A stretch of DNA of 64,000 nucleotides, from assembly GCF_041381155.1 (NCBI RefSeq), contig NC_091138.1:39088417-39152416 (forward strand). Reading direction: 5' to 3'. Of this stretch, positions 1-64,000 are shown piece by piece. A program made the translations under genes and the position numbers. The notes below the pieces were generated by a model that had not been told where the DNA came from, searched no databases, and saw only the letters and a list, made by a program, of their open reading frames with translations. This DNA comes from Argopecten irradians (lineage: Eukaryota > Mollusca > Bivalvia > Pectinida > Pectinidae). The stretch's first letter is position 1. Every line of letters starts with the position of its first letter.

Positions 1-2282
1 AATGATGATATATGCATATGATCGCAAATATTAAGCAAAATGATGATTGAATAACGCACAAAACTAGCTTTGAGATAAAATTTACAATGAAGTTCAAGCA
101 TGATGGAAATGTCTCTGTACCCTCATGTCTTTATAAAATAAAATTACTGTAAAATACAGAATCAATTTGTAAATAACATAATTACATACATCAAATGTCT
201 AATATTCGAAATACACCTTTGTTCAAAGTACAGGAAAGTATAGAAATAGATACATTTAACAGTAAATTTATATAGTATCCATTGAGTTAACTCCTAGTAC
301 ATGTATATGTATAAGAATTGATAAATTACGACTGCTAGTTAGTCAGTTATTAAATGTGTAAATACATTTTTAGATGATCAACAAGTAACAAAAACGGGTA
401 GTCGATTGACACAGAAAGCTGCCGTCTACATCATTGTGGTGTATATACTTTAACACCCGAACTATCGGACTATTACCTGTTACTGTCCTATATGTTACCT
501 TTGACTGTCTTATAAGTGACTCTAATTTTAGACAGTTACTTTTAAGACGGTAAAAGGTAGCAGATAGGAGAGTTACACAATACGAGTGAGTATATGTCTC
601 CGGGCATAATCTAATAATTATATTAACACACAACACACAACCTGCCGGAATATTCCATTATTTTTAAATCCAAATTACGAAAAACATCTCACACAATGAA
701 TATGAAAAGAATTTAATTATCTATTGATGCAGAATTAAACACATCCACGGAATTTCTGTATATATTTCAGACAGAGTTTTCCTCCGTATTATGAATTCAC
801 CATTTAACACTTATCTACAGCATTAACTCCAATTTCCGCTTTCTGAAACCTTGTTGTTTTTGTACACCACTTTAAATTTTAAATTTCCAAATCATCTGCA
901 CTGTAGTTTTACACTTATTTTGATATTGTTTCAACAATATTTCAGATTTTCACTTAAATTCCATTGGCTTGTTGAATGAAATTGCACATGGTATAAATAA
1001 ATCCAAGAGGTCAAAATTTTAAATCCTCAGAATCCAATCAAAGCTTTGGGCGAACCGACTGTTTTGAACTGGCCTGAAAATCACTTTTATATGCGATCAT
1101 TTTAGCAAGACGCTTTCAAACAAATGCCTTATTTGCAAGTCAAGTTTCATATGTCATTTGTTTACCACATTAGACATTGGAAAGAAATGTCATTTTAGTA
1201 ATAAAAGTCACGGAATATTCCTCCATCACTGTTGGTGGACATGGTGAAAATTAATTTACAGATAGTTGTCCCAACCCAAAGGCATGATTCATGCATTCCG
1301 TTAATGAATGCTATTCATCACATATAACACAGGCAAAGGTAATTCTATGATGCCATTGTCTATATTGGATTTGTCATGGTTGAATGCACATTAGTAGTGA
1401 CCTGAGCTCATAGACAAAGGCAAAAAGCTGGCTTATATCAGAAATAAAAGTGTACTTTATTAACACTAAGACTTGCCATGTTTTAAGTTAAAGATAAGCT
1501 TCAAACTGTACAATATGTGGGAGAGAGAACAGATCTCGGCTCTGACGGGCCTCGATACAGTTCTCTCTCCAACATATTGTACACTTTTCGGCTTATCTCC
1601 ATAACATACTGATACTGTTGCATCTTGCATTGATACAATAACGGTATACTTTAACGGCAGAGGACATAACACAAGTCATTGACATTGATAAATATACATT
1701 CACTGCAAATATAATACACGATAACATCATTAGCTGCGACAAAGTAATAAACACATATATCATGTACAGTGTTCATTAACATATCGTTAAGCCAATTAAA
1801 CTATCCCTGTGAAATAACAAGCGGAAATACGGAAAAGTAATCAACGCTAATGTCTTGCATCACTACAAAATTGTAATATCGATTATTAATGAATAATGAT
1901 GAATCAAATTGTAATGACACATAAACTTACAATTAAAGGAAATGGAATGATGTTAACGATATGAAATAAGTTGCTTTAGGCGAATCAGAAGATGAATTTT
2001 TATAGATAATGGAATAGTTTTACATTCAATTTTATTTCTTTTCATTAACATATATAGGCACCGTTCTATGATATATGACTCAATGATGTCGTCAGTGTTT
2101 CGTGCGTAATGCATTTCAGGATGGTATGCTTTTTCCGTGTAAAACATATAACTGTAATAACATTCTTTACATCGGTAATCGCTCTTTGATCATATACATT
2201 GATGCTTATTTGTTGTTTTCCTTGTAGAAAATTGTCTACTATTGCTACAAATATAACTGGTTTTTATTTCTTCTTTTTTCAG
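1..2282. other. Probable intron of the adhesion GPCR gene; no exon seen
   Basis: No open frame in this stretch looks like a GPS motif or a first transmembrane helix, which would be expected just upstream of the first recognised exon at 2283. That exon starts one base before a codon, so the preceding exon must end in phase 2. I therefore treat this DNA as intron, with the earlier exons outside the window. Its one clear structure is the inverted repeat at 1493-1597. The short open frames on both strands have no recognisable content. Confidence 0.5.
1493..1597. repeat. Long hairpin / MITE-like inverted repeat
   Basis: The arms pair as GATAAGC (1493-1499) with GCTTATC (1591-1597), and as a 23-base arm at 1508-1530 with 1560-1582, where only one or two positions fail to match. 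The loop of about 29 bases is G+C rich, unlike its surroundings. Weaker pairing continues outside GATAAGC. This is the architecture of a small foldback transposon; I recall similar GAGAGAGAAC-type hairpins from bivalve genomes but cannot confirm that here. It lies in a presumed intron. Confidence 0.75.
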
Positions 2283-5200
2283 AACATCGTCTGCCATAGC
2301 TTCCCTTCATAAAAATCTAGCGCTATCGATTTTCTTCAGTCAGATCGTATTCATGATAGGAATCGATCGATATGAAAATCAAGTAAGTACAAAACACGCG
2401 ACTCGAGCTCTAGGCACCGCTTCTCTCCACGAGGACGCCAGCCGGCCACTTATAGGCACTTCTATTGATTCCAAACTTCGTTTTCAACTATACTGAAATC
2501 AAACTATTATATTAAATTACATTGGTGTAATTGGCTCTGAGCTTATAAAGTGGCGGTATTCGAGGTAAAAAAAAGTCTTATCTAAAGATAAATTAATCTG
2601 TGTGGCCCTGTTAATGTCTTTCTACTTTACGTTTTGTTTCCGTGGTAACGTTTCCATTACAGTCTGTTCGTTAGTTGTTTACGGTCGGAATTCATTGTTT
2701 TATGCCGTTATTGTCTGGTTTCTTTTGTACATGATTTTATTGTATTCCAAATGGCTAGATGTCGGATTTAACATTACCTTGTGTTCTGTGACTAAACCAT
2801 TTTGATGGCTACCCTCTGTACTCATTTGATCTTTTGATCGTGTACTTAACACCCCCTCTCCTCACCATTTGTGTATTGTATATAGTTCTTGTGATATGAC
2901 ATTACTATAAAAGATACAAGAATGTTTATTTAACGCTATATGTCTTGATTCTGTACATTGGTATACCTACATAACTTAAAAACGTAACTTAAATACCATC
3001 AAAGAACTTTGCACATCTTAGTATTACATATCAACATGCCGAAAAATAGAAAGGACTAGATTAGACCATATATATAATATCAAAAATATTGTTAAAATTG
3101 AAATTGAACATACCAATCTGATTTCTTAAATTTTACACATTTTGCGTTGTTTGTTTTTGCTCGCCCCTTCCATATTTATATTTGCAGTCGTTGTCGTTTC
3201 TCTGTAAAGCATATATTTTCACGTTCCGAATTTTTCCTGGAATGGTGGCTCATATTTCCTGAATATCTCCTGATTTTTTTTTAATTTTTCTACATTATTT
3301 CCACATTTCAGGTTGTGTGTGAAGTATTCGCTGTTCTCATCCACTATTTCGTACTGTCAACATATTCTTGGTTGATGAACGAAACGTTTAATCTGTATAC
3401 AACGGTAACATACTCTGCACATGCGCAACATCAGGACCTATCAGATTCCGGTTCCTTTCTGCGTTACACATTTTTAGGATGGAGTAAGTAAATACTGAGT
3501 ATATTCTTGACATTTTGACATTTATTGACTTAGAACATTTACCTGATTAATGAAAAGTGTATTTGACATGTTTTTTGTTATTGTTCTTTAGTTCTTCCTG
3601 GAGTATTTGTCGGTGCTTTTGTGGGGTCGCAAGGTGAATCGTACTACGCTAAAGATATGTAAGTACAACATAAAGTCTAGAAATAGATTCCCCATCAACC
3701 ATCAGTACAATGTTATCTTATATACATCCTCAATATGAATAAATATTAGTTAACATCGTAATTGTGTAACAAGCGTTCATATGGAAGAAATTTAAATAAC
3801 GGTAGCAAATCTTCTTAATCATCTCGTGATCATTAAAATGTTTTATTAGTATACCAGAATTAAGATTATGGATATTTTGATGAATGCATTTAGTTATGAT
3901 GACATGTTTAAAACAAATTGTATAAATATGATGTCTACGAATGGTAATGCAAGCTAGAGGCGAAACCGAAATTTAAGACGAATGATTGTGATAGGTGATG
4001 GAAGCATGAGATGAATAATTTTGATACAGTGTGTTGTATCTGAAAATAAAAAAGATACACAAAAAACTCGTATTATTCCACCGTCTTCTGTTGTCATTTT
4101 TTCATATATATGTAAAACTCAGTCCTTACTTTTCAGTTATTTACCTGAAATCAGCTAGCCTCATCTTGGAATATAAAACGATGGAATGATGTTATTATAG
4201 TTATGAAATGAACATATGATTGTATGTTTGCAGTGAAAGCTAGTATGAATGACTGCATTGCTTTAGTAATAAAGCTAATTTTGAAGTGGGAAAACAAGTA
4301 TTTGTGGTCGTGGGCCAGTATTTCTGTCATTGTGTCTGATCTTAAATATACTAAACAACTTTAAACTGCCAAAATTACAAAAGTAAAATGTATTGATTAT
4401 GAAGATTTTAGCCATTTTCGTCTAAAAGTAAGAAAAAACATTCCTGTTTGTACTGTTCAGTTATACCTCACTGCATGTATTTATCGAGTGCCAAAAAAGT
4501 ATGATGTCTCATCGTCACCTTTCTTGACTACTGTATGTTTATTGTAGGTGTTGGATCGCCTGGGACAATCTCTGGTTATTTGTCGGACCAACTCTCGGTA
4601 TAGTCACGGTACGTATAACACTATACTGTAAACGTACTTATTTTAGCGGGTATCGGGTCGGGCCAACGCTCGGTATAGTCACGCTACGTATATAGAGATA
4701 AATGCGTCCAACGTTTGCGCTAAAATATGGTTACGCTAATCAATTTTTGTCGTTGATGTAGCTAGTTGTGCGAATTCACCACTGCGCTAGCACTTATCTG
4801 CTCTTAATTAATTTTACACTATGATTCGATTATAAATAAGCACTTTTCCACTATTCTGCAGTGTTGTGAATAAATAAAAAAACAACAGGTAATTTATTTA
4901 TTAATTCATAAAGAAAAACAAGATGTATTGTAACTATGATTTAACTATTTTAACTAATTAAATACACAAGGTGACAGCATTGAATATACATTAAATAATA
5001 CCGTAAATACAATTATTGATATGGCGTAATTAATGAGGATGAAGCATAAATTTGAAAATATAACGATACATTTACAATACATATATCTTTCAAATAGTTT
5101 TAGAGCGATATTTTTATATTTCAGGTGGCGATCATGGTATTGATATTAACAGCGAAGGAACACAACGAAAATTCGTACACTAAAAGTGAGAAAACCAATA

Positions 5201-8200
5201 AAGTTCTGACGTAAGTGTTCAACAGAAGTAGAAGTAGAATGAATCATATTGCGATTCATTTACAATAAGACAACTTGTTTTAAAATGTGTTTTGAACGAT
5301 ATGCGAGCATCTTTTAATTACTCTAATTTTAGCAGTACGTGTACCTTTTATGCATAGCTTAATACTTATTGATACCTTAAATAGACATTTTGTCAAAATT
5401 TCATCAAAATAGTCAATTTGGGTCAATTAAGGAAAAACTGAGTGCAAGTTGAATAACAGACATGATCTGGGTTATCAGTCTCCCCTCCCCCCTCCCCCCT
5501 CCCCCTCCCGCCTCCCCCTCCCCCCCCCCCCCCCAAATCCCCAACATACACACATATAGTTTTATAAGTGTTTGTTTATTCGTTTAGAAACATTTGACTT
5601 CAGGATGATCAAGTATGCATTTTAAAAATATAATAAAATCAAAACGTTGCTATACCCCACCCACCTGTGCAACGAGTAGTTGGGAAGGGGGTTATATTGA
5701 ATTGACGTGTCTGTTTGTGTATGTATGTCTAAAGAAAATTGTTTTCATGACAACTCTAAAAAATTATTAATAAATTTCAATGAAACTTAGCAGTAATGTT
5801 GTGGACAATGTTGATGTTCATGTAGGTTTTCGTTTGCCAAAATTTCCATTGCCATGACATCAAGATCACTAGACACGGGTATTTTGCAGAAAAAATCTCA
5901 GATACTTATTCCAAAGGTAATGGATAATTCCAAAATGTAGATTGGTACCCAGACATATCCGCTTTCCAAAGCTACAAAATGCTGATATGTTCCAATACTC
6001 CTGGAAAAAACCCAACACAAAGATAAAATATATACGTAATAGAAACATTCATAAAAAGATCCAGCTTTTGGTGGTCTGCTTTACCAACGACACAAATGAT
6101 AAAGTATAACGTGATATCAATCAGAAGTAATCTAGCAGATAGGTAAAACACGATTTAACCGCAATTAATGTCCATAACCTATAGACTGAACGCATGATCT
6201 AACTCTGCAAAAAATGTCTGTAAGGAGATGTTCCAGTCTAGTTCATTCATTATGAGGCTGAAGAGTTGAAAAAAACTATATGCCGGGGTTTTTCGCTGTG
6301 CGTTCATTATACATCAGCAAAATATTTATGCATGGACGCATTTCAGTTTTTACTCTGTTATTTTTGTTGTTGTTGTTAAAATGATAGTTTCGCATTTCAA
6401 ATACATTATAATGTAGTTTTCATATAACCGGGCCATTGAAATTTGTACAAATAGGCAAATGTTATAAAAACTTAATGCATTTTAAGCAAAACGTTTTCCT
6501 TCAAGTTGTTGGAAAGTAGATTAATATGTCATAGTTTTATAATTCTCTTATATGAACATTGAATACGTGTCGTTGTTGCTTAGAAATAGGTAAAATGGAA
6601 AGAAACTGTCTAGCGCGTAACAGGCATAATAATTCTAACATACTTATATATGCTATGCTTCACTTCTTGGTTTTGTAGGATACAGATGAAAGGAATGTGG
6701 ACTCAGATTATATTGGTTACGGTTAACTGGTCGTTCGCCTTCCTGTCTCTTAAGATGCACGACTCCATCATCAAGTATCTGTATGCTCTAATGAATGTTT
6801 TACAGGTATGGAACTTTCTATATATAGAACCGTGACAAAAGCTTGATAGAGTTTTCAAAAATAATTTCAAAATCAGTGTCCAATGAACTTAAGTATGGCA
6901 TACAAATGGAAAAAAAATAAAAAATTGAGGTAGGCTAACTTTCAGCTGTAAATGTTAAAGGGACAATTCAGACTAAGACAACATTAAAATTTGTACATAT
7001 ATATAAAAAACCCAGTTCTAATGCAAACTAGATCAGCCGGTTTTACTGTGATATGCCAGAAAAGCCCATGGTGGTGAAATGCGTATGAAAAGTTCAAACT
7101 CGCTCGCTGTCCGCCATTACACATTGTGGTCGAACATCTTGTATGCTGAACCCCGTCCCTTGCTCGTAGAGCAATGCAACTTTTGTCTAGAACTGCTCAA
7201 ATCGTTATGACAGTAGTGTACTTACCTTACTAGGTGAACTGTCTTGCCTAAAAATTATTTTATCACCTCCTCAGTTGTTATGTAGAACATTTGTTTGACG
7301 TGCGTGACTTTGGCTCTGGTATGGGTACAGCGTACATATTGTACCTGCTTAATCGCATTGATCAACGATTTGTAATCACAGTGGTATCAGTTAAAATACT
7401 AAACTATGATGTGGAATTTGTCAATATTTTATGTTATATGTTTCATAAGAAATATAGAACAATACATTTATGCCATATTTTGCTTCTTGGTTATGTAAAA
7501 GAATTAGTCTGAGTGAATTGTCACTTTAATATACATTGTACAGTAAAACATGCTTATCACGAAAACGCATACCACGAATTCATGGTTATAACGAAGTCGT
7601 TTTTATTTCACGTTCAGTTTTCTATAAGTTATCTATAATAAGTGTAAAACGAACTATATTTATAACGAAGTGGTATCGGAGGTCCCGAGAGGTTCGTGGT
7701 AACCGTGTTTTACTGTATACTGTAGACCAATTTATCTTCTCGTACAAAATATTTCGCATCTTCGCTGCTGTAAATCAACTATATTTCGAGTGTCATATAC
7801 TTGAGCTAATATCGCGATTCAAGTAAATTCGCGAAGGTTTATCTTCAGGTATTAATATCGATTTCATATTTGATACATTAATTCGCGATTAACGGATTTT
7901 ACTGATAATTGTGCATTCATTTGTACATGTACGTTTATATTAATATTGTCGTTACATTTGAATTCGCGTTTAAATTAAGCGAAACTATGTATCCCACAAA
8001 AATGAAATGATTTACAATCGGTGAAACGCTCTAGATATTGCACGTGTCCTCAATATGTATATCTAATTAGACATTTCTGTAACAATGCTTCCATCTTGTG
8101 CATTATTGAAGGACTTGGTTTAGTCGCAAGCTATTACTACTATTTGTATTTATTTCCAGGCGATGTTTTTCACAGTATTTAATCTTCTCCATGAAGAGGT

Positions 8201-10296
8201 GAGTAATATAGAAGTATTTATCGATTTTGGCTTGCATTTGAAACGAGTTTACTTGTGACAAATTATAAAGCATTTTAAATAATGCATGACGTAAATCTAA
8301 GGTATTGAGAGAAGGAGGATTAGTTATTATCTTACAAGGGTTATAAAGAATTCACTTTAAAGATAAACTTTCTATGTAGAACCTTCTATAAGTTATTTAA
8401 AAAATAACACACTCTCAAATCACTCTGTTGTTTTGTTGTAAGATGTAACACATCCTTTATAACCTGTACATAATCTCCCAAACCAATCGTTGTCAGAATA
8501 ACATCCCCGGTTGGAATTTGATATTCGTTGTCAATTGGCGTGCGTTCGTGTTATTCAAAGGAAACACAACACATACCTAAAATTGCATCGCTTTCCTAGA
8601 TGGCATTAACTAACCGACAGATCATAAAACAATGAGAAATCAAACAATACAAAGCGAAACTAATTGATTATCTCAATTCCCTTAGATATTGGTACACGAA
8701 TGAAAAAGTCTGTCAACAGAATATCCTATGTCCTATTCTGCATTTGCTTATTACAGAGTTATCTGCCCCTGTGGGTAGGTATTGATTGTGACGTCATGTG
8801 TCTCCAAGCGTAACGTCATACTTTGCGAAGAAAACGACATGAATTGCGCTCACACAATAATGACGTGACAAGGGATACTTAACCGCAAGGGAGCTTACTC
8901 TGTAATATGTATAGACGGAATATCAATTGTGTTGAAATAAATAGTGACATTTGTTTTGGGTACTAGATTCCACGTCCTATTAACATCCAGGGTTATTTAA
9001 GGGCCATATGTGCATTTGGATACGGTGTGTAAATATATATATATTGGGACACTGCGGTATATTCGTGGTGTGTTTCCGTGTTATAGTTGAACAGTTGACC
9101 CTTTTATACTGCTATCTCATGCCAGCAAAGAAAGTGGTTCAACTAGGTAGTAAAAATGTTCCTAAATGCGAATAAATTATCGAGAGTTAGTCCTATCTTT
9201 GAGGAAAAATAGTTCGATTCGTCCAATTGACTTATATCCTTGCAGTAAATACTTTTTATCGTCTCCATTAACGTGGTGTTTTTGTACAGATACGAAATGT
9301 ACTGAAGGCCAACGAGAAGCTTAAGACCTTATCTACCCCAGGGATCGACCCGGAAGTAGATGAACGCTCTATTGACTCATTTGCGTCGACACCTCTTGTA
9401 GAGAAGGTAGGTATCCTTACCGTGCAGTAGACACGTAAGGATCCAGTCTCCTCTCTTTGTGAAATGTCTGAACTCTCAATCAGAGACTCATTTCCATTGT
9501 CCCTTGAAAGAAATACATGTATGTATTTCCATTGTGTTTTATTAACAGTATATATTGACATATTTATGTGAGTAACAATGCAATTACGTTGCTCTTAGCA
9601 AGGGTATTTGCCCATTTCTTTTATGTAAATGTTATTAATACCCTGCCGGTGAAACAGTAGGGGACTATAATGTTTATCTCCGTTGTCGGTCTGACTGTGT
9701 CGTCCGGATTTAATTTATAGATGATAACTTGAGAACGAATTGGTCGATGTTTATCAAACTTCACACAATGGTAGCATATGAAAGAATACAGCTGGGGATT
9801 GAATTTGGGGTCAAAAGGTCAATTACAAATGCCACTATGGTCACTGTTACTAAATATAGACTGTTTCACAACTTTAGTTTCTGGACCACAATAGTATTTT
9901 TCAACCTCCATGTAATGATAGCATTAAGCAACAATATATAGCTTGTCATATATAAGCAAATGTAATTGACGGCAGGGGACATGCGTTACTTGCAACGCTT
10001 ACTGTATGCTTGTTACTTTTGATTCAGAATAGTAAGGGTAACTTTTTCTAATTTCTTTTCATTTTGGAGTGGATAGACTAATTATAGAAACAATTTATCG
10101 GCGAAACTGACCTTCCTTTCAGATGAGATTAAAATGGGTTCCTCTGATATGTCACGTTGCTTTTTAGGACATTAAAGACTCCCTACCTTTGGAGAAAAAA
10201 CGCGGCGGAAGAGAAAAGAAATCTCAGATCGAGGCCAGTAGTGAGGAGGAGATCGAAAGGGAGGGATCGGACTGTGAAATGATCACCAGTCTATGA
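2283..10296 (+). CDS. Adhesion-type (class B2) G protein-coupled receptor, 3' part
   Basis: Nine exons read in one frame across GT-AG introns: 2283-2382, 3312-3483, 3592-3658, 4548-4608, 5125-5210, 6679-6805, 8160-8198, 9290-9406 and 10168-10296, giving 298 residues and a TGA stop. They cover TM2 (around NLALSIFFSQIVFMIGI), TM3 (CEVFAVLIHYFVLSTYSWLM), TM4 (GWILPGVFVGAFVGSQGE), the CW of extracellular loop 2, TM5 (LFVGPTLGIVTVAIMVLI), TM6 (MWTQIILVTVNWSFAFL) and TM7 (YLYALMNVLQAMFFTVF). This order and the GW.LP, CW and FVGP motifs are those of secretin/adhesion receptors, which couple extracellular adhesion to G proteins at the plasma membrane. The roughly 75-residue tail is charged, with an acidic run, and ends ITSL, a class I PDZ-ligand form like the one I recall in latrophilins. 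TM1, the GPS/GAIN region and the ectodomain lie upstream of the window. The exact adhesion subfamily is not determined. Confidence 0.85.
4580..4695 (+). repeat. Duplicated exon end with a destroyed 5' splice site
   Basis: About 35 bases spanning the end of the fourth receptor exon and its donor (about 4580-4615) recur with few changes about 75 bases downstream (about 4655-4690). The real copy has the donor CACG|GTACGT; the second has CACGCTACGT, so its GT is lost. It looks like a small local tandem duplication whose second splice site has decayed, and I do not count it as coding. Confidence 0.65.
5479..5534 (+). repeat. C-rich pyrimidine tract
   Basis: About 55 bases made almost only of C and T, built from CCCCCT units and ending in a pure C run, in a receptor intron. 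Such tracts slip during replication and sequencing and can adopt triplex or i-motif structures. I see no sign of function, and the exact length is unreliable. Confidence 0.85.
6955..7529. mobile_element. TTAA-flanked MITE, about 575 bp
   Basis: The left end TTAAAGGGACAATTCA and the right end, reverse complemented as TTAAAGTGACAATTCA, form terminal inverted repeats that extend over a shared CAGACTAA-like block, each bounded by TTAA. TTAA target sites are characteristic of piggyBac-type transposons, so this is probably a non-autonomous relative. The open frame inside (7291-7512) has no transposase features. It sits in the intron between receptor exons 6 and 7. Confidence 0.75.
7539..7717. mobile_element. 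TA-flanked MITE, about 180 bp
   Basis: The ends TACAGTAAAACATG and, in reverse complement, TACAGTAAAACACG are inverted repeats of about 25 bases. Internal ATAACGAAG repeats point the same way, and TA at each edge suggests a Tc1/mariner-type target. It begins only 10 bases after the preceding TTAA element. I recall closely similar short elements as abundant in molluscan genomes; that family link is from memory. Confidence 0.75.
8748..8911. mobile_element. Inverted-repeat MITE (copy A of a 164-bp family)
   Basis: The left end TATTACAGAGTTATCTGCCC and the right end CTTACTCTGTAATA are inverted relatives, and the interior holds GTGGGTAGGTATTGATTGTG followed by TGACGTCA-like blocks. The same element occurs at 28611-28774 and 51745-51908 at about the same length, so the three define a family. 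This copy is in a receptor intron and no coding potential is visible. Confidence 0.75.
8962..9130 (-). mobile_element. SINE-like dispersed repeat, fragment
   Basis: The block CGTCCTATTAACATCCAGGG and the following GGGACACTGCGGTATATTCG match the 3' half, in reverse orientation, of the repeat family seen complete at 34432-34956. Only the tail-proximal part is kept, so this is an old truncated copy in the intron before receptor exon 8. Confidence 0.65.
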
Positions 10297-12616
10297 GGCC
10301 CAGAATATGATAGAGACATTTAGGTTCTGACTACAAGAACTATGGTATGTTCATACCATTAACAATGCCAATCCAATGCATGTTCTAAGTACACTGTTGT
10401 GTTATACTGAAACAGTGGTAACTCATTTTTGTGCGATAACGTATTAACCCTAGATTCCTCACGCGTTTTACGTGAGTGAAAATAATTCTCCTATGAGTTT
10501 TGTTTCAAATAGACACTTTGTACCAAATATTATAGCCTTGTTTCTATGTATGAATTGATTATTTCAAAAGTGTTTCTATATTTTGAAATGTTTTAATTCG
10601 TTACACTTCAATGTAGATCTCGTGACAGTCCTGTATCATATATCACATGACCTGTATGTTTTGCCTAATACAATCGATTGTGTAGCTACATTTATTTACA
10701 GATCTATACTGTACAATTAGTATTTATTTGTACATTTGTCGCATGGTTATGTTAAATCTTAACCCGGTATTCACATGATACTTCCTGCCAAAATCAGTTT
10801 TCTTAATTGATGCGTTTGTAAATGCATAAATGATAGTTGATACTAAATACATGTATATACAGTTTTTCACGGTATGCAGTGCAATCGTAAAGTATCACTC
10901 TCCCAAGGTCTGTAGAAGAAACTTTGTAAACAGTATTTCGCTTAATCATCATTTACCATAATGCTTTCACCGTGAGAGGAGCTTCACCCCAAAATTACAA
11001 ACGGTTACAGTTACATGAATACATACAACGTATGTGATAGGAGTACAGGGGTATATTGTACGAGATATGTTCGTATTGAGGTTTAGTATAAATTGTCATA
11101 TAATGTATATTTATAGGATTGGTCTAGTTACCTGTTCATGAATTTTAGTTAATAATAGATGAAAATGATTAGTGTCGCTAGGGTAGATCTCTTTTCTGAA
11201 ATAAATAGTTAAAATTGTGTGTTAGTCAGTGTTAAAACGCCACGTAATCTAAAGCTACTTGCACGGTCTGTTACGTGTTAAAATGTGATGTTATTAACGT
11301 TTAACTGCACCGATTGGGTTACGGTTTGGTGTGCCATACCCGCATACAATTCTTTGCATTTTCGATGCCTTTCAAAATTATATCGTTTTTCGGTCAACTT
11401 CGAAACTGTTTATTTCCGGGAATATATAGTATGCTACTGCAGGGACGGTGCACCAAACTGCAAAAACAATCAGTTCTTCCTAATTTCAACACCTGGTTTT
11501 TCCCCCAATGTTATAATTAGTCTTTGGTCTGGGTTTATGACGAGCTAACAGATAGACCGTGACGTAGGTTTGTAACAACATCTATTAACCAACAATGTCC
11601 CATTGATCTCTAAACAGCTGTATACTATATTGATCCGGGTATGTGTTTTACGCTGGGGAGAGAAAGTCAGCTTATGTCAACAAATACACTATTTACTTTT
11701 GTGAGCATGCTGTACATCGTAAAGGCCTGGCTAGTGCCTTCAACATTCTATATCGCCACAAATCCATAATGTACTAAGCATTTGTAGCCAAAAAAGAAAT
11801 CACAACGAGCATACTTTATAAAGTCAAACCTGTCCTCAAATACCACCAAATAGATCAAGAACATGATGTTCTATAATAAGTGTACATAGGTCAAAATGAG
11901 ATGAAATAGCTAGGTCGCTTGAGCCTGAAGAAACAGGCGGTCTTTATAAACAGGTGGTCGGTAGGTTTTACTAAATTGCATTTTGTATCATAATACCCAT
12001 AGCTAGTGTAGAAGATATTATATCACGTGTTTTCTTCAGAATATTGCTGATACATTTTATATTGCAAAACATGAGAAAACCATTATGGTTACAATTTGAT
12101 AACATGTCTGAAAATAACATGATCATACTTGATACATTGATAGCTTATTCCATCTATACAATTAATTCAATAATGTTGAATGGTACTTAATGCCATATAA
12201 CAATTTTGCATTTGATTCTTGTACTGCGGTCGAGTGAACAAAGTATTCATCATTGAGGTTTCTTGTGATATTTTGTTTGGAGATGAATGTTTTGAATGTC
12301 AGCATATTAATTTGAACGAATCAAAATGTTTGTGCTACTTAAGTGAGAGTAAATTTACAGGTGTGAGAAATTCATGTATGAATACAATTGAACATGTAGT
12401 GTGGTGTCCGCTCTATTCATGTGTATTAGTTAAAACTAATCAATATATTATAGTTAACTGTGTACATCATAAAGAATCTACAGCAAATATTGATGTACCT
12501 ATGAAGCAAGAGTCCTTACAAATTCTGCGTCCTGCTGTGTGCTTTTTCGACTGTTTTGTTTTGTGATCAATTGCATCATACACGTTATGTCATTAGATGA
12601 ATTCAATAAAATAAAG
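10297..12616 (+). other. Probable 3' UTR of the GPCR gene, two candidate poly(A) signals
   Basis: No further receptor exon follows the TGA at 10294-10296. AATAAA occurs at 11200-11205 and again, doubled, at 12605-12616, so alternative ends of about 0.9 and 2.3 kb are possible. The + strand frame 12219-12566 within it lacks an ATG start and any recognisable motif, and I do not call it a gene. Transcript ends cannot be fixed from the sequence alone. Confidence 0.4.
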
Positions 12617-14319
12617 AATTGCGCATTTTTATTTCCTTGTTTATTAAATAATTACTGTTATAACCTGTCGATCATTTTACTAGGCCAAGATGGCGGAATG
12701 GTTAACGTTCTACCACTGGTTCTGCATATCTTGGCTTCAAAGACCATCTTCTTCCAGATGTCCTCAGATGGTGAGTTTACGACCAACGTGTGAGGCTGGC
12801 ATTGCTTCATATCTTTATAACATATATGTAGTATTATAAAAAAGTTAATGCATTTCTATATGCATTAAATGTGTCAAGGTGTATTTTGCTCAACATCCAA
12901 TCAACAACTACGGTCATTTATGTCAGCCAACACTGAGGGACACTGTCAAGTACCTAAAGTTAGACTGCCCGACCAGTCACACTGTCACACTGTCATTCTG
13001 ACCACTGCCAATCACCAGTTTCCAAACACTCATGGGCAGAAGGTCCAAAAAGGAGAGAGCATTTACCTAAGATGATAAGTTGCAAGAGATATTTATCTAT
13101 AGAAAGAATAGAAAATGTCAAATTTTGTCGCCTTTTGGACAATACAATGACAAAGGTGTACAATAATCTCCATTACTATATTTTCGTGAGAGTAGATAAA
13201 TTATCACACCTCCCGACATAGGTGTACTTTACATATGAATATGGCCAGTAAACTGACACCTTTCGTGACACTGGGTATCATACCATTTAAGCTTGTAAAA
13301 TACCCACTGTATTTCTATGCTAACTCATAAGGTACTACCACGCTGAAATAGTTTGTCAATTGGTTCGTATACATTTTATTGTATTCAGATATTCTGTAGC
13401 CATTGGTGATTTTTCATTCAGACAATAGGGTAGGCAAAAGGTAATCTCTATTATTCTTCCTGGAGTATCCAACTAAACACAAAATTAGATTAGAATGATC
13501 TAATTCCAGATTATTTCAGTTATCAATACACAAACACAATCATACTGTTGTATTTTTATCGATATATAAAAAAGGAATTAGAAATACTCCAAACTAGAGG
13601 ATATACCCAACGAAATTGGATTAGAAGTAACCTATTTCTAACAAAAATAGATAATTAATCAAAATTACAATACTGTACGATGACACAGCAAATAATATGA
13701 ACTACACAAGCCACTGCGCACAAAATGTATCGTGTTAACAGAAATTTTAAAAAGAATTATCTGATGGACACGAAGAGTATCAGCTTTACGTCGTGTTAAT
13801 GCGAAAATGCCACGCTAGTGCAGAGGTTCTGATATTTTAAAGCAGTTTATTTAACATAAAGTACTATCGGAGCTACATGTAACCCTAGGATACGCTCTGT
13901 TGCCTTCGATAAACCTTTTTGTCACATAAATATGACAACAAAAGAAGAGTTTTCTCCTTTAAAATTGTATAAAGCAGAAGTAAACACATGGACTTTACAT
14001 AAGCTGTCAGTAGCAGGAGTAAGAAATGAACATTGAATGACACGTGGGGTGCTGCCACAAGGATTAACACACGTTCGTTCAGGTAAAACATTACATAATG
14101 ATTCCGATTCAAGTACGTAACAAACTAACTTATATATTTCAAGGTCAATATCTAAAGATTCGGAAAAATGATCAGATGGCGTAAACATATTATTTGAAAC
14201 AGAGAAACAGTTGTAAAATAGACAGTGTATTTTGTTTGGTAGTTGTTGTGAACCTGATGTACCCATATACATATATTACAAACACACTAGAAGAGATTAC
14301 AGAGGGAACTGGGTGCAAA
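12617..14319. other. Intergenic, nothing recognised
   Basis: Short open frames on both strands here, including two overlapping minus-strand frames around 13885-14272, have no recognisable motif or supporting splice structure. The piece at 12684-12730 has a tRNA box-A-like look but no box B or cloverleaf. Confidence 0.5.
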
Positions 14320-15100
14320 CCATAGAATGATCTTTGTCTGATAATGAAAAGAGGAATCTTTTCTCTGCTTTTTAATGTTCAACTATATAAACTACATATG
14401 CAATTTTAGAAAGATTCCTTCAGTACTTTCTGTGAAAATTGCGGTAACAAACACAATTATCAAAATTCGAAATGGCGACCTATCGGCCATCTTTTTGACT
14501 GAACCGTCTTCAAAATGCAATATGAATATTTACACAAGTTATAATGTTGACAAGGAGGATGTATATTTGCAAATATTAGTGCAAAGGGCAATAACTCTGT
14601 AAGCTACAGTTGCATTAAGCTGATTTTTAAACTCGTCCGAGATATTCCCAATGCTAAATACAAAGTTTCATAAGCTCAGTGCATATTTAATCAAGTTATC
14701 GTGTTCACAAGGTCCAGTAATAATTGTTTGCGTAATTACTCCTTCAGTTGCTGATAAACCAAGCTGATTTTCAAACTTTTTCGAAATCTTTTCAATATTA
14801 GTCTAAATACAATGTTCTTTTAAGCTGAGAGCATATTTACTCATGGTGTCGTGTTAACAAAGTCCAATAATCATGAGTCCAAAGGGCAGTAACTCCGTGA
14901 GTTATAGCCTAATCAAACTGATTTTCGAACTCATCTGATATCTCCAATTTTAGTCTTCATACGAAGTTTCATTAGTTCAGTGCATATTTACTCAAGTAAT
15001 CATATTCACGAGTAAATATAAACGGACGACGAACGACGACGGAGAAAAGACTATGGCAACAGGTCACCATGACCAATTGTCAGGTGACCTAAAAACGGAA
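14320..15100 (+). mobile_element. Bivalve-type interspersed repeat with tandem core and terminal hairpin
   Basis: Blocks such as GGGCAATAACTCTGTAAGC, AAGCTGATTT..AACTCGTCCGA, AAAGTTTCATAAGCTCAGTG and CATATTTACTCAAG recur at least three times with a period near 130-150 bases between about 14580 and 15010. They end in a purine-rich GACGACGAACGACGACGG stretch and then a perfect hairpin, AGGTCACC with GGTGACCT (about 15060-15090). I recognise the style as a very common bivalve repeat, but its class (Helitron-like or other) is not decided. It has no coding content; the 14375-14602 frame is part of it. Confidence 0.65.
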
Positions 15101-17899
15101 GGACTTTGTTTTTGCATAACCTGAAAGAATTGTACATGTCGAGTGTTATGACTTCATAGAGGAATAACGTTTTTTTGCGAGAAATTTTAAAAGAGACACA
15201 GTCATTGGCTAACTAAACTATTGGTTAAGATACCAATGCGCCACGGCTGAATTGGTGCTATTGTAAATTTTTTTTTTAAATAACGCCTACTTTATTTATT
15301 CAAATCAATTTATAAGCTTTGTTCTCAAAATCTTTTGGATGCATGAAGTCATAGTCAAAAAGCGAGTCTATGAAGAATGCCCTTCCGTTTATGTTACTTT
15401 TGTGTAAGATTCACGGCTCTACCACGATTCGCATGTAATATACATCCTTAGTGCGTAGATGACCGTATTCATGACAACTGAATTCATATCTCAACGTATA
15501 ATCTTTCCTTTATTGTGTTGAAGAAGTAAATTTTTACTTCATTATGTAAATATTAACTTTCTTTTTTCTCAAAAAAAAGTTTCATGCTAAGGATAATGCT
15601 TAAATAATTTTTATTTAAGATTTTATTCAAAACTCTGTCACGTGTTTACATCACCAGTACACATGACCGTAGAAAAATATCCTTTGACGTCATAAACATC
15701 CCGTTCGGTTTGAAGTTTTTCACCATTCACAATACTGAAACCTGACATACGATACGCCTTGACACGGTAGTATCTACAAACGTTACACGAAAATCTACAA
15801 AATCTATTTTCATCATATTAAACGGTTAAAGGTGTGTGTACCATAACCGGTCAAAAACTGTGACATGCTTTTTTTCGGTAATCTATTGAAAACCATTTTA
15901 AGTATTGATGAATGAAGTTGCGAAAAGGTTTGGGCAAAACATGTATGATATTTTATAAACACTTGCAACAGCAGAGATTTTTTTTGTGCTGCAATAGACC
16001 TTGTTTTATGCTTTATGTATGTTTGCAGTCCTTTTAATGGTTAGTATTTTCATTTTTGAATTTCCTTCAATTTTACTATGAAGAAGTCCAGAAGTGGATG
16101 CATAAATACATAATTTGTATCATGCAGAGACGCTATAAGGGTTTTTTAGATTTGATAGAAATATCCCCATGAAAGAATATCAATAAACATAATGATACAC
16201 ACATAACATAAAATCACTTATCTATCAGCAGCTAGTCTGCATATCGGTGATTTCGTCTGTTTCTGTCTCATGAAATACGATGAACTAAATTCACTAGTAG
16301 CACCATAGTAACAAATGATTGGGATGTGTTGTTGTTCGGGATTTGCTTAATCAGTTTCATCCACTGCATACCTCAAAGTATAACCTGCCCTTTATGGTGT
16401 TAATACATGTATAAAACTTGTTCATGCCTCGATTTCTCGAACCAAAAAGTGTCAACTGAACTCACTGCATAATTAAGTCAGTGTTGACCGTTTTCAAGAA
16501 TTAGGGCCTCAAAAAAAGTTATCGTTTCATTAAAAAAATCATTAACCCATCAAGATGTAACTAAGATCTGGCAGCAGGAAGAGCCTTTATATGCCCTCTA
16601 TACATGTGGGTTTGATGGAAGCTACCAGAACTCTGTGATAAAGCAGATACAATGTTATATGACAGATCAAAATACATGGCATACAATCAAAATCAAATAT
16701 GTCAACGTTCGTCACAGCTGTCGTCTATTTGGGCCATACGTATTGGTACTCGGAGACCTGACACAAATAACATGCCTTAATTAATGCAGTATTGATATAT
16801 ATTAACATTTACTAATGTCAGTGTAAATATATTCGAGATCTGCATATGATTACTGATACTATCTTTATTTCATTCCTGAGTATATCTTTGATCAGGGACA
16901 CTCAAAGGTAAGACAAGGATTATTACTTTGGAAGATTAATATTCCAAGACCACTTTCTTATCATTGCAAGTTCTTGATACTGATGTAAAATAATTCTGGT
17001 CACAAAATATTATTTTTAATTATATCGATGAAATCACCACGACATTTGGAATAACAGTCACCGTTATCTTTATCACATTGAAAACAATTATTTGAACAAT
17101 AAATTACAGTGTATTTTTACATTGAGATAAAACAAAACCCAATAAGTTAAAAGCTATATATGCCAAAATTATTATTGGCATGCTATTTTTTCAGGTTTGA
17201 TTATTTAAGTCGTGGAAATGATGCAAATGGACGGACAAATATGTAATACCCGATACTATGATGTCTTATAAATATTAGATACAACACAGAATTTATGCAC
17301 TGTGAAATTGTTTTGTATGCCTTATGTATGTTAAGATGGAAACAAAACCTACAGAAATAAATGTACAATTACTAATAGCAACGTAAAATGTGAAATGTAG
17401 ACCACAACTTAGCTTCATAGGGTGACCGTATGTACTCATTTCACTTCACTGTAGATGTAAATATTATGCTTTGGCGGTATTGCTAAATCATTTTCAGCTC
17501 ATATTTGTACAAATTAAAGCCTATGAATAGTAAGTATTTTAATTCTTTAAATTTTAGGAAATTTTAGTGATGAATAAAATATTAAAACATCTTCTTGATA
17601 TGTGAGAATAACTTTACATAACTATAAACAAATCATCTGAATATTATTCAGTCATATCGTTACGTATATTAGATTATTTGTGATGCCATTCTATTAACAC
17701 AAGAGTGTGTGTAATTGTTATAAAACTATGTCGCTGCAAACGTGTTTGTGTAAATACATGTATTTTACGTGCGACAGATTTCGCGTATTAAACAATAACG
17801 ACAAAAGAATAAGATTAAACGCCGCAAAATCAAGGCATATTTGCAATCACAGGATAATTTGAATTTTGTGTTTTACTGCGATATTAAATCGTGGAGAAA
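15101..17899. other. Intergenic and probable upstream region of the SLC5 gene
   Basis: AT-rich DNA without a recognisable gene or element. If copy 1 of the transporter starts at the exon ending at 17954, its promoter should lie in the last few hundred bases. I see no decisive TATA or initiator element and do not assign one. Confidence 0.45.
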
Positions 17900-17954
17900 A
17901 TGAGTTTGGTTGGAGTATCATTAAATGATAAAATGACAAAATCTATTATTGGAC
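17900..17954 (+). CDS. Possible first coding exon of SLC5 copy 1
   Basis: An ATG at 17900 opens a frame of 18 codons plus one base ending in GGAC|GTAAGT, a consensus donor. Splicing over 82 bases to the TTGTAG acceptor ending at 18036 puts the frame exactly in phase with the main exon, adding MSLVGVSLNDKMTKSIIGP before MLSESDIQG. Three things argue for it: the donor is strong, the phase fits, and no stop intervenes. The alternative is that this is 5' UTR and the ATG at 18039 is used, which is where family members would be expected to start. This exon has no counterpart upstream of copy 2. Confidence 0.45.
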
Positions 17955-18038
17955 GTAAGTTGGTGGTGTTTGATCCGATTTTGTGATGTTGTTTTCTTTT
18001 GCAAAGACTCGAAATTTTTCATTTTCAATATTGTAGCC

Positions 18039-21000
18039 ATGCTGTCTGAATCCGACATCCAGGGTTTTGTAGCGTTAGACTACGTGGTGTTTGTGTCAAT
18101 CCTCCTGGTATCTATAGGAATAGGCGTATACCAGGCCTGCTGTAAACCTAAACAGGACACCATCAAACAGTATATACTGGCCGACAGGAAGCTCAACATC
18201 CTACCAGTGGCCATGTCAATGACAGTCTCCTTCCAGTCCTCCATCATGTTACTAGGCAACCCAGCAGAGATCTATGTGTATGGGATACCCTTCATGTGGC
18301 AAGCTATTGGACTGGTATTATCTAATCTATTTGCCTTATGCTCCATTGTTCCACTTATCCATCCGCTCAAAATCACCAGTGTGTACGAGGTAAGTACGTT
18401 AGGAGTCCATAAAAGCGACTAAATTTGGGACAATAAAGTTTTTCTTTTTTCCTCAAACCCCTTAGCGTTTCCTTTGGGAGTAAAGCAACGCTCTTTTCTT
18501 TGGCCTTGCCATTTTAGAGTGCATATTGACGACATATTATTGCTTTAAATGTACTGTTTTACAAATGTATTCTTCAGCAAGGTACCTCTGTAATGGTCCG
18601 AGTCAGATCAATTATAACACATTGTGCAGCGATTTTTCCTTTCGGGCAGGTGTTGATTAAACGACAACATTGTATGAGATAAAATTAATACAATCGTTCA
18701 CCTCCTCGGGGGTGAGACAAGGGAATCACAACCCAAGAGGTACTATTCTTAAATTGTCAAACATAGGTTGCCGAGTGTTAAACAGATTCATATAGTCTCA
18801 CCTCAAGGGGCTAAGGGGCAAATGGTGATTTGTCTCTTCAACTGTTCTCGTTGGATGCATTCCTAACAGGAAAGGTGGATATTTCTGTCCAGATTAAGAT
18901 AATATTGTATATAAATTTCATTTTTAGAATCACAATGTTACCCCTCTACGTTTGTTGCAACGATCAATATGTGAGTATTTTAAATTGTTTTGGTTAGAAG
19001 ATTTTATCGTGTCTCTAAGTAATTTCTTTAATCAGTATTTTCAGCTCCGCTTCCAAAGTAAAGCACCTCGGGTAGTAGCAACGAGTATGGGGATTTTGTT
19101 TAATGTAAGTATTGGTGTAAATAAATATTTACATTGTAACATTGTGTATAAGATTTCAATAATTCAAAATTGAATTATTATATAACGTAATGACAAAAAG
19201 AGAATTATTTGATTAAGTAGACTAGATAGTTACAAAGTAACCAATGAGGATTATCTTTTCAGGTTGTGTATATGGGGATCGTCCTGTTTGGACCTGGAAT
19301 CGCAATCGAAGCAGGTTTGTGACAGTTCAGTTATATATACAGCCTAATATTCAAATATTCATAATATGTATTCATAATATGTATTCATTATATACATAAG
19401 TGCAATAATAAATAACTCGAAAGAAGAAGTGTGACAATATGTTACTGTCAAGCGGGCAAACAATATTGCAATGCAAATTGTATGTTAATGATGTATGTTA
19501 ATGATGTATGTTAATGATGTTACAACATATTGTTTTCCGACAGGTTTTGTTGTAACCTTTACAGCTGGAACATCACAATATCATTAATACATATATAATC
19601 ATTATACAGTTTGAATGACGTACAGTATCACACATTAATGAAGACTAACGGTCGTCTTTACGACAACAAAGGTCACGTTCAGATGACCTTTGTATAAGCC
19701 AATAAAATTTCATTTTTCGACAGTAACATGGACATCATCATAAGTATGAAAGACTGTTTCTAATTGGCAGAATATAGGCAATTGTATTGTAATCATTATC
19801 TGATCAAAATTTCTTATCTACCACCATCAAATACTCACTAACCCAGTGTAAAATGAAGATCCATGGTGCACTCAGATTTGGTTTTATGTTGTATAGCATC
19901 TTGTTTTCTTTTCAATAGTAACATATTTTCCAATGTGGGCCTCGGTGTTAGCAGTAGCAATCACGGCCATTATCGGCACGGCAACGGTACGTACAATACG
20001 TTAACTTACTTAACATATTATTTGGTGGTTTATGGTTAGAAGAAAATTAAAAATGTGTTTTATTTGTCTCATGTCAATTTAGTTCATATCACTGCCCTGT
20101 ATGATCGCACAATGTGGCTTATGGGATTAAAAAAACATTAGACTTTTCTTACTTTGACTGCTCTGCAAGTAGGTCGTAATTGTACATACTGTCTCGATTG
20201 CATCATCGTAAAAGGTGACTACATTTATTATCTTTTCTATTTTCCCTAAATGACTTTTTTTGCTAATATAATGTCTCCCTTGACAACGTCTTAAATTTGA
20301 CTATGAATTGAGTGCTCGTCCCTGTGGGGAAGGCTCTGGATTCTGTCCTATGACCGAGACACATCATAGTTAATAAAATTGGTAGCTTCTGCTCCTACTT
20401 AGCGCACAACAAAATGGAGTGGGACGACTGGTTTGTCGTTGTCAGTAGTAACGTTACCGGATGGGATGTGCTGCTATGTATCGTTGGCGGCATGCTTCAG
20501 TGAGATAGCACTGTTAAAATGGCAAGAGTCCTACTATAACAAGGAGACGTAACAGGAATATACCGCAGCATTCCGAAACATACACATATAGCATGCCAAG
20601 CGTTATATCATTTACGAACTGGATATTTACATGCAATGCATATTCCACTATCTCACAAAAGACGTACCTCACACTTCCCACACGCAATACACTACTAGCT
20701 CGGTAGACCGTCTTTAAGCTTGAATGGACCTAGTTGTTAAAAGGACATAAATATTATGAATCGAACATTTATATAGTATAATTTTATTGATATTCAATCA
20801 TTCCAAATATATATATTTTAAATATAATTATTTGTAATTACATTATTTAACTTGATATATGGGACGAATCAAATTATGCAATATGATTAATATTGAACAT
20901 ACAATATTTCAAAATAAACTTTTTTTAGAAACCACTAAAGTCTTAGAATATAAATTCGACATACTAGATAACAAATGGGATATTTACTAACATTAATTAT

Positions 21001-24000
21001 CAAATAGAAATTACTTTTTGATCAGTTAAGTATGTATGTTTTTAATACAAATACTAAAGTATTGAATATAAATACAAATCATACACAATTAAAATAGAAA
21101 TATTAAATATACAATTTGGATAAAATACATCGAGTATTATGACGTGTCAAACGTTGGTATATTATTCGTATTCGTGTTACTTATATTGTATAATCTATGT
21201 TGTCTCCTTCGTGATGCATACAATGATACCATGTGAATGAATAATATGAAATGACGAATATACAACATAAAAATTAATATTAAACGATGGAATATGATTA
21301 GCAAGATACGATATGAATGACAAATATACAATAAGAATACAAGACTATACACCACAAATATCACAAAATGTCAAATTGTACAATATAGCATTCAAAAATA
21401 CAATGATATATAAGAATTTAACAACGTTTGATGCGCCATAAACTATAAATATTCAGTTATTGAGCAATGCAACGTTTGACATCCCATATACTCACATTAC
21501 CACGCGCAATACGTTGTACTTATCTGTTCTTGTAAATATCATAGAATGAAGAGTTGATTATGGTATTTTTGTATCAGCTTTGACTACGAATATGTTCAAA
21601 ATCAGGTGAACTTTAATTCCAAATACAATAACGTTACTGGCATGATATGTAACTAGTACCCTGCTATACGTCAGCATATTGCGGCTGTTGACAGACACTG
21701 TCAAATATTTCTACTCTGATTTTTTATTGCCATGATGATATGCAATGAAACTGGGGTCATTGAGATTTTGCCTACATTAGATTTAGAAATATGATCAAGC
21801 CTTTATCTATTTTGATGTCTTCGTATAACTACCGGGTCCATCATTAAATCCACGGTCGCCGGATGGTCCCTGAAAGCTTCCGATCATAAATGCGCACGCT
21901 AGTATCGATATCCTTCCATCATTATGACTTAGTGATAGCAGCATATGTTATGTATCTCACCTAACTCTGTTTTGCCAATAATCTTTTTCCTATATTAATA
22001 ACATCAACATATAATTCTTTGATTAGCGTGGTCCCCACAAAATGTCCAAACGCTTTAACCTTTTCAGCCGTTGTCATTGTGTAACATACAGAACATTGTG
22101 TAACATACAGAACAACATTGATGGGCTTAGATATAGTTATACAGAAATTTAAACATCTTTGTTCATTACGGTGTGTAACACGTTAAAATGTGCGTAGGAT
22201 GTTGTTTTTAGATAAGTTGGTTGATTTGCTTAACAATTAACAGCTAGATTTATTTAATGACATTCTCCTGTATTCGATGTGTAAAAAACTGTATGTATGG
22301 GGATGGTGTGGTGCTGTGTTTCTTGCAATAGTGCAAACTTGCTTTTTATAGCGTTATCTCACTGAAGCATGCCTCCAAACACACCAAACAAACACATCCC
22401 ACCGGACACATTATACAGACAACATGTAAATATGTCGTCCAACACCCTTATGCCCGGCGAAACAGGAGCAGAAACTATTTATAGACTAAGGTGTCCCTCA
22501 GCCAGGGGAGGGAAATCAGAGCCTTCCTCAGAGGGATGAACGCTCAAATCTAGAACAACAATGAGGCGGTAGGAAGATGAAAGTAAATTAGAAAGAAAGA
22601 AAAGTCTTCCTATCTGTAGAGCTAAAGAGAACTCATGTTATTAAGACAGGTGAATTTTGATATCCTGAATCACTTTGTATTTTGCTGTATAGAAAACGTT
22701 AAAACAGTTCATGCGATATCGATTGCATATGAGAATATATATCAATATTTGCAGTGAGAAAAAATGTATTTTAATATTGTGAATCACTATATATATTTTT
22801 GGAGATATTTTTTCCAGAATATTGCATGAAAACGTCTATATTAAGATGGCAATATAATGGCTATGGAAATGCTCAACCAAATTGAATTAAAGACGCTGTC
22901 CTTTTACATCTGGCAAACTTGTGTTCGCATTTTATTCATACACATTAACCAGAAAACAAATGCAACGCGAAATGATTTGAATTTCCAATTACATGTAGGC
23001 AGATGTGAGAGTTCCTTTAAAAAAAGGAATGTACATGTACGTTGGAATTCTGTTTTACGGAGATATGTGGCATAGATTTGTACCACAGGATATACCATTA
23101 AATTGTTTGGGATGTAAGTATTACTATTTTATTGAAAAATTATAGGAAGATATATCTTGATAATGCAAGATATGAAAATGAATGAGACTTAAGTTTATGT
23201 TTTACAGGGAGGTATGAAGGCGGTCGTGTGGAGTAATGTGTTCCAGTTCCTGGTTGTCTTTGCTGGAATATTCAGTATTATAATACAGGTAAACCTCATC
23301 ATATCTTATATATGTATATAATAATGTATTCAGTGTATTTCTGCTTTAATATCATGTATTTGAAATTAAAGATGCGTTCATGTTAGAAACGTTTTGTTCA
23401 TTCAATACTTCCCTTGTTTTTCATATGTCTATTGTATGCTTAACCATATTCATATATTCATATATATTCATAGATCTCCTGATTACCTTCACCTTGTGTA
23501 ATCAATAAAACAGCTTTATTATATCTACAGAGTACGATAGAGGTGGGAAGTTTTCAGTCAGTGTTTGATATAGCGTATGAAGGAAGGCGCCTACGGTATC
23601 CATTGTACGTATGTTATGTATGTATTATTAAAACGTATGTATTTATTTTACAATTCCCAAATACGAGAATTGTAAAGTAGAGCTTATTAGTTACTAATAC
23701 TTTCATGTGACAATCGGATACATGTGAAAACAGGTTTATTAAAGATGCTCCACCGCCGACAGAGCATAAATGATATTCATCACTCGAACAGTAATTGGTG
23801 TTTAATCGTGTGTGTGTATATATATATATATAAAATTAGCACAAAAAATGTAATAAAATATTTTATTTTGCCTTTGGTGCATAAGCAATAAGTATTTCAT
23901 TCCATATAGGATATAGTGACATGGAATCTTTTTGGGATGCAATTATTTTTTTTTTTATATTTTAACTTTAAAATTAGAAGCTCAAACTTTTCAATGGTGG

Positions 24001-27000
24001 TTATGGTGTAAGTAAGTAACTTTTTTAACCTGAAGAAAAATTACTAAATCGTCTGCTCATGTTTTTGATAGTGAAAAAAAATAACGTTTGTCAATTGTGG
24101 AGCAGTTTAACTTATAATGACACTTTCAGCTCGAGCCCCAACCCAACTGTACGACACTCGTACTGGACACTGATCATAGGGTCGTCTATCTCGCTGGCCT
24201 ACCTCTTACCTACCCAGGCAACCACTCAGAGGATTTGTTCAGTTCCTACACAGAGGGACGCACGAAAGTAAGAACGTATCGCTTGTTTTCCTTACCATAA
24301 TTTTGCTCACGCTCATTGTCTCAAGTTTTAAAAGGTAGGCGCAAGTCAAACTCCAATAGTATGATATCAATGAGGCCATGGTAAAATCCGATCATTCGAG
24401 TACAAGTGATGTGAATTTGGAAATGCGGAATAACAAGGTCTTCGAATAATACGCGTGGTTATTTTAACAAAGTTACTTTCCATGTAGGTAAAACATTTTG
24501 AAATATTTTGGTTCTGTCCTTCCAGAGTGGTAATGGTATCGGCAGTGACGACGGTCGTCAACTTCCTACTCTCCTGCAGTGTGGGGATTTTCGCCTACGC
24601 TTTCTTCTACAAAACCAGATGTGATCCATTGGAGTCCAAAGCTATCGAAAATTCAAACCAGGTAGGCCGACCTAGGAAACTAAACATTCATTTATATCGT
24701 AGGGTAAAGCTTATCGGTTAAGCTGTACGTCCTGTAGATCTCCGTGTATACTTTAGATAGAGTTGTCTTTCCTTACACTCTCCTACACCTCTGTCAAAGG
24801 CTAATGCCAAGTATGGCAAAATTAGTATTAAGAATTTAGTTTCTTGAGGTACTTTAAAGTAATGACGTAATTTTAACACACTAAATATATTGCATATCTA
24901 TTTTGTATTAAACAGTAAAAGTGTCAAATCATTATTTAACACAAAATGCAATTTGGCGATAGTTTTTAAATTTGTATTTTCTCCTTCTTGTTTTCTCTTC
25001 ATGCTCGTCAGATTCTACCCTACCTGGTTGTGGTATTGTTCCGTGATATTCCTGGAATGGCTGGAGTATTTGTCGCCGCTGTCTTCAGTGCTTCCCTCAG
25101 GTAATACACTCGCTCGATACGTTTGATGTGGTGTTATTGTCTACGGGAATGCATGGATTACATTGATCAGACTGGAATCTAAATAAACTGAAAAAAGAAG
25201 ATATATTAAAGTAAATTTGTGAAAGTTAATCTCTGCAAAGTAATATCTAGCTCACCTATATTTGAAGTTATTTTAGTGCACTTTGTGTGATATACATGTA
25301 CGCGAAATTGAATATCTGCGAACTTGTTTTGAAATGGAAATCGCGAAATTATATATCCGCGAAAAAAGTATGTGAACAGTAATTAATTACAGAAACGCAA
25401 ATTGTAAATAAAACACTACATGTATCATACATGCTTTACAGTGTTTAACATGAAATCCATCCTCAGTGAATCAAGTTTATTCATTAATTTATCATTACAG
25501 TGCTATTACGTCACTGTTGAGCAGTCTATCAGCGCAGACAGTAGTGGACATTATCCGACCACTGGTCAAGGATATCAGTGAAGCTAAAGCAACTCTTATA
25601 GCAAAACTTTGCGGTACGTATTTCAATGTGTATTGCATTTCTGCCTAAAACCATAGACTATTTCGTAAGTAAATATCTTTAAAAATACATGGTAATTTCC
25701 TACTTATCATTATCACCCTGATAATCATTGGCAGATTGATATAGTAGCTATTTAAATCATTTAAATAGAGGTTACACAATGATTGGTTGTTGAATATTGA
25801 ATTTGTTCCTCACGAGTGAGTTATTTTTTAAAAGTTACAAAAGACACGAGCTTTAGCGACTGACTTTTTTGAACTTTTGAAAAATAAGTTACAATATGTT
25901 TGTACCACAATCATATTCCTTTTAGCCGATAGAAATACGGCAGGGATATGGTAACGTGTTTTTGACGAAATATGCAAATAAGGTGTAGTAATATTTTTAT
26001 CAGCAGCAAAAAGGCACTAATTAATGTTAAAGAGTAATCGTTAGATAAAGAATCCATCGATATCAAATTCTTCTAATTGGGAACATCTTTGGGATTAAAT
26101 GATACTCATTTAACGTCTTATTGAGTTCAAATCTTCATCGGTGGTTCCAGAGAAAAAACTCAATGTCGGACTAAAGGTATGCATGTAAAAGCATTCGCAA
26201 GACACGACATCGTCAATTTCCCGCCAGATAATCATCAAGCCATATTACCATCCAGATCAAGTTCGTTTCGTACGCGTTAAATCTACGAAACTTTTCAGTA
26301 AAATTCTTGTCCTTCAAGATGTATTATTAGTACTAAAGGTCAATTTTACATGTATGAAAACGTCACGTATTTTGACACAACGACCACGCATAAGCTTTCC
26401 AACAGCAGTTTTGGACGTCAAGCGGCGATCACAACATAAAATGATGTCATTTGACGTAGACAATGATGACGTGACACTAAAAAATAAATAGTTCGGTCAA
26501 AGTTCTTCGTGTCAGTCAATCAGATTGTGTACAGAGTTAATACCACGTGTGGTATGAACAAATTGTTAATCAACTGCTGCAGTGTTTATTCAATGTCCTG
26601 AGAGTTGAATAACACCGCCTGTTTTGGTAGAAATAAAAAAAAATCATTCAAAATAACTACTGCATCAACATCAACAAATAAATATAAACCTACCTTTTCT
26701 TTTTTGGAGTGAAAATCAATAAGATGATAAATGTTTTGACACATGTAAGGATACATCTATCATTTTTTTCAGTACCAGCATATGGAATCATAGGAATAGG
26801 TATTTCATTTGTAATTGCTGAAATAGAAGGCCCGCTGTCAGAGGTATGTACAGATATGAGATTTCATTGGGCAACATGGTCAATTGTGACTGAAACGGAC
26901 ATCACAGCACGAGCATTGTGATGATTCTTCTGTTTCTTTTATTAACTACTATTCTTTCAAACATGGAATTTTAACTTTGAAAAAGAATTTACGTATTTTA

Positions 27001-29846
27001 TGGTTGGATTAATATGAAAAACAAAAGTTTCAAAAAAATTCAAATATTTTCACATTGATATATTTAGTTTTATGTCTTTTTGATAAGATTGTATACTGCT
27101 TGCTGTCCAGTTTTGGTGGAGCTTCAGCTGGAATGTTCTTCTTTGCCGCCTACTGTCCCTGGGCGAACAGTAAGGTATATGGGATATCTCGTAAATTTCA
27201 CACTTAATCTACATTCAAAAAAGTCAAAAGCTGATGTCGGTACCGACATCGTAATGCAAAAAGAAAATCTGGATAATCAAAAGAAGATAAAACGAAAATC
27301 CACTTTGTATTGAACTCTGTCAGAATACACGGGAAAAGAGCCCTGACCAATCAGCTCCTAACTAGTAAGCCTTTTAACAATACCTGTTCAGCAAAACAGT
27401 TTATCAAAATAAGATATACATTTGCTTACCGATAGGTTGCACAGATGATACTCTCAAACATTTTATATCTTTTTACGAAGGGGGTAATTACGGGAGGACT
27501 GACAGGAATGGGACTGGTGATGTGGATTGCCCTCGGACAGAGTTTCTCCCCGACACGCCTCAGAGCACAGACCTTACCTCCAGTCTCCACGGACCAGTGC
27601 TGGGGTCATAACCAGAGTCTTTTGCTAGGCAACGCCACAACTCTCACACAACCAACTACTCCTGTCTTCGTCAGTCGGGAAATAGAACAAAAGTATAGCT
27701 GATAGTGTCCTTGTTGAAGAATTCTTAAAAATATATGTATATACAAAAATATATGTATATTCCCTATGATAAATTTACAAAACAAAAAACGTTTACAATT
27801 ATGTCATGTTAACATGATTACAAACTTTTAACGTTAAAGTATTTGAAATATCAAAAATAAACTTAATTTTCGTACATGTTCAACATCTTTCTGATCATTC
27901 TTCTATTCACATTTTTTTATCGCAGTGAAGGGATAGACATCCTGTACTCAATATCATACTATTGGCTGGTGCCCTTGTGTATGTTGTTCACTATTATTAT
28001 CGGGTCCTTGGTATCCATACTGACAGGTACGTAAAGTGATTATGCACATTAACCCTTTGATATTCCAAAAAGTGGTAGTCTTGTCTTTGAATTAGGACAG
28101 CACAAATGTGTTCTGGTGCGATTGAGTTAAACTTGGCATCACTAATTATATAAACTTCCATATCGAGTGTAGTTGTTTTTAAAATTAATTTCTTCCTACA
28201 TTTTGGTCAATTTTTATTTTGATTGAATGTTAAAGTTATAAGTTCTAAAGAATTGGGTGAGAGCCATTCTGAACAAGGACAAGCACTTTGTTTTAATGAT
28301 TAACTTAATAAAATAGGGTGGGTGTTTTTATTATAAAATCGTTTTCTTTTCCGTGTTAACCAACCAGGACGACCGGACCCTGCCGATGTGGATGTCCGTT
28401 ACATACTGCCTTTCTTTGACCACTGTTTTCCATGCCTCCCTCGGACAGTACGAACACGTCTGTATGGCGGGGTCAAATTTCACGAGGTTAGTAACTTAAC
28501 CATTACATGACAAGATCATTTGATTTATTGTCCTATATCACGATTACAACGAATTGATGATTATCAACTATGGACCTTTGTTGGGGTCCATATGGTGCTA
28601 TCCCGTCTGTGCATATTACAGAGTTAGCTCCCTTGCGGGTAGGTATCGATTGTAACGTCATTATTTCGTGAGCGCAATTCACGTCGTTTTCTCCGAAACG
28701 TATGACGTTGCGCTACCAAACACATGACATCACAATCAATACCTACCCACAAGTGCAGATAATCTGTAATATGCAAATTCGGAATACGAGTTGAGATGAG
28801 AGGTTTATCGTACCGTCAGTATAATTGGTTTCCGGGTACGACGGAGTGTTATACCGCCCTGGTAAAATTTAATATGACCGAGGGTGTAGTCTGAGGTTAT
28901 TAACACCTTATGCTCCTTAATTTCTGTATTAGATGTTTAGTCTACTTGACAAATGTTAAAGGTATTATCTGATATGCACGTTAATTACTGGAAAAAACGT
29001 CTAGAGAACTCAACGTGGGGCAATGAAGTTAAAAAAAAGAATATTGACTCGGTTTTCCTTAAAATGGAAACACCGAGTCTTCATGTATATATGCTATATA
29101 TCAAACTCCAAATGTATCAGCCACGGAGAATAGTGAATAGCATATCTAAAACATGTCTAATTTTAGATGATAATAGATTAATTTTCTGATTGCACCAAAA
29201 GTTTAAATACTTTGTTGTACACGGTATGATATATTTTCAAATATTCAGCATCATTTTATTTAAAATTGTGTATATTTGATTTATGATATAACTAAAAGTG
29301 TCTTTGCAGTCAGCTGACGGTGCCTGCTTTTTGACCCAATCTGTAGAGTCTCTTATTCTTAGTAAGGTCACTCTTGATTCTTAGTAGGGTCACTCGACAG
29401 GTACACGTATTTTTCCTGTTTTTCTGCAATTAAATATAAATGTATTTTTCTGTTTCCGACAGAGAAAAACCTGGCTGAAGAGTTTGGAACTAAAGCAAGT
29501 TGAAAATGAAGGGTACACCGTTAATACAACATTAAGCTCAATACCGGGACAAGACAATTGTAACTCAAATACTCATACTAATAAAAGCCACCAAAACCGA
29601 AATTCTGAGAATATACGGAAACGACAATCGGAGTCAAATCGACCCACTTCATTGATAGGGGAACACCCCGGTGGTGGTTCGTCTTCTACACACGTGTCGG
29701 CTCGGGACAATACCAGTGATGTTGACGACACTAGACAAGTTGAAATTTTAATGGATAAAACACTTAAGCAAGCAAATAGAGATTTAGTACATAGCCGAAA
29801 TGCGGACTCCGGAGAACACCAAAATACTTACTCGACTTATCTGTAG
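18039..29846 (+). CDS. SLC5-family sodium/solute symporter (SMCT/SMVT type), copy 1
   Basis: Sixteen exons join in frame: 18039-18389, 19036-19104, 19263-19314, 19919-19986, 23208-23288, 23531-23604, 24130-24267, 24526-24661, 25012-25100, 25501-25613, 26773-26843, 27088-27174, 27481-27692, 27926-28026, 28368-28486 and 29463-29846, for 714 residues. Every junction keeps phase with GT-AG borders. SLC5 marks are ADRKLNILPVAMSMTVSFQS, the GNPAEIYVYG motif of the monocarboxylate/multivitamin/iodide branch, GGMKAVVWSNVFQ, and the DIPGMAGVFVAAVFSASLS helix followed by VVDIIRP. The expected role is Na+-driven uptake of small organic anions such as lactate, short-chain fatty acids or vitamins across the plasma membrane; the substrate cannot be read from sequence. 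The extracellular loop in exon 13 has two N-glycosylation sequons (NQS, NAT). The hydrophilic tail of about 128 residues is longer than I expect for vertebrate members and ends STYL, a possible PDZ ligand. About four residues expected between exons 4 and 5 (T | GGMKAV) are missing, suggesting a microexon in the 3.2-kb intron 4. Confidence 0.88.
18390..19035 (+). other. Intron 1 of SLC5 copy 1
   Basis: The intron begins GTAAGT right after TAYGAG-type codons and ends TTTAATCAG. Near its start, GTCCATAAAAGCGACTAAAT resembles the head region of the dispersed SINE-like family (ATCGTAAAAGGCGACTAAAT). A small fragment may therefore be present. Otherwise I see nothing in it. Confidence 0.6.
19481..19519 (+). 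repeat. 13-bp minisatellite, three copies
   Basis: TATGTTAATGATG is repeated three times head to tail in intron 3. The matching place in unit 2 (about 42637-42649) has a single copy, so the array expanded in unit 1 or contracted in unit 2 after duplication. Confidence 0.9.
20162..20754 (+). mobile_element. SINE-like dispersed repeat, near full length
   Basis: The head TGCAAGTAGGTCGTAATTGT and ATCGTAAAAGGTGACTAC match the reverse complement of the end of the element at 34432-34956. The body keeps GAAGGCTCTGGATTCTGTCC, TGGTAGCTTCTGCTCCTACT and GGCATGCTTCAGTGAGATAG. The tail ends near AGTTGTTAAAAGGACATAAA. It sits in intron 4 of SLC5 copy 1 and predates the duplication, since unit 2 has it at 43346-43945. 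No internal Pol III box was found. Confidence 0.7.
20755..21440. other. AT-rich degenerate repeat stretch in intron 4
   Basis: A very AT-rich part of the intron with loosely recurring words such as GAATATGAAATGACGAATATACAA and GATATGAATGACAAATATACAA split by a few tens of bases. This hints at a decayed minisatellite with no clear period. The minus-strand frame 21137-21364 is a by-product of the composition. Confidence 0.4.
22300..22620 (-). mobile_element. SINE-like dispersed repeat, 5' part
   Basis: Blocks in the order GGTGTGGTGCTGTGTTTCTT, ATAGCGTTATCTCACTGAAG, AACAGGAGCAGAAACTATTT, CAGCCAGGGGAGGGAAATCA and GAGGCGGTAGGAAGATGAAA are the family's body read in the opposite direction to the copy at 20162. 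The (CAAA)n tail region is missing. Two copies in opposite orientation within one intron could let the transcript fold. A counterpart lies at about 45440-45760. Confidence 0.68.
25285..25380. repeat. GCGAAATT-type short repeat in intron 9
   Basis: Recurring words CGCGAAATTGAAT, TGCGAACTTG, ATCGCGAAATTATAT and CCGCGAAAAAAG occur within 100 bases. They resemble a short dispersed family with similar GCGAA words that also appears around 7800-7990 in the receptor intron. The ends are not defined. Unit 2 has the same stretch near 48440-48540. Confidence 0.4.
26440..26476. promoter_or_regulatory. Cluster of CRE-like TGACGT motifs in intron 10
   Basis: Three TGATGTCA/TGACGTAG/TGACGTGA words fall within 37 bases, and a near-palindromic E-box context TACCACGTGTGGTA lies downstream at about 26551. 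These are binding-site shapes for bZIP and bHLH factors. In unit 2 the cluster has an added GATTATTGATGACGTA-type segment near 49580. Whether it is an enhancer or chance is open. Confidence 0.25.
28611..28774. mobile_element. Inverted-repeat MITE (copy B, 164 bp)
   Basis: The left end GCATATTACAGAGTTAGC and right end, as reverse complement GCATATTACAGATTATCTGC, start inverted repeats of about 43 bases that run through GGGTAGGTAT[CT]GATTGT on both sides. The centre contains CGTGAGCGCAATTCACG. It lies in intron 15 of SLC5 copy 1, with the homologous insertion at 51745-51908 in copy 2, so it predates the duplication. Confidence 0.85.
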
Positions 29847-29904
29847 TTATTGTGATTTCTCATTCTGTTATGTATAGTGATTTTGAAGTATGCACCAATA
29901 CTTG

Positions 29905-29910
29905 AATAAA
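29905..29910 (+). terminator. Poly(A) signal of SLC5 copy 1
   Basis: AATAAA lies 59 bases after the stop codon of the last exon, giving a short 3' UTR. The same signal is kept at 52934-52939 in copy 2. No stronger signal is seen before the tandem repeat that begins near 30130. Confidence 0.6.
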
Positions 29911-30129
29911 CGTTCATGCATGACATAATCAATGCATATACAACAATGGCGTAGGAAGATGAAACGTCATGGGGGGGGGCAATGGTCCTAAATATTTCGT
30001 AACCCCCCGTCCTCCCCCTCACGCGCACTGCACCCAAAGGAGATACTTAATATAATATTAATATATATATCATTACACATATTCCTTGTACACATCTATA
30101 GTCAGTGGCACAGCTAGCAGGATATCAAT

Positions 30130-30800
30130 AAATACGCAAATTAGCGTGCGAGTTTGGGGGGTCCAGGGGTATCCCTGGAAAATTATTACGATTTAGAATG
30201 ACTGTGATGACCACAACGATGCATTTTGTTGAATTTGCGATAGCCGAAGGTGGGGGTGTGTTTAGGGGGTCCGGGTACTCCCCGGGAAAAAATGTACGAT
30301 TTAGAATGCCAGAGATGAGTTTTACGATGCATTTTGTTGAATTTGCGAGCGCCGAAGGTGAGAGATTTTGGTGTTTGGGGTTCCTGGGATCTCCACAGGG
30401 AAAAAAAATACGATTTAGAATGGCTGAGATGAGTTTTGCGATGCATTTGGTTGAATTTGCGAACACAGAAGGCGCGAGATTTTGGTGATTGAGAGGGGGG
30501 TAGGTCCGGGGATCTCCCTGGGAAAATTTTTCATGATTTAGAATGGCTGAGATGAGTTTTACGATGTATTTTGATGAATTTACGAGCACCAAAGGCGTGA
30601 GATTTTGTTGTTTTGGGGGTCCTGGGGTCTCCTCCGGGAAAAACTTTTGGAAACGATTTGGAATTGCTGAGATGAGTTTTACGATGTATTTTGATGAATT
30701 TGCGAGCGCCGAAAGCGCGTGATTTTGTTGTTTGCTGAGAAAAAATATGCCGTTTTGGAATGACTGAGACGAGTTTTATAATGTATTTTGATGATTTTCA
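30130..30800 (-). repeat. Degenerate tandem repeat, about 115-bp period, six units
   Basis: The words GATTTAGAATGGCTGAGATG, GAGTTTTACGATGCATTTTG, TTGAATTTGCGAGCGCCGAA and CTGGGATCTCC..GGGAAAAA recur with start points near 30190, 30298, 30412, 30535, 30655 and 30752. The first four spacings (108, 114, 123, 120) are multiples of three, so two minus-strand frames stay open across several units with a repeated STKCI(A/V)KLIS(A/G)ILN. I regard these frames as by-products rather than a gene. Unit 2 has one unit fewer (53215-53725). Confidence 0.85.
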
Positions 30801-31179
30801 AGCGTTCTTAACACGGTAAATTTTTCGATTTAAAGTTAATTGCATTTAGAAATGATAATTGTGAGTGTCGTCATACCATTATGCAACCCAGCTCGATCTG
30901 AACATACCGGATTCACACCATCGGCACATTGTTGTGTAACTTAAAATAATAATGATTTGAATGTCTTGCTAAGACATATGAACAAATTAATCATTTAAGA
31001 AGCATTTTTGAAATAGTATAATCCCTTGATGGACATTTTTAGTCTAGTTTGTGCGTATTGAATTATCATTACTAAAGGTTTGAACATTATGTGCTTGAAC
31101 GTTTTAGGAAACGCGTCGCGCAGCGGAAAATTTTCAAAAATGAAGTACAAAATGTGCAGGAGCTTACTTGAGGTTAACA

Positions 31180-32230
31180 CAACTGTTTAAATTGTTACAG
31201 CCACTTTGTATTTACTTGTTTAGTGACACATTTACAATAAATGCTATTGCTACATTCCATTAAATGAGTGTTAAACAATGATTATACCAGTATAGTTTAA
31301 GATGATGATGATGAAGATTAAGTGCTGTTTGCATATTTTTTCCTAGTAACTGAATAGTATCCTAAAACGATAATATGTTCACATGATATCATTACTCCTG
31401 ACTGACTTTTACGACTTCTCTTTCAATGTATTGATAGTTATCTATTTTAATCCCGGTTGGTTTGGTATATCGTATAAACATTCTATCAACAGCTAGTGTC
31501 ATTTCAGGACGGTCTCTCTTGTGCGAAATATGTTGCGGTGTGAATATGTTATTATGATAGGAGGCTACGGTATACAAGTGCCGCATCTTCCTGTGATAGT
31601 GAAATGGTGGTTGAAATAACGATAAAAATGAGCTTAATCTATACCACCACCCGTTTTCTTCTTTTTGTGAAATCCTACTCATTTTCTGCTATTTCGTTTA
31701 TAACAGTCATCGCAGTCTCTAAAGCTACGAGTCATTGGTTACTGAAACCTAGGGATTTAAGATGTAACTTTTAATCTTTTGATATTCTCCATGCAATTCG
31801 CACGGTTATCCACATGTTGAGCATCAACGGAATTATGGGTATTATTTAATGAAGATATTTCCGACATATCCCCACTCATACTTGATTGCCCATTTTATAC
31901 TTATTATATGGATATATTGGTCTGTAGATGTTGTCGCTTGGTCAGCTTTCAAACTGTCCGATAATCTTAACGTTGCGCATCTGAAGTCATTTAATTCCCA
32001 CGTTCAAATAGACAATTTTTGAGTAAGGAAAGTTAAATAAGCAAAGGACTCGATGGTGGCAAAATCGTTCTTTATATTTAAACATCACAAACGTAATGAA
32101 TCCGACAATGCTGAAATCGATTATTGCCTATCATTTTATCGCAATACATCACACGGGATCAACCGCTGATTGTATTGGCTTATATCCCAACTCTTTATTT
32201 TTGTTTGGAATAAATGAAAGAAGGGGTTTA
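31180..32230. other. Non-coding DNA downstream of SLC5 copy 1
   Basis: The minus-strand frame 31392-31682 (96 codons, no recognised motif) is the longest here. Its unit 2 counterpart is shifted and shorter, so it is not kept as a gene. A short inverse TGATGATGATGAAG run lies near 31302. The rest is unassigned. Confidence 0.45.
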
Positions 32231-32234
32231 TTTA

Positions 32235-32660
32235 TGACTAAACTAACGTCCTATTAACATCCAGGGTCATTTAAAGGATGACTACACTTGTGTACGGTGT
32301 GTTGCGTGTGAGAAGTTCTTGGTGCGTGTTTTGGGAGACTGTGGTATATTCGTGTTGTGGTTTCTTGTAAAGTTAAATTCTTGCCCTTTTTATAGTGCTA
32401 TATCACCGAAGACACTAAGCAACACACCCCAACCGGTCACATTATACCAAAAACAGGCGAACCAGTCGTCCCACTTCCTGTATGCTGAGCGCCAAACAGC
32501 AGCATCACTTTTATATACAATGGTGTGTCTCGACCAAAAGACGGATCCCAGATCCTTCGTCACAGGGGCGAGCGCTCAACCGAAGGCCATCAGTGAAGTG
32601 GTGGCAAGGGAGACTTTAGGTAAGGGTTCCGAATCCCAGTCTCCCAAAACACACACCTCG
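32235..32660 (-). mobile_element. SINE-like dispersed repeat
   Basis: It opens with ACGTCCTATTAACATCCAGG, the reversed tail core of the family, then TTGGGAGACTGTGGTATATT, TAGTGCTATATCACCGAAGA and GGCGAACCAGTCGTCCCACT, ending near CAGTGAAGTGGTGGCAAGGG. The + strand frame 32319-32723 that crosses it is a repeat by-product. Unit 2 counterpart: 55273-55690. Confidence 0.7.
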
Positions 32661-32935
32661 CATGGTAGGCTGTGCTTGCATGACACTGGTTGTTACATAT
32701 ACTACATCACTGACGAATTATAATTTATCTATATCGAAAAATTGGACCAGTCGTATAAGTTACAAAGGCTACTTTACAGCATTATTTCCACTGAAAACTT
32801 TGAGTTTGAGCTTCCTATTTTACCTCAGTATAAGAATATCAAAAATAAGTAATTGCTCCCCGAAAAAACTCCATGCCATTAGGCCCTATGTGGAATAAAA
32901 TACTGATTACGCAAGCACCAAAAACAAAACAAATT

Positions 32936-32953
32936 ATATATATATATATATAT
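32936..32953. repeat. (TA)n microsatellite
   Basis: A short AT dinucleotide run just after a CAAAACAAAT stretch between two repeat copies. The unit 2 equivalent (about 55969-55982) is shorter and interrupted. Confidence 0.8.
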
Positions 32954-33064
32954 TTGTGTTAATCAGACACACATATACACGATTAAACATCAGTTATTAT
33001 TTAAATAATGAGTATCATTTATGCTCTTTCGGCCGTGGAGCATCTTTAATATGTCGTAAACATA

Positions 33065-33425
33065 ATACCAAACCAAACGAAGAAACCATCACTTTTATAG
33101 ACTATTGCTTGTCTCGGCCAGGGGACATAATCAAGAGCTTACATCACAAAGGCAACTACTCAACCGAAGGCCAAAGGTGCGACACACCAGTCATTCTATT
33201 CCTTGAATGCTGGGCATTAGGCAGGAGGAGAAACCAGTTTATTTATATACATAGTACTATGGTGTCACTCAGAGCCTTCCTAATAGGGCGAATGTTCAAT
33301 TTGAGGCAGAAAGTGAGGCGGCATCAAATTTATTAAGAAGAAATAAAACATCCCACATTTAGTCGCCGTTAACGATAATGTAATTTGGCAGTGGGTGCGT
33401 TTCTTACCTGGACATAGAATAAATA
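33065..33425 (-). mobile_element. SINE-like dispersed repeat, head part
   Basis: Contains the family words AAACCATCACTTTTATAGAC, TTGTCTCGGCCAGGGGACAT, CTCAGAGCCTTCCTAATAGG and, in reverse complement, the head CGTTAACGGCGACTAAATGT and CCAGGTAAGAAACGCACCCA. The tail half is missing. Its + strand frame 32956-33336 is therefore not a gene. Unit 2 counterpart: about 56120-56480. Confidence 0.65.
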
Positions 33426-33718
33426 GAATACAATAAAAAAATTATAAAAACGTGATTGCGTTATGAATGATTGTCACTTAAAATATAACCTGTTCAAGTC
33501 ATTATACTTACTCTTTATGATAAAAACAAATTAAGATCACCTCAAACTAATTATTCAGTTTCAGTTTTTTGGTTTGTATTTTATATGAACAACATGAATG
33601 AAAAAACAACAAGCAAAAAAGGTGTATTATGGGTTTTCTTAATAATTGCGTATTCCAAATGCCAATTCTCAAATCGATTTAAGTACCAGTCGGTACTAAT
33701 GTGCAAGCTGTCGTTATA

Positions 33719-33770
33719 TGGCCTTGGATGTTCATAGGACGTTTATATAGTCAAACAAACAAACAAACAC
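33719..33770 (+). mobile_element. SINE-like repeat tail with (CAAA)n
   Basis: GGCCTTGGATGTTCATAGGA then CGTTTATATAGT and five CAAA units. This is the family's 3' end in + orientation, strongly 5' truncated. The (CAAA)n end is the usual mark of retroposed tails. Unit 2 has it at 56799-56849. Confidence 0.7.
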
Positions 33771-34431
33771 AACAAATGCGCGTAACCATTGCTTGGCCAA
33801 TCAGAACCATTGATGTACATTTTTTGGCGAAGGGAGAGTGAGCTTACTCCAAACCTTAACTTGGAAAGCGTTTCATTGGATAATAGTCATTCCGATATAT
33901 ACGTGTAAGGATATCTGGATACGAACATCGTCAAACGGAGAGTAGTACTACTGAAGATCTATCACCCTCAGGTAAAGTTACTTAAAAACAAAATTATGAT
34001 TGCATAGTATCAAAATACAGTACAATTCCCATTTATCATTGTAATTTAACAGAATATTTTAATTTAAAATATTTTGCAACTTTCACTAATCTGTTGTGCC
34101 TATTTTCCTGTTCTGCTGCTTAATTTCAAAAATTAAGAAAATTGAAAACGAAAAAATAATCATAACTTTTTAGCGTTATTCTTGCACGTCATTGTTACCA
34201 TTTAAAATTTTGTAATTCAATATACAGACTAATTTTATATAGTAGTTTTAAATGAATAAATCGAAACAAACATCACTACTGTATTATCGCGGTAATATTT
34301 CACCGAGGAATTCCGGATGGTCACGAGAATTCTCTAAAGTTGTTAAATTTGACGCTCTGTTTTCATTACTCCGTTCTTTGCTCACTTAAGTCAAAATTCT
34401 GGTATTTTCCTACCAAGTAATTAAGAATGAT

Positions 34432-34956
34432 TTGTTTGTTTGTTTGAATAATTTATATCCTATTAACAGCTATGGTCATGTAAGGACGGCCTCCCATGTA
34501 TGCGGTGTGTTGCGTGTATGTTGTGCGAGGTGTGTGTTTTGGGAGACTGCGGAATATTAATGTTGTGTCTTCTTGTATAGTGGAACTGTTGCCCTTTTTA
34601 TAGTGCTATATCACTGAAGCATGCCGCCAAAGACACCACGCAACACACCTCACAAGGTCACAATATACTGACAACGGGCGAACCAGTCGTCCCTCTCCCT
34701 GTATGCTGAATGCTAAGCAGGAGCAGAAACTACCAATTTTATAGACTTAGGTGTGTCTCGGCCAGGGGACAGAACCCAGAGCCTTCCTCACAGGGACGAA
34801 CGCTCAACTCAAGGCCAAAAGTGAGGCAGTACCAAGGGAGGAAAGATAAAGTCAGTTAGGAAGAAGAGAAAAGATAAGATCCTAAATTTTACTCGCCTTT
34901 TACGATCATGCAATAGGGGCAGCAGGTACAATTCTAACGCCCTACCTGCAGGACAG
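34432..34956 (-). mobile_element. Full SINE-like insertion with 13-bp target-site duplications
   Basis: AATTAAGAATGAT stands on both sides (34419-34431 and 34957-34969), and unit 2 has a single AATTAAGAATGAT at the empty site (near 57502). Read on the minus strand it starts CTGTCCTGCAGGTAGGGCG and ends in (CAAA)n next to AATC. Variable-length TSD plus a simple tail indicates LINE-driven retroposition. It fixes the full length of the family at about 525 bases. No tRNA-like box A/B was recognised in the head. Confidence 0.85.
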
Positions 34957-34969
34957 AATTAAGAATGAT

Positions 34970-37900
34970 AATTTTAAAAATGGTACAATCCGATAAGCGA
35001 CGGTCCCAGCAAGCGACTTATCATCGAGCTATCAATGTCTAAGAAAGTATGTCTTATGTAAAGAAAAACTTCTTTACATATTTATTTTTTCTTTTTTATT
35101 GCTATGTATGTTCTTATATTTAAATGCTCGTCACGCAGATATATCCATATTTCGCAGATGCCATTTGTTAAATGTTAGAGGTGATAACGTTATGGCGATA
35201 CTACATGTACTTAATTTTAAATGCCGTAGTTAACCAGGTTTGTAGCAGCGATGGGGGATACCAGGGGGTTCCATTAATGGTAAGTTCACAAGAGGACCGT
35301 TTTTGCAATGTCATCCTATTTTCGTCGTTTTTCAAGTGACTATTACGAAAAATATTACAGAGAGCGAGTTAACCATGAAAAGCCAATTAGTGGGATATAT
35401 AAATTTTTTGAACATACATTTTTGAACAACACCATACAATACACTTTACACAGGTACATTGTAAGAACGAAACGAGCGCGTGAGAGGCACCTTAGGGGTA
35501 TTCTCTACTTATTGATACTTTTGTAGTTTTTTGTGTACAAATACGTGTTTAAGGCCTCAGAATGGAGTATATAGTTCCATTAAAGAAGTACGTTTTCATT
35601 TTGGAAAGTAGAACATGTTTTATTGGGATGAATATTGTAAAACATATGAAATATAAATTTAATCTGAAATTTCCCCGCGATGTCGGTCAGATTTACCCGC
35701 TGATTATCTGGGTACGTACGGGCACATAGGCTATTTTTAGACAAACACATTTTCGTGTTCTGTTTATATATATCTTTATATGTATTTTTGTCAAAACTGC
35801 ATATTTGAACAAGATTAAGCAAAGATGAATTCATAAGTAGTATAAATATAAGAAACATAAGTAGTATAAATATAAGAAACTTAATGTGAAGAGGACAACA
35901 CATTCATTGCAAATTTGCAATTTCGTTTTGATTCCAGAGGATCAAAATGTGCGTTGAATTAATGTAACAACTTTGTGATAATTATTTACACGTACATGTA
36001 GATCTTCATAATGGCTGTAACGTTTGAAATATGTCGCTGATCAGAGTAGAAACATGAATAGAGTGGCAATGAAATTTAGCCTCTATTCAGTACAAACAAT
36101 GGTATGACTTCAGGAAGTTGGTATTTTGCGCTTCTTGACATGATTTATTGATAGAAATGTTCATACAATTTTACAAATGAATAAACTTAAGGTGTTTTTT
36201 TTAATCAAAACTGTGTCAACCCATACAGATGATGCATTGTAACATTGTCCCCTTGTAGGAGTGACCATCGGATGCAATCATCTTAAGTAAATCCTATCAA
36301 TAACCACATAAGAAACAGCTATCAAAATAAAGCTTATGGAGTTTTCATCAGAATTATCATGGTATTTAAGAGAAAATCAAGCTACGTGTTTGTTTAATTA
36401 GATCTTGTATACTACATTCTCGAATTTGAAATGTTTTCTCAATGCAAATTTATAAACAAGTCTGTGATATTTGACATCTAAAAGTACTCACGTCATAAAA
36501 CCTTAGCTTTTGATTTTTTAAATATATATTTCATTAATCTCGAAATTTTAATCGTTGCTTGTCGAATAGATACTCGTCTAGAATGCAGTAGGCTCTAATA
36601 TTCTTTAGAGTTTGCTCAAGCGATTGAACATTTCATAAATGTCATTTTCAAATGAGATTTAAAAGATCATTTTTATTTGACTTGAATATTTATTTTTCAT
36701 TCTACAAAAATTGTCGATATTGTATTATTATGAATGGCACAGAAATCAATATGCAAGGTGGGTGTTCTATAACTATAAAAAAAATCGGTGAAATTGTCAT
36801 AAACCGTTATGCAATTTCATAGAAATAGAATTAATCGGTCACTAAAATTACAGGCCGTGGTATAGGGTAAACAATCTTTTGAATTATTATAATAATATCT
36901 AGTCATAGTGACGACGCAATTTCGATGTATCCATTCATGTATTTGATTTAAGTGAGAATAATACATAACTCAAATGAACTTGGGGGGAATATATATATAA
37001 AAGATAATCAATTTCGATGTATTCAGACATCTGATTAATCAAAGTTGGATTAATACATTAACTCAAATGAACTTGGAGCAAATACAAAAATAATCATTAA
37101 TCCGCTTTATTACACTAGTCGCCTGAACAGAAAATAGATTAAAATAAGTAAACATATATGCCTTTGTGATATTTCGGTTAAAGAAGGCGCTGTTTACAAA
37201 AACGCTCGTACATTGGTACTCAATATCACATACATTTCAATGGTTAGCGAGCGTAAACTGGATAGATACAACAAACGAAAAAGAGAACATAAAATTTTCA
37301 ATTTCACTCCAATTCGAACATAAAGTTTTAAAATGCCCATTTGTTATTTGTTGGATATTAGGTAACTAGGTCAACATGAAAACTGAAAGAAAACTAATCA
37401 ATATTCACATCAGTGTTCGTCAATATGTATATTTTTCAAACAGCATGCTATTCTGAATATGACAGGTAGTGATTTCACCGAATAATTATTATGTCGTTTC
37501 GAGTATGAAAAGAAAGCTTTTTAAAGAAATAAAAACATTGACAATTGTCAATGCCCTTTATGCCATAATACGTAGGTTCCATATTGACAGAAATGCATCA
37601 TATGTAGTCCCTGATATTTAAAAAGTAAACACAAAGATCTTATTGGGCATGTCTTTTCTGACGTCTGAGGGCATTTTATTGAGATAGTAAAAATGACATA
37701 TATAATTAATATAATGACACAATCAAATAATGTTAACACGAAAATTCTATAGAAAACGAAAAGGAAGCAATGAAAATGACACATTTCAATAAATCACCTT
37801 TTCGCAGAAGGGCTCTAACACCATTTTTATTATATCTAATGTCACTCTCATAATTATCGGGTATTCATGCATTTGCATGAAAAGGGCAATAAGGATTCGA

Positions 37901-38166
37901 TATGCATATATGTTTTGTAAAATCGAATCCGATCAAACCAGCGATGCTAACAGTGTTACAAATATTTGGTGACAGAAACATGAACTGAACCCTGACTAAC
38001 GATCATGCAAATTGTTTGCATATTTTACCAGAACTTACAAACAACACAACTACGAGTCAACAATGATATCTAAGGTTAGGACGGATGCATAGATACCTTT
38101 TAGTAATTATATATATAAATTATGTTTAAGTATACCTAGAAGTGATATATAGGCATGCAAATAATC
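34970..38166. other. AT-rich non-coding DNA of unit 1
   Basis: No gene or element recognised. Frames such as 35308-35526 (+), 35580-35903 (-), 37166-37369 (+) and 37548-37784 (-) have no known motif, and the unit 2 copies are broken by small indels. A 20-base direct repeat AAGTAGTATAAATATAAGAA occurs twice near 35840-35875. Confidence 0.5.
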
Positions 38167-38346
38167 ACTAGTTTAAACAGGGTCTGAAACCTTAAAGCAT
38201 AACATATTAATTCACTTCCGTTCAAAATAAACTCTTATATATTATCATATAAGAGTATTTTCTGAACGGAAGTGAATAAATACATTATGAAAAGGGGGTT
38301 AAATGCTGAATTTATCTTTAAGGTTTAAGACTCTGTTTAAACTAGT
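38167..38346. mobile_element. 180-bp near-perfect palindrome (foldback element)
   Basis: It starts ACTAGTTTAAACAGGGTCT and ends with the reverse complement ACTAGTTTAAACAGAGTCT. An inner pair ATTCACTTCCGTTCA / TGAACGGAAGTGAAT (about 38210-38275) encloses a further ACTCTTATAT / ATATAAGAGT stem with a seven-base ATTATCA-like loop. So the whole 180 bases can fold as one hairpin. This is a foldback MITE-like structure. The unit 2 copy near 61519-61735 has lost most of the pairing. Confidence 0.85.
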
Positions 38347-38803
38347 GCTCTTTTGAAAATATTCAAAATATCCTTTTGGATGTGTTCTCATTGTGATCGT
38401 GAAACCTTAATTTAGCACTTTAATTATACAAGAAACTTTTGAAACTGAAGAAAATTACTAATTCGCTTGCTCCTGTATTTTATCGACAACAAATACTATT
38501 TGTCAGCGATGGAGAATTTTATATCGCAACTATGGTTTGCACCAGCTGGTATAAAGTAGAATCGAAACATCCCAGATAACTTCATGGACTAGAATTAACA
38601 TACACATATTTGAAAGGGCACATTTGCTGTTTGTTGCGTTTAAATGCATGTAATCAGTCAGCAAAATGATCTATTATTTTGAAAAGTATAATAATGCATG
38701 GACGATGATTTAAGTTTAGGATCGTTTGATATTGGTAAAGAATATATATGTATAAATTGTACCAAATGCTTTACCTCTTACCCCTTTTGGTTTAAATTAC
38801 TTC

Positions 38804-41075
38804 TTAAAGGATTTGTGCAGTCATAAATGATAATTTCAGTTTATGCTGGAAATGGCTTTATTAGCACGTGTAGAAACCTCTCCGTGCCGCGCGCGACCGG
38901 AATAACCTGTAAGCCGTCAATATCGAGGTCAAATTTTCTGACCACCCGATTATGCATATTTTCTAGCTCTAAACCGTGTGACGTCATAATAGTCCGTGGC
39001 TTATAGCTATACATCAACGGTTACAGGAAAAGACGATCAACGATTTTTAATGATTATTTTGAATGAAGTTAATCGTACAATAACTTTGGCTCGAATGTAA
39101 ATAACTAAAAGAGTGAAATTCGATGTTTCAAATACTCTACTCTATGCTCTAATAGCAGGTATCTTCGTGTAATTATGAAAGAAAATCCGCGCAGAAATAA
39201 AAGTTTCGGATTTTTTTTTTTAGAGGAGTTCAGCAACGAATTAGCTTTAATTAGATAATATTTTCCTGTAGTTTTTGATGCATTGTGAATTGCAAAGTTT
39301 GTGACTGTAAAATGAAATGTTACGTAACAAGTAAAAATATCCTTTATTAAAGCATCGATGATATGATGCTTGACTTCCGTACACACCCTGACACCGATGA
39401 TTGATCATTACAAACATTGTGTTGTGTGTTGCTAACCGAATACATTGAGATACATTTATTACAATTCTGTAATATGTTTCAATGTGTAGTAGAAAGAATT
39501 TGTTTTTGATGTTATAAAAGATCAGAATATTGAAATTAAGCAAAACTAACTATTTTTTAGACAGTGCGGTCGCTTTCAATTTTTAATCGATATACGAATA
39601 GATACACAGATATAGATATATAATTAGCCATGCCTTTGGTTTGATGGTTATGTAATACCTGGACCAAGATGTTGTTTACCTGTACACAACGCCATTCAGC
39701 GAACTCACCTGTAATTATCGGGTATTTGGTATTGTCTTACTGTCAATCAGGTTAGGACATCCGTTAAGTGGATTGTGATTTGAATTATGGAAACCCCGTA
39801 CATCTATGCTCTAGGTTTTTTTATTGTCACCTCCATTTTAAAATGAAGATGTAAAAGAAAATTGAAATAAAATATCTCTGATCATACCTAGGAATATATA
39901 TTACGTATATATATATGTCGTACACAGGTAAAACAATAATGGAAGTTGACTTATTAAAAAACAAAATGGTTCTAAGAACTATTTCAAGTAAAGTTTTAAC
40001 CTTAAAAATTTATTCCAGTCAAGTGCTGTAATAACGGAATCATTAGTAAGAATTCTAAGCATGTATTTTCACCGTTTCGAATCTACATGTACATTTGTAT
40101 AGTCATACAAGAAGGGCTACAGCATTACCACACTAAATATACTTATTTGAATATCACTAAGCATGTTCATCTATCACACTATTTAAATCTCGATCGGTAT
40201 ATGATATACAAAAAGATCGACAATGAATAGGCTATTTTAAGGATATATTAGCATAATTTTGAAATAATGATTTTTTTTTTGAAAATCTACATATATACTG
40301 TAATTTAAAAACATACATCAGAAATATCATTGATGTATTTCTGCTTTTTAGTAAACGTTATGGATAAAGTTTCAAAGGCAACAATATAGATATACATATC
40401 ATTTTCGGTATAAGATCGGTACTGTTAATTTTTCCAATATCACATAACTGACAACCGTCCACATTTTATTTTTACTCAAAAACTGTGCCGTGTTTGCATC
40501 GTTATGACAGAAGTTTGAAATAGAAACACGCATTCTAGATATATTCATGCTTAGTTTTGTGATTTTAGATAGTGTTACATTATACTGGTTTTTTTTTTTA
40601 TTACACAGAAATTTACATAATATGCTATCTAAATCTCAGTCCAGACTGATCCGAACACCATTGTGATATCGCTATCAAATTTGACTGTTTATCTAATCTA
40701 AAGTTAGATATATGCTTGTTTGAATGTTTGAAATGGTGTAAATGGAATGTTTTGAAACTGAAAATATCTACGTCAAAAAGCTAGAATAACCATTTACTCG
40801 AAAAACTCAAATTGTAGATACGTATATGTGCTGTATAGATAGATAGTACTAGGCTTACCTTGTGTAGCCGCGGACTACTGTGACATCACAAGACCACATG
40901 ACCGCCTAGCTCATTATCTCTGAACCGTAGTCGTCACTACCCGTAAATCACAACCAAAACCAACCAATAGCACTTAAAGCTAGGCAATTCGTTGGGTGGG
41001 ACTTGATTTTTCATTCATTCAAAGCAATATCCTGACGTATTATCAAAAAAAAATTTGGCTGCACAAATCCTTTAA
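38804..41075. mobile_element. TTAA-flanked DNA element, about 2.27 kb
   Basis: TTAAAGGATTTGTGCAG at 38804 is repeated in reverse complement at the other end (41059-41075), each with TTAA. About 180-200 bases further in, GTGACGTCATAATAGTCCG on the left again pairs with a GTGATGTCACAGTAGTCCG reverse complement on the right, so the terminal repeats are long but degenerate. The frames inside (39105-39386 and 39247-39543, minus) do not look like a transposase, so this is a non-autonomous or decayed TTAA-type element. Its right end lies about 127 bases before the duplication breakpoint at 41202/41203. Confidence 0.7.
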
Positions 41076-43345
41076 CTGTGTGTGAAGTTACATAGGTTTT
41101 TGTTTTACTAAAAAGGGCAGTATTTTTCGTATATCACCCTTCACTAAATGTTAACGTTTTATTTGAATTCATTTTTGAAGTATGATTTGTTTCAATTGAC
41201 AGCCATGATGTCTGAATCCGAGATCCAGGGTTTTGTAGCGTTAGACTACGTGGTGTTTGTGTCAATCCTCCTGGTATCTATAGGAATAGGCGTATACCAG
41301 GCCTGCTGTAAACCCAAACAAGACACCATCAAACAGTATATACTAGCCGACAGGAAGCTCAACATCCTACCAGTGGCCATGTCAATGACAGTCTCTTTCC
41401 AGTCCTCCATCATGTTACTAGGCAACCCAGCAGAGATCTATGTGTATGGGATACCCTTCATGTGGCAAGCTATTGGACTGGTATTATCTAACTATTTGCC
41501 TTATGCTCCATTGTTCCACTTATCCATCCGCTCAAAATCACCAGTGTGTACGAGGTAAGTACGTAAGGAGTCCATAAAAGCGACTAAATTTGGGACAATA
41601 ATGGTTTTTTTTCCAAACCCCTTAACGTTTCTTTTGGGAGTAAAGCAACGCTCTTTTCCTTGGCCTTGCCATTTAAGAGCATATTGACGAAACATTATTG
41701 CTTAAAATGTATTGTTTTACAAATGTATTCTTCAGCAAGGTACCTCTGTAATGGTCCGAGTCAGATCAATTATAACACATTGTGCAGCGATTTTACCTTT
41801 CGGACAGGTGTTGATTAAACGACAACATTGTATGAGATAAAATTAATACAATCGTTCACCTCCTGGGGGTAAGACAAGGGAATCACAACTCAAGAGGTAC
41901 TATTCTTAAATTGTCAAACATAGGTTGCCGAGTGTTAAACAGATTCATATAGTCTCACCTCAAGGGGCTAAGGGGCAAATGATGATTTGTCTCTTCAACT
42001 GTTCTCGTTGGATGCATTCCGAACAGGAAAGGTGGATATTTCTGTCCAGATTAAGATAATATTGTATAAAAATTTCATTTTTAGAATCACAATGTTACCC
42101 CTCTACGTTTGTTGCAACGATCAATATGTGAGTATTTTAAATTGTTTTGGTTAGAAGATTTTATCGTGTCTCTAAGTAATTTCTTTAATCAGTATTTTCA
42201 GCTCCGCTTCCAAAGTAAAGCACCTCGGGTAGTAGCAACGAGTATGGGGATTTTGTTTAATGTAAGTATTGGTGTAAATAAATATTTACATTGTAACATT
42301 ATGTATAAGATTTCAATAATTCAAAATTAAATTATTATATAACGTAATGACAAAAAGAGAATTATTTGATTAAGTAGACTAGATAGTTACAAAGTAACCA
42401 ATGAGGATTATCTTTTCAGGTTGTGTATATGGGGATCGTCCTGTTTGGACCTGGAATCGCAATCGAAGCAGGTTTGTGACAGTTCAGTTATATATACAGC
42501 CTAATATTCAAGTATTCATAATATGTATTCATAATATGTATTCATTATATACATAAGTGCAATAATAAATAACTCGAAAGAAGAAGTGTGACAATATGTT
42601 ACTGTCAAGCGGGCAAACAATATTGCAATGCAAATTGTATGTTAATGATGTTACAACATATTGTTTTCCGACAGGTTTTGTTGTAACCTTTACAGCTGGT
42701 ACATCACAATATCATTAATACATATATATTCATTATATATTTGAATGACGTACAGTACTACACACTAATGAAGACTAATGGTCGTCTTTAAGACAACAAA
42801 GGTCACATTCAGATGACCTTTGTATTAGCCAATCAAATTGCATTTTACTAATTTTTGAATGTTACTTTGATTCATGGCGCAGTCTAGCCATTCTTTAAGA
42901 GTCGGCAGTAACATGGACATTATCATAAGTTTGAAAGACTGTTTCTAATTGGCTGAATATAGGCAATTGTATTGTAATCATTGTCTGATCAAAATTTCTT
43001 ATCTACTACCATCAACCTAGTGTAAAATGAAGATTCATGATGCAGTCAGATTTGGTTTTACACTGTATAGCATCTTGTTTTCTTTTCAATAGTAACAGAT
43101 TTTCCAATGTGGGCCTCGGTGTTAGCAGTAGCAATCACGGCCATTATCGGCACGGCAACGGTACGTACAATACGTTAACTTACTTAACATATTATTTGGT
43201 GGTTTATGATTAGAAGAAAATTAAAAATGTGTTTTATTTGACTCATGTCAATTTAGTTCATATCACTGCCCTGTAGGATCGTACAATGTGGCTTATTGGA
43301 TTTAAAAAAAAAAAACATTAGACTTTTCTTACATTATTTGACTGC

Positions 43346-43945
43346 TCTGCAAGCAGGCCGTAATTGTACAAGCTGCCTCGATTGCATCATCGTAAAAGGT
43401 GACTACAATTATGATCTTATCTTTTCTATTTCCCCTAATTGACTTTTTGCTAATATAATGTCTTCCTTGACACCGTCTTACATTTGACTATGAATTGAGT
43501 GCTCGTCCCTATGAGAAAGGCTCTGGATTTTGTCCTATGACCGAGACATATCATAGTAAATAAAACTGGTAGCTTCTGCTCCTACTTAGCGCACAACAAA
43601 ATGGAGTGGGACGACTGGTTTGTCGTTGTCAGTAACGTTACCGGATGGGATGTGCTGCTATGTATCTTTGGCGGCATGCTTCAGTGAGATAGCACTATTA
43701 AAATTAATGGCACGAGTCCAACTATCACAAGGAGACGTAACAGGAATATACCGCAGCATTCCGAAACATACACATATGGCATGCCAAGCGTTATATCATT
43801 TACGAACTGAATATTTACATGCAATGCATATTCCACTGTCTCCCAAAAGACGCACCTCACACTTCTCACACGCAAGACACCACTAATTTGGTAGACCGTC
43901 TTTAAGCTTCAATAGACCTAGTTGTTAAAAGGAGGTAAATATTAT
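43346..43945 (+). mobile_element. SINE-like repeat, unit 2 copy of the 20162 element
   Basis: Same position in intron 4 and same landmarks (ATCGTAAAAGGTGACTAC, GGTAGCTTCTGCTCCTACTT, GGCATGCTTCAGTGAGATAG). It has small indels relative to unit 1. The two overlapping frames here (43620-43886 + and 43681-43875 -) are repeat by-products. Confidence 0.68.
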
Positions 43946-45439
43946 AAATCGAGCATTTACATAGTATATTTTATTGATATTCAATAATTCCAAATACATA
44001 CGTTTTTAATATAATTATTTGTGATTATATTATTTAACTTGATATATGGGACGAATCAAATTATGCAATATGATTAATATTGAACATACAATATTTCAAA
44101 ATAGATGTAAAGAATGCAAATAAACTTAGAATATAAATTCGACATAATAGATAACAAATGGGATATTTACTAACATTAATTATCAAATAGAAATACTTTT
44201 TGATCAGTTAAGTATGTATGTTTCTAATACAAATACTAAAGTATTGAATATAAATACAAATCATACACAATTAAAATAGAAATATTAAATATACAATTTA
44301 GATAAAATACATCGAGTATTATGACATGTCAAACGTTGGTATATTATTCGTATTCGTATTACTTATATTGTATAATCTATGTTGTCTTCTTCGTGATGCA
44401 TACAATGATACCATGTGAATGAATAATATGAAATGACGAATATACAACATAAAAATTGATATTGAACGGTGGAATATGATTTGCAATATACGATATGAAT
44501 GACAAATATACAATAAGAATACAAGACTATACATCACAAATATCCCAAAATGTCAAATTGTACAATATAGCATTCAAAAATACAATAATATATCAGAATT
44601 TAACAACGTTTGATGCGCCATAAACTATAAATATTCAGTTATTGAGCAATGCAACGTTTGACATCCCATATACTCACATTACAACGCGCAATACGTTGTA
44701 CTTATCTGTTCTTGTAAATATCAGAGAATGAAGAGACTACGAATATGTTCAAAATCAGGTGAACTTTTATTCCAAATACAATAACGTTACTGGCATGATA
44801 TGTAACTAGTACCCTGCGATACGTCAGGATATTGCGGCTGTTGACAGACACTGTCAAATATTTCTACTCTGATTTTTTATTGCCATAATATGTAATGAAA
44901 CTTGGGTCATTGAGATTTTGCCTACATTAGATTTAGAAATATGATCAAGACTTTATCTACTTTGATGTCTTCGTATTCCTTCTGGGTCCATCATTAAATC
45001 CACGGTCGCCGGATGGTCCCTGAAAGCTTCCGATCATAAATGCGCACGCTAGTATCGATATCCTTCCATCATTATGTCTTAGTGATTGCAGCATATGTTA
45101 TGTATCTCACCTAACTCTGTTTTACCAATAATCTTTTTCCTATATTGATAACATCAACAATATGAATATTTTGATTATCGTGGTCCCCACAAAATGTCCA
45201 AACGCTTTAACCTTTTCAGCCGTTGTAATTGTGTAACATACAGAACATTGTGTAACATACAGAACAACATTGATGGGCTTAGATATAGTTATACAGAAAT
45301 TTAAACATCTTTGTTCATTACGGTGTGTAACACGTTAAAATGTCCGTAGGATGTTGTTTCTAGATAAGTTGGTTGATTTGCTTAACAATTAACAGCTAGA
45401 TTTATTTAAGGACATTCTCCTGTATTCGATGTGTTAAAA

Positions 45440-45760
45440 ACTGTATGTATGGGGATGGTGTGGTGCTGTGTTTCTTGCAATAGTGCAAACTTGCTTTTTA
45501 TAGCGTTATCTCACTGAAGCATGCCTCCAAACACACCAAACAAACACATCCCACCGGACACATTATACAGACAACATGTAAATATGTCGTCCAACACCCT
45601 TATGCCCGGCGAAACAGGAGCAGAAACTATTTATAGACTAAGGTGTCCCTCAGCCAGGGGAGGGAAATCAGAGCCTTCCTTAGAGGGATGAACGCTCAAA
45701 TCTAGAACAACAATGAGGCGGTAGGAAGATGAAAGTAAATTAGAAAGAAAGAAAAGTCTA
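45440..45760 (-). mobile_element. SINE-like repeat, unit 2 copy of the 22300 element
   Basis: The same body fragment in the same place in intron 4, differing by a few bases, such as CTTAGAGGGATG for CTCAGAGGGATG. It shows the insertion happened before the duplication. Confidence 0.68.
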
Positions 45761-48700
45761 ACTTCCTATCTGTAGAGCTAAAGAGAACTCATGTTATTAA
45801 GACAGGTGAATTTTGATATCCTGAATCACTTTGTATTTTGCTCTATAGAAAACGTTAAAAACAGTTCATGCGATATCGATTGCATATGAGAATATATATC
45901 AATATTTGCAGTGAGAAAAAATGTATTTTAATATTGTGAATCACTATATATATTTTTGAAGATATTTTTTCCAGAATATTGCATGAAAACGTCTATATTA
46001 AGATGACAATATAATGGCTATGGAAATGCTCAACCAAATTGAATTAAAGACGCTGTCCTTTTACATCTGGCAAACTTGTGTTCGCATTTTATTCATACAC
46101 ATTAACCAGAAAACAAATGCAACGCGAAATGATTTGAATTTCCAATTACATGTAGGCAGATGTGAGAGTTCCTTTAAAAAAGGAATGTACATATACGTTG
46201 GAATTCTGTTTTACGGAGATATGTGGCATAGATTTGTACCACAGGATATATATCATTAAATTGTTTGGGATGTAAGTATTACTATTTTATTGAAAAATTA
46301 TAGGAAGATATATCTTGATAATGCAAGATATGAAAATGAATGAAGTTTATGTTTTACAGGGAGGTATGAAGGCGGTCGTGTGGAGTAATGTGTTCCAGTT
46401 CCTGGTTGTCTTTGCTGGAATATTCAGTATTATAATACAGGTAAACCTCATCATATCTTATATATGTATATAATAATGTATTCAGTGTATTTCTGCTTTA
46501 ATATCATGTATTTAAAATTAAAGATGCGTTGATGTTAGAAACGTTTTGTTCATTCAATACTTCCCTTGTTTTTCATATGTCTATTGTATGCTTAACCATG
46601 TTCATATATTCATATATATTCATAGATCTCCTGATTACCTTCACCTTGTGTAATCAATAAAACAGCTCTATTATATCTACAGAGTACGATAGAGGTGGGA
46701 AGTTTTCAGTCAGTGTTTGATATAGCGTATGAAGGAAGGCGCCTACGGTATCCATTGTACGTACATGTATATTATATATGTATTATTAAAACGTATGTAT
46801 TTATTTTACAATTCCCAAATACGAGAATTGTAAAGTAGAGCTTATTAGTTACTAATACTTTCATGTGACAATCGGATACATGTGAAAACAGGTTTATTAA
46901 AGATGCTCCACCGCCGACAGAGCATAAATGATATTCATCACTCGAACAGTAATTGGTGTTTAATCGTGTGTATATATATATAATTAGCACAAAAATGCAA
47001 TAAAATATAAAAATAAATATAAATATTTTATTTTGTCTTTGGTGCATAAGCAATCAGTATTTCATTCATAGTGACATGGAATCTTGTCGGGATGCAATTA
47101 ATTATTTTTTTTTAAATATTTTTAACTTTAAAATTAGAAACTTTTCAATGGTGGTTATGGTGTAAGTAAGTAACTTTTTTAACCTGAAGAAAAATTACTA
47201 AATCGTCTGCTCATGTTTTTGATAGTAAAAAAATAATGTTTGTCAGTGGTGAAGCAGTTTAACTTATAATGACACTTTCAGCTCGAGCCCCAACCCAACT
47301 GTACGACACTCGTACTGGACACTGATCATAGGGTCGTCTATCTCGCTGGCCTACCTCTTACCTACCCAGGCAACCACACAGAGGATTTGTTCAGTTCCTA
47401 CACAGAGGGACGCACGAAAGTAAGAACGTATCGCTTGTTTTCCTTATCATAATTTTGCTCACGCTCATTGTCTCAAGTTTTAAAATGTAGGCGCAAGTCA
47501 AAACTCCAATACTATGATATCAATGAGGCCATGGTAAAATCCGATCATTCGAGTACAAGTGATGTGAGTTTGGAAATGCGGAATGACAAGGTCTTCGAAT
47601 AATACGCGTGGTTATTTTAACAAAGTTACTTTCCATGTAGGTAAAACATTTTTGAAATAATTTGGTTCTGTCCTTCCAGAGTGGTAATGGTATCGGCAGT
47701 GACGACGGTCGTCAACTTCCTACTCTCCTGCAGTGTGGGGATTTTCGCCTACGCTTTCTTCTACAAAACCAGATGTGATCCATTGGAGTCCAAAGCTATC
47801 GAAAATTCAAACACAGGTAGGCCGACCTAGGAAACTAAACATTCATTTATATCGTAGGGTAAAGCTTATCGGTTAAGCTGTACGTCCTGTAGATCTCCGT
47901 GTATACTTTAGATAGAGTTGTCTTTCCTTACACTCTCCTACACCTCTGTCAAAGGCTAATGCCAAGTATGGCAAGATTAGTATTAAGAATTTAGTTTCTT
48001 GAGGTACTTTAAAGTAATGACGTAATTTTAACACACTAAATATATTGCATATCTATTTTGTATTAAACAGTAAAAGTGTCAAATCATTATTTAACACAAA
48101 ATGCAATTTGGCGATAGTTTTTAAATTTGTATTTTCTCCTTCTTGTTTTCTCTTCATGCTCGTCAGATTCTACCCTACCTGGTTGTGGTATTGTTCCGTG
48201 ATATTCCTGGAATGGCTGGAGTATTTGTCGCCGCTGTCTTCAGTGCTTCCCTCAGGTAATACACTCGCTCGATACGTTTGATGTGGTGTTATTGTCTACG
48301 GGAATGCATGGATTACATTGATCAGACTGGAAGCTAAATAAACTGAAAGAAGATAATATATCAAAGTAAATTTGTGAAAGTTAATTTCCGCAAAGTAATA
48401 TCTAGCTCACCTATATTTGAAGTTATTTTAGTTCACTTTTTGTGATATACATGTACGCGAAATTGAATCTCTGCGAACTTGTTTTGAAATGGAAATCGCG
48501 AAATTATATATCCGCGAAAAAAGTATGTGAACAGTAATTAATTACAGAAACGCAAATTGTAAATAAAACATTACATGTATCATACATCCTCAGTGAATGA
48601 AGTTTATTCATTAATTTATCATTACAGTGCTATTACGTCACTGTTGAGCAGTCTATCAGCGCAGACAGTAGTGGACATTATCCGACCACTGGTCAAGGAT

Positions 48701-51700
48701 ATCAGTGAAGCTAAAGCAACTCTTATAGCAAAACTTTGCGGTACGTATTTCAATGTGTATTGCATTTCTGCCTAAAACCATAGACTATTTCGTAAGTAAA
48801 TATCTTTAAAAATACATGGTAATTTCCTACTTATCATAATCACCCTGATAATCATTGGCAGATTGATATAGTAGATATTTACACCATTTAGATAGAGGTT
48901 ACAAAATGATTGGTTGTTGTATATTGAATTTGTTCCTCACGAGTGAGTTATTTTTTAAAAGTTACAAAAGACACGAGCTTTAGCGAGTGACTTTTTTGAA
49001 CTTTTGAAAAATAAGTTACGACCAGTTTGTACCACAATCATATTCGTTTTTAGCCGATAGAAATACGGCAGGGATATGGTAACGTGTTTTTTTGACGAAA
49101 TATGCAAATAAGGTTGTAGTAATATTTTTATCAGCAGCAAAAAGGCACTTATTAATGTTAAAGAGTAATCGTTAGATAAAGAATCCATCGATATCAAATT
49201 CTTCTAATTGGGAACATCTTTAGGATTAAATGATACTCATTTAACGTCTTATTGAGTTCAAATCTTCATCGGTGGTTCCAGAAAAAAAAACTCAATGTCG
49301 GACTAAAGGTATGCATGTAAAAGCATTCGCAATACACGACATCGTCAATTTCCCGCCAGATAATCATCAAGCCATATTACCATCCAGATCAAGTTCGTTT
49401 CGTACGCGTTAAATCTACGAAACTTTTCAGTAAAATTCTTGTCCTTCAAGATGTATTATTAGTACTAAAGGTCAATTTTACATGTATGAAAACGTCACGT
49501 ATTTTGACACAACGACCACGCATAAGCTTTCCAACAGCAGTTTTGGACGTCAAGCGGCGATCACAACATAAAATGATGTCATTTGATTATTGATGACGTA
49601 GACAATGATGACGTGACACTAAAAAAATAAATAGTTCGGTCAAAGTTCTTCGTGTCAGTCAATCAGATTGTGTACAGAGTTAATACCACGTGTGGTATGA
49701 ACAAATTGTTAATCAACTGCTGCAGTGTTTATTCAATGTCCTGAGAGTTGAATAACACCGCCTGTTTTGGTAGAAATAAAAAAAATCATTCAAAATAACT
49801 ACTGCATCAACATCAACAAATAAATATAAACCTACCTTTTCTTTTTTGGAGTGAAAATCAATAAGATGATAAATGTTTTGACACATGTAAGGATACATAT
49901 ATCATTTTTTTCAGTACCAGCATATGGAATCATAGGAATAGGTATTTCATTTGTAATTGCTGAAATAGAAGGCCCACTGTCAGAGGTATGTACAGATATG
50001 AGATTTCATTGGGCAACATGGTCAATTGTGACTGAAACGGACACCACAGCACGAGCATTGTGATGATTCTTCTGTTTCTTTTATTAACTACTATTCTTTC
50101 AAACATGGAATTTTAACTTTGAAAAAGAATTTACGTATTTTATGGTTGGATTAATATGAAAAACAAAAGTTTCAAAAAAATTCAAATATCTTCACATTGA
50201 TATATTTAGTTTTATGTCTTTTTGATAAGATTGTATACTGCTTGCTGTCCAGTTTTGGTGGAGCTTCAGCCGGAATGTTCTTCTTTGCCGCCTACTGTCC
50301 CTGGGCGAACAGTAAGGTATATGGGATATCTCGTAAATTTCACACTTAATCTACATTCAAAAAAGTCAAAAGCTAATGTCGGTACCGACATCGTAATGAA
50401 AAAGAAAATCTGGTTAATCGAAAGAAGATAAAACGAAAATCCACTTTGTATTGAACTCCTGTCAGAATACACGGGAAAAGAGCCCTGACCAATCAGCTCC
50501 TAACTAGTAAGCCTTTTAACAATACCTGTTCAGCAAAACAGTTTATCAAAATAAGATATACATTTGCTTACCGATAGGTTACACAGATGATACTCTCAAA
50601 CAGTTTATATCTTTTTACGAAGGGGGTAATTACGGGAGGACTGACAGGAATGGAACTGGTGATGTGGATTGCCCTCGGACAGAGTTTCTCCCCGACACGC
50701 CTCAGAGCACAGACCTTACCTCCAGTCTCCACGGACCAGTGCTGGGGTCATAACCAGAGTCTTTTGCTAGGCAACGCCACAACTCTCACACAACCAACTA
50801 CTCCTGTCTTCGTCAGTTCGGGAAATAGAACAAAAGTATAGCTGATAGTGTCCTTGTTGAAGAATTCTTAAAAATATATGTATATACAAAAATATATGTA
50901 TATTCCCTATGATAAATTTACAAAACAAAAAACGTTTACAATTATGTCATGTTAACATGATTACAAACTTTTAACGTTAAAGTATTTGAAACATCAAAAA
51001 TAAACTTAATTTTCGTACATCTTCAACATCTTTTTGCTCATTCTTCTATTCACATTTTTTTTCGCAGTGAAGGGATAGACATCCTGTACTCAATATCATA
51101 CTATTGGCTGGTACCCTTGTGTATGCTGTTCACTATTATTATCGGATCCTTGGTATCCATACTGACAGGTACGTAAAGTGATTATGCACATTAACCCTTT
51201 GATATTCCAAAAAGTGGTAGTCTTGTCTTTGAATTATGACAGCACAAATGTGTCTTATGGTGCGAGTGAGTAAAAATAATTATACAAACTTCCATAACGA
51301 GTGTAGTTGTTTTTAAAATTAATTTCTTCCTACATTTTGGTCAGTTTTTATTTTGATTGAATGTTAAAGTTATAAGTTCTAAAGAATTGTGTGAGAGCCA
51401 TTCTGAACAAGGACAAGCACTTTGTTTTAATGATTAACTGAATAAAATAGGGTGGGTGTTTTTATTATAAAATCGTTTTCTTTTCCGTGTTAACCAACCA
51501 GGACGACCGGACCCTGCCGATGTGGATGTCCGTTACGTTCTACCTTTCTTTGACCACTGTTTTCCCTGCCTCCCTCGGACAGTACGAACACGTCTGTATG
51601 GCGGGGTCAAGTTTCACGAGGTTAGTAACTTAACCATTACATGACAAGATCATTTGATTTATTGTCCTATATCACGATTGCAACGAATTGATGATTATCA

Positions 51701-51744
51701 ACTATGGACCTTTGTTGGGGTCCATATGGTGCTATCCCGTCTGT

Positions 51745-51908
51745 GCATATTACAGAGTTAGCTCCCTTGCGGGTAGGTATCGATTGTAACGTCATTATTT
51801 CGTGAGCGCAATTCACGTCATTTTCTCCGAAACGTATGACGTTATGCTACCAATTACATGACGTCACAATCAATACCTACCCACAAGTGCAGATAATCTG
51901 TAATATGC
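51745..51908. mobile_element. Inverted-repeat MITE (copy C, 164 bp)
   Basis: The duplicate of the 28611 element in intron 15, with the same length and the same GCATATTACAGA ends. Differences from copy B lie mainly in the centre, around TGACGTTATGCTACCAATTA. Confidence 0.83.
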
Positions 51909-52933
51909 AAATTCGGAATACGAGTTGAGTTGAGATGTTTATCGTACCGTTAGTATAATTGGTTTCCGGGTACGACGGAGTGTTATACCGCCCTGGTAAA
52001 ATTAAATATGACCGAGGGTGTAGTCTGAGGTTATTAACACCTTATGCTCCTTCATTTCTGTATAAGATGTTTAGTCTACTTGACAAATGTCAAAGGTATT
52101 ATCTGATATGCACGTTAATCACTGGAAAAACGCCTGGAGAACTCAACGTGGGGCAATGAAGTCTGAAACATCTAAAACATGTCTAATTTTAGATGATAAT
52201 AGATTAATTTTCTGATTGCACCAAAAGTTTAAATACTTTGTTGTACACGGTATGATATATTTTCAAATATTCAGCATCATTTTATTTAAAATTGTGTATA
52301 TTTGATTTATGATATAACTAAAAGTGTCTTTGCAGTCAGCTGACGGTGTCTGCTTTTTGACCCAATCTGTAGAGTCTCTTATTCTAAGTAAGGTCACTCT
52401 TGATTCTTAGTAGGGTCACTCGACAGGAACACGTATTTTTCCTGTTTTTCTGCAATTAAATATAAATGTATTTTTCTGTTTCCGACAGAGAAAAACCTGG
52501 CTGAAGAGTTTGGAACTAAAGCAAGTTGAAAATGAAGGGTACACCGTTAATACAACATTAAGCTCAATACCGGGACAAGACAATTGTAACTCAAATACTC
52601 ATAATACTAATAAAAGCCACAAAGACCGAAATTCTGAGAATATACGGAAACGACAATCGGAGTCAAATCGACCCACTTCATTGATAGGGGAACACCCCGG
52701 TGGTGGTTCGTCTTCTACACACGTGTCGGCTCGGGACAATACCAGTGATGTTGACGACACTAGACAAGTTGAAATTTTAATGGATAAAACACTTAAGCAA
52801 GCAAATAGAGATTTAGTACATATCCGAAATACGGACTCCGGAGAACACCAAAATACTTACTCGACTTATCTGTAGTTATTGTGATTTCTCATTCTGTTAT
52901 GTATAGTGATTTTGAAGTATGCACCAATACTTG

Positions 52934-52939
52934 AATAAA
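52934..52939 (+). terminator. Poly(A) signal of SLC5 copy 2
   Basis: AATAAA lies 59 bases after the stop codon, the same spacing as in copy 1, so the 3' end of copy 2 is undamaged. Confidence 0.55.
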
Positions 52940-53095
52940 CGTTCATGCATGACATTATCAATGTATATACAACAATAGCGTAGGAAGTTGAAAGGTAATG
53001 GGGGGGGGGGGAGGGGGCAATGGTCCTAAATATTTCGTAACCCCCCCCGTCCTCCCCCTCACGCGCACTGCACCCAAAGGAGATACTTAATATAA

Positions 53096-53098
<3 letters not shown>

Positions 53099-53126
<28 letters not shown>

Positions 53127-53128
53127 CA
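53099..53128. repeat. (AT)n microsatellite, expanded in unit 2
   Basis: A run of about 15 AT units; the matching site in unit 1 (about 30060-30071) has about half as many. It lies just before the tandem repeat. Confidence 0.85.
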
Positions 53129-53214
53129 TTACACATAATCCTTGTACACATCTATAGTCAGTGGCACAGCTAGCAGGATATCAATAAATACGCAAATTAG
53201 CGTGCGAGTTTGGG

Positions 53215-53725
53215 GGGTCCAGGGGTATCCCCTGGAAAATGACTGTGATGACCACAACGATGCATTTTGTTGATTTTGCGATAGACGAAGGGGGTGGGGG
53301 GATGGGGTCCGGGTATCTCCACCGGGAAAAAAATACGATTTAGAATGGCTGAGATGAGTTTTGCGATGCATTTGGTTGAATTTGCGAACACCGAAGGCGC
53401 GAGATTTTGTGATTGAGAGGGGGGTAGGTCCGGGGATCTCCCTGGGAACATTTTTTATGATTTAGAATGGCTGAGATGAGTTTTACGATGTATTGTGATG
53501 AATTTGCAAGCACCAAAGGCGTGAGATTTTGTTGTTTTGGGGGTCCTGGGGTCTCCTCCGGGAAAAACTTTTGGAAACGATTTGGAATTGCTGAGATGAA
53601 TTTTACGATGTATTTTGATGAATTTGCGAGCGCCGAAAGCGCGTGATTTTGTTGTTTGCTGAGAAAAAATATTACGTTTTGGAATGACTGAGACGAGTTT
53701 TATAATGTATTTTGATGATTTTCAA
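53215..53725 (-). repeat. Degenerate tandem repeat of unit 2, one unit fewer
   Basis: Same family as 30130-30800 with starts near 53337, 53459, 53579 and about 53675, and a rearranged first unit. The unit with GAGCGCCGAAGGTGAGAG present in unit 1 is absent. A spacing of 122 rather than 123 breaks the long minus-strand frame seen in unit 1, which supports that frame being non-coding. Confidence 0.8.
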
Positions 53726-54084
53726 GCGTTCTTAACACGGTAAATTTTTCGATCTAAAGTTAATTGCATTTAGAAATGATAATTGTGAGTGTCGTCATAC
53801 CATTATGCAACCCAAGTCGATCTGAACATACCGGATTCACACCATCGGCACATTGTTGTGTAACTTAAAATAAAAATGATTTGAATGTCTTGCTAAGACA
53901 TATGAACAAATTAATCATTTAAGAAGCATTTTTGAAATAGTATAATCCCTTGATGGACATTTTTAGTCTAGTTTGTGTGTATTGAATTATCATTACTAAA
54001 GGTTTGAACATTATGTGTTTGAACGTTTTAGGAAACCCGTCGCGCAGCGGAAAATTTTCAAAAATGAAGTACAAAAATGTGCAG

Positions 54085-54195
54085 GAGCACCCTTTTTTTC
54101 TTTTAAATGTGCATTTTTAGAACATTTCACTCGGCGAAAACGGGATTCAACACTCCCCACATCCTGGAGAACGGGGCATTAACATATCTTACTTG
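54085..54195. other. About 105-bp segment present only in unit 2
   Basis: Between GTGCAGGAG and TTACTTGA, unit 2 carries an added stretch including CACTCGGCGAAAACGGGATT; unit 1 (near 31158) joins the two flanks directly. The G+C content is higher than around it. No inverted ends or clear target duplication are seen, so it may equally be a deletion in unit 1. Confidence 0.55.
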
Positions 54196-55272
54196 ATGTT
54201 AACACAACTGTTTAAATTGTTACAGCCACTTTGTATTTACTTGTTCAGTGACACATTTACAATAAATTATATTGCTACATTCCATTAAATGAGTGTTAAA
54301 ACAATGATTATACCAGTATAGTTTAAGATGATGATGATGAAGATTAAGTGCTGTTTGCATATTTTTTCCTAGTAACTGAATAGTATCCTAAAACTATAAT
54401 ATGTTCACATGATATCATTACTCCAGACTGACTTTTTACGACCTCTCTTTCAATGTATTGATAGTTATCTATTTTAATCCCGGTTGGTTTTGTTTACCGT
54501 ACAAACATTCTATCAACAGCTAGTGTCATTTCAGGACGGTCTCTCTTGTGCGAAATATGTTGCGGTGTGAATATGTTATTATGATAGGGGGCTACGGTAT
54601 ATAAGTGCCGCCTCTTCCTGTGATAGTGAAATGGTGGTTGAAATAACGATAAAAATGAGCTTAATCTATACCACCACCCGTTTTCTTCTTTTTGTAAAAT
54701 CATATTCATTTTCTGCTACTTCGTTTATAACAGTCATCACAATCTCTAAAGCTACGAGTCATTGGTTACTGAAACCTAGGGATTCAAGATGTAACTTTTA
54801 ATCTTTTGATATTCTCCATGCAATTCGCACGGTTATCCACTTGTTGAGCATCAACGGAATTATGGGTATTATTTGATGAAGATATTTCCAACATATCCCG
54901 TCTCATAGTTGATTGCCCACTTTATACTGTACATATGGATATATTGGTCTGTAGATGTTGTCGCTTGGTCAGCTTTCAAACTTTCTGATAATCTTTACGA
55001 TGCAAATCTGAAGTCATTTAATTCCCACGTTCAAATAGACAGTTTTTGAGTAAGGAAAGTTAAATAAGCAAAGATCTCGATGTGGCAAAATCCATCTTTA
55101 TATTTAAACATCACAAACGCAATGAATCCGACAATGCTGAAATCGATTATTGCCTATCATTTTATCGCAATACATTACACGGGATCAACCGCTGATTGTA
55201 TTGGTTTTATATCCCCACTCTTTATTTTTGTTTGGAATAAATGGAAGAAGGGGTTTATTTATGACTAAACTT

Positions 55273-55690
55273 ACGTCCTATTAACATCCAGGGTCATTTA
55301 AAGGGTGACTACCCTTGTGTACGGTGTGTTGCGTGTGAGAAGTTCTTGGTGCGTGTTTTGGGAGACTGTGGTATATTCGTGTTGTGGTTTCTTGTATAGT
55401 GGAATTCTTGCCCAAAAGTGCTATATCACCGAAGACACTAAGCAAAACACCCCAACCGGCCACATTATACCGAAAACTGGCGAACCAGTCGTCCCACTCC
55501 CTGTATGCTGAGCGCTAACAAGCAAGAGCAGAAACTACCACTTTTATAGACTTTGGCTTGTCTCAACTAGACGACAGATCCCAAATCCTTCCTCACAGGG
55601 GCGATTAAGGCGATCAGTGAGGTGGTGGCAAGGGAGACTTTAGGTAAGGGTCCCGAATCCCAGTCTCTCAAAATACGCACTTCGCATGGT
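55273..55690 (-). mobile_element. SINE-like repeat, unit 2 copy of the 32235 element
   Basis: The same landmark order as its unit 1 counterpart, starting TTACGTCCTATTAACATCCA, with some internal loss (GCCC directly before AAAAGTGCTATATCACCGAA). The frames 55281-55463 and 55305-55511 are by-products. Confidence 0.65.
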
Positions 55691-56119
55691 AGGCCGTGCT
55701 TGCATGACACTGGTTGTTATATACATGTTATACTACATCACATGGATTATATTGTATCTATATCGAAAAATAGGGCAAGTCGAATAAGTTACAAACGCTT
55801 CTTTACAGCATTATTATTTTCACTGAAAACTTTGAGTTTGAGCTTCCTATTTTACTTCAGTAATAAGAATATCAAAACTAATTAATTGCTTCCCGAAAGA
55901 AACTCCATGCCATTAGGCCCTATGTGGAATAAAACACTGATTACGCATGCACCAAAAACAAAACAAATTATATATACATATATTGTGTTAATCAGACACA
56001 CATATACATGATTAAACATCAGTTATTGTATCATCCAATATCATTTATGATATCATAAATGATAAAATGTATCATTTATGCTCTTTCGGCCGTGGAGCAT
56101 CTTTAATTTGTCGTAAAGA

Positions 56120-56480
56120 TAATACACCAAACCAAACGAAGAAACTACCACTTTTATATACTATTGCGTGTCTCAGCCAGGGGACATAATCAAGAGCCTA
56201 CGTCACAGAGGCAACTGCTCAACCGAAGGTCAAAGTTGCGACACACCAGTCATTCCATTCTCTGAATGCTGGGCATTAGGCAGGAGGAGAAAACACTATA
56301 TTTATATACATAGTACTACAGTGTCACTCAGAGCCTTTCTAACAGGACGAATGTTCAATTTGAGGCAGAAAGATAGGCGGCATCAAATTATTAAGAAAAA
56401 AATTAAAAATATCCCAGATTTAGTCGCCGTTAACGATCATGTAATTGCGGTGGGTACGTTTTCTTACAACTTACCTGGAC
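56120..56480 (-). mobile_element. SINE-like repeat, unit 2 copy of the 33065 element
   Basis: Head part with CGTGTCTCAGCCAGGGGACA, CTCAGAGCCTTTCTAACAGG and TTAGTCGCCGTTAACGATCA. Upstream, near 56040, an added TATCATTTATGATATCATAA palindrome-like stretch is not in unit 1. Confidence 0.62.
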
Positions 56481-56798
56481 ATAGAATAAATAAAATACAA
56501 TAAAAATTTTATAAAAACGTGATTGTGTGCTATGAATGATTATCACTTGAAATATAACCTGTTCAAGTCATTGTACTTAGTGTTTATGGTAAAAACAAAT
56601 GTACAATATTTAAGATCACCTTAAACTAATTATTTAGTTTCAGTTTTTTGGTTTGTATTTTATATGAACAACATGAATGAAAAAACAATAAGCCAAAAAG
56701 GCGTATAATGGGTTTTTGTTGATAATTGCGTTTTCCAAATACAAATTCTCAAATCGATTAAGTATCAGTCGGTAAGAATGTGCAAGCTGTCGTTATAT

Positions 56799-56849
56799 GG
56801 CCCTGGATGTTCATAGGGCGTTTATATAGTCAAACAAACAAACAAACAC
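56799..56849 (+). mobile_element. SINE-like repeat tail with (CAAA)n, unit 2
   Basis: GGCCCTGGATGTTCATAGGG, CGTTTATATAGT and then CAAA units, matching 33719-33770. Confidence 0.65.
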
Positions 56850-57489
56850 AACAAATGTCCGTAACCATTGCTTGGCCAATCGGAACCATTGATATACATT
56901 TTGTGGCGAAGGGAGAGTGAGCTTACTCTTAACCTTAACTTGGAAAGCGTTTCATTGGATGAGACTCATTCCGATATACGTGTAAGGATATCTGGATACG
57001 AACATCGTCATACAGGGAGTAGTACTATTTAAAGATCAATAACCCTCAGGTAAAGTTACTTTCAAACAAAATTATGATAGTATTAAAATACAGTACAATT
57101 CCCATTTATCATTGTACTTTAACAGAACATTTTAATCTAAAATATTTTGCATCTTTTACTAATCAGTTGTGTGCCTATTTTGCTGTTCTGCTGCTTAATT
57201 TCAACAATTAAGGAAATTGAAAAACGAAAAAAAAAATCATTATCTTTTATCGTTATTCTTGCACGTCGTTTTTTACCATTTAAAATTTTGTAATTCAATT
57301 TACTGACTAATTTTATATATAGTAATTTTAAATGAAAAAAACGAAACCAACATCACTACTGCATTATCGAGGTAATATTTCACCGAGGAATTCCGGATGG
57401 TCACGAGAGTTTCTTTAAAGTTCTGAAACTTGACGCTCTGTTTTTTATGACTCTGTAGTTTCCTCACTTTAATCAACATTCTGGTATCT

Positions 57490-58060
57490 TACTACCTAGT
57501 AATTAAGAATGATAATTTAAAGACAGTACAATCCGATAAGCGACGGTCTCAGCAAGCGACTTATCATTGAGCTGGCAATGTCTAAGAAATTATGTCTTAT
57601 GTAAAAAGGCGAGAAAAACTATGTCTTTACATATTTATTTTTCTTTTTTTATTGCTATGTATGTTCCTATATCATAATGCATCCTCACGTAGATATGTCC
57701 ATATTTCGCAGATGCAATGTCGGGTCAAATTCGCTGGGAATATTTTGCGGTACAATTTAATTCGTGATTTTATGAAAATTAGTGCCAATTTGAATCCTAC
57801 TTTTTTGCATTTAAAAGTAACCATTATGTTTTCGTAATATTTTCAATTGTGCAAAGTTTAGAAAATTTTGTCAAATGTTAGAGGTGATAACATTATGACG
57901 ATACTTTAACCATGTCTGTAGTCTGTAGCAGCGACGGGGGATACCAGGGGGTTCCATTTAACGGTAAGTTCACAAGAGGACCGTTTTGTATAATTTTTGA
58001 CCCCCGTTATTTTTGCAACTGACAGATGTTGACAGACAGCGCTCGAGCTAATGCAAATGT
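57490..58060. other. Unit 2 region with the empty SINE site and added segments
   Basis: One AATTAAGAATGAT near 57502 marks the site that is filled in unit 1. Two added stretches follow relative to unit 1: about 57720-57870, with CGGGTCAAATTCGCTGGGAA, and about 57985-58055, with TGACAGATGTTGACAGACAG. The 57592-57837 frame lies mostly in the first and has no motif. Confidence 0.5.
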
Positions 58061-59137
58061 CATCCTATTTTTTCGTCGTTTTTCAAGTGTACTATTACGA
58101 AACTAAATATTACAGAGAGCGAGTTAACCATGAAAAAGCCAATTAGTGGGATATATAAATTTTTTGAAAATACATTTTTGAACGAGACCATACAATACAC
58201 TTTACATAGGTAATGAGCGAAGCGAGCTCACGCGCTCCATTTAGATGCCACCTAAAGGGGTATTCTCTACTTATGTGATACTTTTGTAGTTTTTTGTGAT
58301 GTACAAATACGTGTTTGAAGGCCTCGGAATGGAGTATATAGTTCCATTAAAGAGGTACGTTTTTTTATTTTAGAAAGTAGAACATGTTTTATTGGGATGA
58401 ATATTGTAAAACATATGAAGATATAAATTTAATCTGAAATTTCCCCGCGATGTCGTGACAGATTTACTCGCTTATAATCCGGGTACGTACGGGCACATAG
58501 GCTATTTTTAGACAAACACATTTACGTGTTCTGTTTATATATATCTTGTATATGTATTTTTTGTCAAAACTGCATATTTGAACAAAATTAAGCAAAGATG
58601 AATTCATAAGTAGTATAATGTTTAGTGTGTAGAAAATTCATAAAAATATAATAAACTTTATGTGAAGAGGGACAACACATTCATTGCAAATTTACAATTT
58701 CGCTTTGATTCCTGAGGATCAAAATGTGTGTTGAATTAATGTAACAACTTTGTGATAATTATTTACTCGTAGATCTTCCTAATGGCTTTAACGTTTTGAA
58801 ATATGTCGCTGATCTGAGTAGAAACGTAAACAGAGTGACAATGAAATTTAGCCGCTATTCAGTCAAACAATGACGGCATGACGTCAGGGATTTGGTATTT
58901 CATGCGCTTCTTGACAGATTTATAGATAGAAATGTTCATACAATTTTACAAATTAATAAACTAAAGTTTTCTTTAAATCAAAACTGTGCCAGCCCATACA
59001 GATGATGCATTGTAACTTTGTCGCCTTGTAGGAGTGACCATCGGATGTAATCATCTTAAGTAAATCCTGTCAATAACCAAATAAGAAACAGCTATCAAAA
59101 TGAAGCTTATGGAGTTTTAATCAGAAAATCACGGTAT

Positions 59138-59618
59138 AAAGGCCCCATTTACCTTTCCGGGAGCAAATATAAAAGTTTTCTTAAAAAACATTAATAAACA
59201 TCAGTAGAAAAATGCGTACCGAATGACCTAAAATAAGGTAACGACACCAAACATATGGCAAGATCTTTCCTGCGTAATATATGAAACAGGGAGAGTCAAT
59301 TCGCTGTTTTTGGCGTCTGGCGCAGTGATATGTCATTGCTACCGCCCCGGTAATTTCGAGGACGGACGACGGTCTTTTGGAAACATAATACGACCCGCGT
59401 TAATGAAAATAAACATTTTATTTTATTTTAATGTCTATGTAACTGACATAACCGTTCGTCCGGTACAAGTGATGATAACTCTGATAGTAGTATTAGCCCA
59501 TTAACGACGAAAGTTTATAATAATTTTTGTGATCACTACCAAAATTATCGATCTTGTTTTTACATTCCGCAATTTTAAAAATTTTAAAACCGTTTCGGAA
59601 AGGTTTAGTTGGGCCTTT
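59138..59618. mobile_element. MITE present only in unit 2, about 480 bp
   Basis: The left end AAAGGCCCCATTTACCTTTC and the right end, in reverse complement AAAGGCCCAACTAAACCTTT, form imperfect terminal repeats of about 25 bases ending in CCG. Unit 1 (near 36363) has TATTTAAGAG at the empty site, so the target looks like TTAA or TTTAA. The + strand frame 59310-59504 inside has no transposase motif. It inserted after the duplication, or it differs between haplotypes. Confidence 0.75.
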
Positions 59619-61518
59619 AAAGTGGCAGAAATCCATCTTTCTGTGTGATGTTTAATTAGATTCTTGTATCCTACATTCTCGAATGTTTAAATGGTTTCTC
59701 AATGCAAATTTATAAAAACAAGTCTGTGATATTTGACATCTAAAAAGTAATCACGTCATAAAACGTTAGCTTTTGATTTTAAATAATAAATATATATTTC
59801 AATTAATCTCGAAACTTTAATCCTTGCTTGTCGAAAAGATAGTCATTCTAGAATGCAATAGGCTGCTATTATTTCTTTAGAGTTTACTCAGGCGATTTAA
59901 TACATTTCGTAAATGTCATTTTTAAAATGGAGGATTTAAAAGGGTTTTTTTATTTGACTTCATCCTACAAAAAAAAATTGTCGATATTGTAATATTATGA
60001 ATGGCACAGAAATCAATATGCAAGGTGGGTGGTTATATAGCTATATAAAAATCGGTGTCGCAAAATTGTCATAAACCGTTTTGCAATTTCATAGAAAAAA
60101 GAATTAATTGGTCACTAAAAATTTACGGGCCCGTGGTATAGGGTTAAACACATCTTTTATAATATTATAATAATATCTAGTCATTAGTGACGACGCAATT
60201 TCGATAGTATGTCCATTCACATAGTGATTGCGCAATTCGAAAGTGATTGAATAACTCTCACATAACTATAATTGGAACTTCGTGTAACTTATAATGAACC
60301 TTCGGTAAAAGCTAATCAATTTCGCGAAATGTATTCAGACATATGATTATTTAATGTTGGATTAATACATGTAACTGTCAAATGAACTTGGAGCAAATAC
60401 AAAAAATAATCATTAATCCGCTTTATTACACTAGTCGCCTGAACAGAAAATAGATTAAAATAAGTAAACATATATGCCTTTGTGATATTTCGGTTAAAGA
60501 AGGCGGCTATATACAAAAACTGCTCGTACATTGGTACTCAATATCACATACATTTCAGAGATGGTTGTTTTGAGAAAATTGACGAGCGTACGTAACTGGA
60601 TAGATACAACAAACGAAAAAGAGAACATAAACTTTCAATTTAACACCAATCTTCGAACATAAAGTTCTAAAATGCCCATTTAGGTAGGTAGGTAACTGGG
60701 TCCACAGGAAAACTGAATGATGAAAACTAATTCATAATATGCACATCACGTGTTCGTCAATTATGTATAGACAGGTAGTGATTTTCACCGAATAATTATT
60801 ATTTCGTTTCCAGTATGAAAAGAAAGCATTTAATAGAAATATAAAACATTAACAATTGTCAATGCCCTTTATACCATAATACGTAGGTTCCAAATTGACA
60901 GAAATACATCAATGTAGTCCCTGATATTTACAAAAGTGAACACAAAGATCTTATTGGCGTGTCTTCTCTGACGTCCCGAGGGCATTTTATTGAGATAGTA
61001 AAAATGACATATATAATTAATATAATGACACAATCAAATGTGTAATGTAAAACATGAAAATTCATCCACGAATAGAAAACGAAAAGGAAGCAATGGAAAT
61101 GACACATTTCAATAAATCCACCCTTTCGCAGAAGGGCTCTAACACCATTTTCTATATCTAATGTCACTCTCACATAATTATCGGGTATTCATGCAATTTG
61201 AATGAAAAGGGCAATAAGGATTTGATATGTATATATGCTTTTGTAAAATCGAATCCTGTCAAAACCAGCGCTGCTGCGTTACAGTGTTGCAAATATTTGG
61301 TGATGATGAGAAAACATGAACTGAACCCTGACTAACGATCTCATGCAAATTGTTAGTGCCATCTCATTTTCACCAGAACTTCACCATACAACACAACTAC
61401 GTAGGTCAACAATTGACGTATCTAAGGTTAGTCACGGATGCATACAGATACCTTTTAGTAATTATGTTTAAGTACGAGCCTAAGGAAGTGATATATATAG
61501 GCATACCATACAAATAAT

Positions 61519-61735
61519 CACTAGTTTAAACAGGGTCTGAAACTTTAAATCATCAACGCATTAGATTCAGCTATCCGTATCAGTAGTCAAAATAAACTCT
61601 TAATGAGATTGATAATAATAATGAGCGTATATACTGAACGGAAGTTGAAATGGAAAATACATTATGTGAAAATGGGTGTTGAAATTGTTGAAACATTGAT
61701 AGATCTTAAGGTTTAAGAGCTCCAGTGTTTTAATA
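61519..61735. repeat. Degraded copy of the foldback palindrome
   Basis: It still starts CACTAGTTTAAACAGGGTCT and has TGAACGGAAGTTGAA and CTTAAGGTTTAAG later, but the inner arms no longer pair and the closing ACTAGT is gone. Compare the intact hairpin at 38167-38346. Confidence 0.6.
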
Positions 61736-62359
61736 CTCATTGGCTTTCTGATAGAAAAAAAAAATATCAAGCGAATAAATCTCCCTATAGTTGTGGTGCT
61801 ACGTTGCGTTGTGTCTTCATGCGTGGATCTGAGATGAACGAGCCCATTGAATAGTAGCCACTTTGGTATTGTACACATACGAGAGACTAACGTTTATGAA
61901 AAAACCTGTAAGTAAAAATTTGATTAATTCCGCATATGGCTCCTTGAATCATTGTTGGACGAGCAACAAATAAGGCTATTTCTGAGATATCCATCGATGG
62001 AGAGTTGATGTATATCGCAAACTATGGTGTGACACCTAGCTGGGTATACGTTAGAATCGAAAACAACCCAGATCAACTTCAAAAATGGACTAGAATTATC
62101 AAACACATATATGAAAGCGCATCATTTGCTTGATGTATATGTTGCCGTTTATGTTGCATGTAATCAGTTTCAGCAAAAAGATCAATTACTTTGTGAAAAT
62201 AAGTAAACTGTGTACAAACCATGGACTGACCTTTATATGTCTCGTTAGGTGAAAGATCAGTTTAGATATTCGTTGAATATGAATATAAATAATAGGAATT
62301 GTACCAAACTTTGGCTTTTACCTCTATACCTCATTTTGTGTCTCATAATTACATTGTGC

Positions 62360-64000
62360 TTAAAGGAGTTTGTGTCTCGATGTTCATAAAATGTATCAGT
62401 GATGCTATGTCACTTGATGCTGGGGAGAAATGAGCTTTATTAGCACGATGTAAGAAAACCTCTCCGTGTGCCGCGCGCGGGACGAGGGAATAACCTGTAA
62501 GCCGTCAATTAATCGAGAGTCAAAAAATATTTTCTGACACACCGATTAATGCATATTTTCTGAGCTCAAAACCGTGATGACGTCCCATAATAGTCCGTGG
62601 CTTATAGTGCTATACATCAACGGGTTACAGGAAAAGACGATTAACGATTTTTAATGAATACTTTTGAATGAAGTTAATCGTACAAATAACTTTGGACTCG
62701 AATGTAAATAACTAAAAGAGTGAAAATTCGACTGTTTCAAATACTCTACTTAATGCTCTAATACAGGTATCTGTCGTGTAATTATGAAAGAAAAATCCGA
62801 CACAGAAATTAAAATTTCGGATTTTTTTTTTGTAGAGGAGTTCAGCAACGAATTAGCTTTAAGTTTAGATAATATTTTCCTGTAGTTTTTGATGCATTGT
62901 GAATTGCAAAGTTTGTGAGACTGTAAAATTGAAATGTTACGTAACAAGTAAAAATGTATCCTTTATTAAAGCATCGATGATATGGATGCTTGACTTCCGT
63001 CCAACACCACCCTTGGACCAACCGATGATTGATCATTACAAACATTGTGTTGTGTGTTGCTAACGAATACATTAGAGATCATTTACTTACAATTCTGTAA
63101 TATGTTTCAATGTGTGGTAGAAAGAATTTGTTATTGATGTTATAAAAGATCAGATATATTGAAATTAAGCCAAACTTTTAACTATTTTTTTTAGACAGTG
63201 CGGTCCGCTTTCCAATTTTTAAATCAGATAATACGAATTAGATACACAGAAAAAAGATATAAAATTAGCCATGCCTTTGGTTTGGAAGGTTATGTAATAC
63301 CTGGACCAAGATGTTGTTTACGTGTACACAAACGCCCATTCAGCGAACACACCTGTAATTATCGGGTATTTGGTAATGGCTCTTACTGTCAATCAGGTTA
63401 GGACATCCGTTTAGAGGATTGTGATTTGAAATATGCGAAAACCCCGTACATTCTATGACTCTAGGTTTTATATTGACCGACCATCCAATCTAAGAACTGA
63501 AGAAGTAAAAGAAAATGGAAATAAAAATATCACTGATCATAACCTAGGAATAGTATAATACGTGATATATATAGTGTCGTTACACCAGGTTAAAACAATA
63601 ATGAAGTGAGACTTATTAAAAAACAAAATTGTTCTGAAGAACTATTTTCAAGTAATGATGTAACCTTAAAAATTAATTACCAGTCCAAGTGCTGGTAATA
63701 ACGGAATCATTAGTAAGAATTCTAAGCATGTAATTTTCACCGTTTCGTAATCTACATGAACATTTTGTATTAGTTCATACAAGAAGGGCTACAGCATTGA
63801 CCACACTAAATTTATCTTATTTGAATATCACAGAAGTATGATCATCTATCACACATATTAAATATCTCGATCGGTATGATATACAAAAAAGATCACACAT
63901 GGACTAGGCTATTTTAAGGATATATTTAGCATAATTTTGAAATAAATGATTTTTTTATATAAAAAAGAAAACTACATATATACTGTAATTTCAATAGAAA
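62360..64000. mobile_element. TTAA-flanked element of unit 2, right end outside window
   Basis: TTAAAGGAGTTTGTG at 62360 aligns with the left end of the unit 1 element at 38804, and the interior follows that copy with many small insertions. The two minus-strand frames here (62750-62947, 62842-63072) are split relatives of the unit 1 frames and break at different points, so neither is coding. Confidence 0.6.

Follow-up and report, generated by a model that had tools for sequence, protein, structure and literature searches.

Tandem copies of an SLC5-type transporter gene in Argopecten irradians: a probable duplication joined within exon 1, beside a probable false haplotype repeat

In the assembly of Argopecten irradians, a solute transporter gene is followed by a second copy of itself, and the locus raises the question of whether a copy was really gained or whether two haplotypes were joined end to end during assembly. 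The scallop origin agrees with a 100-aa stretch of striated-muscle myosin from this genome, which in the alignments listed is identical to PDB chains 1dfk, 1dfl and 1b7t, with 1kk7 and 1qvi scoring equally; these are chains of Argopecten irradians, and 2ec6 and 2os8, from another scallop, score lower. Sixteen contigs are of chromosome size (C1-C16, 34.5-75.5 Mb, C17 having 1.07 Mb), in keeping with n = 16 in Argopecten. The window, meaning the whole stretch of 64,000 nucleotides that was analysed (G000:C5:39088417-39152416; the assembly comprises 845.8 Mb and 1508 contigs), was compared with itself. A single long direct repeat was found, in which 18035-29029 matched 41201-52162 with 95.0% identity over 11,122 columns, and the repeat extended on in pieces up to 40309/63994. 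The copy boundary was placed at 18035/41201, beyond which aligned identity dropped to 0.38-0.42. The tandem colinear repeat, unit A and then unit B, is a confirmed observation and agrees with what the earlier note on this DNA had described, the edges lying two bases from those given there. That note had left the origin of the repeat as an undecided either/or, which can now be replaced by two testable claims: a probably real copy joined inside an exon, and a probably false copy beyond it. The units and their surroundings are as follows; positions above 64000 are given in the window frame, and D is a paralogue that lies there.

9528..18034, + strand: upstream flank of unit A; recurs once, after the N gap (64034-72734), and is absent ahead of unit B
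18035..41200 (23,166 bp), + strand: duplication unit A, from self-comparison
29847..41200, + strand: sequence downstream of gene A, about 11 kb; its final part is what precedes D in the other contig
41201..64000, + strand: duplication unit B, ended by the assembly gap from 64001, from self-comparison and an N-run scan

The two colinear copies were joined directly, without an assembly gap: there were no N bases at 41200/41201, and no second upstream flank was found between A and B. Unit B was taken to end at 64000 because a run of 10 N begins at 64001, and it is incomplete, with about 890 bp missing before the unit end.

Gene models were built from exon-sized conserved blocks between unit A and the downstream region and through comparison with paralogue D, with correction by hand.

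18039..29846, + strand: gene A, 16 coding exons, 714 aa, an intact sodium:solute symporter (SSF/SLC5), modelled by comparison with D
Gene A exons 1-8, + strand: 18039-18389, 19036-19104, 19263-19314, 19919-19986, 23208-23288, 23531-23604, 24130-24267, 24526-24661
Gene A exons 9-16, + strand: 25012-25100, 25501-25613, 26773-26843, 27088-27174, 27481-27692, 27926-28026, 28368-28486, 29463-29846
41205..52875, + strand: gene B, with counterparts of 16 exons and a reading frame that is disrupted in the assembly
95805-103395 (window frame): gene D, a full paralogue with 16 exons and 613 aa, from comparison with A

The reading frame of gene A was unbroken, and profile and structure matches identify its predicted product as an SLC5/SSF sodium:solute symporter, as had been proposed. 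PF00474 matched at E 3e-38 over residues 45-452 (profile 1-406 of 406), and at full length in D as well. The nearest solved chain was SMCT1 (7sl9, 3.2e-92), other solved relatives being SMVT (1.1e-86) and NIS (2.3e-78), which we take to be SLC5A8, SLC5A6 and SLC5A5, respectively. In carrying PF00474 over its whole length, gene A thus resembles the SMCT1/SMVT/NIS branch of the SLC5 sodium-coupled transporters. Counterparts of all 16 coding exons of A were present in B, with AG/GT at every internal exon edge, and a poly(A) motif (AATAAA/ATTAAA) followed the exons in both units. The earlier description of a whole 16-exon gene repeated together with its downstream sequence therefore stands as to exons and poly(A) motif, but not as to completeness, since B falls short at its end and, in the assembly, one-base indels in exons 1, 8 and 13 disrupt its frame. 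These three frameshifts may be real or sequence error; exon 16 of B contains a 3-base insertion in addition.

The origin of unit B was sought at its 5' edge. The 400 bp upstream of B matched D at 395 of 399 positions, as against 222 of 366 for A, and the sequence preceding B stands before D in contig 2 (the stretch beyond the N gap), whereas in intron 1 of B the first 150 bases matched A at 135 of 143 positions and D at only 65 of 145. Between these two points, exon 1 of B carried the D state at coding positions 4, 18 and 192, and the A state at 76 and 87 as well as, from 267 onward, where A and D differ. Positions 111, 117 and 141 followed neither gene, and a deletion lay at 288.

41222..41471, + strand: interval of the switch from D-type to A-type in B exon 1, from site types relative to A and D

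By these site types, B reads as a hybrid, with D-type upstream sequence and start and A-type sequence from within exon 1 onward. The first exons of A and D were 92.9% identical overall, with 5 differences in the first 266 bases and an identical run of 104 bases, whereas identity in the parts tested next to exon 1 was 0.50-0.61 and the introns of D and A did not align except at dispersed repeats. The A/D homology at the join spans only about 350 bp, and its 5' edge is the unit edge, 18035/41201.

The switch inside exon 1, together with the D-type upstream sequence, is consistent with unequal recombination between the first exons of A and D, which would be the simplest biological reading of the A|B junction. 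Homology at the parental breakpoint sites, a mark of unequal homologous recombination, was found. On this reading, A and its neighbour D, an older paralogue also of SLC5 type, would have retained a near-identical start of exon 1 while their introns and upstream regions, dispersed repeats aside, drifted too far apart to align. Unequal recombination in an ancestor, between exon 1 of D on one chromatid and that of A on another, would then have set a second A body behind the upstream region of D and given the order A - B - D. The unit edge would mark the 5' limit of the exon homology, and the true breakpoint would lie within 41222-41471. As the A-type sites 76 and 87 lie ahead of the D-type site 192, a single clean crossover would be insufficient, and conversion or allelic variants would be needed in addition. 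Many tandem duplications need no long homology, and A|B could also be a real copy of replication-based or end-joining origin, with breakpoints that met the exon edge by chance. This is very improbable, given that the edge of the unit is the edge of the A/D exon homology and that exon 1 of B changes type inside.

It was also considered that the A|B repeat is itself a false haplotype duplication, B being another allele of A and the assembler having made the join at the exon-1 homology. One parent's type before the junction and the other's after it is the mark of a chimeric junction, and a misjoin at exon 1 would yield the identical chimeric sequence; the chimera alone does not decide, and for this reason A|B is regarded as probably, not certainly, real. 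The three one-base frameshifts in B also suit a misjoin and could signal a badly assembled copy. However, the junction at 41200/41201 showed no gap and no small-indel excess or error patch, the upstream flank was not repeated between A and B, and the sequence common at the join, about 350 bp, would be short for a misjoin if the reads were long. With the further points on both sides that are given below, this explanation of A|B was judged unlikely.

Beyond the window the situation differed. The 10 N at 64001-64010 were the sole N run in 264 kb around the window, and no further N runs were found in an additional 30 kb downstream. After the gap, both the flank and the unit recurred.

64034-72734 (window frame): second copy of the flank (flank'), repeating 9528-18034
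72735-95800 (window frame): unit C, a third copy of the unit

At 95800/95801 the end-of-unit sequence passes into exon 1 of D, and contig 2 carries flank', C and D in one unbroken series. This junction had been a candidate second sighting of A|B, which was rejected because it runs into D. When the whole assembly was queried, a 1-kb unit query gave three strong matches (the other 43 of 46 being repeat at 72-84%), a 1.5-kb flank query (11000-12500) gave two long matches (the other 3 of 5 being shorter than 75 bases), and a query with 1.8 kb of D gave one full-length match (the other 13 of 14 being exon-sized or smaller).

The two flank copies differed by 0.63% mismatches over 3,489 bases in their clean part (14200-17700). 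In the last 334 bp of the flank the difference was 7.5% over 294 aligned bases, and C begins with 1.4 kb that hold 33 small insertions against 2, so that the link between flank' and C may be weak. At the start of contig 2, insertions exceeded deletions relative to the window flank by 22:1, 32:1 and 21:2, compared with 4:1 in the clean 14.2-17.7 kb. The end of contig 1 was likewise rich in insertions: 1-2 bp insertions and deletions in B relative to A numbered 44:5, 18:0 and 46:4 in three bins at A 36.4-40.3 kb, and B at 59.6-63.9 kb showed 105 small insertions to 4 relative to C. Such an excess is a sign of sequence error.

59600..64000, + strand: low-quality contig end in B, with 1-2 bp insertions in excess relative to both A and C

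Half depth, a gap between the copies, discordant pairs and one-copy k-mers are given as marks of false duplication in a published account (PMC9516828). Of these, a scaffold gap was found between the copies 9528-64000 and 64011 onward. The repeat after 64001 resembles a heterotype false duplication in its scaffold gap and in the allele-level divergence of its clean flank, whereas the A|B repeat, being without a gap, differs from one (PMC9516828). Because of the gap, the insertion-type errors at both contig ends and the 0.63% divergence of the clean flank, the sequence beyond the gap probably represents the other haplotype, set in tandem. The suspicion of a false haplotype duplication raised earlier is therefore the less likely reading of A|B, which has neither a gap nor a second flank, but is very likely right for the repeat after 64001. 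That this assembly retains haplotigs is suggested by an unplaced 65-kb contig, C269, which was colinear with C13 over 5.9 kb at 98.3% and is likely a retained haplotig; this is one example and not a survey. An apparent tendency to keep haplotigs, with a gap-bounded repeat adjoining, also speaks for a false A|B repeat.

Taken together, the explanation favoured here, with a probability of roughly 65%, is that A|B is a genuine tandem copy that arose by way of exon 1, standing beside a false repeat of the other haplotype. The latter, comprising flank', unit C and D, would have been kept by the assembler as its own contig, which scaffolding would then have placed directly behind contig 1, with 10 N in between. 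Alternatively, everything could be real, with a further tandem segmental duplication of flank and unit (period about 54.5 kb) and a chromosome carrying A, B, C and D. The contiguity of flank'-C-D in contig 2 is in keeping with this, as are differences of 2.7-8.3% between A and C inside the unit. A real duplication of that period would, however, need its junction to fall exactly at the N gap, where insertion-type errors occupy both contig ends; the flank differs by 0.63% where it is clean, and C has the large-indel states of B at A 29.0-35.3 kb. An all-real array is accordingly improbable.

Divergence was then compared along the three units. Mismatches between A and B amounted to 2.5% (A 18-28 kb), 3.1% (28-32 kb), 8.3% (32-34.4 kb) and 7.8-26% (36.4-40.3 kb). 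Those between A and C were 3.2% (19.9-26.3 kb), 2.7% (27-32 kb), 8.3% (32-34.4 kb) and 6.6% (35.3-38.2 kb), with 0.97% at the 3' end of the unit, and C differed from B by 1.17% at 50.1-55.0 kb. In sequence without insertion excess, the A/B values (2.5%, 3.1% and 8.3%) exceed the available yardsticks, namely the clean flank (0.63%), C versus B (1.17%) and C269 versus C13. An older 3' part as the cause of the rise in A/B divergence 3' of the gene was rejected, as B past about 59.6 kb is error-rich, and part of the 3' divergence of B is sequence error. The mismatches at A 32.0-34.4 kb (8%) and those between A and C at 35.3-38.2 kb (6.6%), where there is no insertion excess, are probably real, and only part of the rise can thus be put down to error.

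Insertions were found in A only (107, 112 and 539 bp), in B only (147 and 339 bp) and in C only (82, 116 and 69 bp), and others were common to B and C and absent from A (about 100, 149 and 64 bp).

34432..34970, + strand: 539-bp insertion in A, absent from B and C

The earlier note had most shared transposons at identical positions in the two copies; insertions of both kinds, shared and unshared, are present. The six large indels separating A from B and C all lie at A 29.0-35.3 kb; extra sequence was present near 26.5 kb in C alone and near 36.4 kb in B alone. Over 683 sites at A 20.0-26.3 and 26.9-34.4 kb, three-way site types were strongly clustered, with 436 adjacent like pairs against 249 +/- 12 in 2000 shuffles. 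The closest pair was A-C at 20-22 kb, mostly A-B at 22-27 kb (even at 23) and B-C from 28 kb. The three copies are thus mosaics. Unit C, which resembles A in its 5' flank and B between about A 28 kb and 36 kb, would be either the other haplotype with one real hybrid unit or two units collapsed by the assembler. The reading of C as a plain allele of A was ruled out by the A/C divergence within the unit and by the large indels common to B and C. In gene C, insertions in exons 1 and 10 break the frame, and exon 2 holds a further insertion of 3 bases; these changes may be real or residual errors. Coding dS was 0.028 for A/B and likewise 0.028 for A/C, so that divergence gives no age for the copies. 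This equality also speaks for a false A|B repeat, and allelic divergence within the unit may be as large as that between A and B.

Against a false A|B repeat stands the existence of three mutually different units: a single animal must then carry two units on at least one of its haplotypes. The argument fails if the DNA was pooled from several animals. From these points we infer that B exists in the animal, a real copy being better supported for A|B than a haplotype join. The choice posed earlier between a young gain and joined haplotypes leans to that extent towards a gain, but the equal dS values and the mosaic structure do not bear out 'young'. A fuller scenario is a copy-number polymorphism within one scallop: one chromosome would carry A and the hybrid B, which would be driven by the upstream region of D, and the other a single unit C, recombinant between an A-type 5' part and a B-type 3' part. 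Combined with exon-sized conversion between A and D, it would make this a locus at which single exons preserve the capacity of adjacent paralogues to recombine. The scenario is offered tentatively, with the odds somewhat against it.

The evidence for such conversion is the unevenness of A/D identity from exon to exon. Identity was 98.8% in exon 5 and 92-93% in exons 1, 8 and 15, fell to 79-90% in exons 3, 10, 12, 13 and 16, and was 69-78% in exons 2, 4, 6, 7, 9, 11 and 14. Synonymous divergence ranged from 0.06 in exon 5 to about 1.7 in exons 4, 7 and 9, with exon 14 saturated, and within exon 1 it was 0.12 over codons 1-95 as against 1.4 over codons 96-117. Across exons 1-15 the unevenness was highly significant (chi-square 101, 14 d.f., p 3e-15), also for synonymous changes only (chi-square 84, p 6e-12). 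In the 60 bp on either side of exons 1, 5, 8, 12, 13 and 15, the six tested, A/D identity was 0.48-0.72. We take this pattern as a sign that conversion has acted in tracts the size of an exon, and such conversion would also maintain exon 1 as a substrate for unequal recombination.

Both a tandem copy made through an exon and a false haplotype repeat are known kinds of event, and no published account of this assembly or locus was found among the literature matches listed. Tandem duplication by non-allelic homologous recombination is described for non-syntenic regions of Acropora (PMC12314368), and the scallop locus is alike in its clustered tandem copies, in structural differences between haplotypes and in homology at the junction. 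It differs in that the scallop homology is one coding exon, about 350 bp, with diverged introns and flanks, and in that the scallop polymorphism is read from one unphased assembly (PMC12314368). The A/D pair is a clear case in which a conserved exon, and not a repeat, supplies the homology at a duplication junction. Through the probable join within exon 1, B comes to stand behind the upstream region of a different gene.

Transporter counts that ignore the gap would probably include at least one gene too many in this assembly. Gene A belongs to a family that forms a large expansion in this genome: at least 39 exon-1-like matches lie outside the locus among the 65 matches listed (62 of 276 candidates scored), and two of the 39 sit on the likely haplotig C269.

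Exon-by-exon comparison of the SLC5-type gene A (window 18039-28486) with its older neighbouring paralogue D (95805-103395, in window numbering extended past 64000) gave 92-99% identity in exons 1, 5, 8 and 15 and 69-90% in the remaining exons, and the 60-bp flanks of the tested exons were 48-72% identical. Judged from these sequences, A and the adjoining D are taken to have undergone gene conversion in exon-sized tracts.

SLC5 genes show a large expansion in this genome. Among 65 matches listed (62 of 276 candidates were scored for this count), at least 39 exon-1-like ones were located outside the locus of genes A and D, several of them grouped as tandem clusters. The expansion involves contigs C3, C5 (which carries the window), C7, C8, C11, C13, C14 and C269. 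The last of these, an unplaced contig holding 2 of the 39 outside matches listed, is probably an alternative haplotype retained in the assembly, as C269:43000-49000 was colinear with C13:18314000-18320000 over 5.9 kb at 98.3% identity.

Repeats were also observed in and around the two gene copies, at the following window positions:
30152-30734, tandem array downstream of gene A, period ~114-123 bp, ~5 copies
53335-53652, tandem array downstream of gene B, period ~114-123 bp, about 2.6 copies
8731-8925, upstream of unit A, one partner of an inverted match
28596-28789, gene A intron 15, the other partner

Self-comparison showed this inverted match to span 195 bp at 85% identity, and placed a dispersed repeat of ~420 bp within unit A in both orientations (20146-20585 and 34530-34965), for which at least 43 more matches were found elsewhere in the assembly, with 72-84% identity among those listed.
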